Source of the DNA: a virus | IMG/VR virus record: IMGVR_UViG_3300028045_000012 | Span: 1 to 64,000 of that record | DNA: 64,000 nucleotides | Reading direction: 5' to 3' (one strand) | In this document: positions 1-64,000 of the stretch, piece after piece | Layout of the letters: every line of letters begins with the position of its first letter | Numbering within the stretch: the first letter of the stretch is position 1 | Program-made: the position numbers and the translations under genes | The notes under the pieces: generated by a model | Told to the model about the DNA's origin: nothing | The model's input: the letters and a program-made list of their open reading frames with translations, nothing else | Database searches by the model: none

Positions 1-619
1 TTAATTTCCCTATTTTATGGTTAAAATCATTTTTGTTTATAGATTTATATAAAACTTTCTCTGTTGTAATATAATTACTTTTATTATGTGTTTTACTGGG
101 GAAAATAAATTTCTTTTTTATGTCATTCCTAACACCAATAATAAACACCCTTTTCCTATTTTGTGGTACACCATAATCTCTTGCATTTAATATTTTATCG
201 AATAAAGTGTACCCATAATTAGACAACTCTTTTTTTATTAAATTAAAAACTTTCCCTTTTTCCATCGTGACCATACCTGAAACATTTTCCATTAAAAACA
301 TCTTAGGTTTAATTTTATTTATAATCCTACCATATTCCTTAAATAACTTATTCCGAGGATCATCAAATGATCTTAATGGGTTTGCAGTAGAAAATCCTTG
401 ACATGGTGGACCACCTATAATAATATCCCCATATGGTATTTTATCTAAATTTCTTATATCGTCACAAATTATATGGTTGCCAATATTTTTAATATATGTT
501 TCACATGCATATTTATTAAAATCATTCGCAAAAATTATTTTATATTTACCTGTTTTTGTGAATCCTAAATCTAACCCACCACTACCAGAAAATAAAGAAA
601 TTACATTAATTTTTTCCAT
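1..619 (-). CDS. DNA (cytosine-5) methyltransferase, C-terminus cut by window edge
   Basis: The reading frame is open from an ATG at 619 down to base 1, so about 206 N-terminal codons are present and the C-terminal part lies outside. It starts MEKINVISLFSGSGGLDLGF, the SAM-binding motif I of C5-cytosine methyltransferases. GGPPCQGFS (motif IV, catalytic Cys), MENVSGM (motif VI, ENV) and PQNRKRVFIIGVR (motif VIII, QxRxR) follow in the expected order. The enzyme would methylate cytosine in DNA, in a phage most likely to protect its own genome from host restriction; the target sequence cannot be read because the recognition domain is missing here. It follows asnA by 3 bases and probably shares its transcript. 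No restriction partner is visible in the window. Confidence 0.93.
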   Translation of the reverse strand, partial: MEKINVISLFSGSGGLDLGFTKTGKYKIIFANDFNKYACETYIKNIGNHIICDDIRNLDKIPYGDIIIGGPPCQGFSTANPLRSFDDPRNKLFKEYGRIINKIKPKMFLMENVSGMVTMEKGKVFNLIKKELSNYGYTLFDKILNARDYGVPQNRKRVFIIGVRNDIKKKFIFPSKTHNKSNYITTEKVLYKSINKNDFNHKIGKL

Positions 620-622
620 ATT

Positions 623-1636
623 CTATAACAATTCTATACCCATTACTTTTGCCGATTCTTTTACCTTATCAGACCATATACTCACCTGAACTTCCCCAAT
701 GTGTTTTTTCTGAAGTATTAACATTGCCAACCTTGATTGTCCGATACCACCACCTATACTTTGTGGTAATTTATCCTCTAATAATTGTTGGTGAAAATAC
801 AAATCTTTTCTATCTAAACAACCCTCAATTTCCAATTGTTTAAGTAATGCAGTTTTATCAACTCTTATACCCATAGAAGAAATTTCAAATGAACTACCTA
901 ATACTGGATTCCATATTAAAATATCACCATTTAAACCTTTCCCGTTTTCAGTCTCCGTAGACCAATCATCATAATCTGGTGCCCTACCATCATGTTTTTT
1001 ACCATTCGATAATTTACCTCCTATACCAATAAGAAATACCGCCACATGTCTCTCAACAATTACATCTTCTCTTTCTTTTGGTGTTAAATCCGGAAATTCT
1101 TTTATTAAATCTTCAGTATGAATAAAAGTGATATCTTTTGGTAAAGATAATAGATTATCTGACCATCCATTAATTAGTGATATTTGATTAGTATATTTAA
1201 GTGTACTATAAATACTATTTACTGTTTTTTTAAGTGTGTTAAGATTTCTATCTTTTAATGAAATACATTTTTCCCAATCAAATTGGTCAACAGAAATTGA
1301 ATGTATATTAGACATTTCCTCATCTGGTCGAAGTGCCTTCATATTTGTAACAATACCTTTACCTAATCCAACACTATATTCCTCCAATCTGAGTCGTTTC
1401 CATTTTGCCAAAGAATGTACCACTTCGGCCCTTTGTTCATTCATGTCTTTAATAGGGAACCCAACTGGTCTTTCAACACCGTTTAAGTCATCATTCACAC
1501 CAGTCCCTTTAAGGACTACTACAGGGGCAGATACTTCAGTTAAATTTAACTCTTCACATAATTTATAAAGGAAAGTATTTTTTATCATCCTTATTGCATT
1601 TTCTGTTGTTAATTTACACATTTTTTTTGTTTCCAT
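623..1636 (-). CDS. asnA: Aspartate-ammonia ligase (asparagine synthetase A)
   Basis: The 337-residue product matches the AsnA family over its whole length (E. coli AsnA is 330 aa). Recognisable blocks are VVHSLAKWKR, MKALRPDEE, VDQFDWEK, VFLIGIGGKLSNGKKHD, RAPDYDDWSTETENG, LNGDILIWNPVL, FEISSMGIRVD and SIGGGIGQSRLAMLILQKKHIG. The enzyme makes asparagine from aspartate, ammonia and ATP and is structurally a class II aminoacyl-tRNA-synthetase-like fold. All blocks that hold the ATP and aspartate site in the family look intact, so it is probably active. It lies between the class II ribonucleotide reductase and the cytosine methyltransferase. A phage copy is unusual; it may raise asparagine for virion proteins, which are visibly Asn-rich here (inference). 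Confidence 0.95.
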   Translation of the reverse strand: METKKMCKLTTENAIRMIKNTFLYKLCEELNLTEVSAPVVVLKGTGVNDDLNGVERPVGFPIKDMNEQRAEVVHSLAKWKRLRLEEYSVGLGKGIVTNMKALRPDEEMSNIHSISVDQFDWEKCISLKDRNLNTLKKTVNSIYSTLKYTNQISLINGWSDNLLSLPKDITFIHTEDLIKEFPDLTPKEREDVIVERHVAVFLIGIGGKLSNGKKHDGRAPDYDDWSTETENGKGLNGDILIWNPVLGSSFEISSMGIRVDKTALLKQLEIEGCLDRKDLYFHQQLLEDKLPQSIGGGIGQSRLAMLILQKKHIGEVQVSIWSDKVKESAKVMGIELL

Positions 1637-1670
1637 TTTATTATTTTTTTTATAAGTTTTTATTTTTGAA

Positions 1671-3530
1671 TTAAATTATTTCACAACCATCAGCACCACA
1701 AGCAATTTCACCAGAAAGATTAGTATTATCCTGAGTTTCAATTATTTTAGTTAAATCAACGTTTTTAAGTGTAGACATCATTTTATTAAATGTTTCTTCA
1801 TTGGAATCTTCAAACGGTGGTTGAACATATGACCCACCATCATAAGGTAATACTGACAAACCATTATAATGTTTTCTATTTTCCCACATCCATTCACCCG
1901 TAAGAACCCAATCATCTTCTTTTATTGATATTGTCGCAGACACATTATGTGTATTTTGACCACTTCTATGACCATTTTTTATCCATTCTTGAGAAACCTT
2001 TTTAACTCTTTTTAATAAATCAAACGATGATTCAGTTCTAAGAATAGATCCGTATGGTGATTTTTGTGGTATAGATATTACCGCAGTATCGTGTGGTCTA
2101 AAAATCTCATCTTCCACCAATTCCGGGTGAAAATTATTTAAATATGTGTAAATTGATTCATTTTTCCCTACTCTCAATCTTCTAACATAAAAATCATTAT
2201 GCCATGCATGTATACCAGAAGACGTACCTAATACTAATGAAGATGTACCTGAAGGTTTAACAGTAGTTGTCCTTGCCGCCTTTTTAATACCAATTAATTT
2301 TGATACTCTTTCGTTTTCTACTTTAACTACTTTAGCCGCAGATTTCATATCATAACCTAAAACAACACCCGAACCAATTCCTGTCATACCTACACCAATT
2401 AAAGCATCTTTTTCTGTAGTTCTTTTCCACACATCTCTTAAATAATGGAAATCAGTATATCCGGCTTGTAATGTACCGATAAAAGATGCACCTCTTACCC
2501 TTTCTTCAAAATCTTCTTGTGATTCAATATCTGAAGCATTTACTTCACATAAATTACAGAACTGGTATGGTCTTAATGCTATTTCACAACAGGGATTTGT
2601 TCCCCAATCCTTATCATTCGAAAAATAAATACCTGGTTCACCTGCCCCACTTATTTCTATTCTTTTCCATAGATTTAGAAAGAATTCTTTTGTAACTTTA
2701 TGTCTAAGTAATAATGCTGAATTATTTGCTCTACCTCTTTGTGGGTTAAGTTCCCACCAACTACCTGTTTTTGATGATATCATTTCATCATCATCGGCAG
2801 AAAAAAGACTAATTAATGCTGCCCTTCGAATACCACCTGCTAATACTGCATCTGCAATATAACAAATAATATCATATACTTCTATGGGTTCAAGTTTATC
2901 ACCATCTTCTTTATTATTTAAAACTTTACTGATATTATGAATACAATCTTTTAATGGTTGTGGTCCAGGTGCTTTACCACCAGAAGTAACTAATAATGCA
3001 CCTTTTTGTCTTACGTCAGAATAATCAAATACTGGTGTGGAAGATTTAACACCAAAATAAGATTCCACTAACACTTTTATTGCATCTGACCAACCTTCAA
3101 TAGAGTCACCAATTAAATATCTTCGTTTTCTTTTAGGGTTAGGTCTTTTAATGTCAGGTAAATTTTCTACATGGTGTTTTTGAACTGAAAACCCAACGCC
3201 AGTACCCCCAAGTAACAAAAACATAGTTTCTGAAAACGCATCTACATGATCAATTGGGAGATATGCACAATTATATACCCTATTAGGTGAAATTTCTATT
3301 GGTTTACCACCAAATTGTAAACTTCTCATAGATGGTAATATTTTTTTATTATAAACCATCTTATACACCTCTTCTATTTCATCCTTCATATTAGGATATT
3401 TTTTTTGGTGCATATTTTTATTTCTTGTTACTAATTCATACCACGTTTCTCTTCTATTTTTTAATGGTAAAAATTTTGCATATTTCATATAAACTGTAAT
3501 GTCAGATAAAATTTTATTTGATAACTCCAT
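1671..3530 (-). CDS. nrdJ: Class II (adenosylcobalamin-dependent) ribonucleotide reductase, RTPR-like
   Basis: The product has 619 residues against 739 for Lactobacillus leichmannii RTPR, so it is a compact version. N312-x-C314-x-E316 matches the catalytic Asn, thiyl-radical Cys and Glu; C325 lies 11 residues after C314, the same spacing as C408 and C419 in RTPR. C88 in the context VYNCAYLP fits the partner disulfide cysteine. LLLGGTGVGFSV and the Pro-Ser-Gly-Thr stretch near the end of the barrel also fit, and the C-terminal C611-x4-C616 pair matches the redox-active tail. The enzyme would reduce ribonucleotides to deoxyribonucleotides using host or imported cobalamin and needs no second subunit. 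It sits upstream of asnA and downstream of the helicase. A thioredoxin or glutaredoxin-type donor is needed; a phage glutaredoxin-like gene lies near 52.0 kb. Confidence 0.92.
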   Translation of the reverse strand: MELSNKILSDITVYMKYAKFLPLKNRRETWYELVTRNKNMHQKKYPNMKDEIEEVYKMVYNKKILPSMRSLQFGGKPIEISPNRVYNCAYLPIDHVDAFSETMFLLLGGTGVGFSVQKHHVENLPDIKRPNPKRKRRYLIGDSIEGWSDAIKVLVESYFGVKSSTPVFDYSDVRQKGALLVTSGGKAPGPQPLKDCIHNISKVLNNKEDGDKLEPIEVYDIICYIADAVLAGGIRRAALISLFSADDDEMISSKTGSWWELNPQRGRANNSALLLRHKVTKEFFLNLWKRIEISGAGEPGIYFSNDKDWGTNPCCEIALRPYQFCNLCEVNASDIESQEDFEERVRGASFIGTLQAGYTDFHYLRDVWKRTTEKDALIGVGMTGIGSGVVLGYDMKSAAKVVKVENERVSKLIGIKKAARTTTVKPSGTSSLVLGTSSGIHAWHNDFYVRRLRVGKNESIYTYLNNFHPELVEDEIFRPHDTAVISIPQKSPYGSILRTESSFDLLKRVKKVSQEWIKNGHRSGQNTHNVSATISIKEDDWVLTGEWMWENRKHYNGLSVLPYDGGSYVQPPFEDSNEETFNKMMSTLKNVDLTKIIETQDNTNLSGEIACGADGCEII

Positions 3531-3601
3531 TTATTTATTATTTTTGTATTTTTATTATTTTTATTATTTTAATGTAACACTTTTAAAGAAAATAACAATA
3601 G

Positions 3602-4981
3602 TTAACTAAGATTATTTCTACTTTTTTTAATTGTTTCTTCAATAAACTTCGAATCCTTTCTTTTGTTATTGTGACCATGTTGTAAAAAACTTACATCTAA
3701 ACTATTTGAACAGTCTATTACTAAGTTACCATTATTAAAGATAATATTTTCAAAAACAACACCATCTGGACCAAATCTTGATTTCAATATTGCGATATTT
3801 GCAGTACCATCTTGTTTCTGTTCTAATGTTTTACCAACAGATAATATAAAATGACCAATTTGACCCTTTTTAATAGACCCACCAATCATATTTGCCTCTA
3901 CTAATTCTGCACCAATTGAACTTCTATTACCTTGTATCGCAGTCCACCCTGCAATATCTAATTCAGAAATCATAGTTTCAAATTGTCTCATCACATTCCC
4001 TTCACCACTATATTCATTTTCAAACTTTTTTGATGGTTGAACACAATCAATATAATCCAAAAAGATAATATCTGGTTTAATGCCACTAGAAATTAATTTT
4101 CTAAGATATTGTTTAATATGTGGGATAGTTGTACCATCACTAGGCATTTTTTTAAGTATTAAATGACCTTTATCTTTATATTTAGGTAAAAGTTGTTTAA
4201 CCTCATCTCTTCTAGTATTTAATTCATTTAAATCAATACCAGTAAAACATGTTACGTGTTTTCTTTGAATAACTTTTGGGTTATCCTCAAAGAATATTTG
4301 TACAACATTTTTACCTCCTAAATAGGCATTATTTGCCAATCTGGTCATTAATGTAGTTTTACCAACACCAAAGGCGGCTAATATAACCCCAAGTTCACCT
4401 TTGGCAAGACCCCCACCCATTAAATTATCTATAGAAGTTAATCCTGTCCCAATAGGACTCCTAAAATCATCTTCTAATACATCTTCAATTTTATGAAACA
4501 CATCAATACCTTCATCTTTATCAGTACCAACAGATATTGCCTGTTTAATCATTTCTTCACATTCCTGGTATCTATCAAAGTCACCCGAATCTAATATTTT
4601 CTGAATTTTTTGTGTTGCCTTTTTAAGTTCTTGTTGTTTACAAAATTTAATAGAAGTGTCTTGGATATGTAAACAATCTTTATTATCTGTCTCCTGTATT
4701 TCCCTTAATAATTCTATCGCAGATTCTCTAGGTATTTCCCTTTTTACAACAATATTTATATTATCTCTAATAGTAGAATAAGAAGGGATAGTATCATATT
4801 CTTCGTAATAATCTTTTACACCGGCAACAATAAGTCTCATGTATTCATTATCAAAATAATTTGGATCTACAATAGAAATTATATTTTCTGAAAATTTATA
4901 ATCTTCAATAATCTGTTTTAGAAGTTTTATTTGAAATGTATGCCCTAAATACCCTAAATTTAACCCTTTTTTTTTCGCCAT
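3602..4981 (-). CDS. gp41: Replicative DnaB-type helicase (T4 gp41-like)
   Basis: The protein has 459 residues, close to T4 gp41 (475). The N-terminal half, about residues 1-165, is helical and fits the DnaB/gp41 N-domain. The RecA-like core starts near residue 178 with PIGTGLTSIDNLMGGGL. Walker A is AAFGVGKTT at 202-210 and Walker B is DIIFLDYID at about 304-312. GNRSS and GGSIKKGQIGHF downstream resemble the later DnaB-core motifs. It would unwind the fork 5' to 3' as a hexamer ahead of the family B polymerase encoded at 54.8-57.7 kb. The gene runs in the same direction as the exonuclease, UvsX and gp32 genes, forming a replication and recombination block. Confidence 0.93.
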   Translation of the reverse strand: MAKKKGLNLGYLGHTFQIKLLKQIIEDYKFSENIISIVDPNYFDNEYMRLIVAGVKDYYEEYDTIPSYSTIRDNINIVVKREIPRESAIELLREIQETDNKDCLHIQDTSIKFCKQQELKKATQKIQKILDSGDFDRYQECEEMIKQAISVGTDKDEGIDVFHKIEDVLEDDFRSPIGTGLTSIDNLMGGGLAKGELGVILAAFGVGKTTLMTRLANNAYLGGKNVVQIFFEDNPKVIQRKHVTCFTGIDLNELNTRRDEVKQLLPKYKDKGHLILKKMPSDGTTIPHIKQYLRKLISSGIKPDIIFLDYIDCVQPSKKFENEYSGEGNVMRQFETMISELDIAGWTAIQGNRSSIGAELVEANMIGGSIKKGQIGHFILSVGKTLEQKQDGTANIAILKSRFGPDGVVFENIIFNNGNLVIDCSNSLDVSFLQHGHNNKRKDSKFIEETIKKSRNNLS

Positions 4982-4985
4982 GATT

Positions 4986-5465
4986 TTACTTGTTTACTTT
5001 ATTAATAAATATATCGGTTAAGTCATATTCTAGATATTCTTGACTATATTTTTTTTCACTTAACGATTCCTGGAGTTTTTCTATGATTTTAGGGATAATT
5101 TTTCTTATGTCAACATCATATCTAACTTTAGGTGGGTAGTCATTACCAGAAAATATTTTAGAAGAAACAACTTTACCATTATACTTTATTTCGAATTTAA
5201 ACATGTCCTCATTTTCATAAACATTTTCACAATTTAAATTATCGTTAGTGTTGTAATAATTATGATACCTATATAGATATTCAAAACTTCTATTTTTAAA
5301 ATACTTCCTTATAATTTCTACAATAGAATCAATAGTTTCCTTGATTTCATAACTATGTAAACTATCTTTATTAAAGTTATTAATAGGGAAGTTTCTACCA
5401 ACTATAGGGTGATCATTTATTAAAAACATAAACTCAAATGGATATTTTTTATACGTCTTTTTCAT
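4986..5465 (-). CDS. Hypothetical protein in the replication operon
   Basis: I do not recognise this 159-residue protein. It is rich in Tyr, Asn, Lys and Ile, begins MKKTYKKYPFEFMFLINDHP and has no signal peptide or membrane segment that I can see. It sits between the gp41-like helicase (4 bases downstream) and the FEN-like exonuclease (1 base upstream), so it is almost certainly cotranscribed with replication genes. In T4 a helicase loader (gp59) and primase (gp61) work with gp41, but no motif supports either role here. Confidence 0.75.
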   Translation of the reverse strand: MKKTYKKYPFEFMFLINDHPIVGRNFPINNFNKDSLHSYEIKETIDSIVEIIRKYFKNRSFEYLYRYHNYYNTNDNLNCENVYENEDMFKFEIKYNGKVVSSKIFSGNDYPPKVRYDVDIRKIIPKIIEKLQESLSEKKYSQEYLEYDLTDIFINKVNK

Positions 5466-5466
5466 A

Positions 5467-6516
5467 TTAAAGAATGTTAGTTTTTTTGAAATATTTTTTT
5501 TCCTTTTTTATTATTGTTAAAAATGGTTTAAGATAATTAATGTAACCATCATTACCACCATAAATAACACTCATTAAACCATCTTCTATCATCATATTTA
5601 TCACATTCTTAGTACTCCTACCTTCAGGATCTATTGATGAACAAAATAACTCTTCTAATTCATTTTTTGAGGTTTCCGTTAATAATGGTTTATGTAAATT
5701 AATTATTTTTTCATTAATCTCATAAATCTTATCTTTTTGTGTACCAATAGTAACTTTATTAAGGATATTGTCAAGTGTTTTTAACCTCTTTTTCCTATCA
5801 CTTTGTATATCTTCAATCTTATTAAAGATATAATCTAAAGTCAAAGTTTTTTCTCTTATTTCAGGGAAAAACTTTAAAATAGTTTTATTACTAACTCCTT
5901 TAATACCTTTAATATTATCACTATTATCACCAGAAATAATTTTTATTAACTTTAGATTGGATGGGTGGTGGTTAAAATGTTTAACATAGTTACCCAGGGT
6001 AATAACCTTTTTAAGATTTATTACGTAAACACTTACCTTTTCAGATATCAATTGACATATATCTCTATCATTGGAGATAATCACCACCTCTTCGTCTACA
6101 TCTTTATTATTAACATAAAAACCAATACTGTCATCTGCCTCAATTATATCATCTTTGTATTGTCTAATAAAGAGTTCTTCACAATATAACATTACTCTTT
6201 CTTTCTGAATATATAAATCTACCTCAGATGGTGGGTTCTCTATGTAAAAATCTTTATCTCTATTTTTTTTGTAGTCTTGATATATTTCATGTCTTAACCT
6301 ACCACTAAATATACCATCCCAAAAAACATAAACTCTATCAAATTTATATTCATTTAAGACTTTCCTTATCATAGTTAAGAATTGAAAAATTCCACCTATA
6401 TGGTTACCTTTATAATATACATTCTTGGCACCATAATAGGCGGTTTTAATCAATGAATCACCATCCACTACAAGAGTTTTACTTTGTGAAGAAACTTTTC
6501 TTTTTGGGGTTTTCAA
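5467..6516 (-). CDS. 5'-3' exonuclease / flap endonuclease, T4 RNase H-like
   Basis: The 349-residue product has the acidic metal-binding residues of FEN-type nucleases in order: D18 and D20 in LVVDGDS, E126-A-D128-D129, D150 and D152 in IISNDRD, and D197 and D200 in SGDNSDNIKGIKG. The last block is followed by a helix-hairpin-helix-like segment. T4 RNase H (305 aa) is the closest functional model: removal of RNA primers and flaps during lagging-strand synthesis. The start appears to be TTG at 6516, directly after an in-frame TAG; the first ATG would fall after the essential DGD motif, so a non-ATG start is needed. It lies between UvsX and an unknown 159-residue protein. Confidence 0.9.
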   Translation of the reverse strand: MKTPKRKVSSQSKTLVVDGDSLIKTAYYGAKNVYYKGNHIGGIFQFLTMIRKVLNEYKFDRVYVFWDGIFSGRLRHEIYQDYKKNRDKDFYIENPPSEVDLYIQKERVMLYCEELFIRQYKDDIIEADDSIGFYVNNKDVDEEVVIISNDRDICQLISEKVSVYVINLKKVITLGNYVKHFNHHPSNLKLIKIISGDNSDNIKGIKGVSNKTILKFFPEIREKTLTLDYIFNKIEDIQSDRKKRLKTLDNILNKVTIGTQKDKIYEINEKIINLHKPLLTETSKNELEELFCSSIDPEGRSTKNVINMMIEDGLMSVIYGGNDGYINYLKPFLTIIKKEKKYFKKTNIL

Positions 6517-6546
6517 ACTACAAACTTTACAAGGTTAATTAATAAC

Positions 6547-7599
6547 CTAGTCGATATAATCGACAGGTGTTTCAACAATAACAGTATCTTCAATAATAGT
6601 GAATGAATCGTCTACACCAACACTATCGAATATCTCTGCCCAATATTCTTTGTATTCTGCCTTATAGTTGTCTATAGCCTTTTTATCATCTTCTATAAAC
6701 CCATGCGTTGTGGCTAAAACTCTACAATCTGCATACCCTAAACCATTCATATGGTTTTTATGGATACCGACTTTAGTTCTTATCGCAAAGTTAACTTTTC
6801 TACCTTTATTAGAGGCAGATAATTTAGAAATACCCGCACTTTTTTGGTTGCCAAACAAAAATACTAATGCACATGATAAATATATTGATTGACCACCTTT
6901 TGGTTGTATCTTAGGTCTACCAAAGGAGTTTTCAGGGATCTCTACCCAGGGTTGGTTAACAAAAATCATAGTATTTGTATAAGGAGAACTTTCCTTCCTA
7001 GAAGATGTGATTCTTTGTGATAAACCCATACCCCATTTTTCGGAAATAACCCTTGCGGTATGTTGATTACCACCTTTACCATCGAAACTCATTTTACATG
7101 GGATAGTACCAACAGAATCCCAAAGAAATAATACATCATGTGGCAACTCACCATCTTTTTGTGCATTTAAAATTTCACTAACATATTCAAACGCTTGTTC
7201 AATATAATCAAACCCTAATTTGTATAATAGAAATCCATCCCAATATGCAGTAACTTCACCCGTTTCTTCATCAACCTCTTCAACATATTCAGTTTTTAAA
7301 CCCATTTGTTTTGCGTGTTCAAAACTAAATTTCTGTTCAGTTATAATAAAAACAGGTAAAATACCTTTTTTTTGTGCATCAACCGCACTTTTTATTAGTG
7401 CAGTTGTTTTTCCTGTATCCGAATGTCCTAAATACATGTTTACCTGACCCATTGCTGGACCTGGTAAACCTGTAGCCTTTTGAAAGGCTTCCCCTAAATC
7501 AAAATACTTTTGTTCTTTATATTTCTCAGAAGAAGAAAATCTCTTTCTAATAGCAGAAAAATCAGTTTTTTTCTTTTTTATCGGTTTTCTTTTAGCCAT
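6547..7599 (-). CDS. uvsX: UvsX / RecA-like strand-exchange recombinase
   Basis: The 350-residue product begins with a very basic segment (KRKPIKKKK). It carries Walker A GHSDTGKTT at 58-66 and Walker B DVLFLWDS at 155-162, followed by a RecA-type L1/L2 region with an internal glycine-rich turn (PKGGQSIYLSCALVFLFG). T4 UvsX is 391 aa. It would form filaments on ssDNA and drive homologous pairing, which T4-type phages use for recombination-dependent replication and repair. The gene starts 3 bases after the gp32-like SSB gene ends, and in T4 the two proteins cooperate with UvsY. No UvsY is recognisable here. Confidence 0.93.
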   Translation of the reverse strand: MAKRKPIKKKKTDFSAIRKRFSSSEKYKEQKYFDLGEAFQKATGLPGPAMGQVNMYLGHSDTGKTTALIKSAVDAQKKGILPVFIITEQKFSFEHAKQMGLKTEYVEEVDEETGEVTAYWDGFLLYKLGFDYIEQAFEYVSEILNAQKDGELPHDVLFLWDSVGTIPCKMSFDGKGGNQHTARVISEKWGMGLSQRITSSRKESSPYTNTMIFVNQPWVEIPENSFGRPKIQPKGGQSIYLSCALVFLFGNQKSAGISKLSASNKGRKVNFAIRTKVGIHKNHMNGLGYADCRVLATTHGFIEDDKKAIDNYKAEYKEYWAEIFDSVGVDDSFTIIEDTVIVETPVDYID

Positions 7600-7602
7600 A
7601 AT

Positions 7603-8475
7603 TTAAAATGGTAGTTCTTCATCGTTATCTAAATTGGTTTCTTTATTCGCATCACTACTTATATCAAGGTTAGTATCTGCACCATTACTCATAAGATTAA
7701 TTTCATCTTCCAATGATGCCAATTCTTTTTCCTCTTTATCTTCTTCCGCCACATACTTACTTTGTTCACTATCCCAAACTGGGGTTTTATTAGTTGCGAC
7801 AATATTTAAAAAGTTCATATCTTTTTTGGCATAAACGTCATTATGAGTTTCTTCATTATTAAACCATTCATCTGCCTTTTCTTTATCAGAAGTTAATATA
7901 GAAACATCATCTGGCATTATTGAACTAACTACTGTCCACCCATTACTATCACGATTACTTGTAATAATAATATCTCTTCCTTCCCTTGGATCTGAAATAT
8001 CACCTTTTTGTTGAAAAAGTGGGATTAATTTATCCATAATACCATCACCATTTTTATGTTTAAATCTCCAAAATTTTACCCCATGATCTTCGTTGTCCCG
8101 GTCAATACCTTTAACAACATAAAATTTTCTTGCAAAAAAACCTTTGGCAAGTTTTTTTGCCTTTTCACTCCCATCTTGGTATAAGGCATCTTTGGCTTCA
8201 CATAATGGACATTCAGAACCATCATTTAAATGGTTACAGTAAATTTTAGGCCATTTACCATTCACTTCTTTTTCGTGGTAAAAAACCTCTTCAAAAGGTG
8301 AACTACCATCTTTGGCAGGTAAAATTCTAAATTTTTTAGTTTGTGTTTTCACACCTTTTTGTAACTTTTCCGTAAAGTATTTTTTTAATCTATCCTCATT
8401 TGAAATTTTTTTGGTAGACTTTTCTTGTGTGTTCTTCTCATATTGAGAAAGAATCGAATCTAAAGTTTTACTCAT
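7603..8475 (-). CDS. gp32: Single-stranded DNA-binding protein (T4 gp32-like)
   Basis: The 290-residue protein carries H67-X12-C80-X8-C89-X2-C92, exactly the zinc-ligand spacing of T4 gp32. The N-terminus is basic and would fit the cooperativity domain. The C-terminus is acidic and ends DNDEELPF, like the acidic tail by which gp32 recruits replisome proteins. Aromatic and basic residues around the zinc site (KFWRFKHK, FFARKFYV) would contact ssDNA. It is the first gene of the replication block, preceded by the terminator at 8535-8565, so its promoter should lie within 8476-8535. No TATTTAT late-like motif is seen there. Confidence 0.95.
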   Translation of the reverse strand: MSKTLDSILSQYEKNTQEKSTKKISNEDRLKKYFTEKLQKGVKTQTKKFRILPAKDGSSPFEEVFYHEKEVNGKWPKIYCNHLNDGSECPLCEAKDALYQDGSEKAKKLAKGFFARKFYVVKGIDRDNEDHGVKFWRFKHKNGDGIMDKLIPLFQQKGDISDPREGRDIIITSNRDSNGWTVVSSIMPDDVSILTSDKEKADEWFNNEETHNDVYAKKDMNFLNIVATNKTPVWDSEQSKYVAEEDKEEKELASLEDEINLMSNGADTNLDISSDANKETNLDNDEELPF

Positions 8476-8534
8476 TTTTTAAGTTTTTTAAAATTAATAA
8501 TATCTAAGTATAATAACAAATTTTCAAAAAGTCA

Positions 8535-8565
8535 ATAAAAAAACCCACAAATTTTGTGGGTTTTT
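8535..8565 (-). terminator. Rho-independent terminator
   Basis: A perfect 10-bp stem (AAACCCACAA at 8541-8550 and TTGTGGGTTT at 8554-8563) with a 3-base loop. A/T runs lie on both sides, so on either strand the hairpin is followed by Ts. It lies 27 bases past the stop of the acidic gene at 8592-9335 and separates that transcript from the gp32 block. Confidence 0.9.
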
Positions 8566-8591
8566 CATATGAAAAAATAAATAAAAAAATA

Positions 8592-9335
8592 TTATTTATT
8601 AAAAGAATCTTTTATTTCTCTATCATTAAAATTTTCTATATCACTTTGTCTAAGTATATATTCTTCTTCCTCTTCACCACCACCAATATCATACCCTTCT
8701 TTTTCTTCCCAATATTCTGGTAGACTTACGTTGTATGGAAATGAATCCATTGACCTCATTTCTAATTTTTCTAAAGGTGTGGGGTTTCTTTTCTCAAATT
8801 CTTTTTCTAAGTCATCAATCTTAACGATTAAATCATCCATACTGGAAACTTGACTTTCTAAGTCCCCGAATTTAGATAATAGACTATCCATCTTAGTACT
8901 AACGTGATCTACAGAATTTTTTGTTTCTTCAGTCTTATCAACTATATCAGTAACATCAACTTCAACGGTGTCACCCTCAGGTTCTATCGCAAATTCATCT
9001 TCTATACCAACGTCACCACCCATACCTAAAAATGGGTCATCTAAAACATCATCTTCTACGGGAAGTTCATCACCCATATCTGGTAGTGGTTCTTCACCAC
9101 CTTCGGCACCTAAACCTTCTAAGTCTCCGAATGGATTATCACCACCTTCAGGGGTTTCCCCTTCCATGTCTATAGGTTCTTCTTCATCACCTGGGGGGTC
9201 TTGTTCAGTTATCATATCATCTAATAATAATTCACCATTTAAATCATCATCATCTTTTTTTTCTGAATAGAAGTTATATTCTAAAAGTTGTTTATGTCTT
9301 TTTAACTCTTCTAATAAATTTTTTTTATTTCTCAT
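8592..9335 (-). CDS. Acidic protein with [L]-x-E leader; candidate head-interior protein
   Basis: The 247-residue product starts MRNKKNLLEELKRHKQLL, a short basic amphipathic segment with an L-L-E-E core like thirteen other proteins of this window. The middle, about residues 25-130, is extremely rich in Asp, Glu, Gly and Pro. It is followed by a coiled-coil-like stretch (residues about 130-185, containing TKMDSLLSKFGDLESQVSSM) and another acidic patch (GGGEEEEEY). The acidic, low-complexity composition plus coiled coil resembles phage scaffold or prohead-core proteins and internal head proteins, but this is an inference from composition. It is preceded by a 60-residue gene one base away and ends at a strong terminator. 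Confidence 0.8.
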   Translation of the reverse strand: MRNKKNLLEELKRHKQLLEYNFYSEKKDDDDLNGELLLDDMITEQDPPGDEEEPIDMEGETPEGGDNPFGDLEGLGAEGGEEPLPDMGDELPVEDDVLDDPFLGMGGDVGIEDEFAIEPEGDTVEVDVTDIVDKTEETKNSVDHVSTKMDSLLSKFGDLESQVSSMDDLIVKIDDLEKEFEKRNPTPLEKLEMRSMDSFPYNVSLPEYWEEKEGYDIGGGEEEEEYILRQSDIENFNDREIKDSFNK

Positions 9336-9336
9336 A

Positions 9337-9519
9337 TTACATTAATAGTTGTCTACCATCATTAGTTTTATAGATCTTATTTACTCTTTCTACAATTTCT
9401 TTACCATCATTTATTAAACATTCATCACCAATACATTCTTCTTTGTTAATCCCACCTAAGAAATCATTTAATTTATCATCTAATGTTTCTTTTTCTTTTT
9501 TACTATCTTTATTTTCCAT
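9337..9519 (-). CDS. Small hypothetical acidic/basic protein (60 aa)
   Basis: A 60-residue, highly charged protein with a Lys/Glu-rich N-terminus and the small Cys-containing motif CIGDEC near residues 29-34. It lies 1 base upstream of the acidic leader protein and has a TATTTAT-type candidate promoter 12 bases upstream, so it is probably the first gene of a two-gene late transcript. Function unknown. Confidence 0.7.
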   Translation of the reverse strand: MENKDSKKEKETLDDKLNDFLGGINKEECIGDECLINDGKEIVERVNKIYKTNDGRQLLM

Positions 9520-9530
9520 AATTTTATTTA

Positions 9531-9546
9531 TATATAAATATAATAA
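9531..9546 (-). promoter_or_regulatory. Candidate late promoter motif
   Basis: Read on the minus strand this is TTATTATATTTATATA, the recurrent TATTTAT-centred motif found upstream of structural and leader genes. It ends 12 bases before the ATG of the 60-residue gene. Confidence 0.4.
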
Positions 9547-9548
9547 TT

Positions 9549-9950
9549 TTAAGAAAAATTCCTTTTTATGTCTAATATTTTTAATTCTTTTGAAAAAATA
9601 ATTATAAAATTATTTTGATAATCATCCCAATTTATATTGAAATCTGAATAATTAACATTTCCGGATTGTACATCATATAAACTTTCTATTAATTTATTTA
9701 ATGCGTTTATAGTATAAAAACATTCACCTTTTTTATGTACTATTATTGTTGGTGGGAAAAAAGAATTTATATCTACTTTTTGGTCTTCATCTAATTTTAA
9801 CCTAAAAGTTAATATAACTTTATTAGGTTCACCATAATCGTATTCAAAAATGTTTTTTATGTGGATATCAAATCTTTTATTTAAATATTTCTTAAAAGAT
9901 TCTATTTTGTCATTATAAACAAAAGATGCCAAAGTTATCATTCTACCCAT
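9549..9950 (-). CDS. Hypothetical protein
   Basis: An unrecognised 133-residue protein with alternating hydrophobic and charged residues and no obvious motif, signal peptide or membrane segment. Its start overlaps the end of the upstream 200-residue gene by 8 bases, which implies cotranscription and translational coupling. By position, between virion genes on both sides, a role in tail or head assembly is possible, but nothing in the sequence proves it. Confidence 0.7.
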   Translation of the reverse strand: MGRMITLASFVYNDKIESFKKYLNKRFDIHIKNIFEYDYGEPNKVILTFRLKLDEDQKVDINSFFPPTIIVHKKGECFYTINALNKLIESLYDVQSGNVNYSDFNINWDDYQNNFIIIFSKELKILDIKRNFS

Positions 9951-10545
9951 TTAATTCGATATTAACAACATAAGGGATTAATCTTTTTTTATCTTTTATT
10001 TTTATTACAAAATCCCTTCTATTATTAAATATCTCATTATCTACAAAAACATTATTTTTTAATTTATGTATTTTAGATATTACTTTTTCTTTTTTACCTT
10101 CAAAAAATTCTAATATATTTAAATCTACCCCAAAAATTATATTTTCACAAAAAATATATATCATACCATTTTTATCCAAATATGTTATTGGAGATTCCAA
10201 TGATAATATTTTTTTTATAATCCTATAATTAATTCTTTTTTTACCATAAAGAATATCTAAATAAACATAAGGAATGTTTTCACCAAAATTAGTGAAACAA
10301 TATTCTTTAAAATTTTCTATGTCTTCATCGTACTCTACTTTTCTCTCTTTCTTATTAAAAGTCCAAAAAATCCTGGAATTTATTTTTTTATGTAAAATTG
10401 ATACTGTATTACCATATATAGTTTTAACTTTTTTCCACCCTATTATTAAAGTAGGTAAAGTTTCATCTATCCCTTCTAAAGTAGGACAAATTTTAAAATT
10501 TTCTATATCTAAATTTTGTTTTGTTATTATATTTCCTATATACAT
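9943..10545 (-). CDS. Hypothetical protein
   Basis: An unrecognised 200-residue, Lys/Ile/Asn-rich protein starting MYIGNIITKQNLDIENF. It appears soluble, with beta-strand-like alternation in the second half (ITYLDKNGMIYIFCENIIFGVDL). It overlaps the 133-residue gene downstream by 8 bases. The upstream neighbour ends 59 bases earlier, with a weak terminator-like hairpin in between, so these two genes may form their own small unit. Confidence 0.7.
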   Translation of the reverse strand: MYIGNIITKQNLDIENFKICPTLEGIDETLPTLIIGWKKVKTIYGNTVSILHKKINSRIFWTFNKKERKVEYDEDIENFKEYCFTNFGENIPYVYLDILYGKKRINYRIIKKILSLESPITYLDKNGMIYIFCENIIFGVDLNILEFFEGKKEKVISKIHKLKNNVFVDNEIFNNRRDFVIKIKDKKRLIPYVVNIELNG

Positions 10546-10552
10546 AATACAA

Positions 10553-10591
10553 TATTATAAAAAAAATAATGCCTTATCAAATATTAATAAG
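10553..10591 (-). terminator. Possible weak terminator
   Basis: On the minus strand, CTTAT at 10591-10587 pairs with ATAAG at 10577-10573 around a 9-base loop. A T-rich run (10568-10553) follows, just after the stop of the gene at 10605-11603. The stem is short and A/T-rich, so this is only a candidate. Confidence 0.3.
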
Positions 10592-10604
10592 ATTAAATTA
10601 TTAA

Positions 10605-11603
10605 TTAAGGGTTAAAATAATTAATTAATGGGACATTAGAATCGTCTTTTTTGTATGTAAATGTGTTTAAAACTTTCTCAAAAACTTCAAAAGATTTTTG
10701 AATGGTTTTACCATCGGTATTTAATTGTTGACATATTTCCACAGTTTTTGATAAAACCGCCCCGTTCCCATCTGACTTACTTACATAATCAAAACAACTC
10801 ATATCTACACTATCCTTGATTTCTTTCCATACCTTTATCGAATTTGTAAATAAACTATCTTGAGAAGATGTTATTTGATCAGGTTTACTTAAACCATTAA
10901 TCACTAAATCTTTATATTGTTTTCTACCTATAATATATAAATACCCTCTAGGTCTATACCTATATTCGTCACCATCTAAAATATTAAAATATTTATCCTG
11001 GGATAAATTATGATTATCATTTGGTGTAAATGATAAATCATCTGATGTACTTGTACTTGAAGAAAATATTGGTTGTATTGTTAAATATTCCTCTACAGGG
11101 GTGTCTGTTACAATAGAGTTTGTTTCTTTTGTAGATGCAGTATAAATAGGTAATACATTATCACTACGTGTAATATCCCCATAATAAAGGTTATTATTGG
11201 TATTACTAATTTTATTAGGTACTTCACCTACTATATTCCAAGGTAATTCCTTTTCTACTAAATTATTTGACTGTACTAAAACATTTGTTAAAAACATAGT
11301 AACTTGACTATTTGTAGTTAATTCTTGATTTTTCATGACTTCTTTTAAATTTGTTAGTTTTAAAGTCTCACTAACACCAAGACTTTTAAAATTAACCTCA
11401 GTAAAATTATTATCAAAATCAAAGTCTTTATCAGGATCATTAACGCCAATACTAAAAATAGGGTTACCACTTTTTAAATTAGTAAACACAATTTTTGGTA
11501 TTTCACTACTTTCATTTAAATCTATATCTAAACTAGTTGTTATATCTTCTATTGGTGGTGTTATAAATTTAGATTGTCTTAATCCTTGAAAACTTGTTGT
11601 CAT
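10605..11603 (-). CDS. Putative virion (baseplate-region) protein
   Basis: An unrecognised 332-residue protein starting MTTSFQGLRQSKFITPPIED, rich in Ser, Thr, Asn and Asp, as are the neighbouring structural proteins. The C-terminal half contains a tyrosine-rich segment (DEYRYRPRGYLYIIGRKQY) and a helical stretch. It lies 23 bases downstream of the 1442-residue baseplate protein and is the last gene of the unit that includes the gp53-like protein, so a baseplate or tail role is likely from context. Confidence 0.65.
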   Translation of the reverse strand: MTTSFQGLRQSKFITPPIEDITTSLDIDLNESSEIPKIVFTNLKSGNPIFSIGVNDPDKDFDFDNNFTEVNFKSLGVSETLKLTNLKEVMKNQELTTNSQVTMFLTNVLVQSNNLVEKELPWNIVGEVPNKISNTNNNLYYGDITRSDNVLPIYTASTKETNSIVTDTPVEEYLTIQPIFSSSTSTSDDLSFTPNDNHNLSQDKYFNILDGDEYRYRPRGYLYIIGRKQYKDLVINGLSKPDQITSSQDSLFTNSIKVWKEIKDSVDMSCFDYVSKSDGNGAVLSKTVEICQQLNTDGKTIQKSFEVFEKVLNTFTYKKDDSNVPLINYFNP

Positions 11604-11626
11604 ATGATTAGGTGAAATACTATGAT

Positions 11627-14600
11627 TTACATTAGTATAAGATACGCCCCATTAAAAAATGGTACATTTTGTAAATCAAAATACATTAATGGTTGTATAT
11701 TCATACATCCTAAAGATTCCACTTGACAAGTATATGATCTTGTTTTAAACAACCTTAATAAATTCGTACCCTGGTAAGTTCTTTGGGTACTCCCTCTTTT
11801 ATCAACTAAGTCTGATAATGTTCTAAAATATTCGGCAGTTTCTTTATGTTCCTGTTGATTTAATGAAACACTTTTAAATATTGTTTGGTTTTGGGCACCA
11901 AAGGCAACCCTAAAGGCAACTAAAGAAAAATTACTATTTGTTATATCTTTTACTGGGTTACTATCATCAACCATGTCTGGTGGTATTAGACTACCATTTT
12001 TAAATGTGAATCCATCATCTTTAAAATAATAATTATTTCTTTCTCCAATATCTAAAACTTGTGAATTACCACCTGCGTATATACAACAATAAATTGGTGC
12101 AGAAGAAACATTACTCTCTATTGTTGTTTGTGGTTTAAATATTTTAGATACTTCTTCTACATCTTTATAATTTATATAGTTTGGTAAAATTTGTAATAGA
12201 AAATTACTATCTCTTAATAATTTACTCATGAAAAAATATAAACTAACATTTAAATCACTACCTAAACTTAAAAAACTTTTTAAATTGAAAACTGCCTTTG
12301 AACCTATATCATTCCAACCTCTATCAATAAATTTAAAATAATCTATTAAGTCTCTTCCTTGTCCACCACATATATTAAATGGTTTTTCTGTATCTGAAAT
12401 CCATTTATCATTTATATTTTTAAAATAATTATAAAGTTGTAATTTTATCTTTAAATTATTTTTTTCTTTTTTTTCTTCATTTTGACTATTAGAATTAGTA
12501 TTAACAGTCTCTGTTTCACTATTTAGTACACTATATAACCCTCCAATATATTTATTGATATCATCAAAAGTTATAGATAAATTATTATTCTCTTTTGTGG
12601 GGTTAAAAATATTAGGGTCTAATATAATAAAATCAGTAGTGTCTTTAACCTGGTCTAATATTATTTTTTTTGACGATTGTATTTTTTTTTCATCAACACC
12701 TTCACTAATTATAAATAAATTACCTTCAAAAATACCTGTAAAATCTTTATTAAAATTTCCACTAACCCAATTTTTAAATTGATTAATAAACTCTATTTTA
12801 ACACTTTTAGGTAATGATGTTAAATTATCTTCAATAGAAATATCATTATTTCCAGTTAAATACCCAAATTTAGTAAAATATTTGTTTTTATCTGTTCTAA
12901 AACTATCATAAGAAACTCCGTTAAATGTACCAAAATTTATACTCCCAGTTACATTTTCTTCTAATCTCCATAATAAACCACCAATATAATAAACATATAA
13001 ACTAGGTAGTTTTACTATTCTGGAATTATTAAAATTATTACCCTCAAATACTGGATCAATAAATCCAGTTTTAAATATTTCAAAAGGTAATGTACTTAAA
13101 CATAGAAGACCTCTTGATAAATTACTTGGTTGGTTTCTATAAAATAAACCTTTAACCAAATTTTCTTCGTATTCAGTTGTACCAATAGTCTTAAATTCAG
13201 TTTTATTAATATGTGGTTCTATTGACTCATACGTTAAATTTTTTAATATATCCAAAGATAATTTAGTATTATCTTTTAATAATGTATTACTCACAGAATC
13301 TTTAAATACATTAATTAAATTATTAGTAACAATATTATTAGTAGAATCATATTCAGTAGAAATTTTATCACTTGTAGAACCCGGACTATTTTTTTTGTTA
13401 CTGTACACATCACTATCTATTATTGATTGTAATAAATTTTTAGTATTTGTGGTTACACCTTTATTGTTAAACAAGACATAATCATTACTTTCATTATCAT
13501 AATCCCCACCTATTTTTACACCATCAAAATCAAAAGAGTTATCTTTTAATGTAATATAAGTATTACTAATATTAATACTTTTATTAAATTTAATATCAGA
13601 TAAAATCTTACCTATTTCAGTGTTGTTACTACTATCTGTAAAAACTTTTAAAATATTTTCTATTAATAACCTAGTTTGATTACCAATAACAATATTATCA
13701 ACCATTAACCCATCAAGTTTACCATAACTATTTAATTTACTAATAAAGGGATCTTTAAATCTTGAATAATTCTTTAATAACATTAATCTTGTTATTATTG
13801 TTTTATATAATTCATTTTTTATAGTATCTTTATCGTTTCCTACATTAAAATTAATAAAAGGGTTAATATCATAATCTATTGGGTTTATTGGGAACCAATT
13901 ATCACTATCCAAACCATTCCTTAAAATACTCGCCCTTGTAATTTCCCTTAAGTTTTCTTTTTTATTAACTAATTTGTCAAAAACATTTTCAACAAAATCA
14001 TATTCTGGGAAAACACTTCTATTAACATTATTAACCTCACCTATATAAATTTCTTCTTCAGAAGAATTTCCATTTTCTATATAAATTGATGGCCACGCCA
14101 CACCTTTAGTAGAAGTACTATTATTTATTTTTTCTTGTATAGAGTTTGGTATATCTGTACTATAATTTTTTAAAATATTACCCCTGTCTTTTATAATTCC
14201 TTCTTCTTCTGATTTTACAGTTATATCAGAAATTGTTTCAATCATTGCCTGTGTATTATTGGCCAATATTTCAAAACAAGATTTTATTGTTGGATTAAAC
14301 CCAGTCTCTTTTTTAAAATTTTCTACTAATTCTACATTGATTTCTTCTTCAACTTTCTCCCTTTGTTTTTTTATCGTAGATTCTAAATCTTTTATTGAGT
14401 CTTCAACTAAAACTCTTTGTTCTCTAAAATCTACTACCATAACAACTGTTTCAGGAGTAAAATTATCATTATAATATTCTTTAGTATTTATTGTATTTTT
14501 AAAATTCTCAATTGAGAAATTTTTATTAACATCACCATCATCATAATTTTTTGTTAACGATAATACATCGTCATTACTACTAAATTTAGTTAAAATATTT

Positions 14601-15955
14601 ACTAAAGAAGACCTATCGTCTGTTATTATTTTTTTATTTTCTTTAGTAACAACAAAACCTTCCCAATTATCTTCATCGTTTGTATTTTTAAATGATAATA
14701 TTAACTGATTGTCTTTAGAAGTTTTTATTGGTTTACTACTATTAGTCTTTTTATCTTTTGCCGAAGTTAGACTATTATCATTAGTTTTAGTAAACCGATC
14801 ATCTGATGAAATATATTTATTATATTGATTTATTATAACATTTAATGTTGAAATATAAGTTTTAAAATTACTTTGATTTATAGTTTTTATTAGTAAGTAA
14901 TCTCTTATAGATTGATAATTAACCCTTGGTTTTAAAATATTATCATTAATACTAGAACTAACTATTTTTGTTTTATCGTTAGGTATCTTTAAATAATTTT
15001 TTTGTGTATCATCCGGATTATTTTGACCTCCAACATCTTTTTCTATTGGTGACCCAATAAATGTTCTTATTTGTTTTAATAACGAAAGTTTACCATTTAA
15101 ATCTTTTAATACGTTAAAGGAATCTGATTTTGATTTAATAACTTGACTCTCTATCTGTAATTTAGAAATCTTCACTAAAAAATCATCCAATTTTAGTGTA
15201 TTAATAGTAGTAGAATTATTTGTATTAGAGTTATTATTTCCTTTATTAAAAATATTTTGTAATTTTTCAAATCCTGTATCAGTATTTACAACACCAATTA
15301 CATTCCCTAAAACCATATCATTTAATATCGCCTGTTGGTAACCTAAAAAATTGGCAGATATATCAAAATTACCAGTAGTGTTATCAAAACTAGATGTCCA
15401 ATTTACCATATGTAAACAATAATCTACTTTTTGCCCATAATAACCTTTTACTGATAATCTAAAAATAGGATATGGTAATTTGAAAAATACGGCATATGGT
15501 GATTTTATATCACCATTACTTGGTAAGTTATCAAACAACGCAGAACCTCTTACATCTGTAAATGTTATATCTACGGTAGGTACTAAACTGGCGTTATATT
15601 TAATATCTATACTTTTGATACCAAACCCCTCTAAAATACCACTACTTTGTGAATTTGAAAAATTACCAATATTTGACCAATTTGTTGTGGAATATGTTTT
15701 TTGTAGTTTTGGATCTATCTTTCCATCACTATTATATCTTATTTCTGTTGATATAAAATTAACCTCATCTTCCACACCAAAAACACTAAATTGGTCATTA
15801 CCTTGTTTGTCTGCACCTTGATATGTTGTTCTGTTTCTAGGATAGGCAGAAAATTTTACATATATAAACATGTCCTCAGGTGGTATTACCTCCAGGTTAG
15901 GTGGGTTAGGATCAACAATAAAAATATTTCCTACGTTTTCTACATTATCAGCCAT
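11627..15955 (-). CDS. Large baseplate-type structural protein (1442 aa)
   Basis: A 1442-residue protein with a compact N-terminal region and a long Asn/Ser/Lys-rich remainder. Residues about 100-220 contain FGIKSIDIKYNASLVPTVDI, PYPIFRLSVKGYYG and a LHMVNWTSSFDN-type segment. I have met this arrangement in phage baseplate or hub-like proteins of environmental T4-type phages, but I cannot assign a T4 number. The C-terminal end (residues about 1330-1442) is ordered and aromatic (QVESLGCMNIQPLMYFDLQN). Its start overlaps the gp53-like gene by 8 bases. Its size suggests a central or peripheral baseplate component; a role in host-surface contact or tail-tube docking cannot be told apart from sequence. 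Confidence 0.75.
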   Translation of the reverse strand: MADNVENVGNIFIVDPNPPNLEVIPPEDMFIYVKFSAYPRNRTTYQGADKQGNDQFSVFGVEDEVNFISTEIRYNSDGKIDPKLQKTYSTTNWSNIGNFSNSQSSGILEGFGIKSIDIKYNASLVPTVDITFTDVRGSALFDNLPSNGDIKSPYAVFFKLPYPIFRLSVKGYYGQKVDYCLHMVNWTSSFDNTTGNFDISANFLGYQQAILNDMVLGNVIGVVNTDTGFEKLQNIFNKGNNNSNTNNSTTINTLKLDDFLVKISKLQIESQVIKSKSDSFNVLKDLNGKLSLLKQIRTFIGSPIEKDVGGQNNPDDTQKNYLKIPNDKTKIVSSSINDNILKPRVNYQSIRDYLLIKTINQSNFKTYISTLNVIINQYNKYISSDDRFTKTNDNSLTSAKDKKTNSSKPIKTSKDNQLILSFKNTNDEDNWEGFVVTKENKKIITDDRSSLVNILTKFSSNDDVLSLTKNYDDGDVNKNFSIENFKNTINTKEYYNDNFTPETVVMVVDFREQRVLVEDSIKDLESTIKKQREKVEEEINVELVENFKKETGFNPTIKSCFEILANNTQAMIETISDITVKSEEEGIIKDRGNILKNYSTDIPNSIQEKINNSTSTKGVAWPSIYIENGNSSEEEIYIGEVNNVNRSVFPEYDFVENVFDKLVNKKENLREITRASILRNGLDSDNWFPINPIDYDINPFINFNVGNDKDTIKNELYKTIITRLMLLKNYSRFKDPFISKLNSYGKLDGLMVDNIVIGNQTRLLIENILKVFTDSSNNTEIGKILSDIKFNKSINISNTYITLKDNSFDFDGVKIGGDYDNESNDYVLFNNKGVTTNTKNLLQSIIDSDVYSNKKNSPGSTSDKISTEYDSTNNIVTNNLINVFKDSVSNTLLKDNTKLSLDILKNLTYESIEPHINKTEFKTIGTTEYEENLVKGLFYRNQPSNLSRGLLCLSTLPFEIFKTGFIDPVFEGNNFNNSRIVKLPSLYVYYIGGLLWRLEENVTGSINFGTFNGVSYDSFRTDKNKYFTKFGYLTGNNDISIEDNLTSLPKSVKIEFINQFKNWVSGNFNKDFTGIFEGNLFIISEGVDEKKIQSSKKIILDQVKDTTDFIILDPNIFNPTKENNNLSITFDDINKYIGGLYSVLNSETETVNTNSNSQNEEKKEKNNLKIKLQLYNYFKNINDKWISDTEKPFNICGGQGRDLIDYFKFIDRGWNDIGSKAVFNLKSFLSLGSDLNVSLYFFMSKLLRDSNFLLQILPNYINYKDVEEVSKIFKPQTTIESNVSSAPIYCCIYAGGNSQVLDIGERNNYYFKDDGFTFKNGSLIPPDMVDDSNPVKDITNSNFSLVAFRVAFGAQNQTIFKSVSLNQQEHKETAEYFRTLSDLVDKRGSTQRTYQGTNLLRLFKTRSYTCQVESLGCMNIQPLMYFDLQNVPFFNGAYLILM

Positions 15956-16268
15956 ATAAAGTTAAATATTTATCTACTTGATTTATATATTGTTGTAAAC
16001 TATCTTTAAATGGGAATGGTATCCTAATTATTTCATTGTTAGGTATATTTTCTTCTACCCCACCATATTGTGGATTGGCCAACAATATTAACCATCCATG
16101 AAAAGGGTTATCATAATAAAGTTGACTAAACTTATCTAATCTACTTATTTGTGATTTATAAACAACTGTCTTATCCGTATCTTTTGGTTCTATCTTAATA
16201 AAAGGTAATGGTTTGTATGTACCATCAACCTTAAAATTTTGATACCTATCATAATATTCTTTTCCCAT
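15948..16268 (-). CDS. Baseplate wedge protein, gp53/LysM-like
   Basis: A 106-residue protein with YDNPFHGWLILLANPQYGG followed by the N-P-N-N-E-I-I-R-I-P-F-P segment. This pattern (structured turn, W-x-I/L-x-x-A-N, G-G-x-E, then I-x-I-P-F-P) fits the LysM-like domain shared by small baseplate proteins such as gp53 of T4-type phages and gpX-type tail proteins. T4 gp53 is longer (196 aa). It lies 7 bases downstream of a 1157-residue structural protein and overlaps the 1442-residue protein by 8 bases, consistent with baseplate assembly. Confidence 0.6.
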   Translation of the reverse strand: MGKEYYDRYQNFKVDGTYKPLPFIKIEPKDTDKTVVYKSQISRLDKFSQLYYDNPFHGWLILLANPQYGGVEENIPNNEIIRIPFPFKDSLQQYINQVDKYLTLYG

Positions 16269-16275
16269 AATAATT

Positions 16276-19200
16276 TTATTCTAAACCGTTTTCTGTGATA
16301 GTAAATGTTTTTACTGTTTTTGTTTTTTTCTTATTTTTAGATAAAAACCCTATTACTTTTATTTTATCACTATTATCTTTCTTGTAAACGTTTAAATCTT
16401 TTTTTGCCGTTTTTAATTCTTGTTTTGCCGTTTTTAACTCTTTTATTAATGAAGGTGATGGTCCAACTGTTAATTGACTTTGTAATAAATCTACTTTTGT
16501 TTGTGCAGTATAAATACTTGTTGTATAGTCACCAAGTTTAGTAGGATTTGCAACCCCAGGCAAGGTAGTCCAGTCCACCTTCACTTCTTCCTCACTCACC
16601 TCTTCTACTTCCTCCTTATTTATTTTATATGATAATTTATTTTCACTATTGGCCTTGCCACCAATAATTATTTCCCCAGGGAGTTTCTCATCTTTTGTTT
16701 TAATAACTATCTCAGTAGTTCCTTTAGAAACTATTTCAATAACATTTTTACCATCACCATCAGTATTGTCACCATCTTCAGAATCCACTTCTTGGTTTAT
16801 AGGTATTTCATTTTTTAAATCATCAACTAATTTATCTGTCGCATTTTCACCTAATATATTTCTTTTTACTTCACTTAATTTAATCCCTTCTTTAATTTCA
16901 CCATCTACAATAGTATCTGCCCTTGGGTCATACATTTCAGTATTTGCATAATAGTTAAATGATACTGCATTTTGTAACCTATTAATAGGTCCAGATAATG
17001 ATTGACCACCAATTAAATCAATAGTTAAAGATACTGTGGCAATCATTGGTTGTACACCAATACCTTCAGGGTTTAAATCAAATGATGGTCCATCGTAAGT
17101 TATATTCAGACTATTTATCGCAACTTTAGTATGGAAAAAATCACCTATTCTAATTATACATATAGGTGGTCTACCAAAAGATAAATTTTGTGGTTGTACA
17201 TTATCACCACTATTATTTATACTTGGTCCTTGTCTCATACATTGATTTAAAAATGTTAATCTCGTATTAAACCCTTCTGGTGTTGTACTATGAAACCCAG
17301 GGTGAAAATATCTTATCTTTTCAGAAATAGTATTAAAATAATTTGGATAATTATTATCAATAAAATCAAAATACGCCCCTTCGTCAATAATTAAATTATC
17401 AATTAATTTAACAACTTGTGGGTTATATTCAGGATCGGAGTTTTCAACATCTTTAGGTTTTACGGCCACATCTTCTTCAACAGAGTTCTCAGATTTTATA
17501 GATACCCTGGTAATATCACCTAATACACCTTTCCCTGTTATTTTTGGTGATATTTTTTTTACATCAACACCTTCACCACTTAAAATACTTAATATGTTAT
17601 TATAAACTTCTTTTGCATATTTTTTTGAAGTTTTTTTATTTTGTGTAGGTGTTCTATCTATTGCGTATTTTTCACTTAAAATACCATCACACTTAATAAG
17701 AACTTTTTTACCATTATCTATTAATTCCTTAACAAATGGTAATATATCATTAGTAACAATGGTTATTAATTCAGATTCTTCGTATCTGTCACCACCATCT
17801 TTAGGACACATACCACTAACTTCTGTCCAATCACAATTAGGGACATTAACAGTAAACTCTATATCTTTTTCCAATAGTTTTTTTTCTGTTATAGAAATTT
17901 TTTGAGTTTTATCACCTTGTAATAATTTTTCAATTTCATCTCTACTTGTTTGAGATACTGAACATTCTAAATTATCTAAAAATTCTGTTGGTGATACAGT
18001 ACCTGCGTTAAATCTTTCTATCAAATTACTATCTTTACCTCTATAACAATTAATAACTCTAGGATGATCCACTAAAATTTTAAAATTAATACTACCGGAT
18101 CTTTTTGAATTATTATGAGTATATAAGGGTTCTGATCTACCTATAAATTCTGTGGAAGTCCAATTCGCACTGGTATTTTCATCAAATGTTAATTCATAAG
18201 GTGGAAACCACATTATTCTACCTTTATTTTTACTTAAGAAATCACCTGGACCAATTTCATTTTTAGGTAAATCTGCCAAATTATCTGCCCACGCCAAATT
18301 TTCTATTGAAAACATAAACTTTTTTAAAGTAGTATCAGAATCTTGAAGTGTTGGATGATATTTTGGTATACCATTTTCATTTAAAACACTTAATGATGCC
18401 TTACCATTTGTTACAGAAAAACCTTTTAAATCAGTAACGTCAGGTGAACTAAACAAACCACTTTTCCTTATCGCATTAGAATAATTATATTTATCAGTTA
18501 CTGTCCATACTCTTGAATAATCCCCTGTTTTTCCAGGGTTATCACTTTTACCAATACCACTACCTCTACTTATTAATTTATTAAGTTTTTTATCTTTAAA
18601 GAATTTCTTTGTTTGGTTAATAAAAACTTCAGTTTCATAATTATCAACAAGTTCTTTAGTTTTGGATAATAATGTTTTTGTATTAAATGAAGTAGATTGA
18701 CTACCACCCCAAATATATTTTTCATCAATTGTTGTTGTACCATTTTCAGTACTTTCCCCCGAATCATCATTAAAATCTTTTTCACTAAATGTTTTGGTAA
18801 TTACTGAACCTCTATTAGTGTTTTTCTCACTTCCAATATAATATCTAGAATTTGTACCTTCATTACTTGTACCTTGAAATCTTCTATCTTCATATAATGG
18901 ACGATATGTATTTCTTTTTAATGAATTTAAAATAAAGGAAACTTGAGTTTCACTAGTTTTTTCTAATAAACTATTAACTCTTAATTCTGTTGATAAAGAT
19001 TTTTCAACCCCTTCTACATTATCAACTATATTTGATGTATTACCATATTCATTCCAACCAACTGAAGAAATTGGTAGATCATTAAAAAATAGTTCATTTC
19101 CACTTAATTTATTCAGATAACTATTTACACCACCATCTTCACCTAAAGGTAATGTTATATTACCAACACTAGGTGTATCACTATTTGCCTGATTCCTAAC

Positions 19201-19749
19201 ATAAGTTATTTTTTCATTTATTCCTTTTTCAAGTTCTTGTCCACCTATTAACCCTAATGATGTTTCTCTACTAAAATTTAAAGATTTATAACCTTCAATT
19301 ATATTGAAAGGATATTGTCCTGAAACATTTTTACCTTTACCAATTAAAAAAAATTGTTCTGGATTATAAGATGTTGGATATATACCCCTTTCCTTAACTC
19401 CAAATACTTTAGGTAATGGAAACCCTAAGTTTAGTGGTATTGTTAACTCATATGTGGTATATTTGTCGTCTTGTGGCGAATATCTATTTAAATTAACATT
19501 CTGTGTAGATCTATAGAATGTTCCTAAGGGAAACATTTTTTCTTCTTCGTTATAATGGATTGGAATGTTTTCACTAGTTACTCCATTAACAGGTATATTG
19601 ATTACTTTACCAATATCTTCTAATTTGGATACTAATCCAGATTGTGTTAATGTTTCATTTACAGGTGGAGGGAGATTTCTACCTAATAAACTTTTCCTAA
19701 ATTCTTTAGTTGAATAAATACCCTTGTTATAATTTAATATTCCGGCCAT
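16276..19749 (-). CDS. Large baseplate/tail structural protein with OmpA-like insertion
   Basis: A 1157-residue protein beginning MAGILNYNKGIYSTKEFRKS. Residues about 508-565 contain a block beginning RIMWFPPYELTFDEN and ending with FKILVDHPR, typical of tail or baseplate proteins of environmental myoviruses. Residues about 663-750 look like a divergent OmpA/MotB-type peptidoglycan-binding domain (KVLIKCDG, then KKTSKKYAKEVYNNIL, ISPKITGKGVLGDITRVSIK). Residues about 850-925 hold GRPPICIIRIGDFF and DLNPEGIGVQPMIATVSLTI. The C-terminal 150 residues are low-complexity and charged. It is the first gene of the baseplate unit 16.3-10.6 kb and has its own 248-base A/T-rich upstream region with a late-type motif. 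Assignment to a T4 baseplate gene is not possible from motifs alone. Confidence 0.75.
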   Translation of the reverse strand: MAGILNYNKGIYSTKEFRKSLLGRNLPPPVNETLTQSGLVSKLEDIGKVINIPVNGVTSENIPIHYNEEEKMFPLGTFYRSTQNVNLNRYSPQDDKYTTYELTIPLNLGFPLPKVFGVKERGIYPTSYNPEQFFLIGKGKNVSGQYPFNIIEGYKSLNFSRETSLGLIGGQELEKGINEKITYVRNQANSDTPSVGNITLPLGEDGGVNSYLNKLSGNELFFNDLPISSVGWNEYGNTSNIVDNVEGVEKSLSTELRVNSLLEKTSETQVSFILNSLKRNTYRPLYEDRRFQGTSNEGTNSRYYIGSEKNTNRGSVITKTFSEKDFNDDSGESTENGTTTIDEKYIWGGSQSTSFNTKTLLSKTKELVDNYETEVFINQTKKFFKDKKLNKLISRGSGIGKSDNPGKTGDYSRVWTVTDKYNYSNAIRKSGLFSSPDVTDLKGFSVTNGKASLSVLNENGIPKYHPTLQDSDTTLKKFMFSIENLAWADNLADLPKNEIGPGDFLSKNKGRIMWFPPYELTFDENTSANWTSTEFIGRSEPLYTHNNSKRSGSINFKILVDHPRVINCYRGKDSNLIERFNAGTVSPTEFLDNLECSVSQTSRDEIEKLLQGDKTQKISITEKKLLEKDIEFTVNVPNCDWTEVSGMCPKDGGDRYEESELITIVTNDILPFVKELIDNGKKVLIKCDGILSEKYAIDRTPTQNKKTSKKYAKEVYNNILSILSGEGVDVKKISPKITGKGVLGDITRVSIKSENSVEEDVAVKPKDVENSDPEYNPQVVKLIDNLIIDEGAYFDFIDNNYPNYFNTISEKIRYFHPGFHSTTPEGFNTRLTFLNQCMRQGPSINNSGDNVQPQNLSFGRPPICIIRIGDFFHTKVAINSLNITYDGPSFDLNPEGIGVQPMIATVSLTIDLIGGQSLSGPINRLQNAVSFNYYANTEMYDPRADTIVDGEIKEGIKLSEVKRNILGENATDKLVDDLKNEIPINQEVDSEDGDNTDGDGKNVIEIVSKGTTEIVIKTKDEKLPGEIIIGGKANSENKLSYKINKEEVEEVSEEEVKVDWTTLPGVANPTKLGDYTTSIYTAQTKVDLLQSQLTVGPSPSLIKELKTAKQELKTAKKDLNVYKKDNSDKIKVIGFLSKNKKKTKTVKTFTITENGLE

Positions 19750-19766
19750 ACATAATATTTTTCTTA

Positions 19767-19780
19767 TTATATAAATATAA
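19767..19780 (-). promoter_or_regulatory. Candidate late promoter motif
   Basis: On the minus strand TTATATTTATATAA, a near-palindrome with the TATTTAT core, 18 bases before the ATG of the 1157-residue structural gene. The rest of the 19750-19997 gap is A/T-rich and no gene is visible in it. Confidence 0.45.
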
Positions 19781-19997
19781 GACCATTAAAATTTAAGGAA
19801 ATTAATATATAGTTATAGTAGTTTTATATTATTTTTTTTACTTATTTAATGTAAAAATTATTATATATTCTATTATATATTATATATATATAGTTATATA
19901 GTAATAAATTTTTTTTACAAAGTCAAGGGTATAGACAATATTTTTTTATTTATTTTAAAGTTTCTATATATCCTAATCATTTGAAGTGTCTTTAAAA

Positions 19998-21950
19998 TTA
20001 TAAATTATCAATAAATTGTTTACCAGACGGTACACCACCATCCCTAAATGTACCATTTAAATGTGAAATAATCATTTTTTGTATCATTGGTTGTAATTTA
20101 TTCATATCAACATTTCCTAATACTCCATTATCTGATTTAACTTGAATAGTACCATTTATTTTAATATCACCAAATTCCATTTTATTTGGTATATTTATCC
20201 CAGGAATATTTGTTGTTTTATCTATTAATTTATCTAATGGTCCACCCTTTTTTGCCCCAATAATATCGTCCTGATTGTTGAAATTTACTTTAGTCCCATC
20301 ATTCCTTACTATAAAATCGTTTGACTTTTTTATTTTTAGGTCTTCACCTGCATCAGTACGTGTAGTACCTTCTTGATTAATTGTATTAGTATTTATTGAA
20401 TCAGTAAAAAGGTCCTCAAATTTAATATCCGAAAGACCACTATTTATAATGTTATCTAGGTTTGAAAGTTTTTCCTCAAATATCTTACCCGTTGAAATAC
20501 CTAAATTTTCTGCCAGTTTCGTATATTTAGTTTTTAAATCTCCAAGTACAGTATTTTCTAATAACCCACCAATTGATGAAACAACCTTTGCAACACCATC
20601 TATTGATGTGTTAATTGTTGGTCTACTTATATCCTCTATAAGTTCATATAAATTATTATTAGCAGTTAAACCCGCTTTTATAGATTCTTCAAGATTACTA
20701 AGAATTTCATTAGTTGTCATAGAATTTCTCGCAATGTCCATTATAGCATCATCAGCATCTTTTGGTGCTGCTAAAATTTCAGCAGCATCCTCCATCCCAA
20801 CATCTTCTAATTCTAAAGGTGGACCTTTTGCCATATCAATAACCCAATTACCCTCTTCATTCAATCTCGCTAAACTAGCAATACCTTCTCTCATATCTTC
20901 ATCAATGATATTACTACTAACTTTCATTTTAATATCTTTTATTTTTGAAGATTGTCGAGCCATATCAATTAATGAATCCACATTTACACCTAATTGGTCA
21001 CCAGCAGCCTTTAGTTGCATTTTTACTTCAGCAGGGAACTCATACTCACCTGTTTCAGAGTTAAACTGAATCATATTTTCAGTCATATCTTGAAGTTTTT
21101 TTGCAAGTTCTTCTGGTTTATTTCTTGCTAAATACATTGTTTCGAAAGGGTCCCCAAATGCTTTTGCGATATCACCACCTAATAATTGTAAATTTGCTGC
21201 GGCTTCAATTGCGGCTTCAGGTTGATAAAATTTATCTGACATGCCTAACATTTCAGAAACATCAATCCTCATTTTAACGGCTAATTTAGCCATTTCTGTC
21301 ATACCTTTTACTCCATTAGAAAAAGACATTCTGGACATCTTACCAAAATTATTAGACAATGATTTTGCAACTTTACTTGCATTTAAACCTAATTTTTGAC
21401 TTTCTATTGTTAAATTTTCTAAAAATTTAAAGGATTTTTCGGAATTTATACCCATTAATTCCATTCTCTCAGTCATTTCAGTTACATTTTCAGTTCCAAG
21501 ACCTAAAGATTTACTAATTAAACCTATATTTTTCACTTCATTTGGGTTCATAATTCTAGCCCTACCTGAAGAATCAGAAAATTCAGACATAATAGTTTTC
21601 ACTTCACTTGCCTCAAAACCAAATTTAGCCAATTCTGAATATGCAGAATTAAAAGATTTAGTAAATTGATGACTTCTTTTTGTTGATAACCCTATATTTA
21701 TAGCGGTTTTTTTAGACTCTAATGCTAATTTTTCTGCGTATTTATATTGTTCATTAATGTTTAAGGCAAATTCCGCAGATTTTATTACGACATTACCTAA
21801 TGTTTTAGATAAGTCACCTAATAAGTTATCACTTTCACCTATACCACTTGATGCCTTATCCATATTTTTAGATAAGGAATCAATTTTTTTAGATAAAGAT
21901 TCAATTCTAATTTCTAATTTCTCAATTCTTTCCTCTGGTGTAGGTGCCAT
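19998..21950 (-). CDS. Tape-measure-like tail protein
   Basis: A 650-residue, largely alpha-helical protein. It begins with a coiled coil (residues about 5-35, heptads in RIEKLEIRIESLSKKIDSL) and contains EAAIEAAANLQLLGGDIAKAF at about 230-250, a pattern common in phage tape-measure proteins. Gly-rich amphipathic helices follow, then a C-terminal domain with LDKLIDKTTNIPGINIPNKM. Its place just after the gp26-like chaperone-type gene and a small coiled-coil protein is the usual spot for a tape measure. It would span the tail tube and set its length. 650 residues is short for a tape measure; at about 1.5 angstrom per residue the tail would be roughly 100 nm. Confidence 0.6.
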   Translation of the reverse strand: MAPTPEERIEKLEIRIESLSKKIDSLSKNMDKASSGIGESDNLLGDLSKTLGNVVIKSAEFALNINEQYKYAEKLALESKKTAINIGLSTKRSHQFTKSFNSAYSELAKFGFEASEVKTIMSEFSDSSGRARIMNPNEVKNIGLISKSLGLGTENVTEMTERMELMGINSEKSFKFLENLTIESQKLGLNASKVAKSLSNNFGKMSRMSFSNGVKGMTEMAKLAVKMRIDVSEMLGMSDKFYQPEAAIEAAANLQLLGGDIAKAFGDPFETMYLARNKPEELAKKLQDMTENMIQFNSETGEYEFPAEVKMQLKAAGDQLGVNVDSLIDMARQSSKIKDIKMKVSSNIIDEDMREGIASLARLNEEGNWVIDMAKGPPLELEDVGMEDAAEILAAPKDADDAIMDIARNSMTTNEILSNLEESIKAGLTANNNLYELIEDISRPTINTSIDGVAKVVSSIGGLLENTVLGDLKTKYTKLAENLGISTGKIFEEKLSNLDNIINSGLSDIKFEDLFTDSINTNTINQEGTTRTDAGEDLKIKKSNDFIVRNDGTKVNFNNQDDIIGAKKGGPLDKLIDKTTNIPGINIPNKMEFGDIKINGTIQVKSDNGVLGNVDMNKLQPMIQKMIISHLNGTFRDGGVPSGKQFIDNL

Positions 21951-22096
21951 TATTTATTATCTTTTTTTAAATCTTTTTTTAAATCTTTTATTTCTTTTTT
22001 TAATAAAAGAAATTCTTCTTGTAAGAATGTTATGTTAATATTATCTTTAATGTTCTCAATATCATTAACAACAACTTTAATAAGTTTTTTAAACAT
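21950..22096 (-). CDS. Small coiled-coil protein coupled to the tape measure (48 aa)
   Basis: An ATG at 22096 opens a 48-codon frame. The product starts MFKKLIKVVVNDIENIK and ends in a Lys/Glu/Asp heptad stretch (KKEIKDLKKDLKKDNK). Its TAA stop overlaps the ATG of the tape-measure-like gene as TAATG, a strong sign of translational coupling. It begins 2 bases after the stop of the 167-residue gene. Short coiled-coil proteins are common near tape measures, but I do not recognise this one. Confidence 0.6.
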   Translation of the reverse strand: MFKKLIKVVVNDIENIKDNINITFLQEEFLLLKKEIKDLKKDLKKDNK

Positions 22097-22097
22097 A

Positions 22098-22601
22098 TTA
22101 CATGATTTTTTTTATTTCAAATTTTATGTCAAAATCGCCACTAGATCTACTCATTATACCACTTTTCACATCGAAATTTTTATTATAAAATAATTCTACA
22201 GTACCTTTTTGTGATTCATAAGTGTTTATTGTTCTATAATAAAGTTTTAAACCGATATTGTCATCCCATTCGTCAATGTTTAGAATCATATAATTGTTCG
22301 TCAATTTTAAAATGTTAAAATAAGTTTTACCTTTTAATGTTAAATTAATTTTTTCACTATATGCACGTACCGATAATTTTTTTTCATCAATAAAATCTAT
22401 TAGTATTTCATCATATTTTAGTTGGACATCATCACTATTGATATCTATTAAATTATTTAGTTTTAATTCTAAATCAGTTATTTTTACATCTAAATCATCA
22501 ATTTCTAAATCTATATTACCCTTCCCTTCAGATATAATTTGTAGGTGTTTAACGTATAATAAAATTTCTTTAACAATTATATTATGTTGTGTTATATTCA
22601 T
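22098..22601 (-). CDS. Hypothetical tail-region protein
   Basis: A 167-residue acidic protein beginning MNITQHNIIVKEILLYVKHL, with a helical, coiled-coil-like N-terminal half (IDLEIDDLDVKITDLELKLNNL) and a beta-rich C-terminal half. It sits between the gp26-like chaperone pair and the tape measure. A tail-assembly or baseplate function is likely from position only. A late-type motif lies 10 bases upstream. Confidence 0.7.
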   Translation of the reverse strand: MNITQHNIIVKEILLYVKHLQIISEGKGNIDLEIDDLDVKITDLELKLNNLIDINSDDVQLKYDEILIDFIDEKKLSVRAYSEKINLTLKGKTYFNILKLTNNYMILNIDEWDDNIGLKLYYRTINTYESQKGTVELFYNKNFDVKSGIMSRSSGDFDIKFEIKKIM

Positions 22602-22610
22602 TTATTTTTT

Positions 22611-22628
22611 TATATATAAATATAATAA
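22611..22628 (-). promoter_or_regulatory. Candidate late promoter motif
   Basis: On the minus strand TTATTATATTTATATATA, ending 10 bases before the ATG at 22601. Confidence 0.4.
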
Positions 22629-22640
22629 AAAATATATTTA

Positions 22641-22832
22641 TTATTCTTTTGGTAATAACGTTCTAATAAAATATTTACGTATATATGTTGGCATTATTAA
22701 AATATCAGAATAAGTTATCCCATTTCTTGTTAAAAATAAGATTTCTTTTAATAAATATTGTTGATGATTAGATGTCAGGCCAAAATATATTTTTATTGAT
22801 TCTAAGAAAGGTTTCAACCGACTCACCCCCAA
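22641..22832 (-). CDS. Overlapping frame downstream of gp26-like gene; probable frameshift extension
   Basis: This 63-codon frame overlaps the end of the gp26-like gene by 65 bases and lies in the +1 (= -2) frame. Its only possible starts are a TTG at 22832 and a GTG at 22826, both inside the upstream gene. The protein (LKEILFLTRNGITYSDILIM, then MPTYIRKYFIRTLLPKE) has the Tyr-Ser-Asp-x-x-x-Met-Pro pattern common in small C-terminal pieces of tail-assembly chaperones. I think it is most likely made as a C-terminal extension of the 257-residue protein by ribosomal frameshifting at 22822-22833. Independent initiation is the alternative. Confidence 0.5.
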   Translation of the reverse strand: MGVSRLKPFLESIKIYFGLTSNHQQYLLKEILFLTRNGITYSDILIMPTYIRKYFIRTLLPKE

Positions 22833-23541
22833 GAGTCGTAGCCGTTGTTTTAAAATTAAGACCTGGTTCTATATCTACGATATACTTATTAAGTGAACGG
22901 ATATCTAATATTGGTAAACTTTTTAACGTATTAGATATTTTAATTTTATCTGTTTCACCTTCAATTTCCATTATAGATCTCTCTAATTTTAATGTTGTTT
23001 TAGTTGAAATTTCATTTTTATTACGTTCCATTAATTGTTTATCTAAAATATCTATTTCGGATTCATCTTTACCGTTTAATAGTCTAAATTTTATATTTCT
23101 TTTAGATTTTGGTAATAAGAAATCAAATAAATTATTTTCATCTGGTTTTATTGTTAATTTTTTTTGTTCTAAAGTAGATAAATCAACTTCTCCTTCTACA
23201 ATTTTTCTACTTATTGGGTCTATTACTGGTTGCATATATTTCTCACCAAATGCGGTAATCCTTAAAAATATTATTATTGCCATTCTATCACCTTCTAACA
23301 AAAGATTATGATCAAAACCTAAATCTTTTACTTTTCTTTCTAATAATACATCTAATAGTTTACCACTATTTAATATATTAGGTGATGTTAAAATATTTTC
23401 ATCATACGCAGTTAAAAATTCAACTTTAACTTTTGATTTTTTATTAGGGTATAATAAACCTTGTGATGGTAATTCTAATATATCATAAGGTACTCTATAT
23501 TCTTCTGGTACATAATTCGGGTCTATAAAACTTTTTTCCAT
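22768..23541 (-). CDS. Baseplate hub assembly protein / tail chaperone, T4 gp26-like
   Basis: A 257-residue protein with LPSQGLLYPNKKSKVKVEFL, then LTAYDENILTSPNIL, then a segment ending IIFLRITAFGEKY. This order (L-P-S-x-G-L-L-Y, V-x-x-x-L-T-A-x-D-E-x-I-L-T-S) is that of the T4 gp26-like baseplate family, whose members act in hub assembly and resemble tail-assembly chaperones. T4 gp26 is 208 aa. It precedes the tape-measure region, as chaperones do. Near the 3' end the sequence CTTGGGGGTGAG overlaps the 63-codon frame and could be a frameshift site. Confidence 0.7.
   Translation of the reverse strand: MEKSFIDPNYVPEEYRVPYDILELPSQGLLYPNKKSKVKVEFLTAYDENILTSPNILNSGKLLDVLLERKVKDLGFDHNLLLEGDRMAIIIFLRITAFGEKYMQPVIDPISRKIVEGEVDLSTLEQKKLTIKPDENNLFDFLLPKSKRNIKFRLLNGKDESEIDILDKQLMERNKNEISTKTTLKLERSIMEIEGETDKIKISNTLKSLPILDIRSLNKYIVDIEPGLNFKTTATTLGGESVETFLRINKNIFWPDI
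22822..22833 (-). other. Possible programmed -2 (or +1) frameshift site
   Basis: On the minus strand CTTGGGGGTGAG, read in the gp26-like frame as CTT GGG GGT GAG. A -2 slip of the GGT-decoding tRNA onto the overlapping GGG (22829-22827) puts the next codon at GTG, in frame with the 63-codon downstream ORF. Phage Mu tail-chaperone genes use a -2 shift at GGGGGCGA, one base different from GGGGGTGA here. The product would be about 300 residues. Confidence 0.45.
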
Positions 23542-23579
23542 TTTTAAAACTTTTTTATTTTTTTTTATTTTATTTATTA

Positions 23580-25652
23580 TTATGTAGAAATGGGGATTAA
23601 ACTATGTGAAATAGTAATCATTGGGTTATCAATCACTTCTACAGGATCTATACTGTATGCCATTTCATCATCTTTTACTTGAGTAGGATCCCCTTGTTCT
23701 TTTTTATTATCAAAGTTTTGTTGGTGTTTATTATCATTTTTTGTACAATGTATTTCCACAAGTTCTTTGTATTTTTCCGTATCTCTTTTAAATTTATTTA
23801 TTTTTTCATTAGTAAATGGGTTTTCCAAAGGAGTCTGATTAAAGGCCATATCCATTATTTTGAGTAACCTTTTTGATTTATTTTCTATAAAAAATTCATT
23901 TAAAGTATCAATATCAGTTAATAAGGTTGTATATTTGTCATCACATAATATCTTCATATTAGGGTTTTCCTTTTTCAACTCTGTTATAATAGTATTAAAT
24001 TCTTTTTTTTCTACAAGGGCACTAAACTTATCTATGTTACCTTTAATGTCATTAACCAGTGTATTACAAATACATTTTTCTGGTTTTTTGTCTTTACAAT
24101 TTATTTTTTTACAAGCCAAGTCTAATCCAAAGACACCACCTTCCCATACACCTGATAAGAATTTCTGAATAATGGATAGATAATCCTCTATCCTTAAAAA
24201 AACCTTAATAGGGTTTATTAAGGGGAATTTTTTTTCGTTATATAACTCATCTTCTTTGTATTGAATTATATTTGCGAATATATAACTATATATAAGAGCC
24301 TCCCTTCCAAGTTTTGTACCCTCTCCAAGAAGTCTCAACCCACCTTCTAATGAGTTAAGTTCTACACCATTTCTTAATTTTTTCCAAAGTTCTCTATTTA
24401 AAAACAAAGAATGGTACTTACCACCATCCGGTATCTTGTCTAGCAACCCTTTAGGATTTCCAATAGATGTTGACAATACTTTTTTTAACATTTTAAGGGG
24501 TATATTGATTAATACATAAGAAGTCTTAGGGAATAAACTTCTAGGTACTGTAGAAATATATTTAAGTATACCTATTTCATTTTCATTTGTTACTTTACCA
24601 ACAACTTTACTATATTCTTTCGGAAGATTTTTTGTTTCTTCAAGGTCAAATTTTAATTTTCCTGTTGTTTCATCTATTTTTACAACCCATTTTTCTATAC
24701 TATCTACTAGTTTTATTTTTTTACCCTCTTTAACTAATAAAATACCACCATTATTAATTAAGTTATCATATATTGTATCATAATTAACACCCTTACTTGT
24801 TTTAGTAAAATCTTTATTTAAGTTTGTGAATAAGGGTTTTATTTTTTTTGCGATTTCTTCTTTATTAGCCTTTATATAAAAAGGTTCACTTGTTTTTACA
24901 ATAAAATTATTAATTAATTTAGGGGTAACCTTTAATCCTTCCTTATTAAGTGTTTTATGTTTAAAATGGTGTTTAAAAATATTTTCAATTTCTTTTTTTT
25001 GTTTTTCAATAAATTCGGGTCTTAAACCAGAGGTATCATCAAGTTTATTGTAATGTTTAATTAAATCTTCTGTGTATGCATTTTTTTTAAAATTATCAGA
25101 TATTAAATTAAATAAAGGTGGATTACCTTTATATAATGTTATATATAATTTATAACCATCAGGACTAAGTTTCTTTATTTCATCAAAATCTATATCGTAA
25201 CTATCAACTTTTCTTTTAACAAATTTTCTTGGTTGTTCAAGTATAATTTCCATTAATGATTGAAACTCTTCAATTTGTTTTTTAGTAGCCTGTTTCCATA
25301 ACCGATTTCCATCTGTTTTTAATGCATTCACAAAATCTTGACTTTTTAAAACTGTTAACAAATCTTCTGGATTATCAATTTTATATTTGTCTATTCCTAG
25401 TTTTTTTGTTGCCTTTCTATTTTTAAAAAAATTACTTAATTTAGTAGTTTTAGTTTTACCAAGTGCCTTAATAAACTTCTTAATAGGTTGTTCCATTAAT
25501 AAGTTATTGGGTAAAAATTGTGATAAAAATTCCCATTCTAAAACTAAATTATTTTTTTCTTCGTTTTTATCTACTAAATTACCATAAAGTCTTTCATTAT
25601 TAAATAATGATTTCATTCTATTAATTTCTTCGTTTATGTTTTTATATTTCAT
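23580..25652 (-). CDS. Leader-bearing protein of unknown function (690 aa)
   Basis: Starts MKYKNINEEINRMKSLFNNE, with the same pattern as the 359-residue peptidoglycan-binding protein (LNEELNRMKSLF) including the RLYGNL that follows in both. The rest is unrecognised: a long Lys/Glu/Leu-rich soluble protein with helices, a short Cys-rich stretch near residues 507-525 (ACKKINCKDKKPEKCICN) that might bind a metal, and an acidic C-terminus. The leader suggests packaging in the phage head. It is followed by the gp26-like gene 38 bases later. Confidence 0.75.
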   Translation of the reverse strand: MKYKNINEEINRMKSLFNNERLYGNLVDKNEEKNNLVLEWEFLSQFLPNNLLMEQPIKKFIKALGKTKTTKLSNFFKNRKATKKLGIDKYKIDNPEDLLTVLKSQDFVNALKTDGNRLWKQATKKQIEEFQSLMEIILEQPRKFVKRKVDSYDIDFDEIKKLSPDGYKLYITLYKGNPPLFNLISDNFKKNAYTEDLIKHYNKLDDTSGLRPEFIEKQKKEIENIFKHHFKHKTLNKEGLKVTPKLINNFIVKTSEPFYIKANKEEIAKKIKPLFTNLNKDFTKTSKGVNYDTIYDNLINNGGILLVKEGKKIKLVDSIEKWVVKIDETTGKLKFDLEETKNLPKEYSKVVGKVTNENEIGILKYISTVPRSLFPKTSYVLINIPLKMLKKVLSTSIGNPKGLLDKIPDGGKYHSLFLNRELWKKLRNGVELNSLEGGLRLLGEGTKLGREALIYSYIFANIIQYKEDELYNEKKFPLINPIKVFLRIEDYLSIIQKFLSGVWEGGVFGLDLACKKINCKDKKPEKCICNTLVNDIKGNIDKFSALVEKKEFNTIITELKKENPNMKILCDDKYTTLLTDIDTLNEFFIENKSKRLLKIMDMAFNQTPLENPFTNEKINKFKRDTEKYKELVEIHCTKNDNKHQQNFDNKKEQGDPTQVKDDEMAYSIDPVEVIDNPMITISHSLIPIST

Positions 25653-25683
25653 TATAATTATATTATTAATTTTATTATTGAGG

Positions 25684-26334
25684 TCATAACCCTATTAATT
25701 TCGTTATATCATTTAAACCTACATTTCCTTTAGTTTTCGTATTAAATGTTGTTTTATCTAAAAAGAAATCCAAAAAATTACTATATTTAACACATGTATT
25801 AGAGTCATTATCAAAAGTAAAACATGCCTTACTACTTGAGTTTTTAATCACATCTTTATCTTTATTTATTAAACTATTATTCTCTTTATAACCTTTATAT
25901 TTCATAGAATTTAATGTAAGGGTATTACCATCACATTGATATTTACCAACATAAAGCAATTTATCGTCCTTATTAGTTGGGGATGTTAAGTATGTATACA
26001 CATATTGGTTGTCAGAATAAAAAGTGAAATGGTATTTAGGTACACCATCTTGTAGTTTGTTACTTTTAATTAATAAATAACATACTGTTTCGTTTTTATA
26101 AAAATCAATGGTGATATTTTTTGTATTCGCACCACTACTAATTAAAATATTATTCACACATTTTATAGTTTCATTAGTTAAACAGTTACTACTAACGTTT
26201 TGTGGTGAATAAACAGTATACTTTCTATCTCTTAAGTCCTCTGCACACTTATCTGAATCAGGTCCACATTGTTCATTAATATTCATTAATGATTTTATTT
26301 TTTTTATTTCTTCAAGGAATAATTTTTTTTTCAT
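25684..26334 (-). CDS. Leader-bearing protein of unknown function (216 aa)
   Basis: Begins MKKKLFLEEIKKIKSLMNIN, an L-F-L-E-E leader aligned with the E-E-x-x-x-x-K-S-L of the 690- and 359-residue proteins. It contains eight cysteines, an unusually high number for its neighbours (CGPDSDKC, SNCL, KCVN, CYLL and later single Cys). Together with the Asn/Thr-rich beta-type composition, this suggests a compact disulfide-rich or metal-binding domain. Function unknown. The gene lies between the 484- and 690-residue leader proteins in the same transcript. Confidence 0.75.
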   Translation of the reverse strand: MKKKLFLEEIKKIKSLMNINEQCGPDSDKCAEDLRDRKYTVYSPQNVSSNCLTNETIKCVNNILISSGANTKNITIDFYKNETVCYLLIKSNKLQDGVPKYHFTFYSDNQYVYTYLTSPTNKDDKLLYVGKYQCDGNTLTLNSMKYKGYKENNSLINKDKDVIKNSSSKACFTFDNDSNTCVKYSNFLDFFLDKTTFNTKTKGNVGLNDITKLIGL

Positions 26335-26358
26335 TGTTTTTAATATCTTATAATTTTT

Positions 26359-27813
26359 TTAATACATCATTGTATCACCGTACCTATTGTAGTTAAATGT
26401 ATCTTTTTTATTATTATTATAAACTTTTTTCGCATAGGGACTTTCTGCGTTTTTTAGACATTCTTCTTTCTCTTCTTTTAGTGATTCTATATAAAATTCA
26501 GGTTCTACCTTTTGTATTGATTTAATAAATATTTCCCAATATTGTTCTAAAGTTTTTTGACCTAGTGTACCATTTTTTAATGTTTTACACATATCTAATT
26601 TAGTTATATCACTAATTACATTCCCTTCATCATCAAGTAATTTTTTAAAAATCAAACCCTTTTTATAACATTCTTTAATCGCATTTATTGATGGGCAATC
26701 TAGGATTGGGTTACCATCTACACCTATACAATCCTCATTTCCAAAAATGACCATGTAATTTTCAAGTATCTGTTCACCATGTTTTTCTATAATTTCTAAT
26801 AGAACTTCATCTTCAATTTCATCCTTATCGAATAAACTCATTATGGAAGATACTATTTTTGTTGCAACTTGTATTGTTATACCTAAACCAAGAAAAGCCG
26901 CACCCTGCCACTTTATTGTATTAATTGATTTAGGAATTTCATATTTACTTATGTATTTAAAATCTTTCACAAATCGTCCCGCAGAATTAAAATGTTTTTT
27001 TATAACATTAAGAAAATTATAATTATTATCTTCTAAAAGTTTAATAAATCTAGGTGTCTGTATTACTTGATAAAAATATTTTTTATCTATACCTCTACTC
27101 ATTATAATTTTATTTAATACCTCATCATAGTTTTTAACTTTTTTACTTGTTTCTCTTATGGTATCAAAATATTTTTTTAATTCTTTAGCGTCTTTAGGTT
27201 TTAAATTTTTTGAGTGTTTAGCTATTATCTTTTTCCATACTTCTTGTGGTAATTGATTTATATTTTTCCCTACAGTTTTATGTACTTCTTTAATAATATT
27301 ATCACCTGCTTTTAAAACATTTTTATTTAACTTTTTAAGTGCATTTATTTCAGTAAATCCTGGTATAACACCTAATCCAGAAAATAAGGATGAAAGACCA
27401 TATTTCCCAGCCTCACCCCATTTACCTTGTGTAAGGGCACCAATCCCTTTAACCCCATAAGATACAAAATTAACAAAATCTAATATACTTGATGCCGCAG
27501 TACCAAAAACCGGTACAAAACTTACAGCTATAGATATGTTTTCTATCATACAATTCCAAAAATCTTTTTCTTCCCACACATCTTTATCCCAACAATTAAA
27601 ACCACTAGCTAATTCTGTTAAAAAAGATAAATTAATGTCAGGCCCCCATACCATTTCATTATAATTTTTAATATCAATAGTGCTATAGGGGTCACCACCC
27701 ATAGCCTTAATATTTCTATCTCTAATACCATATACAATATCTGCAATATGATCAGGTTTCCCTTGTTCTAAAAACAATCTATTATATTGTGATTCAGTTA
27801 TTATTATTCTCAT
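26359..27813 (-). CDS. Leader-bearing protein with pretoxin-like hydrophobic region (484 aa)
   Basis: Starts MRIIITESQYNRLFLEQG, the I-T-E-S variant of the shared leader also seen at 52229-52591. Residues about 90-165 are Gly/Ala/Val-rich (VSFVPVFGTAASSILDFVNF and WGEAGKYGLSSLFSGLGVIPG), with spacing like the pretoxin (PT-TG/PT-VENN-adjacent) hydrophobic segment found before toxin domains in polymorphic toxins. A second hydrophobic segment (AAFLGLGITIQVATKIVSSI) lies near residue 310. The C-terminal third is charged and contains a few Cys. Both hydrophobic stretches could enter a membrane. The toxin analogy is inferred from composition; no nuclease or protease motif is visible. Confidence 0.75.
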   Translation of the reverse strand: MRIIITESQYNRLFLEQGKPDHIADIVYGIRDRNIKAMGGDPYSTIDIKNYNEMVWGPDINLSFLTELASGFNCWDKDVWEEKDFWNCMIENISIAVSFVPVFGTAASSILDFVNFVSYGVKGIGALTQGKWGEAGKYGLSSLFSGLGVIPGFTEINALKKLNKNVLKAGDNIIKEVHKTVGKNINQLPQEVWKKIIAKHSKNLKPKDAKELKKYFDTIRETSKKVKNYDEVLNKIIMSRGIDKKYFYQVIQTPRFIKLLEDNNYNFLNVIKKHFNSAGRFVKDFKYISKYEIPKSINTIKWQGAAFLGLGITIQVATKIVSSIMSLFDKDEIEDEVLLEIIEKHGEQILENYMVIFGNEDCIGVDGNPILDCPSINAIKECYKKGLIFKKLLDDEGNVISDITKLDMCKTLKNGTLGQKTLEQYWEIFIKSIQKVEPEFYIESLKEEKEECLKNAESPYAKKVYNNNKKDTFNYNRYGDTMMY

Positions 27814-27955
27814 TTTTCATCTTTTTTGTTTCTTCCATATACATATTAACTTCATCTTTTAAAATATCAATACTTTCTTTATCGTTAATATCATAAATGT
27901 CAATAATTTTTATTATTTCATATATTCTATCTGTTATTTCGTCTATTCTATCCAT
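27794..27955 (-). CDS. Small hypothetical protein between leader genes (53 aa)
   Basis: An ATG at 27955 overlaps the TAA of the upstream 359-residue gene as TAATG. The frame gives 53 residues (MDRIDEITDRIYEIIKIIDI...) and ends at a TGA 20 bases inside the next gene. Overlap with both neighbours argues for a real, coupled gene. The helical, acidic, Ile-rich N-terminus looks like a coiled coil. Function unknown; it lacks the shared leader. Confidence 0.6.
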   Translation of the reverse strand: MDRIDEITDRIYEIIKIIDIYDINDKESIDILKDEVNMYMEETKKMKNENNNN

Positions 27956-29034
27956 TACACACAACCTTTATAAACAAAATCTTTATCTTGATTAGTATTG
28001 GGATAATAATCATTAAGTATTCTACATCTAGTTCTACATTTTTTTGAACAATATTCTTTCATCATGTTTTCAAAATCACCTTTATATTTTTTATTTAAAT
28101 TTTTAAGTAAAGAGTTACTAGTATTTGATATTGACATAATTATAGCATACTCTCTTATTGTCATTTCTTTATTACCTATAATTTTTTTTATTTTTGGTAT
28201 ATGATATAATAATACTGCTTTATTTTGTACTTCTTTATTTTCATTAGAAGATAAAAACTTTTTCATATTTTTTTTCCATTCTTCATCTTCTAATTCTTTA
28301 CCATTATAAACTTTTATAGTGTTTATCATTTCTTCTTCCGATTTACCAAAATATTTTTCAGTATCCATTGCTTTATATAAATGCGATAAACCACCTTTAG
28401 CAAAATCTAATATACCTACACGAGTTATATTATGTAATTTATTTGTTAAAGTTTCATATTTTTTTGATTTACCCATATTTGATATTATTTTATTTGTTAT
28501 ATCTATAATAATATCATCTGTTAATGGCACTACATTTTTATGTTTAATATTTTTTTTATCTTTTTTTTCTTTAACTAATTCTAGTGATGTTTCAATACCA
28601 ACAATACCATCAACTTTTATGTTTCTATCACTTTGAAATTCTTTTACAATATTTTCCATTTTATTGTCAAAACTCTCACTTAAATCAATATCATAACCAT
28701 ATTCTTTAAGATAGTTTTTTATTTCTTTAACACCATAACCTTCATCCCCCTTTTTAAAAACTTCAGAATTATTATTATTATCTATAATTTTTTTTATTGT
28801 TTTAGTGTTAGGTGTTAGATATGAAGTGTTATGTGGTTCTGTAGTAACAACATTATTATTTGATACTGTATCACCACCATCATCCCAGGTATATGTTTGT
28901 TCACTTAAGTTACCATATAACCTTTCTTCGGTAAATAACGATTTCATCCTGTTTAGTTCTTCATTTAAATTTTTTGGTATTTTTTTCATTTTACAAATAC
29001 TAAATATTATTATTAGTGGTATTAAAAATATCAT
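27955..29034 (-). CDS. Leader-bearing protein with peptidoglycan-binding domain
   Basis: The frame starts at 29034 with a hydrophobic MIFLIPLIIIFSIC stretch, but an internal ATG at 28989 (MKKIPKNLNEELNRMKSL) gives the shared leader and may be the true start. Residues about 85-152 (FKKGDEGYGVKEIKNYLKEYG, then FQSDRNIKVDGIVGIETSLEL) match a PG_binding_1 domain, the three-helix peptidoglycan-binding repeat of many lysins. The rest is Lys-rich with a C-terminal Cys cluster (CSKKCRTRC). If packaged in the head and ejected, it could act at the host cell wall; the catalytic part of a hydrolase is not evident. A late-type motif lies 25 bases upstream of the longer start. Confidence 0.75.
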   Translation of the reverse strand: MIFLIPLIIIFSICKMKKIPKNLNEELNRMKSLFTEERLYGNLSEQTYTWDDGGDTVSNNNVVTTEPHNTSYLTPNTKTIKKIIDNNNNSEVFKKGDEGYGVKEIKNYLKEYGYDIDLSESFDNKMENIVKEFQSDRNIKVDGIVGIETSLELVKEKKDKKNIKHKNVVPLTDDIIIDITNKIISNMGKSKKYETLTNKLHNITRVGILDFAKGGLSHLYKAMDTEKYFGKSEEEMINTIKVYNGKELEDEEWKKNMKKFLSSNENKEVQNKAVLLYHIPKIKKIIGNKEMTIREYAIIMSISNTSNSLLKNLNKKYKGDFENMMKEYCSKKCRTRCRILNDYYPNTNQDKDFVYKGCV

Positions 29035-29058
29035 ATTGTATTATACAATTTTATTACC

Positions 29059-29072
29059 TATATATAAATATT
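29059..29072 (-). promoter_or_regulatory. Candidate late promoter motif
   Basis: On the minus strand AATATTTATATATA, 25 bases upstream of 29034. It lies just beyond the hairpin at 29084-29122, so a new transcript may start here after the tail tube terminator. Confidence 0.45.
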
Positions 29073-29083
29073 ACCTATTACAT

Positions 29084-29122
29084 AAAAAATCCCTTCTACA
29101 TATTAATACATAGAAAGGATTT
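29084..29122 (-). terminator. Rho-independent terminator after the tail tube gene
   Basis: On the minus strand, AAATCCTTTCTATGTAT and ATATGTAGAAGGGATTT form a long stem with a short loop and a few G-U pairs, followed by Ts. It begins 26 bases after the tube gene stop. Confidence 0.75.
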
Positions 29123-29147
29123 ATTTATTTATATTTTTATTCTTATC

Positions 29148-29636
29148 TTAAAATACGTTTATCGCCCTATCAAACCTAAGTGTCGCAGTAATATCCGCCA
29201 AATCTGAAGAACTATAATCTAAACCACCAAAATCAACGTCATTAAGTTGTGTACTTTGTAATATCCATTTTTGAACAACAACACCTGTTGGGTCTAACAT
29301 TTCTAACTCAACGTCTTTTTTATACCCTGCGGCATACCCTTGTCTCCCAGTAACACTTTCTGAATGTAATCTAACCCATTCCATTAAGGCCTGAGTCGCA
29401 GAAGGTCCAATTGGATCTCTAAATGTCACAGAAATAGGGTCCCACCTAAATCTACCTATTACATAAGTTTCAGTATTTAAAAATGGTATTGTAACTTCAT
29501 CACTTGAATATTTTGGTCTACTTGTTGTCGATACCCACCATTCTTGTATACCTAACTCATCTGGGAATCTTAAGATAAACCTATTCTTTCTTAACGGTTC
29601 ATAAGGAACAGGCATTCGCATTAATAAATCTGCCAT
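29148..29636 (-). CDS. gp19: Tail tube protein (T4 gp19-like)
   Basis: The 162-residue protein matches T4 gp19 (163 aa) in size and in several blocks: MPVPYEPLRKNRFILRFP near the start, YVIGRFRWDPISVTFRDPIG, ALMEWVRLHSE, the YAAGYKKDVELEMLDPTG loop and a C-terminal LADITATLRFDRA. gp19 stacks as hexameric rings to make the inner tube of the contractile tail. In T4 the sheath (18) and tube (19) genes are adjacent; here the sheath lies 3.6 kb upstream in the same direction with leader-protein genes between. Confidence 0.9.
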   Translation of the reverse strand: MADLLMRMPVPYEPLRKNRFILRFPDELGIQEWWVSTTSRPKYSSDEVTIPFLNTETYVIGRFRWDPISVTFRDPIGPSATQALMEWVRLHSESVTGRQGYAAGYKKDVELEMLDPTGVVVQKWILQSTQLNDVDFGGLDYSSSDLADITATLRFDRAINVF

Positions 29637-29826
29637 TTTTTAATTTTTTTTATATTTATTATTGTATTTGATAAGTTTTTTCATTACCTTTATTAATAAA
29701 TATCATAAAATTTAAAAAATATGGATTATAAAAATTTTTTTTTAACTAATAATGGTTCAGGAAATAAAACAAAAGAAAAATATATAAAAAAAATGATTGT
29801 GGTAATTTAGTTTATTACATTAATTT

Positions 29827-30330
29827 TTAATAAGGTGGTACATCCACTAAGAATTGTTTAACATCAGATGATATTTTTTCTACATCATCAAAATTAATCT
29901 TAACACTCATACTAGTGCCGAAATCATCAGGAATAACTTCATAACCTTTTTTATTCCACCATTCTTTAACTTCTTCAAAATAAACTTTCCTTTCTTCTTT
30001 GTCATCGTAACTTGAAAAATCATATGATATTTCCTCAACATCATTTGGGTTATATGCCCTTATAAACATCATATAAGTAGATATATGGGAGAGATTATCA
30101 TCCTGGTACATAGTTTGTGCCAGTCCCCAATTTAATGATTGGTTAGGTATATCACTATCAATATCTTTAAAATCTTGTATATAAGGTTTATTTATATTTT
30201 TTAACCTATTATATAGTTTTTTCCATCTAGGATTGTTTTTTCCTTTTTCTTCATCTTTAGATTCACCTAATATTCTCATATTACTTTCTAAAATTAAATT
30301 TCTTTTTGTTTCCCAAGGTCTTCTTATCAT
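29827..30330 (-). CDS. Leader-bearing protein, paralogous leader pair member A
   Basis: A 167-residue protein starting MIRRPWETKRNLILESNMRI, nearly identical over 26 residues to the start of the next upstream gene, after which the two differ. The body is charged and aromatic, with KLYNRLKNINKPYIQDF and an acidic C-terminal half. The leader carries I-L-E-S. The upstream 90 bases are duplicated at 30724-30813. The body is unlike its neighbour's, so the leader looks modular. Confidence 0.75.
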   Translation of the reverse strand: MIRRPWETKRNLILESNMRILGESKDEEKGKNNPRWKKLYNRLKNINKPYIQDFKDIDSDIPNQSLNWGLAQTMYQDDNLSHISTYMMFIRAYNPNDVEEISYDFSSYDDKEERKVYFEEVKEWWNKKGYEVIPDDFGTSMSVKINFDDVEKISSDVKQFLVDVPPY

Positions 30331-30343
30331 TTTTTTTATTTTT
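30254..30343 (-). repeat. Duplicated leader cassette, copy 1
   Basis: About 90 bases nearly identical to 30724-30813. The repeat covers the first ~26 codons and the short untranslated stretch before the ATG of the gene at 29827-30330. Confidence 0.85.
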
Positions 30344-30800
30344 CACTTTCTTTACATTTACTCACATCAATTTCAGGATCAACTTTAAAATATTTAGTGA
30401 CACCCTCTTCTTCATTTACTAATTCAATTTCTTGAATATTTTGAAAACTATCATCTATTTCATCAACAATTCTTTTAATCCAATCTTCTATTTTTGGATA
30501 AAAAGTATTATCGTCTTTTATTTCTTTGTTTAAATCGTGCATAACTTTTCTTTCGTATGCCTTTGCCGCCGCAGGGTCATCATCATCCCAAGTATCCTGG
30601 TATGGACAGAAAAATTTTGCGTATTCTGATTCTTCATCTGCATAAAAAACTAAATTATCAGATTCTTTCCACCACTCTTCTATAGTTTTACAAAAATTAA
30701 CGGCAAGGTCGAAATCACTTTGTTCTTTAGATTCACCTAATATTCTCTTATTACTTTCTAAAATTAAATTTCTTTTTGTTTCCCAAGGCCTTCTTATCAT
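30336..30800 (-). CDS. Leader-bearing protein, paralogous leader pair member B
   Basis: A 154-residue protein starting MIRRPWETKRNLILESNKRI; the leader is shared with the previous entry but the body is different. The body is acidic (DEESEYAKFF, DTWDDDDPAAAKAYERKV), with helices and no recognised domain. It is followed 5 bases later by member A, so they are cotranscribed. The leader includes the I-L-E-S motif. Function unknown. Confidence 0.75.
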   Translation of the reverse strand: MIRRPWETKRNLILESNKRILGESKEQSDFDLAVNFCKTIEEWWKESDNLVFYADEESEYAKFFCPYQDTWDDDDPAAAKAYERKVMHDLNKEIKDDNTFYPKIEDWIKRIVDEIDDSFQNIQEIELVNEEEGVTKYFKVDPEIDVSKCKESEK

Positions 30801-30813
30801 TTTTTTTATTTTT
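30724..30813 (-). repeat. Duplicated leader cassette, copy 2
   Basis: Second copy of the 90-base cassette described at 30254-30343. The duplication includes the sequence upstream of the ATG, so it would carry translation signals as well as the peptide. Confidence 0.85.
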
Positions 30814-30817
30814 ATTT

Positions 30818-31249
30818 TTAGTCGTTATCTCGTTCTGATTGCGATTCAGTTTCTTTTGCAACAGTATTTAATTTCTCCATAATTCTATTATTTACATCTA
30901 AAACATACTCATAGGCTTTTATACCTTCTTCAAGGTTTGTATCTAATACTTCCCAATCAACACTTTGCATTTTAGATGTATAAATTTCTTTTAAAATTCG
31001 TTGAAATTCCTTTTTAGTTTCTATTAATTCTTCATTTATTTCGTTAATTGCACCACTTAGTTGGTATGCGTATTTAGTTACATTATATCCTTCCCCAGAG
31101 ATTAAACCTTTAATACCTTGAATTTTAGAACCAATTTTGTTTCTAAAGAATTTTTTAATACCTTCATCTAAGTTTTCTGAGGTATTTATAATTCTTTTTA
31201 AATCAGATTCATTTAATACAATTACTTTACCATTTTTTTTAATTTTCAT
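30818..31249 (-). CDS. Leader-bearing small protein (143 aa)
   Basis: Starts MKIKKNGKVIVLNESDLKRI; the V-L-N-E-S-D-L-K-R-I segment matches the leader pattern ([L/I]-x-E-[S/E]-x-[L/I]-x-[R/K]). The remainder is helical and charged, with KEFQRILKEIYTSKMQSVDW in the middle and an acidic tail rich in Asn and Glu, probably a coiled coil. Function unknown. It is the first gene after the 83-base repeat region and has a late-type motif 11 bases upstream. Confidence 0.7.
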   Translation of the reverse strand: MKIKKNGKVIVLNESDLKRIINTSENLDEGIKKFFRNKIGSKIQGIKGLISGEGYNVTKYAYQLSGAINEINEELIETKKEFQRILKEIYTSKMQSVDWEVLDTNLEEGIKAYEYVLDVNNRIMEKLNTVAKETESQSERDND

Positions 31250-31260
31250 TTTTCTATTTT

Positions 31261-31274
31261 ATTATAAATATATT
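31261..31274 (-). promoter_or_regulatory. Candidate late promoter motif
   Basis: On the minus strand AATATATTTATAAT, 11 bases before the ATG at 31249. Confidence 0.4.
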
Positions 31275-31348
31275 ATATTTTATTTTTTCCATAATTTTAT
31301 CTTTTTTATCCTTTAATAAAAAAATAGGATAAATCCTAGTGTTGATAT

Positions 31349-31431
31349 AGTACCTTTAATGGGTACCTATACTGTTTTATATATTATATATAATTATTAA
31401 TATAATAGTATAAGTACCCAAATTGGGTACA
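31349..31431. repeat. 83-base palindrome-rich direct repeat, copy 1
   Basis: Nearly identical to copy 2 at 31444-31526 (one difference seen, within the GTACCCAAATTGGGTAC palindrome). Each copy has a GTACC/GGTAC inverted repeat at each end and an A/T-rich centre whose arms pair imperfectly, so it could fold into a long hairpin. It lies in the gap between the 185-residue repeat-protein gene and the 143-residue leader gene. Confidence 0.9.
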
Positions 31432-31443
31432 TAGTAGTACTTA

Positions 31444-31526
31444 AGTACCTTTAATGGGTACCTATACTGTTTTATATATTATATATAATTATTAATATAA
31501 TAGTATAAGTACCCAATTTGGGTACA
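31444..31526. repeat. 83-base palindrome-rich direct repeat, copy 2
   Basis: Second copy, 95-base period from the first. It contains GTACCTTTAATGGGTAC near one end and GTACCCAATTTGGGTAC near the other. It ends 7 bases before the stop of the 185-residue repeat protein on the minus strand. Confidence 0.9.
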
Positions 31527-31532
31527 CAGAGG

Positions 31533-32090
31533 TTATCTATTATCTCTTATAACACCATAAGAATCTTGATAATATATCAGATTACCCTTGTCATCATATT
31601 CCCATTCCCACCAATCACCATCAGAATCTACAGAATATATCACATTACCCTTATCATCATAATCCTTATTCCTCCAAAAACCATCAGAATTTCCTTGATA
31701 TAACATATTACCATTATCATCATATTCCCATTTCATCCAAAAACCAGAAGAATCTTCTTGATATATCACATTACCATTATTATCACGTTCCCATTTTTTC
31801 CATGTATCATCAATAAATTCATGGTATACATAATTTCTATTTTTATCGTAGATTCCTGTTCCACTATAATAGTTACCTAAACTAAGAGTAATACCTTCAC
31901 CAAATATATTTTTTAATATATATAATTGATCATCCTCATCAGTTATATCCCAAAATCCTCCATTATTTTTTTCATACATATTACTAAAATATGGTATTTC
32001 AATAATGGAAGATATCTTATCCAAGAATCTATAATATTTATCAGATTTATTTATTTCTTCCCTAAGTATTCGTTTAATTAATTTTTTCAT
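31533..32090 (-). CDS. 21-residue-repeat (YD/MORN-like) leader protein, copy 1
   Basis: A 185-residue protein starting MKKLIKRILREEINKSDKYY (leader with L-R-E-E). Next comes a ~50-residue domain ending ITDEDDQLYILKNIFGEG, then about four 21-residue repeats of the type W-x-x-[EN]-Y/N-D-D-[NK]-G-N-x-[IL]-Y-x-x-[DE]-S-[DS]-G-[FDY]-W, and a C-terminal DNR. The repeat resembles Rhs/YD and MORN-2 repeats but I do not claim membership. The first 66 residues are near-identical to the upstream copy at 32103-32717. Likely head-packaged protein; function unknown. Confidence 0.8.
   Translation of the reverse strand: MKKLIKRILREEINKSDKYYRFLDKISSIIEIPYFSNMYEKNNGGFWDITDEDDQLYILKNIFGEGITLSLGNYYSGTGIYDKNRNYVYHEFIDDTWKKWERDNNGNVIYQEDSSGFWMKWEYDDNGNMLYQGNSDGFWRNKDYDDKGNVIYSVDSDGDWWEWEYDDKGNLIYYQDSYGVIRDNR
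31893..32090 (-). repeat. 198-base paralogous duplication, copy 1
   Basis: Near-identical to 32520-32717 (one mismatch in the first ~170 bases). It covers the 5' part of the repeat-protein gene, that is the leader and the domain before the repeats, and points to a recent tandem duplication. Confidence 0.85.
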
Positions 32091-32102
32091 AATTTTTATC
32101 TA

Positions 32103-32717
32103 TTATCTATTATCTATTATATCACCTTCAGAAGTTTCATAATATATTCTATTACCCTTATCATCATATTTTTGTATCTCCCACCAACCATCAGAATCTT
32201 CCCAATATATTCTATTACCCTTATCATCATTTTCCCTTTTCTCCCAATAACCATTAGAATCTTCATGATATATCAGATTACCATTATCATCATATTCAAA
32301 TCTACTCCAAAAATCATTAGAATTTTCAAAATATATTTCATTTCCATTTTCATCATATTCTTTTTTTACCCAATAACCATCAGAATTTTCATAATATATT
32401 TCATTTCCATTTTCATCATATTCTCTTTTTGCCCAATAACCATTAGAATTTTCCCAATATACCCTATTGTCATTTTCATCATAAATATCACCTACTTTGT
32501 AGACATAGCTAAAAGAGTGACCTTCACCAAATATATTTTTTAATATATATAATTGATCATCCTCATCAGTTATATCCCAAAATCCTCCATTATTTTTTTC
32601 ATACATATTACTAAAATATGGTATTTCAATAATAGAAGATATCTTATCCAAGAATCTATAATATTTATCAGATTTATTTATTTCTTCCCTAAGTATTTTA
32701 CGTATTAATTTTTTCAT
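32103..32717 (-). CDS. 21-residue-repeat (YD/MORN-like) leader protein, copy 2
   Basis: A 204-residue protein starting MKKLIRKILREEINKSDKYY, with the same pre-repeat domain as copy 1 and about six 21-residue repeats. A typical unit is EYDENGNEIYYENSDGYW followed by three residues. Each repeat is 63 bases, so the DNA is repetitive too. C-terminus DNR. It lies 12 bases upstream of copy 1 and 6 bases downstream of the third copy. Repeat number differs among the copies, a sign of expansion and contraction. Confidence 0.8.
   Translation of the reverse strand: MKKLIRKILREEINKSDKYYRFLDKISSIIEIPYFSNMYEKNNGGFWDITDEDDQLYILKNIFGEGHSFSYVYKVGDIYDENDNRVYWENSNGYWAKREYDENGNEIYYENSDGYWVKKEYDENGNEIYFENSNDFWSRFEYDDNGNLIYHEDSNGYWEKRENDDKGNRIYWEDSDGWWEIQKYDDKGNRIYYETSEGDIIDNR
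32520..32717 (-). repeat. 198-base paralogous duplication, copy 2
   Basis: Partner of 31893-32090; the same leader and pre-repeat domain. Confidence 0.85.
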
Positions 32718-32723
32718 AATTTT

Positions 32724-33194
32724 TTATCTTCTATCATCAATATAACCATCAGATTCTTCAAAATATATTACATTACCTTTATCATTATATTCCCTTTTCA
32801 CCCAATAACCAGAAGAATCTTCATAATATATTATATTACCCTTATCATCATTTTCCCTTTTCTCCCAATAACCATTAGAACGTTTAAAATATATCAGATT
32901 ACCATTATCATCATATTCCCATTTCACCCAATAACCATTATCATCTTCATCATATACCCTTTTATCGTTATTATCATTGTAGATATATCTCCTGAGTTCT
33001 TCATAAAAGTAGATATCATAACCATATATCTTCTTCATTATATATAACTGATCGTCCTTATCATATATGGTTAATCCTTCCATTGATTTAAAATAAGGTA
33101 AATCAACATGATCAGATATTATATCTAATCTACGATAATGTTTTTCAGATTTATTTATTTCTTCCCTTAATATTTTACGTATTAATTTTTTCAT
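32724..33194 (-). CDS. 21-residue-repeat (YD/MORN-like) leader protein, copy 3
   Basis: A 156-residue protein starting MKKLIRKILREEINKSEKHY. The pre-repeat domain (RLDIISDHVDLPYF, then GLTIYDKDDQLYIMKKIYG) is closer to the copy at 52618-53133 than to copies 1 and 2. About four repeats follow (EYDDNGNLIYFKRSNGYW and variants) and the end is DDRR. It is the first gene of this cluster after the sheath terminator and has its own late-type motif. Confidence 0.8.
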   Translation of the reverse strand: MKKLIRKILREEINKSEKHYRRLDIISDHVDLPYFKSMEGLTIYDKDDQLYIMKKIYGYDIYFYEELRRYIYNDNNDKRVYDEDDNGYWVKWEYDDNGNLIYFKRSNGYWEKRENDDKGNIIYYEDSSGYWVKREYNDKGNVIYFEESDGYIDDRR

Positions 33195-33203
33195 ATACTT
33201 TTA

Positions 33204-33219
33204 TTATATAAATATTATT
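33204..33219 (-). promoter_or_regulatory. Candidate late promoter motif
   Basis: On the minus strand AATAATATTTATATAA, 10 bases before the ATG at 33194 and immediately after the sheath terminator. Confidence 0.45.
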
Positions 33220-33221
33220 AA

Positions 33222-33256
33222 AAATAAAAAACCCCCCTAAATATTTTAGGAGGGTT
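33222..33256 (-). terminator. Rho-independent terminator after the sheath gene
   Basis: On the minus strand, AACCCTCCTAAA (33256-33245), loop, TTTAGGGGGGTT (33241-33230), then TTTTTATTTT. A strong G/C-rich stem with one G-T pair. Confidence 0.9.
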
Positions 33257-33285
33257 AAATATACAAATTATTTTAATAAATTTTA

Positions 33286-36132
33286 TTAAATATCATCAAA
33301 ACTTGCCCCTGTATTTGTAATATTAAACTCAATTGAAATGAATTCCAAAGACCTTGTTGGTTTTATGAAAATCCTACCATTAAGTTCGTTTCTATCAATT
33401 GATTCAGGTGTATCATCCAATACAACTCTAAAATCAGTTAATCCTCTCTCCTTTCTAATATTATCTAAAATTGGATTAACTAAACTTAAGAACTGATTTC
33501 TAACAACATCATCATTTTGTTCAAATAATAATCTGATGGATACTGCGGAAATAAGTTTTCTTGCCTGTAATAATAATCTTCTGACATTAATTCTATTAAG
33601 TGCAGTTTCTTTTACTTGTAAAGTTTTATTACCAAATATAACCACACCAACATCTGAAAATGTTGCCATTGGATTAATTCTACCCTCATATAAATCATCT
33701 CTATCCGCCAATTTAAGTTTAACTCTTGCCTTAATTGCGTTTGTAACACCTCTATTTAATCCTGCCGAGGCAAACCAAGGAAATGCGATGTTATCCGTTA
33801 ATGCGATGTTTCTAACAACTTCTAACGTAGGTGGTAACCATACGTATCTGTTGTTTTCTGTATCATTCATCTGTAACCAAGGCCAATACGTTGCCGAATA
33901 ATTAGAATCAATTGCCGAATCCTCAATTATATCAATTGCCTCGCCAACTGTTAAGGCAACACCATCATCATCAGTATCAGGTGTATTAATAATGTAAAGT
34001 GAATCCGCCCTATCAACTTCAACCATATCAACTGCGTTTTCTATTAATCCAGGTTGGTCCCTTAAATCTAAACCTGGTGTTGCGAATACATTTATATTTA
34101 CTGCCTCAGGATTATTATACGTGTATATACCATTTAGGAATGCGTAATAATCAGAATTAATTCCATCATCACCTTCACTAGTAACATAATTTGAGAAAAC
34201 ACCTGTCGAGTTTAATCCTAAAGACCCCAAAGTACCAGTTTTAGTATATGTGTCTTTATTAGTTCTCTCAGTCCTATATTCATCCCATCCATCCCATCCA
34301 CCAAAAGGTGCAAATGTGAATTTTCTTGCCGCCAATTTATCATATGGTCCGCCAACTATACTAGAGTTTGAAGTGAATGCGGATACACCAACTTGTAATG
34401 TCGGTACATAACTATTAACACCTAATTCTACTTTTGCCCCATTTGCGTTAACATCTAAATGGAAACCATCCGTTTTACCAGTATATGCACCATTATTAAC
34501 TGCGTTTAATCCTTTATAATCAAAGAAATCTTGGTCAACACCTATAGAACTATTTAAACCTAAATATGTTTTTCTTAATTTAGATGTGTTAAAATCAGTG
34601 TATTGTGTTTTATATTCTATCTTAGGTGGTAATGCGGTACTATCACCAATATAAGTTCTATTTAAAACACCTTCAAAACCCGCAGGGAAATGGTTAGGTA
34701 AGTCAGGATCATTTTGATCGTATAACTCAACCATTATATATTTACTCCTTAATGGATATTCCCCATCACTAGTACCAATTTTTCTTGCGATAAACCCAGT
34801 TGATGTACTATCTAAAGAAAGTGAAGAATATTTTTCAACTACTGAAAGATTTGTGTCAGTATCATTAAACTTCCTTATTAATAAATCAAATGTTTTTTCA
34901 TCAGGTTTAACATTAATAATTGAAAATTTAACATCCTCATTTGCCGAATTACCATCAGAAATAGTTATAAATCTAAATAATCTTTGTAATGTTGCCCCGG
35001 CACCTACACCTTTTAATTCAGAAAGAACCCAAGGCGATGCGGCAGATTTCCATATTTCTTTATAATTATTTAAATTATTTGTTATTGTAGAACCAATATT
35101 TACAAATGTAGTATCTAAACCTCTTACTTTTTCCGCAGATATTAAATCCTCTAATACATTACTATAAAGTTCTTCAACCCACAATTCTGTTTCTTTATCT
35201 TGTGTTGAACTCCCAAATACTCTAGGTAAAAAATTCTTTTTAGTTTTATCTAAAGATACATCATATGTAAATGATGAACCATTACTTGAAGTACCTGTTA
35301 CACTAAAAGATTTTTTTGCATCACTTTTAATGTTTGTTATATTAGACATACCGGTATCAGTTGATCCTGTTACATCGTATACTAAATCTTCAGAACCACC
35401 ATAAGTACCCCTTGACCTAAGTGTTGCGATAACACTACCATCAATGTCTGTATAACAAGTCGCACTATAGTTAACAACTGTACCCGATGTTACACCCGTT
35501 ACAAATAAACCTGAAGTACCTTGTTCTATTACTTCCATATCGAAAGTCGCCCCACTAAAATCACAATTAGTTTTAACATATTTTTGTGATGTAAGTGAAA
35601 TTGTATCTCCCGTTACTTTTAAACCTAAAGATGTAAATAAATCACTTATTTGGTCATCATTATATAATGCCTCTAAATTAGAGTTTGACCAATCTAAAGT
35701 AACTGGTGTCCCCCCTGTTGATGCGGTATATGTTAATAAAGGGTTAACACTATCAGTTCCCGTAGTTCCTACCGTAGAAGGATCTTCGGAAGAATCTAAT
35801 GTAATACACCAGGCGTTTCCTGCGTCATATCCTGATAACCCCAATACTCTACTTACATAAAGTTGATTAGTTTGAGTTAAAAAAGATTTCGCAATGTAAT
35901 TTAATTCAAATTTTTGGTAACCCGTACCTTTGAATTTTTCTGGATTTAAAGTTCCAAAATAACTTGTAAATTCATCATAGTTTGAAATAAAAACGGGTTC
36001 AAACGCAGGACCCTTTGGTGTTTCACCTAATAACCCTAATGTTGTAACCCCTACTTGTCTTGTCACAAATGTTAAATCCTTTTCAGATGTAAACACACCA
36101 GGACTAACAAAAATTCTATCTGTTGATGCCAT
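33286..36132 (-). CDS. gp18: Tail sheath protein (T4 gp18-like), long form
   Basis: A 948-residue protein with the sheath N-terminus (FVSPGVFTSEKDLTFVTRQV, GLLGETPKGPAFEPVFISN) and the conserved C-terminal core: VGVVIFGNKTLQ, then INVRRLLLQARKLISAVSIR, FEQNDDVVRNQF, GLTDFRVVLDDT, NELNGRIFIKPTRSLEFISI. T4 gp18 is 659 aa, so there is about 290 residues of extra sequence, mostly in the middle (residues about 110-480), rich in Ser/Thr/Gly with beta character; it would project from the sheath surface. The protein forms the contractile outer tube. Terminator follows at 33222-33256; late-type motif upstream. Confidence 0.93.
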   Translation of the reverse strand: MASTDRIFVSPGVFTSEKDLTFVTRQVGVTTLGLLGETPKGPAFEPVFISNYDEFTSYFGTLNPEKFKGTGYQKFELNYIAKSFLTQTNQLYVSRVLGLSGYDAGNAWCITLDSSEDPSTVGTTGTDSVNPLLTYTASTGGTPVTLDWSNSNLEALYNDDQISDLFTSLGLKVTGDTISLTSQKYVKTNCDFSGATFDMEVIEQGTSGLFVTGVTSGTVVNYSATCYTDIDGSVIATLRSRGTYGGSEDLVYDVTGSTDTGMSNITNIKSDAKKSFSVTGTSSNGSSFTYDVSLDKTKKNFLPRVFGSSTQDKETELWVEELYSNVLEDLISAEKVRGLDTTFVNIGSTITNNLNNYKEIWKSAASPWVLSELKGVGAGATLQRLFRFITISDGNSANEDVKFSIINVKPDEKTFDLLIRKFNDTDTNLSVVEKYSSLSLDSTSTGFIARKIGTSDGEYPLRSKYIMVELYDQNDPDLPNHFPAGFEGVLNRTYIGDSTALPPKIEYKTQYTDFNTSKLRKTYLGLNSSIGVDQDFFDYKGLNAVNNGAYTGKTDGFHLDVNANGAKVELGVNSYVPTLQVGVSAFTSNSSIVGGPYDKLAARKFTFAPFGGWDGWDEYRTERTNKDTYTKTGTLGSLGLNSTGVFSNYVTSEGDDGINSDYYAFLNGIYTYNNPEAVNINVFATPGLDLRDQPGLIENAVDMVEVDRADSLYIINTPDTDDDGVALTVGEAIDIIEDSAIDSNYSATYWPWLQMNDTENNRYVWLPPTLEVVRNIALTDNIAFPWFASAGLNRGVTNAIKARVKLKLADRDDLYEGRINPMATFSDVGVVIFGNKTLQVKETALNRINVRRLLLQARKLISAVSIRLLFEQNDDVVRNQFLSLVNPILDNIRKERGLTDFRVVLDDTPESIDRNELNGRIFIKPTRSLEFISIEFNITNTGASFDDI

Positions 36133-36169
36133 TAATTATTTATTTTTAGTTAATATTATTATTTTCTTT

Positions 36170-36183
36170 TTATATAAATATAT
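36170..36183 (-). promoter_or_regulatory. Candidate late promoter motif
   Basis: On the minus strand ATATATTTATATAA, 37 bases before the sheath ATG. Confidence 0.45.
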
Positions 36184-36271
36184 CGTATTTCTTAAAAAAA
36201 TTTTATTTTAATATAATTAAATAAAAATAGTATGTTTTTTTTATTACTTTTATCATACTTATTTAAAAAAG

Positions 36272-36424
36272 ATGATGAAAAGAGATAAAAATTTGAAGAT
36301 AACATCACAAACACATAAAATTCTAAAAGATTATTGTGAAGAAAATGGTTTGAAAATGTTTGCGTTTGTTGAAAAGATTATTAAAAAAACATGTCTAAAA
36401 CCAAAAGATATTTACGGAGAATGA
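36272..36424 (+). CDS. Small ribbon-helix-helix-like protein (50 aa)
   Basis: A plus-strand ORF starting MMKRDKNLKITSQTHKIL and continuing KDYCEENGLKMFAFVEKIIK. The order strand (LKIT), helix (HKILKDYCEENG), helix (FAFVEKIIKKTC) is that of small Arc/CopG-type DNA-binding proteins common in T4-type phages. It ends on the base before the minus-strand lipase gene ends, so the two are exactly convergent. It stands in a 292-base gap that otherwise holds only the sheath promoter. A local regulatory role is plausible. Confidence 0.6.
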   Translation: MMKRDKNLKITSQTHKILKDYCEENGLKMFAFVEKIIKKTCLKPKDIYGE

Positions 36425-37336
36425 TCACCAATCTACTAATGTGTTTGTTGCAGATTTAAACCCAAAATTATATAATTTTCTTAATTTTGTGGGGTTTGTA
36501 TCGTATAATTCTTTTATGATATAAGGTATAAATATTTGTTTATTTTTTATTGTTCTTTTTTCCCTACCAGATATTAATTCTAATAAGTATTTTTCTTCTA
36601 TTTCATCTTTTTTACTTATTTCTATTGCATCTATATCAGTAAGTCTTGTAAATACACTTATCATATTATGATCTGACCAATCACTATCTAATATATGTTC
36701 ATAATTTTGTGGTCTTGCGAAAACTGAAATGACTTCTGTTATATTTGAAATGTTTTCTAACATCCAAGGTGATAATATATGGTTCCTAACACCACCATCA
36801 TATAAAATCATATTTTTAAAATGTACCCCCTCAACTGCCAATGGTATACTCGCAGAGGCGTTAATTAATAGTAAAAAATCATCATAACTATATTTTTTAT
36901 CTTTAATGTTTATTATGAATCTACTACCAGTTTTAAAATCTACTGAACCAATCCATACATTGGGGAACTCACCTTCTTGATACCTTATAAAATCTTCCTT
37001 AGATACTATTCTACTAATAGTTAATGGTAGATTATTTTGAGTGCCAAAAGAAGATCTCCCAAATAACGCCCTAAACTTAGCAGTAATACTTATTTTGTTT
37101 TTTTTATTAATAGGGATACTATCAAATATATCGTCAATGGTAAATATTTGTGTGAATTCTCTAAGTATATCCCATTTACGTAAGGCAATTGGTATACCTA
37201 AAATACCCCCAGAACTTATACCACTAATGTCTGTAGGTCTATAACCTAAAACATTAAATATATAATCACATGCACCGGCAAGACCAGAGATCTTTGTTCC
37301 TGCCCCTGATAAGTTAAGTATTTTTCTATTTTCCAA
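36425..37336 (-). CDS. Patatin-like phospholipase
   Basis: A 303-residue protein with the three patatin landmarks: the oxyanion-hole glycines in LSGAGTKISGL (9-19), the nucleophile elbow G39-I-S41-S-G43, and the D180-G-G of the catalytic dyad (YDGGVRNH). The S-x-S-x-P-L-A-V-E-G segment before the DGG also fits. It should hydrolyse acyl esters of phospholipids. No signal peptide or transmembrane segment is obvious, so it probably acts in the infected cytoplasm, on the inner face of the membrane, or in lysis. It could also be an anti-defence or virion enzyme. Its neighbours do not decide the role. Confidence 0.85.
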   Translation of the reverse strand: MENRKILNLSGAGTKISGLAGACDYIFNVLGYRPTDISGISSGGILGIPIALRKWDILREFTQIFTIDDIFDSIPINKKNKISITAKFRALFGRSSFGTQNNLPLTISRIVSKEDFIRYQEGEFPNVWIGSVDFKTGSRFIINIKDKKYSYDDFLLLINASASIPLAVEGVHFKNMILYDGGVRNHILSPWMLENISNITEVISVFARPQNYEHILDSDWSDHNMISVFTRLTDIDAIEISKKDEIEEKYLLELISGREKRTIKNKQIFIPYIIKELYDTNPTKLRKLYNFGFKSATNTLVDW

Positions 37337-37379
37337 TTATAATTGTTTTATAATATAAAACGAAAAATGTATAAAAATG

Positions 37380-37637
37380 TTAATATAAATCATATATATC
37401 GTCATACCAAATCTTTTTACCCATTTCCTTTTGATATTCTTTTAACAAAATTAACACATTTTTGTAGGGTTCGTGTTCTAATTTTGTTTTACCTTTTTCA
37501 TCATACCATTTAGTGAATTCCATAGGTGAGATAAAAAGCCTAAGTAAATTACTGTTTTCATCATTTAAATAAACATGGTATATTCCATGTTTACATATTC
37601 TGTAGCGTAAAATTTCTAAGTTTTCATAGTTTACCAT
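37380..37637 (-). CDS. Hypothetical small protein
   Basis: An 85-residue protein starting MVNYENLEILRYRICKHGIY, with an acidic, aromatic composition and KEYQKEMGKKIWYDDIYDLY at the end. No known motif. It lies between the patatin-like gene and the methyltransferase, same direction, with 43- and 105-base gaps. Function unknown. Confidence 0.65.
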   Translation of the reverse strand: MVNYENLEILRYRICKHGIYHVYLNDENSNLLRLFISPMEFTKWYDEKGKTKLEHEPYKNVLILLKEYQKEMGKKIWYDDIYDLY

Positions 37638-37742
37638 AGTTAAAGTTTTTATTTATTTTGTGTAATACTTTCTATATCGTTAACCGTATTTAATTTCTCT
37701 AAACTAAATGTTAATGAATATTTCCATTTATAATTTCCATAT

Positions 37743-38444
37743 TTATTTCTTTATATATAAAAATTGTTTCTCACCACCGAACAATAAAACCTTTTCTACC
37801 ATATTATGTTTATTAGCGTTGTTTATTATTAATTGTCTGCATTCCCCTAACTTATGAACAAGTTTTGCACCATTAATCATATGTTCATGAAATACTGAAC
37901 CCACTTTCATTCCTTTAAAAACCTTATTATACATATTATCAATATCCTCTAATTTTTTAAAGGGTTGGTAGGTTAGGATTAAATCATAACTAGATAAATC
38001 ACATTCCATAACATCTTTTGATCCAATACTTAATTTATTATCAACCCAAAATTGTGATAAGTGTTTAGTAATTAATTTTAATAATTCTTCATTATGGTCA
38101 ACACCATAAAAATCACCTTTTATTTCGTAATTTTTAAATTGTAAGTTTAAATTATATAATGTAGTACACAGACCACACCCTAAATCAATAACCTTCATAT
38201 TATTTTTTAATATCCCACTATTCCATAATGATTCCACCATCCCATAATATTTACGTTGTACCCCCTCAATATACTCAAAATTGATATCTGATTTTTCCAC
38301 AAGTAACTTATCTGGATTTATTGCATCAGCGATTATAGAATATTTTTTTACTGTGGCATTAAGATGGTCACCCCAATATATGTGGTCAACCATAGAACTT
38401 GTGCTAACGCTTCGGGAATTCTCCGATGTGACTATTGTTTCCAT
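37743..38444 (-). CDS. SAM-dependent methyltransferase, class I
   Basis: A 233-residue protein with motif I VIDLGCGLCTTLYNL (about 84-98), the acidic loop D-H-N-E-E near 114-118 after strand 2, and D-L-S-S-Y-D-L-I-L-T-Y-Q-P-F as motif IV-like region. The substrate cannot be told: there is no DPPY/NPPY signature typical of N6-adenine DNA methylases, so a small molecule, protein, tRNA or nucleotide target is more likely. The N-terminus is Ser/Thr-rich. The gene stands alone, with 105 empty bases downstream and 116 upstream. Confidence 0.8.
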   Translation of the reverse strand: METIVTSENSRSVSTSSMVDHIYWGDHLNATVKKYSIIADAINPDKLLVEKSDINFEYIEGVQRKYYGMVESLWNSGILKNNMKVIDLGCGLCTTLYNLNLQFKNYEIKGDFYGVDHNEELLKLITKHLSQFWVDNKLSIGSKDVMECDLSSYDLILTYQPFKKLEDIDNMYNKVFKGMKVGSVFHEHMINGAKLVHKLGECRQLIINNANKHNMVEKVLLFGGEKQFLYIKK

Positions 38445-38503
38445 TTAATTTCTTTTATTTATAATAAAAATAATAAGAGTTTTCAAAGAATAAATAGTTA
38501 AAT

Positions 38504-38561
38504 TAAAAAAGACATCTATGGTGACTACTTAAATTAATCACCCTAATTTACTAATAGATGT
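38504..38561 (-). terminator. Rho-independent terminator
   Basis: On the minus strand ACATCTAT (38561-38554) pairs with ATAGATGT (38519-38512), with an inner GGTGA/TCACC stem, followed by CTTTTTT. It ends the transcript of the 70-residue gene and the fibre genes upstream. Confidence 0.85.
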
Positions 38562-38773
38562 TAAATACTTTTCCACCACGCTGTAATATTGGCATAATTA
38601 AATCCTTTATTTAACTCTATTAGTCGTTGAAGTACTTCATCAGAAGTGAGGTACTGCTCAACATATACTTCATCTTTGAAACTGGTAATAGAAATCGTTA
38701 AATTAACCTTATCTATACCAACTTCTTGTATAGTAACCACTTTTGTGGTGTCTTTTATTAATGCGTATTTCAT
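38561..38773 (-). CDS. Hypothetical small protein after fibre gene
   Basis: A 70-residue protein starting MKYALIKDTTKVVTIQEVGI, beta-rich in the first half and ending NKGFNYANITAWWKSI. It lies 20 bases after the fibre-like gene and has a terminator directly after its stop. Small proteins in this place are often fibre chaperones or attachment proteins, but nothing in the sequence proves it. Confidence 0.65.
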   Translation of the reverse strand: MKYALIKDTTKVVTIQEVGIDKVNLTISITSFKDEVYVEQYLTSDEVLQRLIELNKGFNYANITAWWKSI

Positions 38774-38793
38774 CTTATTATATTTTATTTATA

Positions 38794-40119
38794 TTATTCT
38801 TCATACCCATTTAAAATGCCAACTATTTCGTTAGTTCCAGATACCGTATCAACATACACACCAGTATCAAATTCTAAAGGTTCTGTAAATGTGTGACTAT
38901 TAACAAGTGAAGCGGTAACTTTATTACCAGGGTCTGCTAACACCATTGGATATATTATAGGTGTTGCCCCAACAAGAGTATCAACCAAGTTCACCCTAGC
39001 AGAAGAGACTGCACTATTCTCAATAAAAATAACCAAATCAGTTATAAATAATGTTTTACCCGCAGTAACGGTATGTATCAAAGTGTCAGTGTTACTGATA
39101 TCTATAACTATTTTGACAGGAACTCTACCAGGTAATTGAGATGGTCTAGCACCACTTACTACATGTAAGTTATGATATGTACCATCGTCATTAGTTGTTT
39201 CAGCAACATTTACATTTTTAAACGTGGAACCTACTTCACCAGCAATAACATTTCTACCTAAGTTAGCTACCATAGCTGGAGATATGAACGCATCAAGACC
39301 TAATAATTGACCACTTAAAGCCTTAGTTAATAATTTAGTTTCATAAAATAGTTGTGTTGTTGTACCAGTACCAGTATTTTCAAAACTGTAGTGAACATAA
39401 GGTGTAAATGCTGGTGCCGCATAGAGTTGAAACCCATTGGATGAACTATAAGGTACTGAAAGATATCTTTCCACCCCATTAGCACCAACAGTAGTTCCAC
39501 TACAATCTGAAGTAGAACAAAATTTAAACCCTAAAGTACCATCTTGGTCTGAAATGATATGTGTTTGTACTTGTGTGTATCCTTGAGCATCTATCACATC
39601 AGAACTAAAGGTAATACCAGTTGCGATATTATCAGTTGTTTGAAACGCAACACCATCAATCTTAGCATTAGTGAATGAACCACTAGGGTTAGTACCAACT
39701 TGAATACTTCTACCCAATTCAGTCACCATTGCTGGTGCTATAAATGCATCAGTCGTTAATAGTTGTGGACTTATTGCTGTCGTTAAAATCTTTGTGGTGT
39801 AATAAAAATCCGTTTGAGTGACTACCCCATTATTCGTAAATTTGTATTCAATAAAGTTTCCAAAGGCTGGTGCTGCAAAGAATTGGTATCCATTTGCAGC
39901 CACATAAGGGATTGATAAACTCCTAACAACATCAGTAAGTCCAACATCAGAACAAAATGAAATATCTATTGTACCATCGTGTGATGCTAATACCTCTGTT
40001 TGTACTTGAGAATAACCATTCACATTAACCGTTGTAGATGTAAAGGTTGCCCCACTTGCTAATGGTGTTGTTGTTACAAATGCCGTAACTTCAGCATCTA
40101 AAGGTGGTGTATAACTCAT
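38794..40119 (-). CDS. Putative tail appendage protein with two internal repeats
   Basis: A 441-residue protein composed of two ~140-residue repeats and a C-terminal domain. Repeat landmarks are GYSQVQTEVLASHDGTIDIS/GYTQVQTHIISDQDGTLGF, SIPYVAANGYQFFAAPAFG/SVPYSSSNGFQLYAAPAFT and DAFIAPAMVTELGRSI/DAFISPAMVANLGRNV. The C-terminal part, residues about 300-441, is beta-rich and hydrophobic. Composition is low in Lys and rich in Thr/Ser/Gly/Val, like other fibre-associated proteins. It is 28 bases after a fibre gene, so probably part of the fibre or its tip. Confidence 0.75.
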   Translation of the reverse strand: MSYTPPLDAEVTAFVTTTPLASGATFTSTTVNVNGYSQVQTEVLASHDGTIDISFCSDVGLTDVVRSLSIPYVAANGYQFFAAPAFGNFIEYKFTNNGVVTQTDFYYTTKILTTAISPQLLTTDAFIAPAMVTELGRSIQVGTNPSGSFTNAKIDGVAFQTTDNIATGITFSSDVIDAQGYTQVQTHIISDQDGTLGFKFCSTSDCSGTTVGANGVERYLSVPYSSSNGFQLYAAPAFTPYVHYSFENTGTGTTTQLFYETKLLTKALSGQLLGLDAFISPAMVANLGRNVIAGEVGSTFKNVNVAETTNDDGTYHNLHVVSGARPSQLPGRVPVKIVIDISNTDTLIHTVTAGKTLFITDLVIFIENSAVSSARVNLVDTLVGATPIIYPMVLADPGNKVTASLVNSHTFTEPLEFDTGVYVDTVSGTNEIVGILNGYEE

Positions 40120-40147
40120 TTTATTTAATTTTTAATTTATTTTTTTA

Positions 40148-42208
40148 TTATATAATTATCCAGTTTGAACCATCCGATTGAACCGTTCTACTTACATATT
40201 GTCTTTTAATATCAATGGTTGTCGAACCATTGATTGTCTGACCTAAAGTACCTTTTAATGTTATTACCCCCGTACCACTATTCACAAGTGTATAAGGTGT
40301 TCCTTGGATACCTATCGCTGTTGGTAGATTTACTATGAATGTCCCACTAGTACAGTTTATGGTTTCATCAACTGCTGAAAAAGTGTCTGTGGATGTTATA
40401 TTTCTTAAAGTAGTGGGTGTACTAGCAATACCTGTAAGGTTACTACCATCCCCATATAATGTTCCACCAGAAATTGTTGTTGCTGATATTATACCATTAA
40501 CCGTTAACCCAGTCATAGTATTAATTGTCACTGGGAATGTATCACCCACATTGTCAGATATGGTTAATGTATTCGCATCGTCATATGTGAATCCTGTAAT
40601 ATAGGTGTTCATTCCAGATGGAATTGTGACATCTAATTTAATCTGATTTGTTGTTGGATTTGAAAGTGTAACATTTGTGCCACCAGTTAACAATAATACG
40701 TCAGTACCATCATTTCTTGTTAATGTGGCTTGATTACTTGTAAATGTTGTTCCCGATGTATAAGTATCCTCAAAAGGTAATGTATGTGGAACCCCTTCAG
40801 AGTTTTTGTATAATAACCCTATTGTCGCTGAATTTGTGTTATCAGTTGCTGGTATTGAAACAGTACCACCAGTAACGTATGTATCTAAACTTTCTATTAT
40901 AGTAGTTAAGTTAGTACCACCACTAAGTATTGTAGTTGCATCTAAAGTTCCATTAACTGTTAACCCACTCATTTGATTAATGGTAGTACTAAGTGAACCA
41001 CCATTATCATCAGTTATAGTTAAAGTGTTGTTATTATTATATGTGAATCCTGTTGTGGTAATACCCACATCAGTTTTAACAACTTCTTGTGGTGTATCAT
41101 TACCGTTACCAACCCATAAATAATCGGATGTTAAATTAGGTAAACCAGCGGTACGTGCGGTGTTAAATATAAATATTTGACCATTTGTAGTACCAACATT
41201 TAATATCTTAGCAACTCTTTGTATTTGAGTGTCTGAACCAGATGGTCTATTTTTTGTTAAACCACCATCAGATTTTGCAACATACAATACATCATTAACT
41301 TCCCAAGTTTCACTAAATGGGTTCAGTATGGTTGAACCACTTGTCGTATCCACACCAGATATTTTACCGAAGGTAACAATTGGGTAAACACCAGCGTTAT
41401 CAAAATCTTCAGCAGTAAAACCAATTACTGGCATTGTAGAACCAGTTGTTGCGTTTGTTAGTTCAACTTCATGCAAATCACTGTCAAACCCAACAATATA
41501 AACTGGACACCCCTTATCAATAGTCCCAGCAGAACCTTTTTTACCCCATATTGTGACATCACCTAGATTACCATATTCTTCACCAGAAACCCACTGATTG
41601 GATACAGTATCAAAATATAATAATTCACCTTGATATGTGGCATCTGGGGTTGTGGGTATGCTTGTTGTTACATCGTCTAAGTCGTTTAAAGTTAATCCCG
41701 TATAAGTGGTTGCGGATAAAGTATCTACAATCAAAGTACCATTAACCGTTAACCCTGTAACTGTATTAAATGAAGAATTTAAATCAACTCCATCATTTCT
41801 ACTTATTGTAAATGTATTGGCGTTGTTGTATGTAAACCCTGTAATGAAGGTATTCATAGATGGTGGTAAAGATACATCTATTTTTATTTGATTTGAAGAT
41901 GGGTTAGAAAGTGTTACATTTGTTCCACCACTTAATTTAAATATATCTGTGGAATCGTTTCTTGTTAATATGGCTTCATTACTTGTAAATGTTGTACCAG
42001 TAACAAAAACATCAGTACTACCAGTAATACCACTTACTGGTCTATACTCTACCACACCTGTAGAATTATTTCTTACAAGTATATCTGTTGCTAAACTATT
42101 AAGTGTTGGGGTTGTTGTAATATTAATGGTTTGTGCAGATAATACACCATTAACTTTAGAATCTCCTTCAGAGATAAACCCCTTTTTTATTTTAAATTCA
42201 TTTCCCAT
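40148..42208 (-). CDS. Tail fibre protein with repeated beta modules
   Basis: A 686-residue Gly/Thr/Ser/Asn-rich protein assembled from modules: F-V-T-G-x-T-F-T-S-N-x-A-x-L-T-R-N-D, LSGGTNVTLSNPSSNQIKID, and VTGLTVNGTL followed by SATT. The middle has a different insert (about 230-370) with conserved W-G-K-K-G and LYFDTVSNQWVSG. The C-terminal ~80 residues (DETINCTSGTFIVNLPTAIG, QSDGSNWIII) are a common fibre-tip or phage appendage end. It is homologous to the 1047-residue fibre at 44353 and shares modules with it. It should bind the host surface. Confidence 0.85.
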   Translation of the reverse strand: MGNEFKIKKGFISEGDSKVNGVLSAQTINITTTPTLNSLATDILVRNNSTGVVEYRPVSGITGSTDVFVTGTTFTSNEAILTRNDSTDIFKLSGGTNVTLSNPSSNQIKIDVSLPPSMNTFITGFTYNNANTFTISRNDGVDLNSSFNTVTGLTVNGTLIVDTLSATTYTGLTLNDLDDVTTSIPTTPDATYQGELLYFDTVSNQWVSGEEYGNLGDVTIWGKKGSAGTIDKGCPVYIVGFDSDLHEVELTNATTGSTMPVIGFTAEDFDNAGVYPIVTFGKISGVDTTSGSTILNPFSETWEVNDVLYVAKSDGGLTKNRPSGSDTQIQRVAKILNVGTTNGQIFIFNTARTAGLPNLTSDYLWVGNGNDTPQEVVKTDVGITTTGFTYNNNNTLTITDDNGGSLSTTINQMSGLTVNGTLDATTILSGGTNLTTIIESLDTYVTGGTVSIPATDNTNSATIGLLYKNSEGVPHTLPFEDTYTSGTTFTSNQATLTRNDGTDVLLLTGGTNVTLSNPTTNQIKLDVTIPSGMNTYITGFTYDDANTLTISDNVGDTFPVTINTMTGLTVNGIISATTISGGTLYGDGSNLTGIASTPTTLRNITSTDTFSAVDETINCTSGTFIVNLPTAIGIQGTPYTLVNSGTGVITLKGTLGQTINGSTTIDIKRQYVSRTVQSDGSNWIII

Positions 42209-42241
42209 AACTTTTCACTGTCCAAGTTTATGTTTATTATT

Positions 42242-42260
42242 CTATTTATTAATAAATATG
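42242..42260 (-). promoter_or_regulatory. Candidate late promoter motif
   Basis: On the minus strand CATATTTATTAATAAATAG, 33 bases before the fibre ATG at 42208; TATTTAT core with a TAATAAATA tail. Confidence 0.35.
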
Positions 42261-42265
42261 TGGTT

Positions 42266-42526
42266 TTATAATTTTAAGTCTTCAAACCAATCTTCTCCAA
42301 TTATTTGTAGCATTTCTTTTTCTTCATTTGTTAATTCATTCATAATAATATCATTATAATCATCTTTTTGAATTACTTTAAGAGCATAGTTATCAACATT
42401 AGGGTGTTTAATTGGTTCTCCATATTGTTGAGCAGTATATTTTACACTAGAAGAATTTAATGCATTATGCAATCTTACGGAAATATCTATAAGTATGTTT
42501 TCATCTGTATTTACTAAAGCTATCAT
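42266..42526 (-). CDS. Hypothetical small protein in fibre operon
   Basis: An 86-residue protein starting MIALVNTDENILIDISVRLH, with an acidic C-terminal helix (DIIMNELTNEEKEMLQIIGE). It lies 2 bases after the lectin-like gene at 42529. Fibre-assembly chaperones are often small acidic proteins in such places, but this is only positional. Confidence 0.65.
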   Translation of the reverse strand: MIALVNTDENILIDISVRLHNALNSSSVKYTAQQYGEPIKHPNVDNYALKVIQKDDYNDIIMNELTNEEKEMLQIIGEDWFEDLKL

Positions 42527-42528
42527 AT

Positions 42529-43257
42529 TTATATTCCGTATTTATTTGTTAAGTAGTTAGTTACAGTGGCAACTTCTGATGTAGATAATACTTTATCATA
42601 AACTATAAACTCACAAATGTTACCTATCATTGTTCCATTTAAAAGACCAACTTGGTCACCTAAAATATGTTCTACATAAACAGTCCAATCTTCAACGTGG
42701 GCTTTATTTGCAAAAACTGTAGAAGAATCTACATAATAATCTATATCTGTTGCACTTTTATTAATACCTATAAAATGCGGTAGATTGTCTTGTGCTATTA
42801 ATGTTTGTGTTTTTCCCATAAATTGGTCATAAAATACAATGTTATTTCCAAATACCCCTATTCTTTCAGAGTACAAAGCCATAAAAGGAGGAAAACTTCC
42901 ATCAGTAGAAGCCCAATATGCACCACCATTTGTAAGGTTTGGTGGTGGTGCTGTTTGTTGGCCAACTACCCATACACTACCCTCATCAATAGAAAAAATA
43001 ACTTGTGCTAATAATTCTAAAAAGGTTGTTCCATCTACAAAAACTCCAGGTAATCCATTAATTAGACTTGCTTTATATTCGGGTTGTCTAATTGCAGTTG
43101 CTTGAACAAAATGATTATTATTACCACTTTGGTCTTGCCATTGATAAACGGCATCACCATCTACAGGGTTTCCACCATTAACCCCAACATCCCCCTTTAA
43201 CCATACCGTTAAATTTATTTCTGGAAATGAAAATCTTGGTCCTACTACTCCACTCAT
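42529..43257 (-). CDS. Lectin-like (LamG/concanavalin fold) appendage protein
   Basis: A 242-residue protein with a pattern of the concanavalin A-like/LamG family: WLKGDVGVN near the start, YQWQDQSGNNNHFVQATAIR, GLPGVFVDGTTF, ending with IGNICEFIVYDKVLSTSEVA. Such domains in phages usually bind surface sugars. It lies amid other appendage genes, so it is probably a receptor-binding or decoration protein of the tail. No signal peptide. It follows the 86-residue gene at 43261 by 3 bases. Confidence 0.7.
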   Translation of the reverse strand: MSGVVGPRFSFPEINLTVWLKGDVGVNGGNPVDGDAVYQWQDQSGNNNHFVQATAIRQPEYKASLINGLPGVFVDGTTFLELLAQVIFSIDEGSVWVVGQQTAPPPNLTNGGAYWASTDGSFPPFMALYSERIGVFGNNIVFYDQFMGKTQTLIAQDNLPHFIGINKSATDIDYYVDSSTVFANKAHVEDWTVYVEHILGDQVGLLNGTMIGNICEFIVYDKVLSTSEVATVTNYLTNKYGI

Positions 43258-43260
43258 AAT

Positions 43261-43521
43261 TTAAGGTATTATATCATCTGATTGCCATTCTGGTGTTGAC
43301 ATCAACGCAACCATTTCATCATAATTATAAGGACCTTCAGTTGTTGTAAGTGTTAAAACTGAAGGTGGAGTATCACCCTCCCATTTAACAAAAGTTTTTG
43401 TTAAATCAATAGATTTTCTAACGGTATTTATTGAAGTTTCTAAGACCTCATTAAAATTTATTTTTTCCAATTCAGATACATTAAATATCATGAATGTTCT
43501 ATGGTCATAAATGTGTGACAT
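43261..43521 (-). CDS. Small fibre-region protein, possible chaperone
   Basis: An 86-residue protein starting MSHIYDHRTFMIFNVSELEK, with FVKWEGDTPPSVLTL and YDEMVALMSTPEWQSDD. It lies between two lectin-like genes. The family is familiar to me as small conserved proteins beside phage appendage genes, without known function; a fibre assembly role is inferred. Confidence 0.65.
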   Translation of the reverse strand: MSHIYDHRTFMIFNVSELEKINFNEVLETSINTVRKSIDLTKTFVKWEGDTPPSVLTLTTTEGPYNYDEMVALMSTPEWQSDDIIP

Positions 43522-43530
43522 AATTTTTTA

Positions 43531-43550
43531 TTTATTAATAAATATAAATA
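43531..43550 (-). promoter_or_regulatory. Candidate late promoter motif
   Basis: On the minus strand TATTTATATTTATTAATAAA, 10 bases before the ATG at 43521; carries two overlapping TATTTAT cores. Confidence 0.4.
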
Positions 43551-43553
43551 TTT

Positions 43554-44351
43554 TTATTTAAATCTAGATTTCATTGTGTTATAATTTTGTAATACTTCTT
43601 CTTGTGTAAGAACTCTATCATAAACTAATGTTTGATAAATAGTTCCAGGAAAGGGGGAGGTAGGTATTGTCCCAGCTGCACCTATGTATCCATTAAGTGC
43701 AATTTTTGAAGTTGATGGTATAAATGTATTTGTTAAGGTACCAAAGGTTAGAACCAACACGTTACTTTGCAATTTACCATCTATATAAAATGTTGGTCTA
43801 TCTAACCCATCATTGGTGTTTATAGACCCATCAAAACAAACAGTTAAATTATGCAATTTATTTACCTCTATAACATCACCATCACTTCTTACCAAACGCA
43901 CTTGAGGTAAACTACCTATAAGTCCAGGAATAGTATAATGTGTAGATTCTATTCTTACACCCCCATATGCGCCACCTCTATTTCTACAATTTAAATAAAG
44001 TTGCCGTTGATTTTCAACAGATGGTGCAAGTTTAGTAAAAAACATACGGTTCTCATCCTCTACCAATGAAATAAATTTTACCCAAGTTTGAACTGTATAA
44101 GTAGGACTTGTCCCAGCTATTACACCATTTAGTATATCTCCTAAATCTATTGTATCATCTATACCATCAAATGATAAACCACCACCCCTATCTGACACAT
44201 AAGATGTACCATTAATTAAATCACCATTATAATCGTTAATGGTCAAATCATTAATGGTGGTACTACTATTAAATAATGAATTTGGATTTGCACCATCATA
44301 ATATAAAACCAAACCATCAGTAACTATTTTTGGTGAATACCTAAATGCCAT
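43554..44351 (-). CDS. Lectin-like (LamG/concanavalin fold) appendage protein
   Basis: A 265-residue protein with VTDGLVLYYDGANPNSLFN, LSFDGIDDTIDLGD, YTVQTWVKFISLV, then NLTVCFDGS and TFYIDGKLQ, ending IYQTLVYDRVLTQEEVLQNY. This is the LamG-like beta-sandwich order, including the usual final helix after Y-D-R. It would bind a carbohydrate or polymer on the host. It starts 1 base after the 1047-residue fibre ends, so the two are likely partners. Confidence 0.75.
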   Translation of the reverse strand: MAFRYSPKIVTDGLVLYYDGANPNSLFNSSTTINDLTINDYNGDLINGTSYVSDRGGGLSFDGIDDTIDLGDILNGVIAGTSPTYTVQTWVKFISLVEDENRMFFTKLAPSVENQRQLYLNCRNRGGAYGGVRIESTHYTIPGLIGSLPQVRLVRSDGDVIEVNKLHNLTVCFDGSINTNDGLDRPTFYIDGKLQSNVLVLTFGTLTNTFIPSTSKIALNGYIGAAGTIPTSPFPGTIYQTLVYDRVLTQEEVLQNYNTMKSRFK

Positions 44352-44352
44352 A

Positions 44353-47300
44353 TTATATACTTCTTACTATTGTTTTTATTGTATAAGTTCCAGTGACTGC
44401 GGATACTGCTAAAATTGTACTACTACCAGATACCGAAACATTAAAGGTCACACCATTTGTACTACTACCAATATCATTTGTTGTAACCTCATTAAATTCT
44501 GCCGTTGTTCCACTCCATATTGACATAATATTACCAGACCTTGCACCACCATTACCCACAAGTGTATAATCAAAAAATGCCCCCGTATATGCCGAAGTTG
44601 GTATTGAATAAATATTTGTTACCCCACTATTGGCGGTTGTTCTAACTGTCGTATTTAGAGATGGTGCCAAATATGTACCCATTAAGATTCTATCATCAGA
44701 AAATACTTCAAATATTGGTAAACCAGATATATTATTAACCGCAAATAAGGAACCTATAAGGCTATCCGTAACCGTAAATAATTCACCACTTGAACCTTCA
44801 ATTTTGAATATTGGATTTGTTGACCCCGAACCAATTAATGTTAGTATAGTATCAGTATTGGCTGAAAGTACCGCAGAAGTACCTGTTAATCCCTTTACAT
44901 TTGTATCACCAGTAACAACTAAGTTACCATTAACAGTAAACCCAGTTACACTATTAATTGTTGCCGTTAAATCTGATTCACCTTCATTTCTTTCAAGTGT
45001 AAATGTATTCGCATCATTATATGTGAATCCAGTTACATATGTATTTGTGGTTGAAATAGAACTTAAACTAATATTATAATTATTACCATCATTTCTATCA
45101 AATGTGATTAATTTAGTCCCATTATTATATGTTCCACCACTTGTAAATGTATCTTCAAATGGTAACGTTCTAGGGGTACCATCAGAATCTTTATAAAATA
45201 AACCTATAGTACCACTATTAGTATTATCTGTTGCCGAAATAGAAACAGTACCACCAGTTACATAAGTGTTAGTTAATCCAGTTATATTAAGGCTAACCGC
45301 ATCATTTCTATCAAGGGTTATAATATTTGTAGAATCACTATATGTCCCACCTGTTACAAATGTATTAGTGTCTGTTGGGATAGTAACATCAATTTTTATT
45401 TGATTTGAAGATGGGTTAGAAAGAGTTACATTTGTCCCACCAGATAATTTAAATATTTCAGACCCATCATTTCTTGTTAATGTACCCTCATTACTTGTAA
45501 ATGTTGTTCCAGTAACAAATGTATCGGTAACCCCAGTTACATTAAATGTGTCACCACTATTATTATTAAATGTTATAATATCTGTATTGGTATTATACGT
45601 ACCACCTGTTACAAATGTATTTTCAGATGATGGCACTGCAACATCAATTTTTTGTACATTACCAACTTGAGTGATTGTTGTATTTGAACCACCAGATATT
45701 GTATTAAATATTAGAGTTGTTCCAGATTTCCCACTAAATATTTCATTGCCACCACCTAAGTTTATACCATTTTCTACCTTAGTGTTAAGTATTGTTTGTG
45801 TATTACCAGTATATGTGTTAAATAAAGATAGATTAGTTTTACCACTTAAAACGGGGGTTAAATCAACAGTTAATGTTGGTTCACTTTGGTTTCTTTCAAG
45901 TTCTATAATATCACCATTAAGTGTTGAGGCAGTAAGAAATGTATCGGTAAACCCTGTTAAAAACCCACATACATCAAAAGTAGTTCCACTATTAGTGATG
46001 AACGTAACACAACCATTAGAAGGGTTATATGTACCACCAGTTACATTTATATCGTTATCAGAAAATAAAGATGAAGAATTAGATACTGTAAATGTACCAC
46101 CACTATTATTTGTAAAATTAAGAGTTGATGTCGAAACATCTGCATTTCCACTAACCACATAGGTATCTGCGGATAGTGAAGATAAGTTTACGTTAATTAT
46201 ATTCCCATCATTCCTTGTTGATGATAATACATATGATGAATTATTAAAAGTTTGACCAGTTAAAAATGTATTAGTAATACCTGTTATATTGAAAGAACCA
46301 TTTTGTCTATCTAATGTTAATGTATCTGTTGAATCATTAAATGTACCACCAGTCACATAGTTATCTACTGTAGAAATACCCGTTAAATTAGAACCATCAC
46401 CATAAAAAGTAGTCGCAGATAATGAACCATTAACAGTAAGACCTGTAAAGTCATTAATAAATGTACTAATATCAGATAAATTATTATTTCTTTTTAAGGA
46501 TAATAAATTATTAGTAAATGTTGATCCGGTTACAAAACTATTAGTGTTATCTAATAATTCTGATACATTAACAGTAAACGGTGAAAACCCACTATTACCT
46601 GAAAAATCAATAGATGTAGTACCACTAACATAAGTCCCACCCGTAACAAAAGTATTTGAGATCCCTGATATATTTACATTACCACCATCATTTCTAATTA
46701 ACGATAATGTGTCTGTAGAATCATTGAATGTTCCACCAGTGACAAATGTGTTGGTATCAGGTGGTATTGAAACATCAATTCTTTGTACATTACCAACTTG
46801 AGTGATTGTTGTATTAGATCCTCCTGATATTGTTCTAAATATTAGAGTTGTTCCAGATTTCCCACTAAATATTTCATTTGAACCGCCAACATTTAAACCA
46901 TTTTCAACTTTAGTGGTAAGGGTGTTTTGTAGGTTGGTAACACCTGAAATTGGGATATTAAATAATCCAATACCATCACCATTAAAAGTGTTTGCCGATA
47001 AAATACCATTAATTGTAAGACCAGTAAAATTATTTATAGTTGTGTTTAATATTAAACCATCATTTCTAATGATACTTAAAATGTTGGCATCATTATATGT
47101 AAACCCAGTAACTGTAGTAGTGGCACCACTAATGATACTACTTACAGTTCTATATTCTACTAACCCAGTTGAATTGTTTCTTACTAAAACTTGTTCTAAA
47201 CCACTATTTTCAGTTATTGAACTAAAAGTTAAACCACTTAAAATAATTAAATTATCATTAACATTAATTGGTGAACAACCATATATATTAGAAGTATATA

Positions 47301-47496
47301 TACCTGTACACGCAGAAAGGGTTGTTGCGACAATATTATTAGTGTTTAGTAAATTACTATGTATTGTTAGTGTATTACCAGTACAATTATATATATTGTT
47401 AGTATAAAATCCAGTACAGGCACTAAGGATATCAAAAGTATCACTACTCTGTACTATATAATTTTTTCTTATGTTTGAGTTATCACAACTACTCAT
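44353..47496 (-). CDS. Long tail fibre protein with repeated modules
   Basis: A 1047-residue Gly/Thr/Asn-rich protein made of repeated beta modules of the form F-V-T-G-G-T-[YF]-x-x-[SN]-T-[DN] and D-T-[LF]-x-L-x-R-N-[DN]. Two copies of a longer block (NEIFSGKSGTTLIFRTISGG/NEIFSGKSGTTLIFNTISGG) occur, an internal duplication. Modules are shared with the 686-residue fibre. The C-terminal region, residues about 870-1047, differs and probably forms the tip. It overlaps the upstream structural gene by 4 bases. Confidence 0.85.
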   Translation of the reverse strand: MSSCDNSNIRKNYIVQSSDTFDILSACTGFYTNNIYNCTGNTLTIHSNLLNTNNIVATTLSACTGIYTSNIYGCSPINVNDNLIILSGLTFSSITENSGLEQVLVRNNSTGLVEYRTVSSIISGATTTVTGFTYNDANILSIIRNDGLILNTTINNFTGLTINGILSANTFNGDGIGLFNIPISGVTNLQNTLTTKVENGLNVGGSNEIFSGKSGTTLIFRTISGGSNTTITQVGNVQRIDVSIPPDTNTFVTGGTFNDSTDTLSLIRNDGGNVNISGISNTFVTGGTYVSGTTSIDFSGNSGFSPFTVNVSELLDNTNSFVTGSTFTNNLLSLKRNNNLSDISTFINDFTGLTVNGSLSATTFYGDGSNLTGISTVDNYVTGGTFNDSTDTLTLDRQNGSFNITGITNTFLTGQTFNNSSYVLSSTRNDGNIINVNLSSLSADTYVVSGNADVSTSTLNFTNNSGGTFTVSNSSSLFSDNDINVTGGTYNPSNGCVTFITNSGTTFDVCGFLTGFTDTFLTASTLNGDIIELERNQSEPTLTVDLTPVLSGKTNLSLFNTYTGNTQTILNTKVENGINLGGGNEIFSGKSGTTLIFNTISGGSNTTITQVGNVQKIDVAVPSSENTFVTGGTYNTNTDIITFNNNSGDTFNVTGVTDTFVTGTTFTSNEGTLTRNDGSEIFKLSGGTNVTLSNPSSNQIKIDVTIPTDTNTFVTGGTYSDSTNIITLDRNDAVSLNITGLTNTYVTGGTVSISATDNTNSGTIGLFYKDSDGTPRTLPFEDTFTSGGTYNNGTKLITFDRNDGNNYNISLSSISTTNTYVTGFTYNDANTFTLERNEGESDLTATINSVTGFTVNGNLVVTGDTNVKGLTGTSAVLSANTDTILTLIGSGSTNPIFKIEGSSGELFTVTDSLIGSLFAVNNISGLPIFEVFSDDRILMGTYLAPSLNTTVRTTANSGVTNIYSIPTSAYTGAFFDYTLVGNGGARSGNIMSIWSGTTAEFNEVTTNDIGSSTNGVTFNVSVSGSSTILAVSAVTGTYTIKTIVRSI

Positions 47497-48524
47497 ATTA
47501 TAATACCACTTATTTGAATTTCTGACGATAAATTAACATTAGTTTTATTAACTTTAATATATAATTCATCACCGTTATTAACTGTAAATGGTAAAGTAAC
47601 TGTAGTACCATTTATTTTAAATATATGGGAAACACTATTACTACTATTAATAGTGGAATATGTTGCATTTATTTCAATAGGTATCTTCACATTACTTACA
47701 CCATTATTAAATATAACACTTATACAAATACCCTTATTTTGGTCATCTACATTAACCTGATATGTTGCCCTATATAGTTCTTCACTTATTTCATAAAAAT
47801 TAATACCTCTACTAATTGCCGGGGTTATAATAAAATCATCTTCATCTAATAAATAACCTAACATTTTTATTGTAAACAATTGTACATAATATTTTCTTTC
47901 ATCAATATTAGATATCACACTTTCGTCACCAATACTATCTAAAATCAATGGTATTGGGTGGCCATTCACTCTTATATATTTTTCTAAAGATGAAAATGAA
48001 GTTAACATTTTTCTATTAATTTTATTTAAATCTCTCATTCTGTTACAAAAAAGTCTTACTTCATAAATAATGTCAACGGAAACTGGTTGTGGTATTTTAT
48101 AAATATCGTAACCATTTCTATTACCATCCCATGTAGGGATTTTCATATATGTAAATGTTGGTCTACCTGGTATATTAAAACTACCTGCATAATTTGTACC
48201 TTGTTGGGCATCAGGTTTTCTAACTATAGTAATAAAAGGTATTTTTATATTTTTATCTATATCAGAATACTCCCATGTTTTTGAAAATTCCGCCCACCTT
48301 TGGGCACTTAAAAAAATAACAGGAACTTTTTCTCCTGCCAATGATAGGTCAACGTCATTTTCCACGAAATTTATTAATTCACCATCCATATCTTCATGTA
48401 AGATACCTTTTGGTAAATATGTACCTTTGTTGGCAATGTCATCCAAGATACTTTGTCGTTGTTCAAACCCTTGTTTATGGGGTGTGATATTTAAATTTTT
48501 CCTATAATTTTTTGGTAAACCCAT
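47493..48524 (-). CDS. Virion structural protein, fibre-adjacent
   Basis: A 343-residue protein starting MGLPKNYRKNLNITPHKQGF, with PVIFLSAQRWAEFSKTWEYS, IPFITIVRKPDAQQGTNYAG and a FTIKMLGYLLDEDDFIITPA segment near 225-245. The compact mixed fold differs from the fibre proteins. Similar proteins occur in T4-type environmental phages as structural proteins of the neck or tail; I cannot say which. It overlaps the 1047-residue fibre gene by 4 bases. Confidence 0.65.
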   Translation of the reverse strand: MGLPKNYRKNLNITPHKQGFEQRQSILDDIANKGTYLPKGILHEDMDGELINFVENDVDLSLAGEKVPVIFLSAQRWAEFSKTWEYSDIDKNIKIPFITIVRKPDAQQGTNYAGSFNIPGRPTFTYMKIPTWDGNRNGYDIYKIPQPVSVDIIYEVRLFCNRMRDLNKINRKMLTSFSSLEKYIRVNGHPIPLILDSIGDESVISNIDERKYYVQLFTIKMLGYLLDEDDFIITPAISRGINFYEISEELYRATYQVNVDDQNKGICISVIFNNGVSNVKIPIEINATYSTINSSNSVSHIFKINGTTVTLPFTVNNGDELYIKVNKTNVNLSSEIQISGIII

Positions 48525-48526
48525 AG

Positions 48527-49048
48527 TTAATATCCGTTAAATTCATCTAAATCAGTAGGGGTACATGTTATTGTTCTATAAAATCCTTTATAACCACCAA
48601 TAGTATGTGCGTTATCAGAAAATATTTTCCCATTATTTGTTACTGTATAATATTTTATTTCATGTTCATTTTCATTATAACCAATATAGTCACCATAGTT
48701 AATATCCACCTCTAATTCATTTAAAGTATCCTGGTAAACACCTAAAGTAATATTACCACTTTCTAAATACCTTAAAGAACCTTCAGTATTATAATTTTTA
48801 TTAGTTGGTGAGGCCAAATTAAAACTCACAGGTATTTCTACTGGTGGTTTAAATCTTATACCATTTTTAATAGTTTCACCATATATATCATCTTCTGTAG
48901 TTTCAACTCTATCAACTTGAAATAATATTACTTTTATATTTATATCGCCTTCTAACCATTCTCTACCGAATTCAATTTCAAGGTTGAAATCATCTTGTGA
49001 AAAAAATTTGTTTAGTCTTTCTATTGGTACTATTTTTTTATTAGACAT
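48527..49048 (-). CDS. Virion structural protein
   Basis: A 173-residue protein starting MSNKKIVPIERLNKFFSQDD. It contains EIEFGREWLEGDINIKVILF, a run of beta strands and an ordered C-terminus (YGDYIGYNENEHEIKYYTVT, then IGGYKGFYRTITCTPTDLDE). It lies 2 bases upstream of the 343-residue gene and is the first gene of the block transcribed away from the helicase. A structural role is likely from position and composition; family uncertain. Confidence 0.65.
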   Translation of the reverse strand: MSNKKIVPIERLNKFFSQDDFNLEIEFGREWLEGDINIKVILFQVDRVETTEDDIYGETIKNGIRFKPPVEIPVSFNLASPTNKNYNTEGSLRYLESGNITLGVYQDTLNELEVDINYGDYIGYNENEHEIKYYTVTNNGKIFSDNAHTIGGYKGFYRTITCTPTDLDEFNGY

Positions 49049-49054
49049 AATCTT

Positions 49055-49070
49055 TTATAGATAAATATTT
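49055..49070 (-). promoter_or_regulatory. Candidate late promoter motif in divergent gap
   Basis: On the minus strand AAATATTTATCTATAA, 6 bases before the ATG at 49048. On the plus-strand (helicase) side of the same gap, 49071-49103, no such motif is seen. Confidence 0.4.
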
Positions 49071-49103
49071 CTTTTTAAGAAAAAAATTGTTATTATTATA
49101 ATT

Positions 49104-52007
49104 ATGTTAGATTTAAAAGATATTAATAATTTAAATAGTGAAACTTTATTAGAAAGTTATAAAGGTAAAAACCCTTACATAGTTTACATGAAAAAAAAAT
49201 TATGTGAGGATAAGAAATATATTTTAACTAATAATCAATTAAGTTATGTAAGAAAATATTATAATTTTGAACCTAAAGAACTTAATAAAGTAATAGAATT
49301 AACAAATTATTTTAGTGAAGAACTAAAAGAAAAATACAAATTAAAATCCCCACCTAAAAAAATATTAATAGAAACATTATTGGCAGAATCTGATAAGGCA
49401 ATGCATGTTTTATGTAAATTTTATCAAAACCAAAAAGGTGTTAAATTAGTATGGATCCCAAAAACACAATTATTAGATGACATATATTATGAGGAAATCA
49501 ATGTAGATGTAGATTTTGACTATTATCAAAGAATAGATAAAAGAGGTTGGAAGGCATTTAAACATCAAGAAGAAGGGATTAAATTTTTATTGAAAAATAA
49601 AAAGTGTATTTTGGCCGATGATATGGGACTTGGGAAATGTTTAGAGGTTGATGAATTGGTGTACACACCAAATGGTTTAATAAGGATTGGTGACATTAAA
49701 ATAGGTGATTATGTAATTGGGTCTAATGGTAAAAAAACTAAAGTACTTAGTGTATACCCACAAAAAAATAAGAAAAAAATATTTAAAATAACTTTTAATG
49801 ATGGTTATAGTCTATTAGTTACTGAAGATCATTTATGGGATGTTATGAGTTGTAACAACTCAAATAATAGAAATAATGGTAGAAATAAAAGACATTTATT
49901 GTTAACCACAAAACAAATGTTAGATGGTAATGGTGAAGTAGAGATTAAAGGTAGTGGTTCTAATAAAAATAGAGTTTATAAAGTAAAAACATATTATAAA
50001 CAAAAAAATGGTACATTAAAATGGCAAATACCGTTACTAAGTGAACCTATTCATTTTGAAAATAAGAAAAAATTATTAATAGATCCTTATTTATTAGGAG
50101 TTTGTCTTGGCGATGGACATATAAAAGAAAAATCTGTAAGACTTGAAGTTCATAAAGATGATTTTGAAGAAATTTTTAAAGGACAAATAATAAAAGAGAA
50201 TAAGTCAAAACCTAATACAAGGAGATGTACTATTAAGGTAGGTGAATCAATTAAAAAATTAAAATTAAATAATAGTAGATCATATAATAAATTTATACCT
50301 AATGTTTATAAATATTCTTCTATTAAAAATAGGTTGTCTATACTTCAAGGTCTGATGGATACAGATGGACATTGTTGTAAACCAATAGATGGTAATTTTC
50401 GTGGTACAAAATTCTGTTCTATTTCTGAAAAACTAGTTGATGATGTTGCAGAAATTGTACATAGTTTAGGTGGTATAGTGAAAAAAAATAGTTGGATACC
50501 TACATATACGTATAAAAATGAAAAGAAAAAAGGTAAGAGGGCGTATTCTTTATACATTAAATTACCTGATGGAATGAATCCTTTTAGACTGAAAAGAAAG
50601 TCTAATTTATATAATTCTCCTAAAAAATATAAAGTTGGTAGATATATAAAAAGTATTGATTATGTAAGAGAAGGTGATTCTGTATGTATCTCTGTTGATT
50701 CTGATGATCACTTATTTGTTGCAAAACATGGTATAGTTACACATAACACATACCAGTCAATAACTGCATCATTAGAAAGTGATGCGAATAGAATATTAGT
50801 AGTTTGTCCTTCATCATTAAAAATAAATTGGATGAGAGAAATAGAAAATTTCACTGATGATGTGTCAATAATAAATGGATCACATTGGGACCCTTCCCGG
50901 TTTACTATAATAAATTATGAAATATTAAAAAAATTCCATACAATAAAAGAAAAAAATAAAGAATATGAGGACTGGGAACTTAGGAGAGAGATTGTTGAAT
51001 ATAATCCAGATATAATAATATTAGACGAGGCACATTATGTTAAAAACCATAAAAGTAATAGGGGTAAAATAATAATAGATATCGTGAAAAATTATGGTAC
51101 TGAGAAGGTATGGTTGTTAACTGGGACACCTATTGCAAATAGACCTATGGATTACTATAACCTTTTATCAATTATAGATTCACCTGTTACAAATAATTGG
51201 GTACATTTTGCAAAAACATATTGTGAAGGTAAAAGGTTTAGAAAAGGTAAAAAATATATATGGGTAACTAAGGGGGCATCTAATCTTGAGGAATTGTCTG
51301 CAAAAACAAGAAAAACTATATTACGTAGGAAAAAGGAAGATGTGTTAGATTTACCTGAAAAATTAGTAACACCAGTTTATTTAGAACTTAAAAATGTTGA
51401 CCAATATAAAAGTGTGTGGGATGATTATCTATTAAAACGTAAAGAAGAAGGGAAAAGGGGGAATCCTGCAAGGGATTTAGTAGAAATGACTTTATTGCGA
51501 ACATTTATTTCTATGGAAACTGTACCGTATTCAATAGAAAAGGCAGAAGAGGCTTTAGAATTAGGTAAAAAAGTTATAATATTTTGTAATTTTAATGATG
51601 AAATGGATGCATTTATAACTCATTTTGGTGATAAATCTGTTTGTGTAAGGGGTGGAATGAGTAATAAACAAAAACAAATTTCTGTTGATAAATTTCAAGA
51701 AGATAAAAATTGTATGGTTTTTATTGGTCAAATAAAGGCTGCGGGTGTTGGTTTAACACTAACAGAGGGTGAAATTGTTATTATGAATTCTTTAGATTGG
51801 GTTCCTGGTACACATGAACAGGCAGAAGATAGGGCATATAGGATAGGACAAAACAAAACTGTTAATATTTATTATATGTTAATAGATAAAACTATTGACA
51901 CATTGATTTGGAAAATTTTACAAAATAAAAAGAAAATCATTGGAACTATAATAGGTGAAGATGAAATTATAACAGAATTTATAAATGAAACAAAAAATGA
52001 AAGTTAA
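49104..52007 (+). CDS. SNF2-family DNA helicase interrupted by an intein
   Basis: A 967-residue precursor. Extein N (1-178) ends in the Walker A of SF2 motif I (ADDMGLGK) and extein C (549-967) resumes TYQSITA. Helicase motifs are DEAH at about 640 (ILDEAHYVKN), GTPIANRP, and the SNF2 C-terminal signature AEDRAYRIGQNKTVNIYYML. The spliced protein would be about 597 residues, in the range of small SNF2/HARP-like helicases or UvsW-type repair and branch-migration enzymes; exact T4 equivalence is not clear. It is on the plus strand, with a glutaredoxin-like gene overlapping its 3' end by 23 bases. Confidence 0.9.
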   Translation: MLDLKDINNLNSETLLESYKGKNPYIVYMKKKLCEDKKYILTNNQLSYVRKYYNFEPKELNKVIELTNYFSEELKEKYKLKSPPKKILIETLLAESDKAMHVLCKFYQNQKGVKLVWIPKTQLLDDIYYEEINVDVDFDYYQRIDKRGWKAFKHQEEGIKFLLKNKKCILADDMGLGKCLEVDELVYTPNGLIRIGDIKIGDYVIGSNGKKTKVLSVYPQKNKKKIFKITFNDGYSLLVTEDHLWDVMSCNNSNNRNNGRNKRHLLLTTKQMLDGNGEVEIKGSGSNKNRVYKVKTYYKQKNGTLKWQIPLLSEPIHFENKKKLLIDPYLLGVCLGDGHIKEKSVRLEVHKDDFEEIFKGQIIKENKSKPNTRRCTIKVGESIKKLKLNNSRSYNKFIPNVYKYSSIKNRLSILQGLMDTDGHCCKPIDGNFRGTKFCSISEKLVDDVAEIVHSLGGIVKKNSWIPTYTYKNEKKKGKRAYSLYIKLPDGMNPFRLKRKSNLYNSPKKYKVGRYIKSIDYVREGDSVCISVDSDDHLFVAKHGIVTHNTYQSITASLESDANRILVVCPSSLKINWMREIENFTDDVSIINGSHWDPSRFTIINYEILKKFHTIKEKNKEYEDWELRREIVEYNPDIIILDEAHYVKNHKSNRGKIIIDIVKNYGTEKVWLLTGTPIANRPMDYYNLLSIIDSPVTNNWVHFAKTYCEGKRFRKGKKYIWVTKGASNLEELSAKTRKTILRRKKEDVLDLPEKLVTPVYLELKNVDQYKSVWDDYLLKRKEEGKRGNPARDLVEMTLLRTFISMETVPYSIEKAEEALELGKKVIIFCNFNDEMDAFITHFGDKSVCVRGGMSNKQKQISVDKFQEDKNCMVFIGQIKAAGVGLTLTEGEIVIMNSLDWVPGTHEQAEDRAYRIGQNKTVNIYYMLIDKTIDTLIWKILQNKKKIIGTIIGEDEIITEFINETKNES
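49638..50747 (+). other. Intein with LAGLIDADG homing endonuclease
   Basis: A 370-residue insertion with Cys1 (CLEVDELVYTPNG, block A), TEDHLWD (block B-type H), LGVCLGDGHI and LQGLMDTDGHC (two LAGLIDADG-like blocks), and a C-terminal VAKHGIVTHN ending in Asn, with Thr as the first extein residue. All splicing residues are present. It inserts in the conserved GLGK^T nucleotide-binding loop, so splicing is required for helicase function. Confidence 0.95.
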
Positions 52008-52254
52008 AGTATTTTCTATGAAGGGTTGTTCACATTGTGATGAATTAAAAAAACAGTTAAATGAAAATAAAATAAATTTCATTGAATTGGATGTTGATGA
52101 ACATGAAGAGTTATATGAAAGTTTTTCAAAAAAAGTGGAGAATGAATTTTTACCTGCAATTATTATAGGTAAGACAGTATTTGTCCCTAATAAGTCATTT
52201 AAAACTATAACTGAGGCGGTGGGACATGTTAAAACTCACCTGTTGGGGCCTTAG
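51985..52254 (+). CDS. Glutaredoxin / thioredoxin-like protein
   Basis: An 89-residue protein with the C15-S-H-C18 redox pair in VFSMKGCSHCDELKKQL, a strand (INFIELDVDE), and LPAIIIGKTVFVPN with the cis-Pro usual in glutaredoxins. A second ATG at 51997 (MKVKVFSMKG) may be the true start, since the helicase stop lies at 52007. It could reduce the class II ribonucleotide reductase encoded at 1.7-3.5 kb or other phage proteins. It ends 26 bases inside the minus-strand leader gene, so these two are convergent and overlap. Confidence 0.85.
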   Translation: MKQKMKVKVFSMKGCSHCDELKKQLNENKINFIELDVDEHEELYESFSKKVENEFLPAIIIGKTVFVPNKSFKTITEAVGHVKTHLLGP

Positions 52255-52591
52255 GACCATCACCATTAAGGTTAAAATTTTGGTTATCTACATCATGTTT
52301 ATCAATCATATTACCTAAAACATTAATGATATTATCAAATCTATCATCTTTTTTAGTGGAATACCCTAGTTGTCTACCACCATTACTTAAAAGAGATAAT
52401 CTTACTTCATCTAAGACTTTTTTTATTTCATCATTTTCTACATATTGTAACGCAGATTCAATATATCTTAAACCATTCACTAAACTTTCCATACCTTTAT
52501 GTGATAATGAAATTGCGATTTCATCTTTAGATTTATTTTTACCTTCTTTTAAAATTTTTTTAAGTTGACTTTCTGTTATAATAATTTTCAT
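52229..52591 (-). CDS. Leader-bearing small protein (120 aa)
   Basis: Starts MKIIITESQLKKILKEGKNK, closely matching the I-T-E-S leader of the 484-residue protein at 26.4 kb. The body is helical and charged (KGMESLVNGLRYIESALQYV) and the C-terminus is Asn/Gly/Pro-rich. Function unknown. Its end overlaps the end of the glutaredoxin gene on the other strand by 26 bases. The upstream gene, a 21-residue-repeat protein, ends 26 bases earlier. Confidence 0.75.
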   Translation of the reverse strand: MKIIITESQLKKILKEGKNKSKDEIAISLSHKGMESLVNGLRYIESALQYVENDEIKKVLDEVRLSLLSNGGRQLGYSTKKDDRFDNIINVLGNMIDKHDVDNQNFNLNGDGPKAPTGEF

Positions 52592-52617
52592 ATTGTTTAT
52601 TTTTTTTTTTGTAAGTA

Positions 52618-53133
52618 TTATCTATTATCATTTATATATCCTTCATCATAATTAAACATATTACCATTATTATCATACTCATATTTCCTCCAATAACCAT
52701 CAGAATTTTCATAATATATCACACTATCCTTATTATTATATTCCCATTTCCACCATCTACCCCTAGAATTTTCAGAATTTATTCTATTACCCCTATCATC
52801 ATAATCACCTTTCTCCCAAAACCCATCAGAATCTTCATAATATATTCTATTACCCTTATCATCATATTCAAATTTCTCCCACCAACCACTAGAATTTTCT
52901 AGATATATCAGATAACCCTTATCATCATAGAAATATTCCCCATCAATACTTACATCATTACCCAATATCTTTTTCATTATATATTCCTGATCACCCTTTT
53001 CATATATGGTTAAACCTTCCATTGATCTTAAATAAGGTAAATGAACATGGTCAGATATTATATCTAATCTACGATAATGTCTATCAGATTTATCTATTTC
53101 CTCTCTTAATATTTTTTTTATTAATCTCTTCAT
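52618..53133 (-). CDS. 21-residue-repeat (YD/MORN-like) leader protein, copy 4
   Basis: A 171-residue protein starting MKRLIKKILREEIDKSDRHY, with the pre-repeat domain of copy 3 (RLDIISDHVHLPYL, GLTIYEKGDQEYIMKKILG), then about five 21-residue repeats (EYDDKGNRIYYEDSDGFW type) and a C-terminal DNR. Located 20 kb from the first cluster, so the family has been copied or moved between two sites in the genome. Confidence 0.8.
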   Translation of the reverse strand: MKRLIKKILREEIDKSDRHYRRLDIISDHVHLPYLRSMEGLTIYEKGDQEYIMKKILGNDVSIDGEYFYDDKGYLIYLENSSGWWEKFEYDDKGNRIYYEDSDGFWEKGDYDDRGNRINSENSRGRWWKWEYNNKDSVIYYENSDGYWRKYEYDNNGNMFNYDEGYINDNR

Positions 53134-53139
53134 AATTTT

Positions 53140-53619
53140 TTATCTTCTATCCCATATATCACCATCAGAATCTTCAGTATATATCTTATTACCCCTATCA
53201 TCATATTCCCATTTCCTCCAATAACCATAAGAATTTTCATTATATATCATATTATCCTTATCATCATATTTAAATCTACCCCAAAACCCATCAGAACGTT
53301 CATAATATATCATATCACCCTTATCATCGTAGATATATACCCTGAGTCCTGTTTTGACAATAGATATATTACCATATATTTTACTTAATATATATTCCTG
53401 TTCTTCTTCAGTTAATTCAAGAACATTAAATATATTAAAATATGGTGGACCATATTCCTTAAAATAACCAAACAACAAATCTATTAAATCATAACCCTGA
53501 CCTTCAGATAGATATTTAACCATTTCAATATTTTCATCTTGTCCAGAATTAAGAAGATTAAATAAGTTATCTTTAAATTCTTTATGTTCCCTTAGTATTC
53601 GTTTAATTAATTTTTTCAT
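53140..53619 (-). CDS. 21-residue-repeat (YD/MORN-like) leader protein, copy 5
   Basis: A 159-residue protein starting MKKLIKRILREHKEFKDNLF. The leader lacks the second Glu, and the N-terminal domain (residues about 20-90) is different from the other copies except for EEEQEYILSKIYG. About three repeats (KYDDKDNMIYNENSYGYW type) follow, ending DRR. It is the first gene of this minus-strand unit and has a late-type motif upstream. Confidence 0.8.
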   Translation of the reverse strand: MKKLIKRILREHKEFKDNLFNLLNSGQDENIEMVKYLSEGQGYDLIDLLFGYFKEYGPPYFNIFNVLELTEEEQEYILSKIYGNISIVKTGLRVYIYDDKGDMIYYERSDGFWGRFKYDDKDNMIYNENSYGYWRKWEYDDRGNKIYTEDSDGDIWDRR

Positions 53620-53629
53620 AATTTGTATT

Positions 53630-53643
53630 CAATATAAATATAA
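53630..53643 (-). promoter_or_regulatory. Candidate late promoter motif
   Basis: On the minus strand TTATATTTATATTG, 11 bases before the ATG at 53619, in the divergent gap shared with the plus-strand neck-like gene. Confidence 0.4.
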
Positions 53644-53697
53644 TTTTTATTAATTTCAAAAGAATATCTTTTTTTTTTTAAGTTTTCCTAATAATTA

Positions 53698-53712
53698 AAT
53701 ATTTATATATAA
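53698..53712 (+). promoter_or_regulatory. Candidate late promoter motif, plus strand
   Basis: AATATTTATATATAA, ending 9 bases before the ATG at 53722. It is the only late-like motif seen on the plus strand; it precedes a structural-looking gene. Confidence 0.4.
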
Positions 53713-53721
53713 ATATATATT

Positions 53722-54876
53722 ATGGCGAATTCTATTAATGATAATTTAAAAAAAGAATTATTTACACAAATAAAACATAGGTTAGGGGCACCAATAAGAA
53801 AAATTGAATTAGATTGGGATCAAATGAATTCTTTATTGGAAACTTCCATAGAAGATTATGCCCAAAGAGTACAAGATTGGTTAATAGAAAATCAATGGTC
53901 TTCATTATTAGGTAATAATGCAGATAAGTTAGATATTGCGTTTGCGTTAACAACAAGATCTTTAGATTATGAAAGTAGATTTTCTTATGCCTATTCTAAA
54001 CAAGTTGGTCTACAACAAAGAGGTCCCTGGGAAATGAAAAAAGACTATATAACAGTAATTAAAGATCAACAAGTTTATCAGATACCTTCAGGTAGAGAAA
54101 TTAATGAAATTCTTTGGATTACACCAAACTCAACTGATCATGCGTTATATTCTTTTGCAGGATTTGGTGATTATGGTTTTGGTGGTGGTTTCGGACAAGT
54201 ACCCTTTGGTGGTGCAGGTCAAGGTGGGGGTTTAGGTAATGGTGGATTTTATGTCGCACCAGCCTTTGATGTTTTATTAAGGGCATCTGACTTTAGCCTT
54301 AAATCGAAATTATTAAGAAGTGAATTAACATATAAAGTTACTGCGGGACCTAATGGTACAAGATTATTACATCTTATGCCAATACCTGGTAGTGGGTTAT
54401 CATTTGCCGGTGGTGGGTTAGTAGGTGGTGCTATTGGTTTGGCAGGTACTAAAGTTTGGTACCACTATTATGATACTTCAGACATGTCAGATGATGAAAA
54501 ATTAAATTGTTTAAATGAAAATAAAGATATAATTAAATTACCAAATGAAGTACCCTTAACTAAATTAAGGTATTCAGATTTAAATGAACCGACAAGAATT
54601 TGGGTTAGAAGGTATCTCACTTCACTATTTAAAGAGGCATTAGGTAGAGTAAGAGGTAAATTTAGTGGTTCGTTAAAAGTCCCAGAGGCAGAATTAACTA
54701 TGGATTACGATTCTTTATTGAGTGAAGGTAAAGAAGAACAATTAAAACTTTTGGAACAATTAGATTTAAGATTAGAAAGGTTAAGTAACCTTAAACAATT
54801 GGAAAATAAGGCATTAGAGTCTGAAAACTTAAATAAATCTTTAAGTTATAGACCCCTTGGTCTTTTTGTCATATGA
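53722..54876 (+). CDS. Neck (head-tail connector) protein, T4 gp13-like
   Basis: A 384-residue protein. The N-terminal region has a helix-rich LGAPIRKIELDWDQMNSLLE and RGPWEMKKDYITVIKDQQVY. A Gly-rich segment sits at residues about 146-180 (GFGDYGFGGGFGQVPFGGAG). The C-terminal region (WVRRYLTSLFKEALGRVRGK and SEGKEEQLKLLEQL) resembles gp13-like neck proteins of T4-type phages, and T4 gp13 is 309 aa. It would sit between head and tail. The assignment is moderate, since the Gly-rich insertion is unusual. It is the only structural-looking gene on the plus strand and its end overlaps the DNA polymerase end by 36 bases. Confidence 0.55.
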   Translation: MANSINDNLKKELFTQIKHRLGAPIRKIELDWDQMNSLLETSIEDYAQRVQDWLIENQWSSLLGNNADKLDIAFALTTRSLDYESRFSYAYSKQVGLQQRGPWEMKKDYITVIKDQQVYQIPSGREINEILWITPNSTDHALYSFAGFGDYGFGGGFGQVPFGGAGQGGGLGNGGFYVAPAFDVLLRASDFSLKSKLLRSELTYKVTAGPNGTRLLHLMPIPGSGLSFAGGGLVGGAIGLAGTKVWYHYYDTSDMSDDEKLNCLNENKDIIKLPNEVPLTKLRYSDLNEPTRIWVRRYLTSLFKEALGRVRGKFSGSLKVPEAELTMDYDSLLSEGKEEQLKLLEQLDLRLERLSNLKQLENKALESENLNKSLSYRPLGLFVI

Positions 54877-57708
54877 AAATTCATCTTGGATATTATATTC
54901 TTCAAACATATAAGTAGGTGAAACCCCAATTTTATCCCAAAATTTTAATTCTTCATCTGTGATAGTTAAAAGTTCTTCAATTTTATCTTGATCACTTTCT
55001 TTATATGGTTGTCCAGATGTTAATTGTAATTCTTGTTTGGTGAAATAATTTCTGTCTAAAGGTGTGTTAATTAATAAATCATCTCTTACTGAATAATCAA
55101 AACAAACTAATAAGGGTTTTACTCTTTTATTAAAAGCGTCTAAATATCTTGGTACATTATATTCTATAGACATTTCTGTTTCATTTTCTAATACATCTTT
55201 AGGTATTAATTTACAATTTAACCTAATTGTTGTTGTGTATGCATCATCAGGATATTTTCCATTACCACTAAAAAATTGGTCCATTTCTTTTTTATTATAT
55301 TTACATTTTGTAACCCTTTGAACATCACCATGAGATTTTTTCGTTGATGTGTTAACATAATGTATTGTGTCTCCTAAATCTACATTTAATTTCTCTTTAA
55401 TTATTAGTTCCATATGTGCCTGTCTTGCCATTGCACCACCAGACTTATTTTTAGTTTTCATCTTTTTTTTATAATCATTTACACTTATTCTTACCCTTGA
55501 TTTATTTGCAATTTTAGATAATGGTATTTCTAAGTTATAAATTTTTTCTACTGTTTCGTAATATTCATTCACAAAACTATGGCCATCACCATTTAATAAT
55601 AGTTTAATACCTTTATCTATAAAATCTGATATATAGGTAGGCATTTTTTTTGATTTAATAGAATTACCCACTAATTTAACTTCACCATTAATTAAATCTG
55701 CATAATTTTTTCTTGCAATATTAATAGTTGCCTCACAAATTTCATCAATATCTAACCCCATACGACCTCTCATATATTTATCATTGTATTCTCCGACTAC
55801 TGCATTCATACCAGTATAAGTTTTTCCTTTTTTATTAAATCTATGAACACCATTAGAAGTATAAATAAACTTATTAATATCTAATGGGATGGAATAATTA
55901 AAACCATCGGTATCACCTACTAGTGGTTTAAATCCCTTAGAAATAAAAAATCTAATCATATGTCTAAGATATTGTCTACCTGTACAAGTTATTTTTTCAC
56001 CTATATCAGTATCACCCCAAGGATATACATGTGGTGCAGATATAGAACCAAACATACCATTATTTAACATTTTTAAAGGTAATTGTTTTTTATCAAAAAA
56101 AGATGACTTAATAAAATCACCTTTAAGTGCGTATTCATTTTTTAATGCCTTATAATGGTCACGTTTATCATAATTATATGTTAATAACCCTTTCATCGCA
56201 CCACTTACATCACACTCAGTAAAAACATCATGTGTTAATTGTATTGATGGGTATAACCCTGCAAAATCAAACTTTACGACACCCACACTAAACCCAACCT
56301 CTAACAACCTAGATAACCCACCAATAAACCCTCTGGTTTTTTGAGTATGTGGTATTGCGATACCTAATTTATAATACCAACCTAACATTAGTAATTTCCA
56401 GGTGGCGGCAGTACCCATAGTAGATGTTCTCATAAAAGATGTGGGTATTATTTTTGATAAAAGATAAGTTGCCTGATTAAAAATATCATCAACTTTCTCT
56501 GTTTCCCATAAGTCATCTATGAGGTATCTTTCTACTATATCTGAACCTTTTAGTTTAATTGTGTTTTTAGGGACCACATCATCTATAATAACACCCCACT
56601 CACCATTTTCATCGTTTAACCAATAATCATTTAATTTGTCATTATATGTTTTACCTATTTTATCACCAGGTATGTATACACGATTAGGTTTTGCCGCATT
56701 AGAATATTGTGTAATATATTTTAACCCTGCCTTTTTTATTGAGGAATTAATTGCCTGTGCCCTTCTAACTGCATGATAAACGTCCATTATGTTATATCCA
56801 AACATATGTGTTTGTTCATACCATTCCATCTCAGGTCCCATTTTCACAGTTCTTTTTTTTCTATAAAAAGAACTCTTACCTAAGGTTAAGGCAATTTTTT
56901 TAATATCTATTTTTAATTTTTGACATCTTACTACTATAAAATTCCAATCAAAATTTTCAGAATTATAACCTGATATAATTGCAGGTTTTAAGTAATCAAT
57001 AAATAGAAAAAATTTCGTTATTATATCTATTTCTAATGTTTTTAATGTTTCTTCATCTTCTTGTTCATTGTTAACAGATAATACATGTTGAAACCCTTTG
57101 TTATCTTTTATCCCAATCTGGAAAATTCTATGTCTATGTGGGTCCAAACCAGTAGTTTCTAAATCAAAAGATAGTCTATGGACATCACTATATTCTTCCA
57201 TACCTTTAAAAAGTCTTTTTCCTGTTTGTATTAAAAACTGTTCTGTAGGTGAAATTGTTAAAAAGAAATTTCTAAATTCTGGTGAATTTTTATCACTAGG
57301 GTCTATTAATTTATCAGAAAATGGGTCTAAACCCCCTTTTTTAAAAAAATTAATTAAATCACCATATGTGCCTTTACAAGTTACTAAAAATTTGTAACCA
57401 TTTTCTAACCTTAAAACTTCGTTATCATTCGCATCAACTGTTGAAAGTGGTATAAATTTAACTTTATATTCTCTCATTTTAGTCTTAACTAGTCTTGTAT
57501 TTCCATTATAAAATAAAGACATAGGGGGAGATTTCATCCATAAAAAAGGTTTTAACGAATGTTTTTCAATTCTTTTACCATTTTCCTGATCATGAATTAT
57601 TAAACTAATTTTATTTTCTCGATAAGAAGACTCTACACCTACAATATATTTTTGTTTATCATAACCTTCTAAATATTCTTTTATTTCTTCTATTATTGAT
57701 GTGGACAT
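54841..57708 (-). CDS. gp43: Family B DNA polymerase (T4 gp43-like)
   Basis: The 955-residue protein (T4 gp43 is 898) has the 3'-5' exonuclease D182-x-E184 motif (LSFDLETTG), the polymerase motif A FDFAGLYPSIQL near 483-494, motif B LKMLNNGMFGS and motif C near 598 (LVGDTDGFNYS). Motif C has D-T-D-G where T4 has D-T-D-S; the two catalytic Asp are retained. The enzyme replicates the phage genome with proofreading. It lies far from the other replication genes and is convergent with the neck-like gene, overlapping it by 36 bases. Confidence 0.96.
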   Translation of the reverse strand: MSTSIIEEIKEYLEGYDKQKYIVGVESSYRENKISLIIHDQENGKRIEKHSLKPFLWMKSPPMSLFYNGNTRLVKTKMREYKVKFIPLSTVDANDNEVLRLENGYKFLVTCKGTYGDLINFFKKGGLDPFSDKLIDPSDKNSPEFRNFFLTISPTEQFLIQTGKRLFKGMEEYSDVHRLSFDLETTGLDPHRHRIFQIGIKDNKGFQHVLSVNNEQEDEETLKTLEIDIITKFFLFIDYLKPAIISGYNSENFDWNFIVVRCQKLKIDIKKIALTLGKSSFYRKKRTVKMGPEMEWYEQTHMFGYNIMDVYHAVRRAQAINSSIKKAGLKYITQYSNAAKPNRVYIPGDKIGKTYNDKLNDYWLNDENGEWGVIIDDVVPKNTIKLKGSDIVERYLIDDLWETEKVDDIFNQATYLLSKIIPTSFMRTSTMGTAATWKLLMLGWYYKLGIAIPHTQKTRGFIGGLSRLLEVGFSVGVVKFDFAGLYPSIQLTHDVFTECDVSGAMKGLLTYNYDKRDHYKALKNEYALKGDFIKSSFFDKKQLPLKMLNNGMFGSISAPHVYPWGDTDIGEKITCTGRQYLRHMIRFFISKGFKPLVGDTDGFNYSIPLDINKFIYTSNGVHRFNKKGKTYTGMNAVVGEYNDKYMRGRMGLDIDEICEATINIARKNYADLINGEVKLVGNSIKSKKMPTYISDFIDKGIKLLLNGDGHSFVNEYYETVEKIYNLEIPLSKIANKSRVRISVNDYKKKMKTKNKSGGAMARQAHMELIIKEKLNVDLGDTIHYVNTSTKKSHGDVQRVTKCKYNKKEMDQFFSGNGKYPDDAYTTTIRLNCKLIPKDVLENETEMSIEYNVPRYLDAFNKRVKPLLVCFDYSVRDDLLINTPLDRNYFTKQELQLTSGQPYKESDQDKIEELLTITDEELKFWDKIGVSPTYMFEEYNIQDEFSYDKKTKGSIT

Positions 57709-57722
57709 AATAATAATTTAAT

Positions 57723-57780
57723 GTGTTAAAATTGGTTATAATATTAGTAATAAAATTAATGAAAATCAATTTTCTAACAC
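57723..57780 (-). terminator. Possible terminator between 122-residue gene and polymerase
   Basis: An imperfect inverted repeat, GTGTTA...AATTTT on the plus strand pairing with the sequence around 57767-57780, overlaps the stop of the 122-residue gene. No strong T-run follows on the minus strand, so this is a weak candidate. Confidence 0.3.
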
Positions 57781-58134
57781 ATTAATAAATAATTCATCTC
57801 TTATTGGGGCAACAAGAGTTCCTGTACCATCTAGGAAGGTTATAGTAAAATATCCAGTATATCTTCCTGATTTTTTTGTTTGTTTTTCAGTAAATTGATA
57901 TACAATATAATATGTTGACACTTCACTATCTTCACAATTATTTGATGTTTGTTTTTCTATTATTGCATCTGAACATGCAATTTTTTTTATTTTTGTTTCA
58001 ATATCGTACATAGAAAAAGTAATAGTGGCATTTTGTATCTTTTCGTAAAACATACGAAAATCATTTCTACCATCATTAACTAATTCCATTTTAAGTTTAG
58101 GTAATGTACTATCTTTATTTATAAAAAATTCCAT
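57766..58134 (-). CDS. Putative appendage/baseplate protein with Ig-like fold
   Basis: A 122-residue beta-rich protein with ATITFSMYDIETKIKKIAC and a C-terminal KKSGRYTGYFTITFLDGTGT, in the style of BppU-type/Ig-like domains in phage baseplate and fibre proteins. No catalytic motif. It is followed by the polymerase gene and preceded by the 541-residue appendage gene 14 bases away, so it belongs to the fibre group. Confidence 0.6.
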   Translation of the reverse strand: MEFFINKDSTLPKLKMELVNDGRNDFRMFYEKIQNATITFSMYDIETKIKKIACSDAIIEKQTSNNCEDSEVSTYYIVYQFTEKQTKKSGRYTGYFTITFLDGTGTLVAPIRDELFINVLEN

Positions 58135-58148
58135 ATATATAAATACTC

Positions 58149-59774
58149 TTAATAACCAAATTTTAATTTATTTTTATCAAATTCATTTCTTATTGTTGTA
58201 ATATCTAAACTACAACCATATAATTTAAATGTTGATACTGAACCTTCAAAAGAACCTGCGAAATTATTTTCTATTATTAGGTTATCATCTTTTATGTCTG
58301 GTCCATTAACTGTATTACTTTCTATTAAACCTTGTGTTCCACCACCCCAACTATAATTAAAAGGAACACCTTCTTGTTTTTCTCTATATTCATCTAATTC
58401 TTTAAATATAAACTCATCAAAATCTTCCACACTCCATTTAAGATACCCATTAATATATATAGTTAATAGACCTTTTCTACGTGGTACACCATTTAACTCA
58501 CAACCAACATATTGTTCATATGGTTTAAAACGAACACTAATATGTAACCATTTATCTGTTGTGACCAAACCACTTAAACTATATGATTCATTAATTGTAA
58601 CACCTGTTATATATTTCTCTGTGACAGTTACTGCGGTAGTAGTAGTCCCAGTACAATTGCAATCAAGTATAGTTGTTGCGGTAACCGCAGAACATACACC
58701 ACTATAACCAAGACTCCTATACCCTATACTTCCATCATCTTTTATTCTAAATCCTAATGCGTTATTAACTATATCACCATCCCTATCTTTTTGTTGTGTT
58801 ATTTCAGTTGTAATCCCTGTGAAACAACAACCCCCAGGTTGATACACCAAAAATGGGTTATTATTTAAAATTTCTTTACTTTCTTTTGGTGGTGGTAATG
58901 GGTAACCTGAAGTTGTAGTGTACCCTGTTTCACCACTAAATAAGTCCCAAAATTTATTTTCTGATCTAGTACCCATATAAAAGAAAAACCCTTTATTGTC
59001 TGGATTTATAGAATTTAAAGTGTTCCCAGTACACCCACTAGAAGATTTGTTTAACCAAAATGTTGATGTCCAACCATCTAAACAAGATACATTTAACCCT
59101 CCTAATCTTTCAGGTAAAATTTGATAATTATAAGGTATAGGTTTCCCATCATTATAATATTCATATGATATATTAGGGTCAATACCACATGTTTGTCCTG
59201 TTGTTCCGGAAGGTGGACACAGAAACCATTCTATTGGCCACGTAAACTTATTTTCAGTAATTTCTTTAAAATAAGTTTTATCAGATAATTTAAAAAATCC
59301 TTGATAAAATCCACCACATAATTTTGCGTACCTTCCTTCTGAAGAACCACTTAATATATTAATTGGGTATTCATATGTACAACCACTAACCCTTGTCATT
59401 GAAAATCTTGTGTCCCCAGAAGTTAAAACTAAAGTTGATCCCGTAAATGCAGATAAAAATGTTGAACCACTTGTTGAACCAGTACAATCATATAATATTA
59501 AACCATTGTCAATACCTGTAAGACCAATATCGTTTAAAGTGATTCCACTACCATTAATTGTTGAACCCGACCATGTAGTTAAACTATATAATGTGTCTCC
59601 AGAATAAGAATTATCATTACTAATATCTATATCAACTAAAATACAATCAGTTAATATTTCATCATTATCTTGTTCATCAGTACAATCATAACATAAAAAT
59701 AAGTCCCAATAGTCACTATTAGATAACCTTATTTTATAACAATTATCGAAATTATGTTGATATATATTACTCAT
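58149..59774 (-). CDS. Appendage protein with lectin-like C-terminus
   Basis: A 541-residue Gly/Ser/Thr-rich protein with many Cys (about 25, e.g. CYKIRL, CYDCTDEQ, CPPSGTTGQTCG, CTGNTLNS, GGCCFTG, DCNCTG). The C-terminal ~160 residues resemble a concanavalin/LamG-type domain: KWLHISVRFKPYEQY, LLTIYINGYLKWSVEDFDEF, then GSFEGSVSTFKLYGCSLDIT. The Cys content is unusual for a phage appendage protein and suggests metal binding or disulfides outside the cell. It lies 6 bases downstream of the 182-residue gene at 59781. Confidence 0.7.
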   Translation of the reverse strand: MSNIYQHNFDNCYKIRLSNSDYWDLFLCYDCTDEQDNDEILTDCILVDIDISNDNSYSGDTLYSLTTWSGSTINGSGITLNDIGLTGIDNGLILYDCTGSTSGSTFLSAFTGSTLVLTSGDTRFSMTRVSGCTYEYPINILSGSSEGRYAKLCGGFYQGFFKLSDKTYFKEITENKFTWPIEWFLCPPSGTTGQTCGIDPNISYEYYNDGKPIPYNYQILPERLGGLNVSCLDGWTSTFWLNKSSSGCTGNTLNSINPDNKGFFFYMGTRSENKFWDLFSGETGYTTTSGYPLPPPKESKEILNNNPFLVYQPGGCCFTGITTEITQQKDRDGDIVNNALGFRIKDDGSIGYRSLGYSGVCSAVTATTILDCNCTGTTTTAVTVTEKYITGVTINESYSLSGLVTTDKWLHISVRFKPYEQYVGCELNGVPRRKGLLTIYINGYLKWSVEDFDEFIFKELDEYREKQEGVPFNYSWGGGTQGLIESNTVNGPDIKDDNLIIENNFAGSFEGSVSTFKLYGCSLDITTIRNEFDKNKLKFGY

Positions 59775-59780
59775 TTATTA

Positions 59781-60329
59781 TTAATATATTATTGAAAATA
59801 CATCATTAATTGCGTTTTCTAATGTTGTTGTAATTGTTATTTCATTTACACTATTTATTGCAGATAGATACCTATTAGAATAAATTTCTTGATGTTTTGT
59901 TAATGCGGATTGTATAAAATTAGTTAATTCTGTACTATCAATAAATGTTATACTTGCACCATCATTACCAATAAATTCAAATGGGTAATTAAAACTATCT
60001 TTAAATAATAACATACTATTATAATAAGGAAAACTTGTTCTATTAATAGGGTAACTATTATTACTTGATATAGGATATTCAAAAACTGTAGTTAAATTTC
60101 TTTCATCTTCTTTTTGTATTAATTCTATTTTACAATTTTTTGAAATCCTTAAAATTGATTCTTCTACATTTGTTGTTAAATCATTTTCAAATGATTCATA
60201 TCTTATTTCTTTTATGTCATCTACACCAATAAAAAATTTTGTGTTTTCTATTAAATATTTACCTAAAAAATATGTGTTTTTTTGTAAATTTAAAATCGTG
60301 ATGTTATAATTTTTTGAAATATATTCCAT
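59781..60329 (-). CDS. Putative fibre-associated protein
   Basis: A 182-residue protein starting MEYISKNYNITILNLQKNTY, with a mixed fold and a C-terminal segment (LTNFIQSALTKHQEIYSNRY, then LSAINSVNEITI) like the helical tail-fibre-assembly domain DUF4376. Sits between the large repeat fibre and the 541-residue appendage protein with 7- and 6-base gaps. A chaperone or connecting role in the fibre is plausible but unproven. Confidence 0.6.
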   Translation of the reverse strand: MEYISKNYNITILNLQKNTYFLGKYLIENTKFFIGVDDIKEIRYESFENDLTTNVEESILRISKNCKIELIQKEDERNLTTVFEYPISSNNSYPINRTSFPYYNSMLLFKDSFNYPFEFIGNDGASITFIDSTELTNFIQSALTKHQEIYSNRYLSAINSVNEITITTTLENAINDVFSIIY

Positions 60330-60336
60330 ATTTTTT

Positions 60337-63300
60337 TTATCTTACTTGTGTTAATTGAACTAATACACTACCCGTAAAACTAGGGTTAGATCCACTATTT
60401 TCTATTGCCTTACCTATTGTTCCAGCAGATGCAAAATTATTCGAAGTTGCTAAACCTGTGCTATTAGTTAATGGATAAACATTATTACCTATAGTTATTG
60501 CAGGACCATAATCTACATAATACTTTCCAAAGTGTGCAACAGATATATATGTTGATGTGCCAGATATTACATCACCAAATTCAACAACAACTCCACCTGT
60601 TACATTTCTATCTGCGGTAGAACCTGGATAACTAATGATAGGGAATTCAACACTACCTATAGTTGCTGGAGAAGATGTTATAAATACTATATGTCTAACA
60701 TCTACACTTTGCACTAAAGTATCTTCCACTGCTACAAACATTCCATCTGAAATCCATAACCCATAATCGCTTTTATATGTTTCAATAGTATTAGTTCTTA
60801 AATTAAAAATTTGAAAATTATTTGTTGGTGATGGGTAGGTACTATCTCTATCTACTTCATCATTAACGATACTATAACTACTACTCCCTGTTATTATATT
60901 ATTATTACTATCTAACCCTAAATTTGTGAAAGAACCATTACTATTTAATGATGTTATGTTTAAATTTGGTACATAAGTAGTATCATTAGTTGTCGCAGTT
61001 ATTCCTTGACCACCTAAAATAACACTTCTACTAACATTTGTATCTATTACATTTAAATTTCCACCTAATATGGCAGAAGAATTACCACTATTATTAATAT
61101 TATTGTCAACACCACCTAATATTGCAGAATAATCACCATAAACACCACTAGTTGTACCAGTAATAGTAAAATGTGTAAAAGCGGTACGTCCACTTGCAAT
61201 AGTACCACTTCCACCACCATGTGAATTATCACCACTTGCAATTGTACTATTATTTTGGGCATGTGATCGACTACCACTCGCAATAGTACTACTACCTTCA
61301 GCGTGTGAGAAAACACCACTTGCAACACCACTTCCTTCTGCGTGTGAAAAATCATTACTAGCTACTGAACCTTCTCCTTCAGCGTGTGACCCTGTACCAC
61401 TTGCAGTTGTACCTTGACCTTCAGCATGTGAATGATCACCACTTGCAATAGTAACATTACCTTCAGCGTGTGATGATATACCACTTGCAAGAGTTAACCA
61501 ACCTTCAGCATGTGAATACGCAGTAGATGCCGTAGTACTAAAACCCTCTGAATGTGAAATTAATCCATTAGCAATAGTTAAGACTCCTTCAGCGTGACAC
61601 CCTATTCCACTTGCAATTGTTCCTGCCCCTTCAACATGACAATAAATTCCACTGGCAGTTGTTCCACTACCTTCAGCATGTGAATAATTACCACTCGCAA
61701 TTGTTAACTTACCTTCCGCATGTGAACCTTCGCCACTTGAAGTTGTACTAATACCTTCAGCGTGTGAACCTTCGCTACTTGCAATAGTTAAGTGACCTTC
61801 TGCGTGTGAATAATTAGTTGCAAAGGTTCCAACCCCTTCAGCATGTGAACCATTTCCAGCAGTTGTCCCGCTACCTTCAGCATGTGAATATAGTTCAGCA
61901 ATAGTTAAGACTCCTTCAGCATGTGAAAAATATCCAGCAGTTGTTCCAACACCTTCAGAATGTGAATAAATTCCAGCAGTTGTTCCACTACCTTCAGAAT
62001 GTGAAGTTTCACCAGAAGATATTGTTAAATATCCTTCCGCATGTGAATTTTCACCAGAAGAAATTGTTAGATATCCTTCCGCATGTGAATTAATACCACT
62101 CGCAATTGTTAAGAATCCTTCAGCATGTGAGTTAGGGGAATTTGCAAATGTTTGTCTACCTTCTGCATGAGAATAAACAGTACTTGCAGTTGTTAAGAAT
62201 CCTTCAGCGTGACAATATGCACCATTTGCAATAGTTAACCAACCTTCAGAATGTGAACCACCACTTGCAATTGTTCCAACACCTTCAGCATGAGCATAAG
62301 CACCAGCAGTTGTCCCACTACCTTCTACATGTGAATAATCACCACTTGCAGTTGTGTTTTTACCTTCAGAATATGAACCTTCACCACTTGCAATTGTTGT
62401 GTTACCCTTAGAATGTGAATAATCACCACTTGCAATAGTTAACCAACCTTCAGAATGTGATGCTATACCACTTGCAATAGTTAAGACTCCTTCAGCATGA
62501 GAATATGATGTAGTAGCGGATGTTTGAAAACCTTCACTATGTGAACCTTGACCACTAGATAGTGTTATATACCCTTCAGAATGCGAAATAAGTCCACTTG
62601 CAATTGTTCCAACACCTTCCGCATGAGAATAATCACCACTTGCAATAGTAACATTACCTTCAGAATGTGACACTAAACCACTTGCAGTTGTCCCACTACC
62701 TTCAGAATGTGAATTTTCACCAGAAGATATTGTTAAATACCCTTCAGAATGTGAATTTTCACCAGAAGATATTGTTAAATACCCTTCAGCGTGTGAACTT
62801 TGACCACTTGCAATAGTTAAGTGACCTTCTGCGTGTGAATAAAATCCGCTAGATAATGTTTCTCTACCTTCTGCGTGTGATGAAATAGAAGTTGCAGATG
62901 TTGATAAACCTTCACTATGAGATCCACCACCACTTGCAATTGTTCCACTACCTTCAGCATGTGTATAATTACCACTTGCAGTTGTACTAGTACCTTCAGA
63001 ATGCGAACCTTCGCCACTTGCAGTTGTACTAATACCTTCAGCGTGTGAACTTTGACCACTTGCAATAGTTAACTGACCTTCTGCGTGTGAAATATCACCA
63101 CTTGCAGTTGTAGTAAATCCTTCAGCGTGTGATGCTAAACCACTAGCAATTGTTAAATAATTTTGTGAAAACGCCCCTAAATTACCACTTGCAGTTGTTT
63201 GCAAACCAAATGCAGATGCGGAAGAACCAGTTGCGGAAGAACCACTATATTGTATATTATTATGTACTGTTATAGGAGAACAACCATATAAATTTGAAAT

Positions 63301-64000
63301 ATATAAATTAGTTATACAACTAGCAGATGTATTACCAGTAAATGTGTTACCTGATAAGGATGATAAATCTATAGGTGTTACAGAGGTATCATCATTTTTT
63401 TCTAATATTAAATTAAATCCGGTTAATGTACCACCAGTTACAAATGTATTAGTAGATGCACTTGACATAACACTCCATTCTGCATCACCATTTTCAGAGA
63501 CTTGTGTTAATACATAACCAATAGTCCCTAAAGATGCACCATTTGTAATTGATAATTTATTTGTTGTTAATCTACCATCTACAGTTGCATCTTCTTTTGA
63601 AGATATATAATCTAATGGGCCTTTATAGTCTAAAGTTCCCGCAGAAAAATTTTCTTGTGTTGCCGTTGTAAATCCACTATAAAGAGTTGTTGCGGTTGTT
63701 GTTGATATATCTGCAACATTAAAAAATGAATATGTTACACTATACCCAGTATATTGTGTACCAATATTATAATCACCTGTCATACCTGTTTGAGTTAAAG
63801 TCCAATAAGGTCCAACAATTTGTGTATTTGCACTAAAAATTGTTATAGGTAAAGTTAATCCTGAAGTAGTTCCCGAAAATAAAGGGTTAGTCCATGTTGT
63901 TGCACTATACCCACTAAATAACACATTATAGTTAGGTGATAAAATATTTGACACATCAAATAATGTTGTACCAGTATTCCCACTAAAAACTGCATTTTCT
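60337..64000 (-). CDS. Tail fibre with YadA-head-like repeats, N-terminus cut by window edge
   Basis: The frame is open through base 64000, so the N-terminus is outside; the GTG at 63954 that might look like a start is preceded in frame by coding sequence (FSGNTGTTLFD). About 1220 codons are present. Residues in the middle form ~47 tandem 14-residue units of the type S-H-[AS]-E-G-x-x-T-x-A-S-G-x-x, the pattern of the YadA/Hep_Hag head repeat that makes a left-handed trimeric beta-roll. The N-terminal part shares the CSPITVHNN-type motif with the 1047-residue fibre, and the C-terminal ~190 residues (YPSPTNNFQIFNLRTNTI onward) probably form the tip. Confidence 0.9.
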   Translation of the reverse strand, partial: ENAVFSGNTGTTLFDVSNILSPNYNVLFSGYSATTWTNPLFSGTTSGLTLPITIFSANTQIVGPYWTLTQTGMTGDYNIGTQYTGYSVTYSFFNVADISTTTATTLYSGFTTATQENFSAGTLDYKGPLDYISSKEDATVDGRLTTNKLSITNGASLGTIGYVLTQVSENGDAEWSVMSSASTNTFVTGGTLTGFNLILEKNDDTSVTPIDLSSLSGNTFTGNTSASCITNLYISNLYGCSPITVHNNIQYSGSSATGSSASAFGLQTTASGNLGAFSQNYLTIASGLASHAEGFTTTASGDISHAEGQLTIASGQSSHAEGISTTASGEGSHSEGTSTTASGNYTHAEGSGTIASGGGSHSEGLSTSATSISSHAEGRETLSSGFYSHAEGHLTIASGQSSHAEGYLTISSGENSHSEGYLTISSGENSHSEGSGTTASGLVSHSEGNVTIASGDYSHAEGVGTIASGLISHSEGYITLSSGQGSHSEGFQTSATTSYSHAEGVLTIASGIASHSEGWLTIASGDYSHSKGNTTIASGEGSYSEGKNTTASGDYSHVEGSGTTAGAYAHAEGVGTIASGGSHSEGWLTIANGAYCHAEGFLTTASTVYSHAEGRQTFANSPNSHAEGFLTIASGINSHAEGYLTISSGENSHAEGYLTISSGETSHSEGSGTTAGIYSHSEGVGTTAGYFSHAEGVLTIAELYSHAEGSGTTAGNGSHAEGVGTFATNYSHAEGHLTIASSEGSHAEGISTTSSGEGSHAEGKLTIASGNYSHAEGSGTTASGIYCHVEGAGTIASGIGCHAEGVLTIANGLISHSEGFSTTASTAYSHAEGWLTLASGISSHAEGNVTIASGDHSHAEGQGTTASGTGSHAEGEGSVASNDFSHAEGSGVASGVFSHAEGSSTIASGSRSHAQNNSTIASGDNSHGGGSGTIASGRTAFTHFTITGTTSGVYGDYSAILGGVDNNINNSGNSSAILGGNLNVIDTNVSRSVILGGQGITATTNDTTYVPNLNITSLNSNGSFTNLGLDSNNNIITGSSSYSIVNDEVDRDSTYPSPTNNFQIFNLRTNTIETYKSDYGLWISDGMFVAVEDTLVQSVDVRHIVFITSSPATIGSVEFPIISYPGSTADRNVTGGVVVEFGDVISGTSTYISVAHFGKYYVDYGPAITIGNNVYPLTNSTGLATSNNFASAGTIGKAIENSGSNPSFTGSVLVQLTQVR
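61190..63150 (-). repeat. About 47 tandem 42-base coding repeats
   Basis: The DNA repeats with a 42-base period, encoding the SHAEG units. A few units differ in length by one to three codons (for example GTTAGAYAHAEG, GTIASGGSHSEG, VLTIAELYSHAEG). Such arrays can expand or contract by recombination or slippage. Confidence 0.9.

Follow-up and report, generated by a model that had tools for sequence, protein, structure and literature searches.

Leader-bearing genes of the window

The DNA analysed here (the window) is a 64,000-nucleotide stretch of the IMG/VR virus record IMGVR_UViG_3300028045_000012, and it contains fourteen genes, all on the minus strand, that had been predicted to encode mostly unrelated proteins sharing one N-terminal leader of the phage T4 head-packaging type. 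The coordinates and quoted starts match this original prediction, and at least one [LI]xE motif lies within the first 31 residues of each of the fourteen proteins. A single leader for all fourteen is ruled out, since at least five leader classes are present. The bodies are indeed diverse; however, they form ten families rather than fourteen, since all five class C proteins belong to a single repeat family as paralogues. Many of these genes are located near gp19, in the interval from the hub protein gene (22768) to the sheath gene (33286). The scores given below derive from leader HMMs A to D, built from relatives with the window left out.

Class A (MKIIITESQxxxIL) is represented by 26359..27813 (484 aa; leader MRIIITESQYNRLFLEQ; HMM A, 26.0 bits) and 52229..52591 (120 aa; MKIIITESQLKKILKE; 22.4 bits). 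The body of 26359 belongs to a family of variable large proteins with homologues in the relatives G010, G001, G002, L005 and L007; a phmmer search of the PDB gave a best E-value of only 0.024, and the AlphaFold model (pLDDT 40) was unusable. Class B (LNEEIxRMKSLFxEERLYGN) includes 23580..25652 (690 aa; MKYKNINEEINRMKSLFNNERLYGN; HMM B, 31.7 bits), an orphan body for which no relative was confirmed in viral contigs, and 27955..28989 (344 aa; MKKIPKNLNEELNRMKSLFTEERLYGN; 40.3 bits), whose ORF extends to 29034 and whose inner ATG at 28989 yields the start MKKIPKNLNEELNRMKSLF. A weaker member is 25684..26334 (216 aa; MKKKLFLEEIKKIKSLMNINEQ; 15.0 bits), whose body has homologues in G010 and L002, likewise with class B leaders.

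Class C (MKKLI(K/R)(K/R)ILRE) comprises 31533..32090 (185 aa; MKKLIKRILREE; HMM C, 8.8 bits), 32103..32717 (204 aa; MKKLIRKILREE; 14.5 bits; 60% body identity to 31533), 32724..33194 (156 aa; also MKKLIRKILREE; 15.0 bits), 52618..53133 (171 aa; MKRLIKKILREE; 12.1 bits) and 53140..53619 (159 aa; MKKLIKRILREH; 7.1 bits, the cut-off being 8). The 31533 protein, whose paralogues the others are, contains RHS-like DxxGNxIYxExSxGYW repeats, and its match to RHS_repeat (PF05593, E 0.042) falls short of the curated cut-off. Class D (KNGKVIxLNESDLKRI) is found on 30818..31249 (143 aa; MKIKKNGKVIVLNESDLKRI; HMM D, 11.4 bits), and a further class, MIRRPWETKRNLILES, on 29827..30330 (167 aa; MIRRPWETKRNLILESNMRILGES) and 30336..30800 (154 aa; MIRRPWETKRNLILESNKRILGES).

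The remaining gene, 8592..9335, adjoins ssb and encodes a very acidic protein of 247 aa with the leader MRNKKNLLEELKRHKQLLE. Homologues of its body (49-50% identity) also lie beside ssb in G001 and G010, where the leaders read LLKEELKRHMQLLE and LIKEELKRHMQLLE. Its leader stands apart from all classes, and it is the weakest member of the fourteen; it could be a core or scaffold-like protein instead of cargo. As regards function, Pfam and PHROGs were scanned with ten of the fourteen proteins (31533 being the one class C paralogue among them), and the only convincing family among these ten was the peptidoglycan-binding/endolysin match of 27955 (PF01471, E 2.1e-12).

Restriction of the leaders to protein N-termini

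At the set cut-offs, the HMMs built from relatives match 10 of the 54 window ORFs, and all ten are among the fourteen predicted genes. The four that are not matched are 29827, 30336, 8592 and 53140; of these, 30336 is backed by leader exchange on its body (see below) and 29827 by its near-identical leader. In total, 140 of 149 profile matches are N-terminal, with 42 of 46 (A), 28 of 30 (B), 37 of 39 (C) and 33 of 34 (D) falling in the first 30 residues. Two class B copies are internal, within large proteins, and a similar peptide occurs at the C-terminus in some relatives.

The [LI]xE motif by itself is weak, and its enrichment was assessed statistically. Among 676 non-redundant proteins of the clade, 350 have [LI]xE at residues 4-32, against 192.7 ± 9.9 in internal windows and 236.6 ± 10.2 in shuffled sequences. 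For window proteins of at least 90 aa, the count is 27 of 47, compared with 13.3 ± 2.5 for internal windows and 19.3 for shuffled N-termini (z 2.5). Named core proteins also display a slight excess (34 of 84 versus 25.5 ± 4.0). Neither S-CREM2 nor 50 kb of HTVC008M shows the genome-wide excess, which is therefore not a general property of T4-like phages. The predicted N-terminal enrichment is thus borne out by the motif counts and the profile matches alike.

The leaders are also uncommon on ordinary early cytoplasmic proteins, where frequent occurrence would have refuted the original prediction. Homologues of 31 named proteins of Flavobacterium phage vB_FspM_immuto (hereafter immuto) were collected from 11 genomes (n = 110), and only two bear an A-D leader, both of them matching a single immuto protein of 907 aa with a NadR-like annotation. 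This bears on the proposal that the leaders serve as degrons, as interaction tags or as tags for import into a phage compartment, acting during infection with no role in packaging. The relatives' cargo does include P-loop and HAD-like enzymes for which a cytoplasmic role is conceivable; however, the named homologues of DNA replication and recombination proteins, which such a compartment would be expected to take in, lack a leader, and the [LI]xE of the leaders equals the motif seen in the clade's own gp23 and gp21. We consider this proposal very unlikely. With regard to distribution, the relatives G021 and G024, both of which encode gp21 and gp23, have A-D leaders on only 1 of 93 and 1 of 134 ORFs, respectively. 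When 50,697 phage records were searched by tblastn with the consensus class B and D leaders, short queries of limited sensitivity, none matched at E-values up to 10.

Exchange of leader and body

In the clade, 133 leader proteins fall into 58 body clusters. Within the window, 29827 and 30336 are 97% identical over their first 60 nt, 67% identical over the next 30 nt and 20-33% identical thereafter, which agrees with the expectation that cargo is swapped while the signal stays. The reverse exchange, in which the body is kept and the leader is replaced, occurs as well. The class A protein 52229 has a body 39-46% identical to proteins of G001, G002 and G010 that start with a class C leader, MMKRNLIKKILREE or MMERNLIKKILREE; the body of 30336 is shared with five L019 proteins carrying class D or C leaders (27-43% identity, E 4e-8 to 2e-31); and that of 30818, with its class D leader, matches a class B protein of G002 (108285-108728; 37% identity, E 3e-17). 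Leader swaps on other bodies involve B, C, D and MIRRPWET.

Could these leaders simply mark a common 5' gene start, a translation or recombination element whose peptide is functionless? The near-identical starts of 29827 and 30336 and the exact DNA copies of the class C leader in G003 would fit such an element. Nevertheless, one and the same leader peptide is encoded by differing codons (AGG, AGA, CGA and CGT for arginine; CTT, TTA and CTA for leucine), and selection therefore acts on the peptide; moreover, different leader peptides replace each other on one body. An explanation at the level of DNA alone is, in our opinion, extremely improbable.

In a conserved HAD-like cargo protein, [LI]xE precedes the first motif of the body in all but two of 27 distinct sequences (25), despite differing leaders, and in 16 aligned sequences its glutamate lies 7-14 residues before that motif; HAD-like proteins of two huge phages, which have T4-like starts, lack [LI]xE. 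The tentative assignment is based on motifs that fit HAD and on a good structural model (pLDDT 85). There was no sequence match in the PDB and no Foldseek match at E ≤ 0.001, with HAD phosphatases among the top rows at E of about 0.02.

Prohead protease, capsid genes and the proposed packaging signal

The window record is a fragment, and searches of it turned up none of gp21, gp22 and gp23. Among the matches listed, a gp21-type protease (Peptidase_S77) is encoded in 7 of 15 long records of relatives, one of them that of G002, which shares 92% gp19 identity with the window. The gp23 of G002 and other relatives reads QASALLTE|ATDA or QASHLINE|AAS where T4 gp23 has SFLTE|AEIGG, and INE, LTE or LNE occupies the T4 position in 7 of the 8 gp23 sequences examined, all of them from relatives; immuto gp23 has VSE at this place. 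A GILVE-like motif also stands at the start of the relatives' own gp21.

Taken together, the comparisons make it likely that the leaders act as T4-like capsid-targeting sequences, which a gp21-type protease would remove and leave the cargo inside the head. The short basic or amphipathic N-terminal helix would dock the protein on the prohead core or shell, and the S77 protease would then cleave past [LI]xE, releasing the mature protein within the head. This protein would enter the particle along with the DNA and would probably be delivered to the host by ejection. Several leader classes would be interchangeable on one cargo, with recombination shifting leader as well as cargo. The interpretation of the leaders as head-packaging signals is, by comparison, well supported by the gp21 of relatives, the gp23 motif, the N-terminal restriction, the exchange of leaders and mass spectrometry of a cyanophage virion (see below); for this clade itself we found no virion data. 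Points against it are the near absence of A-D leaders from G021 and G024, the tblastn search that matched no phage record, the weakness of [LI]xE with its slight excess in named core proteins, the window record in which gp21, gp22 and gp23 did not turn up, the internal class B copies, the HAD-like proteins of huge phages that lack [LI]xE, the post hoc S-CREM2 pattern and the unlikeness of the leader letters to the T4 CTS.

Contractile injection systems load effectors through N-terminal leaders. In the same way, the leaders might instead deliver proteins into the tail (the tube lumen, the tape-measure region or the baseplate), with [LI]xE being incidental. The position of many leader genes among the tail genes of the window and the peptidoglycan-binding domain of 27955 are compatible with this scenario. 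Against it, [LI]xE is kept ahead of the HAD-like body behind differing leaders, the leader genes of relatives also flank TerL, portal, gp21 and gp23, and some leaders resemble the tail of the gp22 scaffold. Furthermore, of the six S-CREM2 proteins with a leader, four have an enzyme annotation, and none of the 23 structural ORFs of that phage has a leader. Tail loading thus appears unlikely, and we favour loading into the head.

Resemblance of the leaders to the gp22 scaffold tail

The class B and C leaders may imitate the C-terminal tail of gp22, acting as detachable copies of a scaffold assembly signal, although we regard this only as a tentative possibility. If so, the cargo would occupy the site of the scaffold and be freed by the same protease, a concrete candidate for the docking mechanism. 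The gp22 tail of relatives is commonly LIES-KTYENPQFLRMKDLMSKLK, and cargo leaders read LNEEINRMKSLFTEE and MKDLIKKILKEE; in immuto, the gp22 tail is SEQVSRWQKLAGIIK and a cargo leader SEQFRRMQKLAGIITES. From the immuto example, we hypothesise that leader and scaffold tail co-vary across lineages.

A gp22-tail HMM ranks N-termini at the top, with 26 of 43 matches (score ≥ 1) being N-terminal, where the first 40 residues represent 12% of all residues. Among its top 10, 20, 30 and 50 matches, 7, 11, 18 and 27 are N-terminal, compared with permutation means of 2.5, 5.0, 7.5 and 12.4; these values were reached by 3, 1, 1 and 0 of 500 permutations, counts that are not clean probabilities, as the matches are partly related to each other. 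Column-permuted gp22 tails likewise favour these N-termini, only in three of nine genomes (immuto, G002 and G009) is the phage's own gp22 tail matched best by an N-terminal leader, and in the closest relatives of the window the gp22 tail is less similar (ITAIKDLMRKLS, without RMK). For these reasons scaffold imitation is put forward here as a hypothesis. If it were true, a dozen added residues would suffice for a phage to recruit any protein to its head, and with several equivalent tags large cargo sets could be reshuffled while packaging is kept.

Possible implications for phage cargo

With exchangeable tags that most likely load the head and are then removed, the collection of helper proteins on board could differ from phage to phage. 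This T4-like clade is well represented in environmental contigs, among the matches listed, and it seems to possess a cargo system of general use, with several equivalent tags, dozens of cargo families and independent exchange of tag and cargo. Genome sequence alone may thus provide a rule to predict which function-unassigned phage proteins ride in the particle. Such proteins would probably reach the host first, making them candidate counter-defence or takeover proteins.

Comparison with known systems

In the literature searched, we found no CTS-like leaders beyond T4, which is no proof of their absence. The published virion proteome of S-CREM2, a T4-like Synechococcus phage (PMC10665884, Table 3), offers a parallel. 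A T4-CTS-like leader is present on 6 of its 27 MS-detected non-structural or hypothetical proteins and on none of the 161 undetected ORFs, so that all six leader-bearing ORFs are virion proteins; this pattern is post hoc, having been written with the detected proteins known, and 21 of the 27 lack it. Virion proteins with such a leader include a SAM hydrolase, an APH-like kinase, a cytidylyltransferase and a Cas9-like protein, with FLTE, FLEE or FMAE as candidate cleavage sites. The S-CREM2 leader family is T4-like and not of classes A-D. We saw no discussion of an N-terminal motif in PMC10665884, whose main text uses the term "N-terminal" 0 times.

Immuto, a cultured T4-like relative, has a head operon, gp21 and leader sets of its own, with three ENKLTxN(S/A) starts and two MKKQILSEQFxRMQxLAGIITES starts, letters that are unlike those of the window; no immuto virion proteome was among the literature matches listed. 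The ejection (inner body) proteins of phiKZ and SPN3US are reported to be numerous, packaged in the head and cleaved by a prohead protease C-terminal to glutamate (PMC9026906). Their motif is given as S/A-x-E in the same source, whereas the window leaders were scored for [LI]xE alone, and the clade of the window has a T4-type gp21, gp22 and gp23 set.

T4-type CTSs are described as 10-19 residues long with an L/I-x-E motif, the cargo being diverse in related phages (PMC9026906). As in T4 IPI-IPIII and Alt, a short N-terminal [LI]xE propeptide is common to unrelated bodies, and relatives in the clade encode gp21 (S77), gp22 and gp23. In contrast, the leader letters are unlike MKTYQEFIAEA, and the T4-CTS-like start K[FY]xx[FY] occurs on only 2 of the 54 window ORFs, neither of which is a leader gene. 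Judged from sequence, this dissimilarity makes homology to the T4 CTS less likely; it does not lower the likelihood of a like function. The T4 head takes up a handful of internal proteins whose tags are closely related, whereas at least five leader classes and ten body families are found in a 64-kb fragment here, and the clade has several tags and dozens of cargo families. The clade, moreover, swaps the signal on a fixed cargo and in some relatives places a similar peptide C-terminally. On our best reading, therefore, what would be novel relative to T4 is that cargo and signal are both exchanged.

The window phage and its leader genes

By its gene content, the window, which covers 64 kb of a 65.6 kb linear IMG/VR virus record, is a fragment of a T4-superfamily myophage with a G+C content of 28% and most genes on the minus strand. 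Homology to the cultured Flavobacterium phage vB_FspM_immuto (immuto) identifies a DnaB-type helicase, a 5'-3' exonuclease, UvsX/RecA and a single-strand binding protein (ssb), together with a gp26-like hub, gp19 tube, gp18 sheath and neck protein. Peptidase_S77, the prohead protease gp21, was sought in the window and not found, and tblastn (E 1e-4) with TerL, portal, gp21, gp22 (scaffold) and gp23 (major capsid protein) of the close relative G002 gave no match to it. Among the tail genes, the protein at 36425-37336 starts GAGTKISGLAGACDYIFN...GISSGGILGIP, which we take to be patatin-like; on the plus strand, a 967-aa protein (49104-52007) contains a helicase-like DMGLGKC and then LEVDELVYTPNGLIRIGDIKIGDYVIG, possibly an intein insertion.

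The original prediction described 14 genes with a shared N-terminal leader; their reading frames and N-termini were confirmed, and [LI]xE lies no more than 31 residues from the start in all 14. This motif is loose and common by chance, and its position was therefore tested. Among 676 non-redundant proteins of at least 90 aa from loci of the clade (ORFs called mechanically, some spurious), residues 4-32 contain [LI]xE in 350, against 192.7 ± 9.9 in random internal windows and 236.6 ± 10.2 after same-residue shuffling (200 rounds each). In the window, the count is 27 of 47 proteins against 13.3 ± 2.5 internally and 19.3 when shuffled, so that the anticipated N-terminal enrichment is borne out in clade and window alike. 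Named core proteins exhibit only a slight excess (34/84 versus 25.5 ± 4.0). The excess is present in 37 kb of T4 holding head and IP genes (23/47 versus 13.8 ± 2.3); no genome-wide excess was found in the T4-like cyanophage S-CREM2, nor in 50 kb of HTVC008M.

Leader classes and their exchange

A gp19-based scan provided at least 80 related loci, in which the same leaders recur on many genes. HMMs for classes A, B, C and D were built from relatives without the window (23, 18, 30 and 8 seeds, respectively), the seeds being chosen by N-terminal patterns and the test being whether the HMMs also match elsewhere. Matches at the cut-off began within the first 30 residues in 42/46 (A), 28/30 (B), 37/39 (C) and 33/34 (D) cases, those of A, C and D overlapping in part. 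The notion of one shared leader stands in that leaders recur on unrelated bodies (the protein parts after the leader), but has to give way to separate classes. These leaders occur on 80 ORFs in 11 genomes (G016 duplicates part of G002), and are lineage-specific because they are frequent in the window (10/54) and G002 (15/113), yet nearly absent from the relatives G021 (1/93) and G024 (1/134). N-terminal [LI]xE is present in 81 of 84 HMM-matched proteins, a figure partly built in since the seeds contain it; unnamed proteins without an A-D match retain an excess (363/823 versus 258 ± 12), and further classes therefore probably exist. Identical leader peptides are encoded by differing codons, a sign that selection acts on the peptide.

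The bodies were described as mostly unrelated, and 10 families among the 14 agree with this, the exception being class C, whose five members are paralogues of one another. All five have RHS/YD-like DxxGNxIYxExSxGYW repeats and occupy two sites approximately 20 kb apart (31533-33194 and 52618-53619). Single-linkage clustering of sequence after the leader (BLASTP E ≤ 1e-3) grouped 133 leader proteins into 58 body clusters, 24 with at least two members; in ten of the 24 the leader labels differ between members, in one case solely because gene 53140 was labelled apart. Exchange was verified pairwise for three genes, named by start coordinate. The 52229 body, class A in the window, has 39-46% identity to class C proteins of three relatives (G001, G002 and G010); that of 30336 matches five proteins of one related locus (L019) bearing class D or C leaders; and that of 30818 (class D) is 37% identical to a class B protein of G002. 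As the same bodies carry different leaders, classes A-D and the MIRRPWET leader behave, at the sequence level, as equivalent tags. Genes 29827 and 30336 share a leader and not a body: their nucleotide identity is 97% over the first 60 nt, drops to 67% in the following 30 and lies at 20-33% thereafter, a pattern suggestive of recent leader copying. The proposal that members are swapped while the signal stays is upheld, and on these comparisons signal and body are exchanged independently of each other. Two proteins starting with class A (1,181 and 1,322 aa; L006 11760-15305 and L019 13242-17210) contain an internal class B copy at residues 919 and 1013, perhaps reflecting two cargo proteins fused in frame.

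Of the window cargo, only gene 27955 has an assignment, as a peptidoglycan-binding protein; cargo in relatives includes an AAA/nucleotide-kinase-like protein, a polynucleotide-kinase or zeta-toxin-like P-loop protein and a polynucleotide-kinase/phosphatase-like protein; a role in nucleic-acid repair or counter-defence is our guess. The very acidic leader-bearing protein at 8592-9335, whose position beside ssb is conserved in G001 and G010, has a gp22-like composition and may represent a second protein of the core.

Proposed connection with head maturation

Of the 15 long records from relatives, seven carry a Peptidase_S77 gene, and their head operons run portal, gp21, gp22, gp23. In seven of eight gp23 sequences examined, [LI]xE occupies the place of T4 SFLTE|AEIGG (e.g., QASALLTE|ATDA), immuto having VSE, and the gp21 N-terminus carries a GILVE-like motif, the counterpart of LLIE in T4. 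PMC9026906 describes propeptides of 10-19 residues targeting T4 internal proteins, cleavage by gp21 after L/I-x-E, and possible targeting of gp21 itself in the same manner. One HAD-like cargo is conserved and has the motifs FDWDDN, ITAR and SDDD; 25 of its 27 distinct sequences have [LI]xE ahead of FDWDDN, the first of these. Across 16 aligned sequences, the Glu lies 7-14 residues before this motif although the leaders differ, and the leader forms the low-confidence end of the structure model.

Gp22 tails were identified by position and acidity (69 in 88 loci; 52 distinct used). They often end LIESKTYENPQFLRMKDLMSKLK, resembling class B, and in the window's closest relatives NESTAYVDPQITAIKDLMRKLS; that of immuto, SEQVSRWQKLAGIIK, matches two immuto cargo starts with scores of 49 and 42 (next best 30). 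Among 500 column permutations of the tails, between 0 and 3 gave N-terminal match counts as high as those of the real tails, and a genome's own tail was best matched by an N-terminal leader in only 3 of 9 genomes. Imitation of the gp22 tail by class B and C leaders is a tentative reading, in our view somewhat less likely than not. Next-ranked class B matches include C-termini, among them gp22 scaffolds. In some relatives, large proteins upstream of gp19 (L023 5842-8319, L031 7515-9935 and L033 910-3282) also have class B-like C-terminal ends (LTEEINKIKNLMF, EELNRIKKLMK and EEIIRIRQLM), as if the signal can sit there, as that of gp22 would.

Comparison with other phages

Table 3 of PMC10665884 lists 52 S-CREM2 virion proteins, of which ORF calling recovered 27/28 non-structural or hypothetical and 23/24 structural ones. 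Six of the 27 have the pattern [MVL][KRNQ]x(0-2)[FYL]xxF[LIMF]xE in their first 45 residues, leaving 21 without it. It is present in 0/23 structural proteins and 0/161 undetected ORFs, and nowhere in 45,807 residues past residue 45. The Fisher P for detected non-structural versus undetected ORFs (5e-6) is optimistic because the pattern was composed after viewing the detected proteins; what is informative is that neither undetected ORFs nor internal positions show the pattern. The six are a SAM hydrolase, an APH-like kinase, a cytidylyltransferase, a Cas9-like protein (leader approximately 17 residues inside the annotated start) and two hypotheticals. The four named virion enzymes (L243-L246; S-CREM2 3837-12846, 107301-108014 and 124608-125468) have a common leader like the T4 capsid-targeting sequence (CTS), of which the consulted portion of PMC10665884 contains no discussion.

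The two HAD-like homologues that lack [LI]xE come from phages of 634 and 735 kb; their starts, MIKKFNQFLE and MIKKYEDYSK, are closer in letters to the T4 CTS. ORFs in parts of these genomes (LR745206, 634 kb; LR756501, 735 kb; loci L120, L121, L247 and L248) have common T4-CTS-like starts, e.g., MIKKFNQFLE, MKKFTEYIKES and MIKRFNNFVKES, and starts of the K[FY]xx[FY] type are present in 21/138 versus approximately 2 expected from internal density, the pattern being loose and some matches unconvincing. A packaging tag of a similar kind may operate in these phages.

We judge the predicted system real and well read. In the most likely scheme, of which docking is the least secure step, a leader would dock in the prohead core, gp21 would trim it, and the trimmed cargo would leave the head with the DNA; we consider cleavage by gp21 likely, and lean modestly towards ejection into the host. 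The leader proteins are very probably packaged, by a system that would be a variant of T4 capsid targeting, new as such.

Follow-up and report, generated by a model that had tools for sequence, protein, structure and literature searches.

Results

A frameshift candidate among the tail genes

The window analyzed here is the 64,000-nucleotide stretch at positions 1 to 64,000 of the IMG/VR virus record IMGVR_UViG_3300028045_000012, a record of 65,557 bases; the G+C content of the window is 28.4%. On its minus strand, an ATG-initiated ORF of 257 aa (22768..23541) encodes a gp26-like protein of the T4_baseplate/phrog_150 type, a putative tail-assembly chaperone, and ends at a TAA stop (22768..22770). 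A second ORF of 63 codons, in the +1 (equivalently −2) frame of the same strand, overlaps the end of this gene and runs from 22832 to 22641. Translation computed with a +1 shift at the sequence TTTCTT gives a fusion of 299 aa, to which the +1 frame contributes a gp51-C-terminus-like extension of 54 residues (22641..22805, minus strand), from the TTA at 22805 to the stop at 22643-22641.

The gene sits between that of a tail tube protein (gp19-like; 29148..29636, minus strand; phrog_4542, E 8.4e-25) and a tape-measure-like gene of 650 aa (19998..21950, minus strand). A tape-measure-like gene had been said to follow the frameshift candidate, and its position agrees with this, but the family match is weak (phrog_10613, E=0.013) and a gene of 167 aa (22098..22601, minus strand) lies between the two. 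In Flavobacterium phage immuto, the homologue is located upstream of an annotated tape measure gene.

A Shine-Dalgarno (SD) core within 20 nt of the start was found in none of the window's 47 large ORFs (about 2 expected by shuffling). The sequence 5' of these starts is A/T-rich. Relatives of the locus occur in Flavobacteriales, Winogradskyella and Sphingobacteriales MAGs and in Flavobacterium phage immuto; a Prochlorococcus assembly and a Wolfebacteria MAG contain one relative each. Judged by the SD-less starts and the taxonomy of the relatives, the host probably belongs to the Bacteroidota, an assignment that the single relatives in Prochlorococcus and Wolfebacteria keep at the level of probability. 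No tRNA genes were found in the window.

Elsewhere in the window, several minus-strand ORFs that otherwise look unrelated (upstream ends at 25652, 29034, 27813, 26334 and 32090) have similar N-termini, with segments such as NEEINRMKSLFxxERLYGNL, ITESQYNRLFLEQ or KRILREE, possibly a common targeting or processing signal. Two adjacent genes, 29827-30330 and 30336-30800, have nearly identical N-termini (MIRRPWETKRNLILESN.RILGESK) and diverge afterwards.

The +1 extension is conserved and lacks its own start

Two scans of viral contigs for relatives yielded 6 and 58 loci. After the removal of sequences identical at the site, 38 distinct TTTCTT sites were retained, including that of the window; the relatives carrying them are 46-80% identical, and, counted from where TTT starts, their alignment is gapless over the preceding 36 nt and the following 15 nt. 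In every relative that covers the gene end, the +1-frame ORF spans the 0-frame stop and continues for 42-68 codons beyond it. Downstream of the 0-frame stop, the +1 frame is free of stops in 38/38, with the other frames averaging 4.7 and 5.7 stops per sequence. The −1 frame was rejected as the target, since in the +1-type relatives it closes 5-44 nt past the 0-frame stop. Among 103 pairs of 60-97% identity, the extension shows a pS of 0.60 and a pN of 0.22, an uncorrected ratio of 0.37, and it contains a conserved core, ...L.KEI.FLV..GFSYSDIM.MPT..R.... On these comparisons the extension is coding and under purifying selection.

The first-pass annotation had described the 63-codon frame as lacking a good start, and this is borne out. 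Before the conserved core, the window offers only TTG at 22832, GTG at 22826 and TTG at 22817, all inside the upstream gene. No start codon for the extension common to the 38 sequences was found, and in most of these relatives the interval from the upstream +1-frame stop to the conserved part contains no ATG, GTG or TTG; the ATGs that are conserved across the clade are located about 38 codons past the slip, inside the conserved core. The same arrangement recurs across the 38 distinct sequences, from many metagenomes and also on MAG/SAG contigs, and no close relative has a second frame started by ATG with an SD or a gene in which the two frames are already fused. The 63-codon frame is accordingly read, as in the first-pass annotation, as a frameshift extension of the gp26-like gene: the comparison describes an overlapping downstream ORF that is conserved in relatives and reachable only through a frameshift.

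The probable slip site is TTTCTT

A programmed shift had been proposed for this gene at GGGGGTGA (22823..22830, minus strand). The target frame, +1/−2, is retained, but the evidence moves the slip site to TTT_CTT (UUU_CUU in the mRNA; 22809-22804), 14-21 nt 3' of the G-run. TTTCTT is invariant in 38/38 and is the sole six-base invariant run in the region. Just 5' of TTT, the +1 frame contains a stop in 24/38 sequences, which starts at −8 in 23 of them and at −11 in one. From TTTCTT to a second T-rich stretch ahead of the 0-frame stop, there are 0/228 +1-frame stops, where the rate seen upstream in this frame (10.9%) would predict 24.8. If the 33 distinct 18-mers were independent, the probability would be about 1e-10, an overstatement of the significance given that the sequences are related.

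The conservation of CTT runs against codon usage, as CTT accounts for 9.5% of Leu codons in the 38-site genes and 13.2% in the window, and TTA for 71-76%. Nor does coding of the extension require the C of CTT, because this C is the base skipped in the +1 reading. At the position of the P-site UUU, TTTC is found in 38/38, and the base 5' of TTT is C in 34/38. The codon 3' of CTT is variable (AGA, AGG, AAC, ACA, GTC, AAT, AGC), which favors a slip on UUU_C with CUU in the A site over a Ty1-like slip on CUU_AGG. We infer that the slipping codon is UUU_C and not CUU_A; either slip would produce the identical peptide ...ETFLESIK... and the same fusion. Some Leu codons are rarer than the A-site CUU, and codon usage alone would not explain a pause in the A site. 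We regard +1, in preference to −2, as the best reading of the shift.

A covarying hairpin precedes the probable slip site

The G-run of GGG GGT GAG (22830-22822), within the upstream gene, forms the loop of a hairpin with a stem of 6-7 bp and a loop of 8 nt, located 8-9 nt upstream of TTT. In the window, the stem has 6 bp, CGACTC (22838-22833) with GAGTCG (22824-22819), and encloses the loop TTGGGGGT (22832-22825); GGGGGTGA is SD-like and lies in the loop and the first two bases of the 3' arm. The spacing between hairpin and slip site is constant and gapless in 38/38.

The structure is identified by covariation. Across the 38 sequences the hairpin scores 0.380, compared with 0.150±0.017 in shuffles, of which 0/500 reach the score, and at most 0.101 in controls with slid partners. 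Pairing is found in 91.4% of cells, and six of the seven pairs show double changes (31 cells). RNAalifold recovers the same stem when no structure is given. The second stem position is C-G in the window and G-C in most relatives, and coupled changes span codons: CGGATGC/GCATCCG in one relative (L018) corresponds to CGGACTC/GAGTCCG in another (L009), a change of ACT..GAG to ATG..GCA (Thr/Glu to Met/Ala) that preserves pairing. A covariance model (CM) of the element scores the window at 64.4 bits (E 5e-15), the window being among the sequences from which the model was built; it picks up the window and close relatives, with no convincing match among the deeper ones. Folded as a single sequence, the window is no better than shuffles (z −0.21), and because the folding energy is unremarkable, the case for a structure is drawn from covariation. 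On that evidence the upstream hairpin is conserved as a structure, juxtaposed to the slip site.

We favor the hairpin as the +1 stimulator and keep SD pairing as a rival or accessory. The reason is that, on Escherichia coli 70S ribosomes, +1 shifts can be promoted by an upstream hairpin in place of an internal SD duplex (PMC6321510); in that system the hairpin-driven shift takes place at a CUUUGA site, only without RF2, and with no sense codon in the A site. According to the rival, which we regard as unlikely but worth retaining, the G-rich loop stimulates the shift by pairing with the anti-SD in a prfB-like manner, and the hairpin may act as a gate, for example one to which only bS21-lacking ribosomes would respond. 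With the 16S tail sequence taken from general knowledge, the duplex between loop region and anti-SD averages −12.2 kcal/mol over the 38 sequences, against −2.0 for the other 14-mers of the same genes; the loop region pairs more strongly than 99.2% of these (0.8% are as strong), and some loops are a perfect GGAGGUGA. In prfB, the spacing from SD to P site is 3 nt. Here the G-run ends about 14-16 nt upstream of the P-site codon, far from the prfB spacing. SDs placed 8-11 nt upstream are established stimulators of −1 shifts (PMC6321510). Ribosomes of Flavobacterium that lack bS21 do respond to strong SDs, but Bacteroidia ribosomes normally do not recognize SDs, their 16S tail being held by bS21, bS18 and bS6 (PMC9976891). 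None of the window's 47 large ORFs uses an SD. Part of the G-richness of the loop is imposed by the Gly-Gly codons, and covariation of the arms would not be needed for pairing of the loop alone.

Other sites and other routes to the extension

At the second T-rich stretch, just ahead of the 0-frame stop (in the window, ATA TTT TGG), a slip could also take place, as probably happens in deeper members of the family. A deeper group at 41-46% identity (L055, L056, L058, L060, L061 and L063) has the extension and lacks the TTTCTT site, and the deeper +1 relatives as a whole (L055-L063, L067, L069, L167-L169, immuto and Microcystis phage Mel-JY01) have neither the hairpin nor TTTCTT at this position; for the deep clade RNAalifold gives a different, poorly covarying structure and no shared hairpin. 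For these relatives a slip close to the 0-frame stop is probable, at TTT TTT TGG or TTT CTT TGG: the +1 frame of L169 does not open until 20 nt before the stop, and at this place immuto reads AGC TTT CTT TGG. Since the deeper relatives keep the +1 extension without the element, the combination of hairpin and TTTCTT is specific to the window's clade, and the slip site appears to have moved within the family. For the window's own clade, use of the second stretch is improbable, as the +1 frame is stop-free already upstream of it, from TTTCTT on, and it is at the first site that the hairpin lies and that the codons are invariant in spite of codon usage.

Less probable still is a Mu-like −2 slip, in which tRNA-Gly would slip on GGG GGT into the −2/+1 frame. 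The G-run is one base off the −2 site of phage Mu, which we take to have the sequence that the first-pass annotation quotes. Conservation of the run holds in part: the first Gly codon is GGG in 29/38, against 13.6% of Gly codons, but GGA in nine sequences breaks the run. The window's own +1 frame is already open 59 nt before TTT and has no stop between the G-run and the extension. In the 24 sequences with a +1-frame stop before TTT, which include relatives about 78-80% identical and not the window, the stops all lie 3' of the G-run, and a slip on the run would end in termination before the extension is reached. The G-run was rejected as the slip site on this ground; it also forms a loop flanked by covarying arms. 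We judge the −2 proposal very probably mistaken.

Separate translation of the extension is similarly hard to sustain. Re-initiation could occur at a CTG near the 0-frame stop, or initiation at the TTG or GTG codons inside the upstream gene. This CTG, which lies 31 nt downstream of where TTT begins, occurs in most relatives, but L034, L037, L043, L052 and L057 lack it at that place, and the +1 frame is stop-free 5' of it; the TTG and GTG are absent in most relatives, and no large ORF of the window uses an SD. An independent start was rejected for want of a conserved start codon. Gene decay or a sequencing or assembly error can be put aside almost entirely, being refuted by the conservation of one arrangement in 38 distinct sequences under purifying selection.

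The gene belongs to the gp26/gp51 family

Profile scans of the 257-aa protein against Pfam and PHROG returned 0 families at E≤1, and the relation to known proteins was traced through intermediates and the predicted fold. The named-phage matches of the protein in tblastn include LIS04 (8e-5), GXN1 (1e-5) and immuto (1e-16). The proteins of Listeria phage LIS04 and Streptococcus phage GXN1 are members of PF12322 (T4_baseplate; 5e-24 and 4e-25), and those of immuto and Mel-JY01 match phrog_150 (8e-9 for immuto). The AlphaFold model of the 0-frame protein has a mean pLDDT of 88.4. With this model, Foldseek finds 54 matches in BFVD at E≤0.001, many of them named baseplate hub, the best named match being a "baseplate hub subunit" of Bacillus phage SP-15 (E 8.7e-17, TM 0.79/0.82); sequence and Foldseek searches of the PDB found no solved relative. 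By way of these intermediates and the modeled fold, the window protein is assigned to the T4 gp26/gp51 family (PF12322, phrog_150), whose namesakes are assembly chaperones of the baseplate hub (PMC3004832).

In T4, gp26 (208 aa) is a member of PF12322, as is gp51 (249 aa), which consists of a gp26-like domain (1-201) followed by about 48 C-terminal residues. HHalign connects the +1 fusions to cyanophage-type −1 fusions of gp26 and gp51 (E 9e-12) and these to T4 gp51 (E 8e-16); each of the two alignments spans the C-terminal extension. When the window clade is compared directly with T4 gp51, the match is weak (probability 9-62%), so the link goes via the intermediates.

Other lineages carry −1 arrangements

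In Synechococcus phage S-RIM8 (L081 1471-2369, KX349290), a −1 ORF joins gp26 with a separately annotated gp51 of 45 aa. The 0 frame ends in TTTTTTC, a canonical −1 slippery heptamer (U_UUU_UUC), shortly before the stop in 75/75 distinct related contigs (L081 and L083-L162), and this cyanophage-type −1 site is found at the same junction as the +1 site of the window clade. A −1 arrangement with T_TTT_TTC or T_TTT_TTG is also found in Agrobacterium phage OLIVR6, Aeromonas phage 65.2 and Sinorhizobium phage phiM9 (L079, L080 and L082), where gp51 is missing or annotated as a separate small gene. The 595-kb uncultured phage L070 (LR756511) has, after its gp26-like gene, an extension in the −1 frame that carries the motif NERKYIIHKF, possibly another type of frameshift.

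Discussion

On the comparative evidence the fusion is real, and there is good support for a +1 shift at UUU_CUU together with an upstream hairpin. What the comparison establishes is that the +1 extension is conserved and lacks a start, where the slip window lies, that the hairpin is present, and how the main domain relates to gp26/gp51. We consider it very probable that a programmed +1 frameshift at this site allows one gene to specify two tail-assembly chaperones of 257 aa and 299 aa. In the proposed mechanism, UUU (22809-22807) would enter the P site and the hairpin, 8-9 nt upstream, would refold at the mRNA exit of the ribosome, which it would block or push. In a fraction of ribosomes, tRNA-Phe would exchange its pairing with UUU for one with UUC while CUU waits in the A site; these ribosomes would thereby move +1 and resume in the new frame at TTA, giving ...ETF-LESIKIYFGL... 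up to the stop at 22643. Unshifted ribosomes would terminate at 22768 and release the short form. The short form would be the counterpart of T4 gp26 and the long form that of T4 gp51. From the position of the gene and the analogy with lambda gpG/gpGT, we infer a chaperone role in which the pair would load the tape measure protein and recruit tail-tube subunits.

The distribution of −1 and +1 arrangements suggests that frameshifting is the common state of the family and the T4 duplication the exception. An evenly balanced proposal, which we put forward as such, is that T4-superfamily contractile phages generally frameshift the gp26/gp51 pair, by −1 at U_UUU_UUC in the cyanophage type and by +1 at UUU_CUU with a hairpin in the Bacteroidota type, that the Tevenvirinae are derived in this respect, and that an SD-like hairpin loop replaces the SD stimulator. 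If true, gene duplication would have replaced the frameshift in Tevenvirinae such as T4, and in the Bacteroidota, with their SD-blind ribosomes, an intramolecular hairpin with an SD-like loop would have taken over, perhaps one that is responsive to bS21-lacking ribosomes. Cyanophage and vibriophage gp51 have been reported to lack the first ~200 residues (PMC3037559), a truncation for which a −1 frameshift would account. No paper on gp26/gp51 frameshifting was found in the open-access literature; subscription papers and bioRxiv were outside the scope of the search, so novelty is provisional.

Among known systems, lambda gpG/gpGT (Xu, Hendrix, and Duda 2004; PMC5009743) is similar in that a gene before the tape measure gene has its C terminus extended by frameshifting, with an extension that lacks a start and with a short and a long product. 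Lambda uses a −1 shift, whereas the window gene would use +1 with an upstream hairpin and belongs to the T4 gp26/gp51 family. A 2016 review described tail-chaperone frameshifting as conserved in long-tailed phages "except T4" (PMC5009743). T4 gp26/gp51 share the protein family with the window gene, by transitive homology and fold, and gp51 has the shape of the fusion; in T4, however, the short and long forms come from separate paralogous genes on opposite strands with no frameshift, and in the window from one gene. The −2 shift of phage Mu leads into the same frame; in the window clade, the slip very probably lies elsewhere than on the G-run.

The slip itself is closest to that of influenza A PA-X, UCC_UUU_CGU, in which a P-site UUU_C likewise slips to UUC in a +1 shift and whose authors predicted a class of UUU_C sites (PMC3498833). 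The A-site codon is a rare CGU in PA-X and CUU in the window, where a bacterial ribosome and an upstream hairpin would be involved. Upstream refolding hairpins (PMC6321510, PMC3639245) are likewise juxtaposed to the E site and substitute for an SD duplex on 70S ribosomes. That mechanism has so far been demonstrated with designed constructs, reporters with CUUUGA and without RF2, in contrast to the natural, covarying hairpin and sense A-site codon of the window clade, which, as far as we found, is the first natural phage case in which comparative evidence ties an upstream hairpin to a +1 slip.
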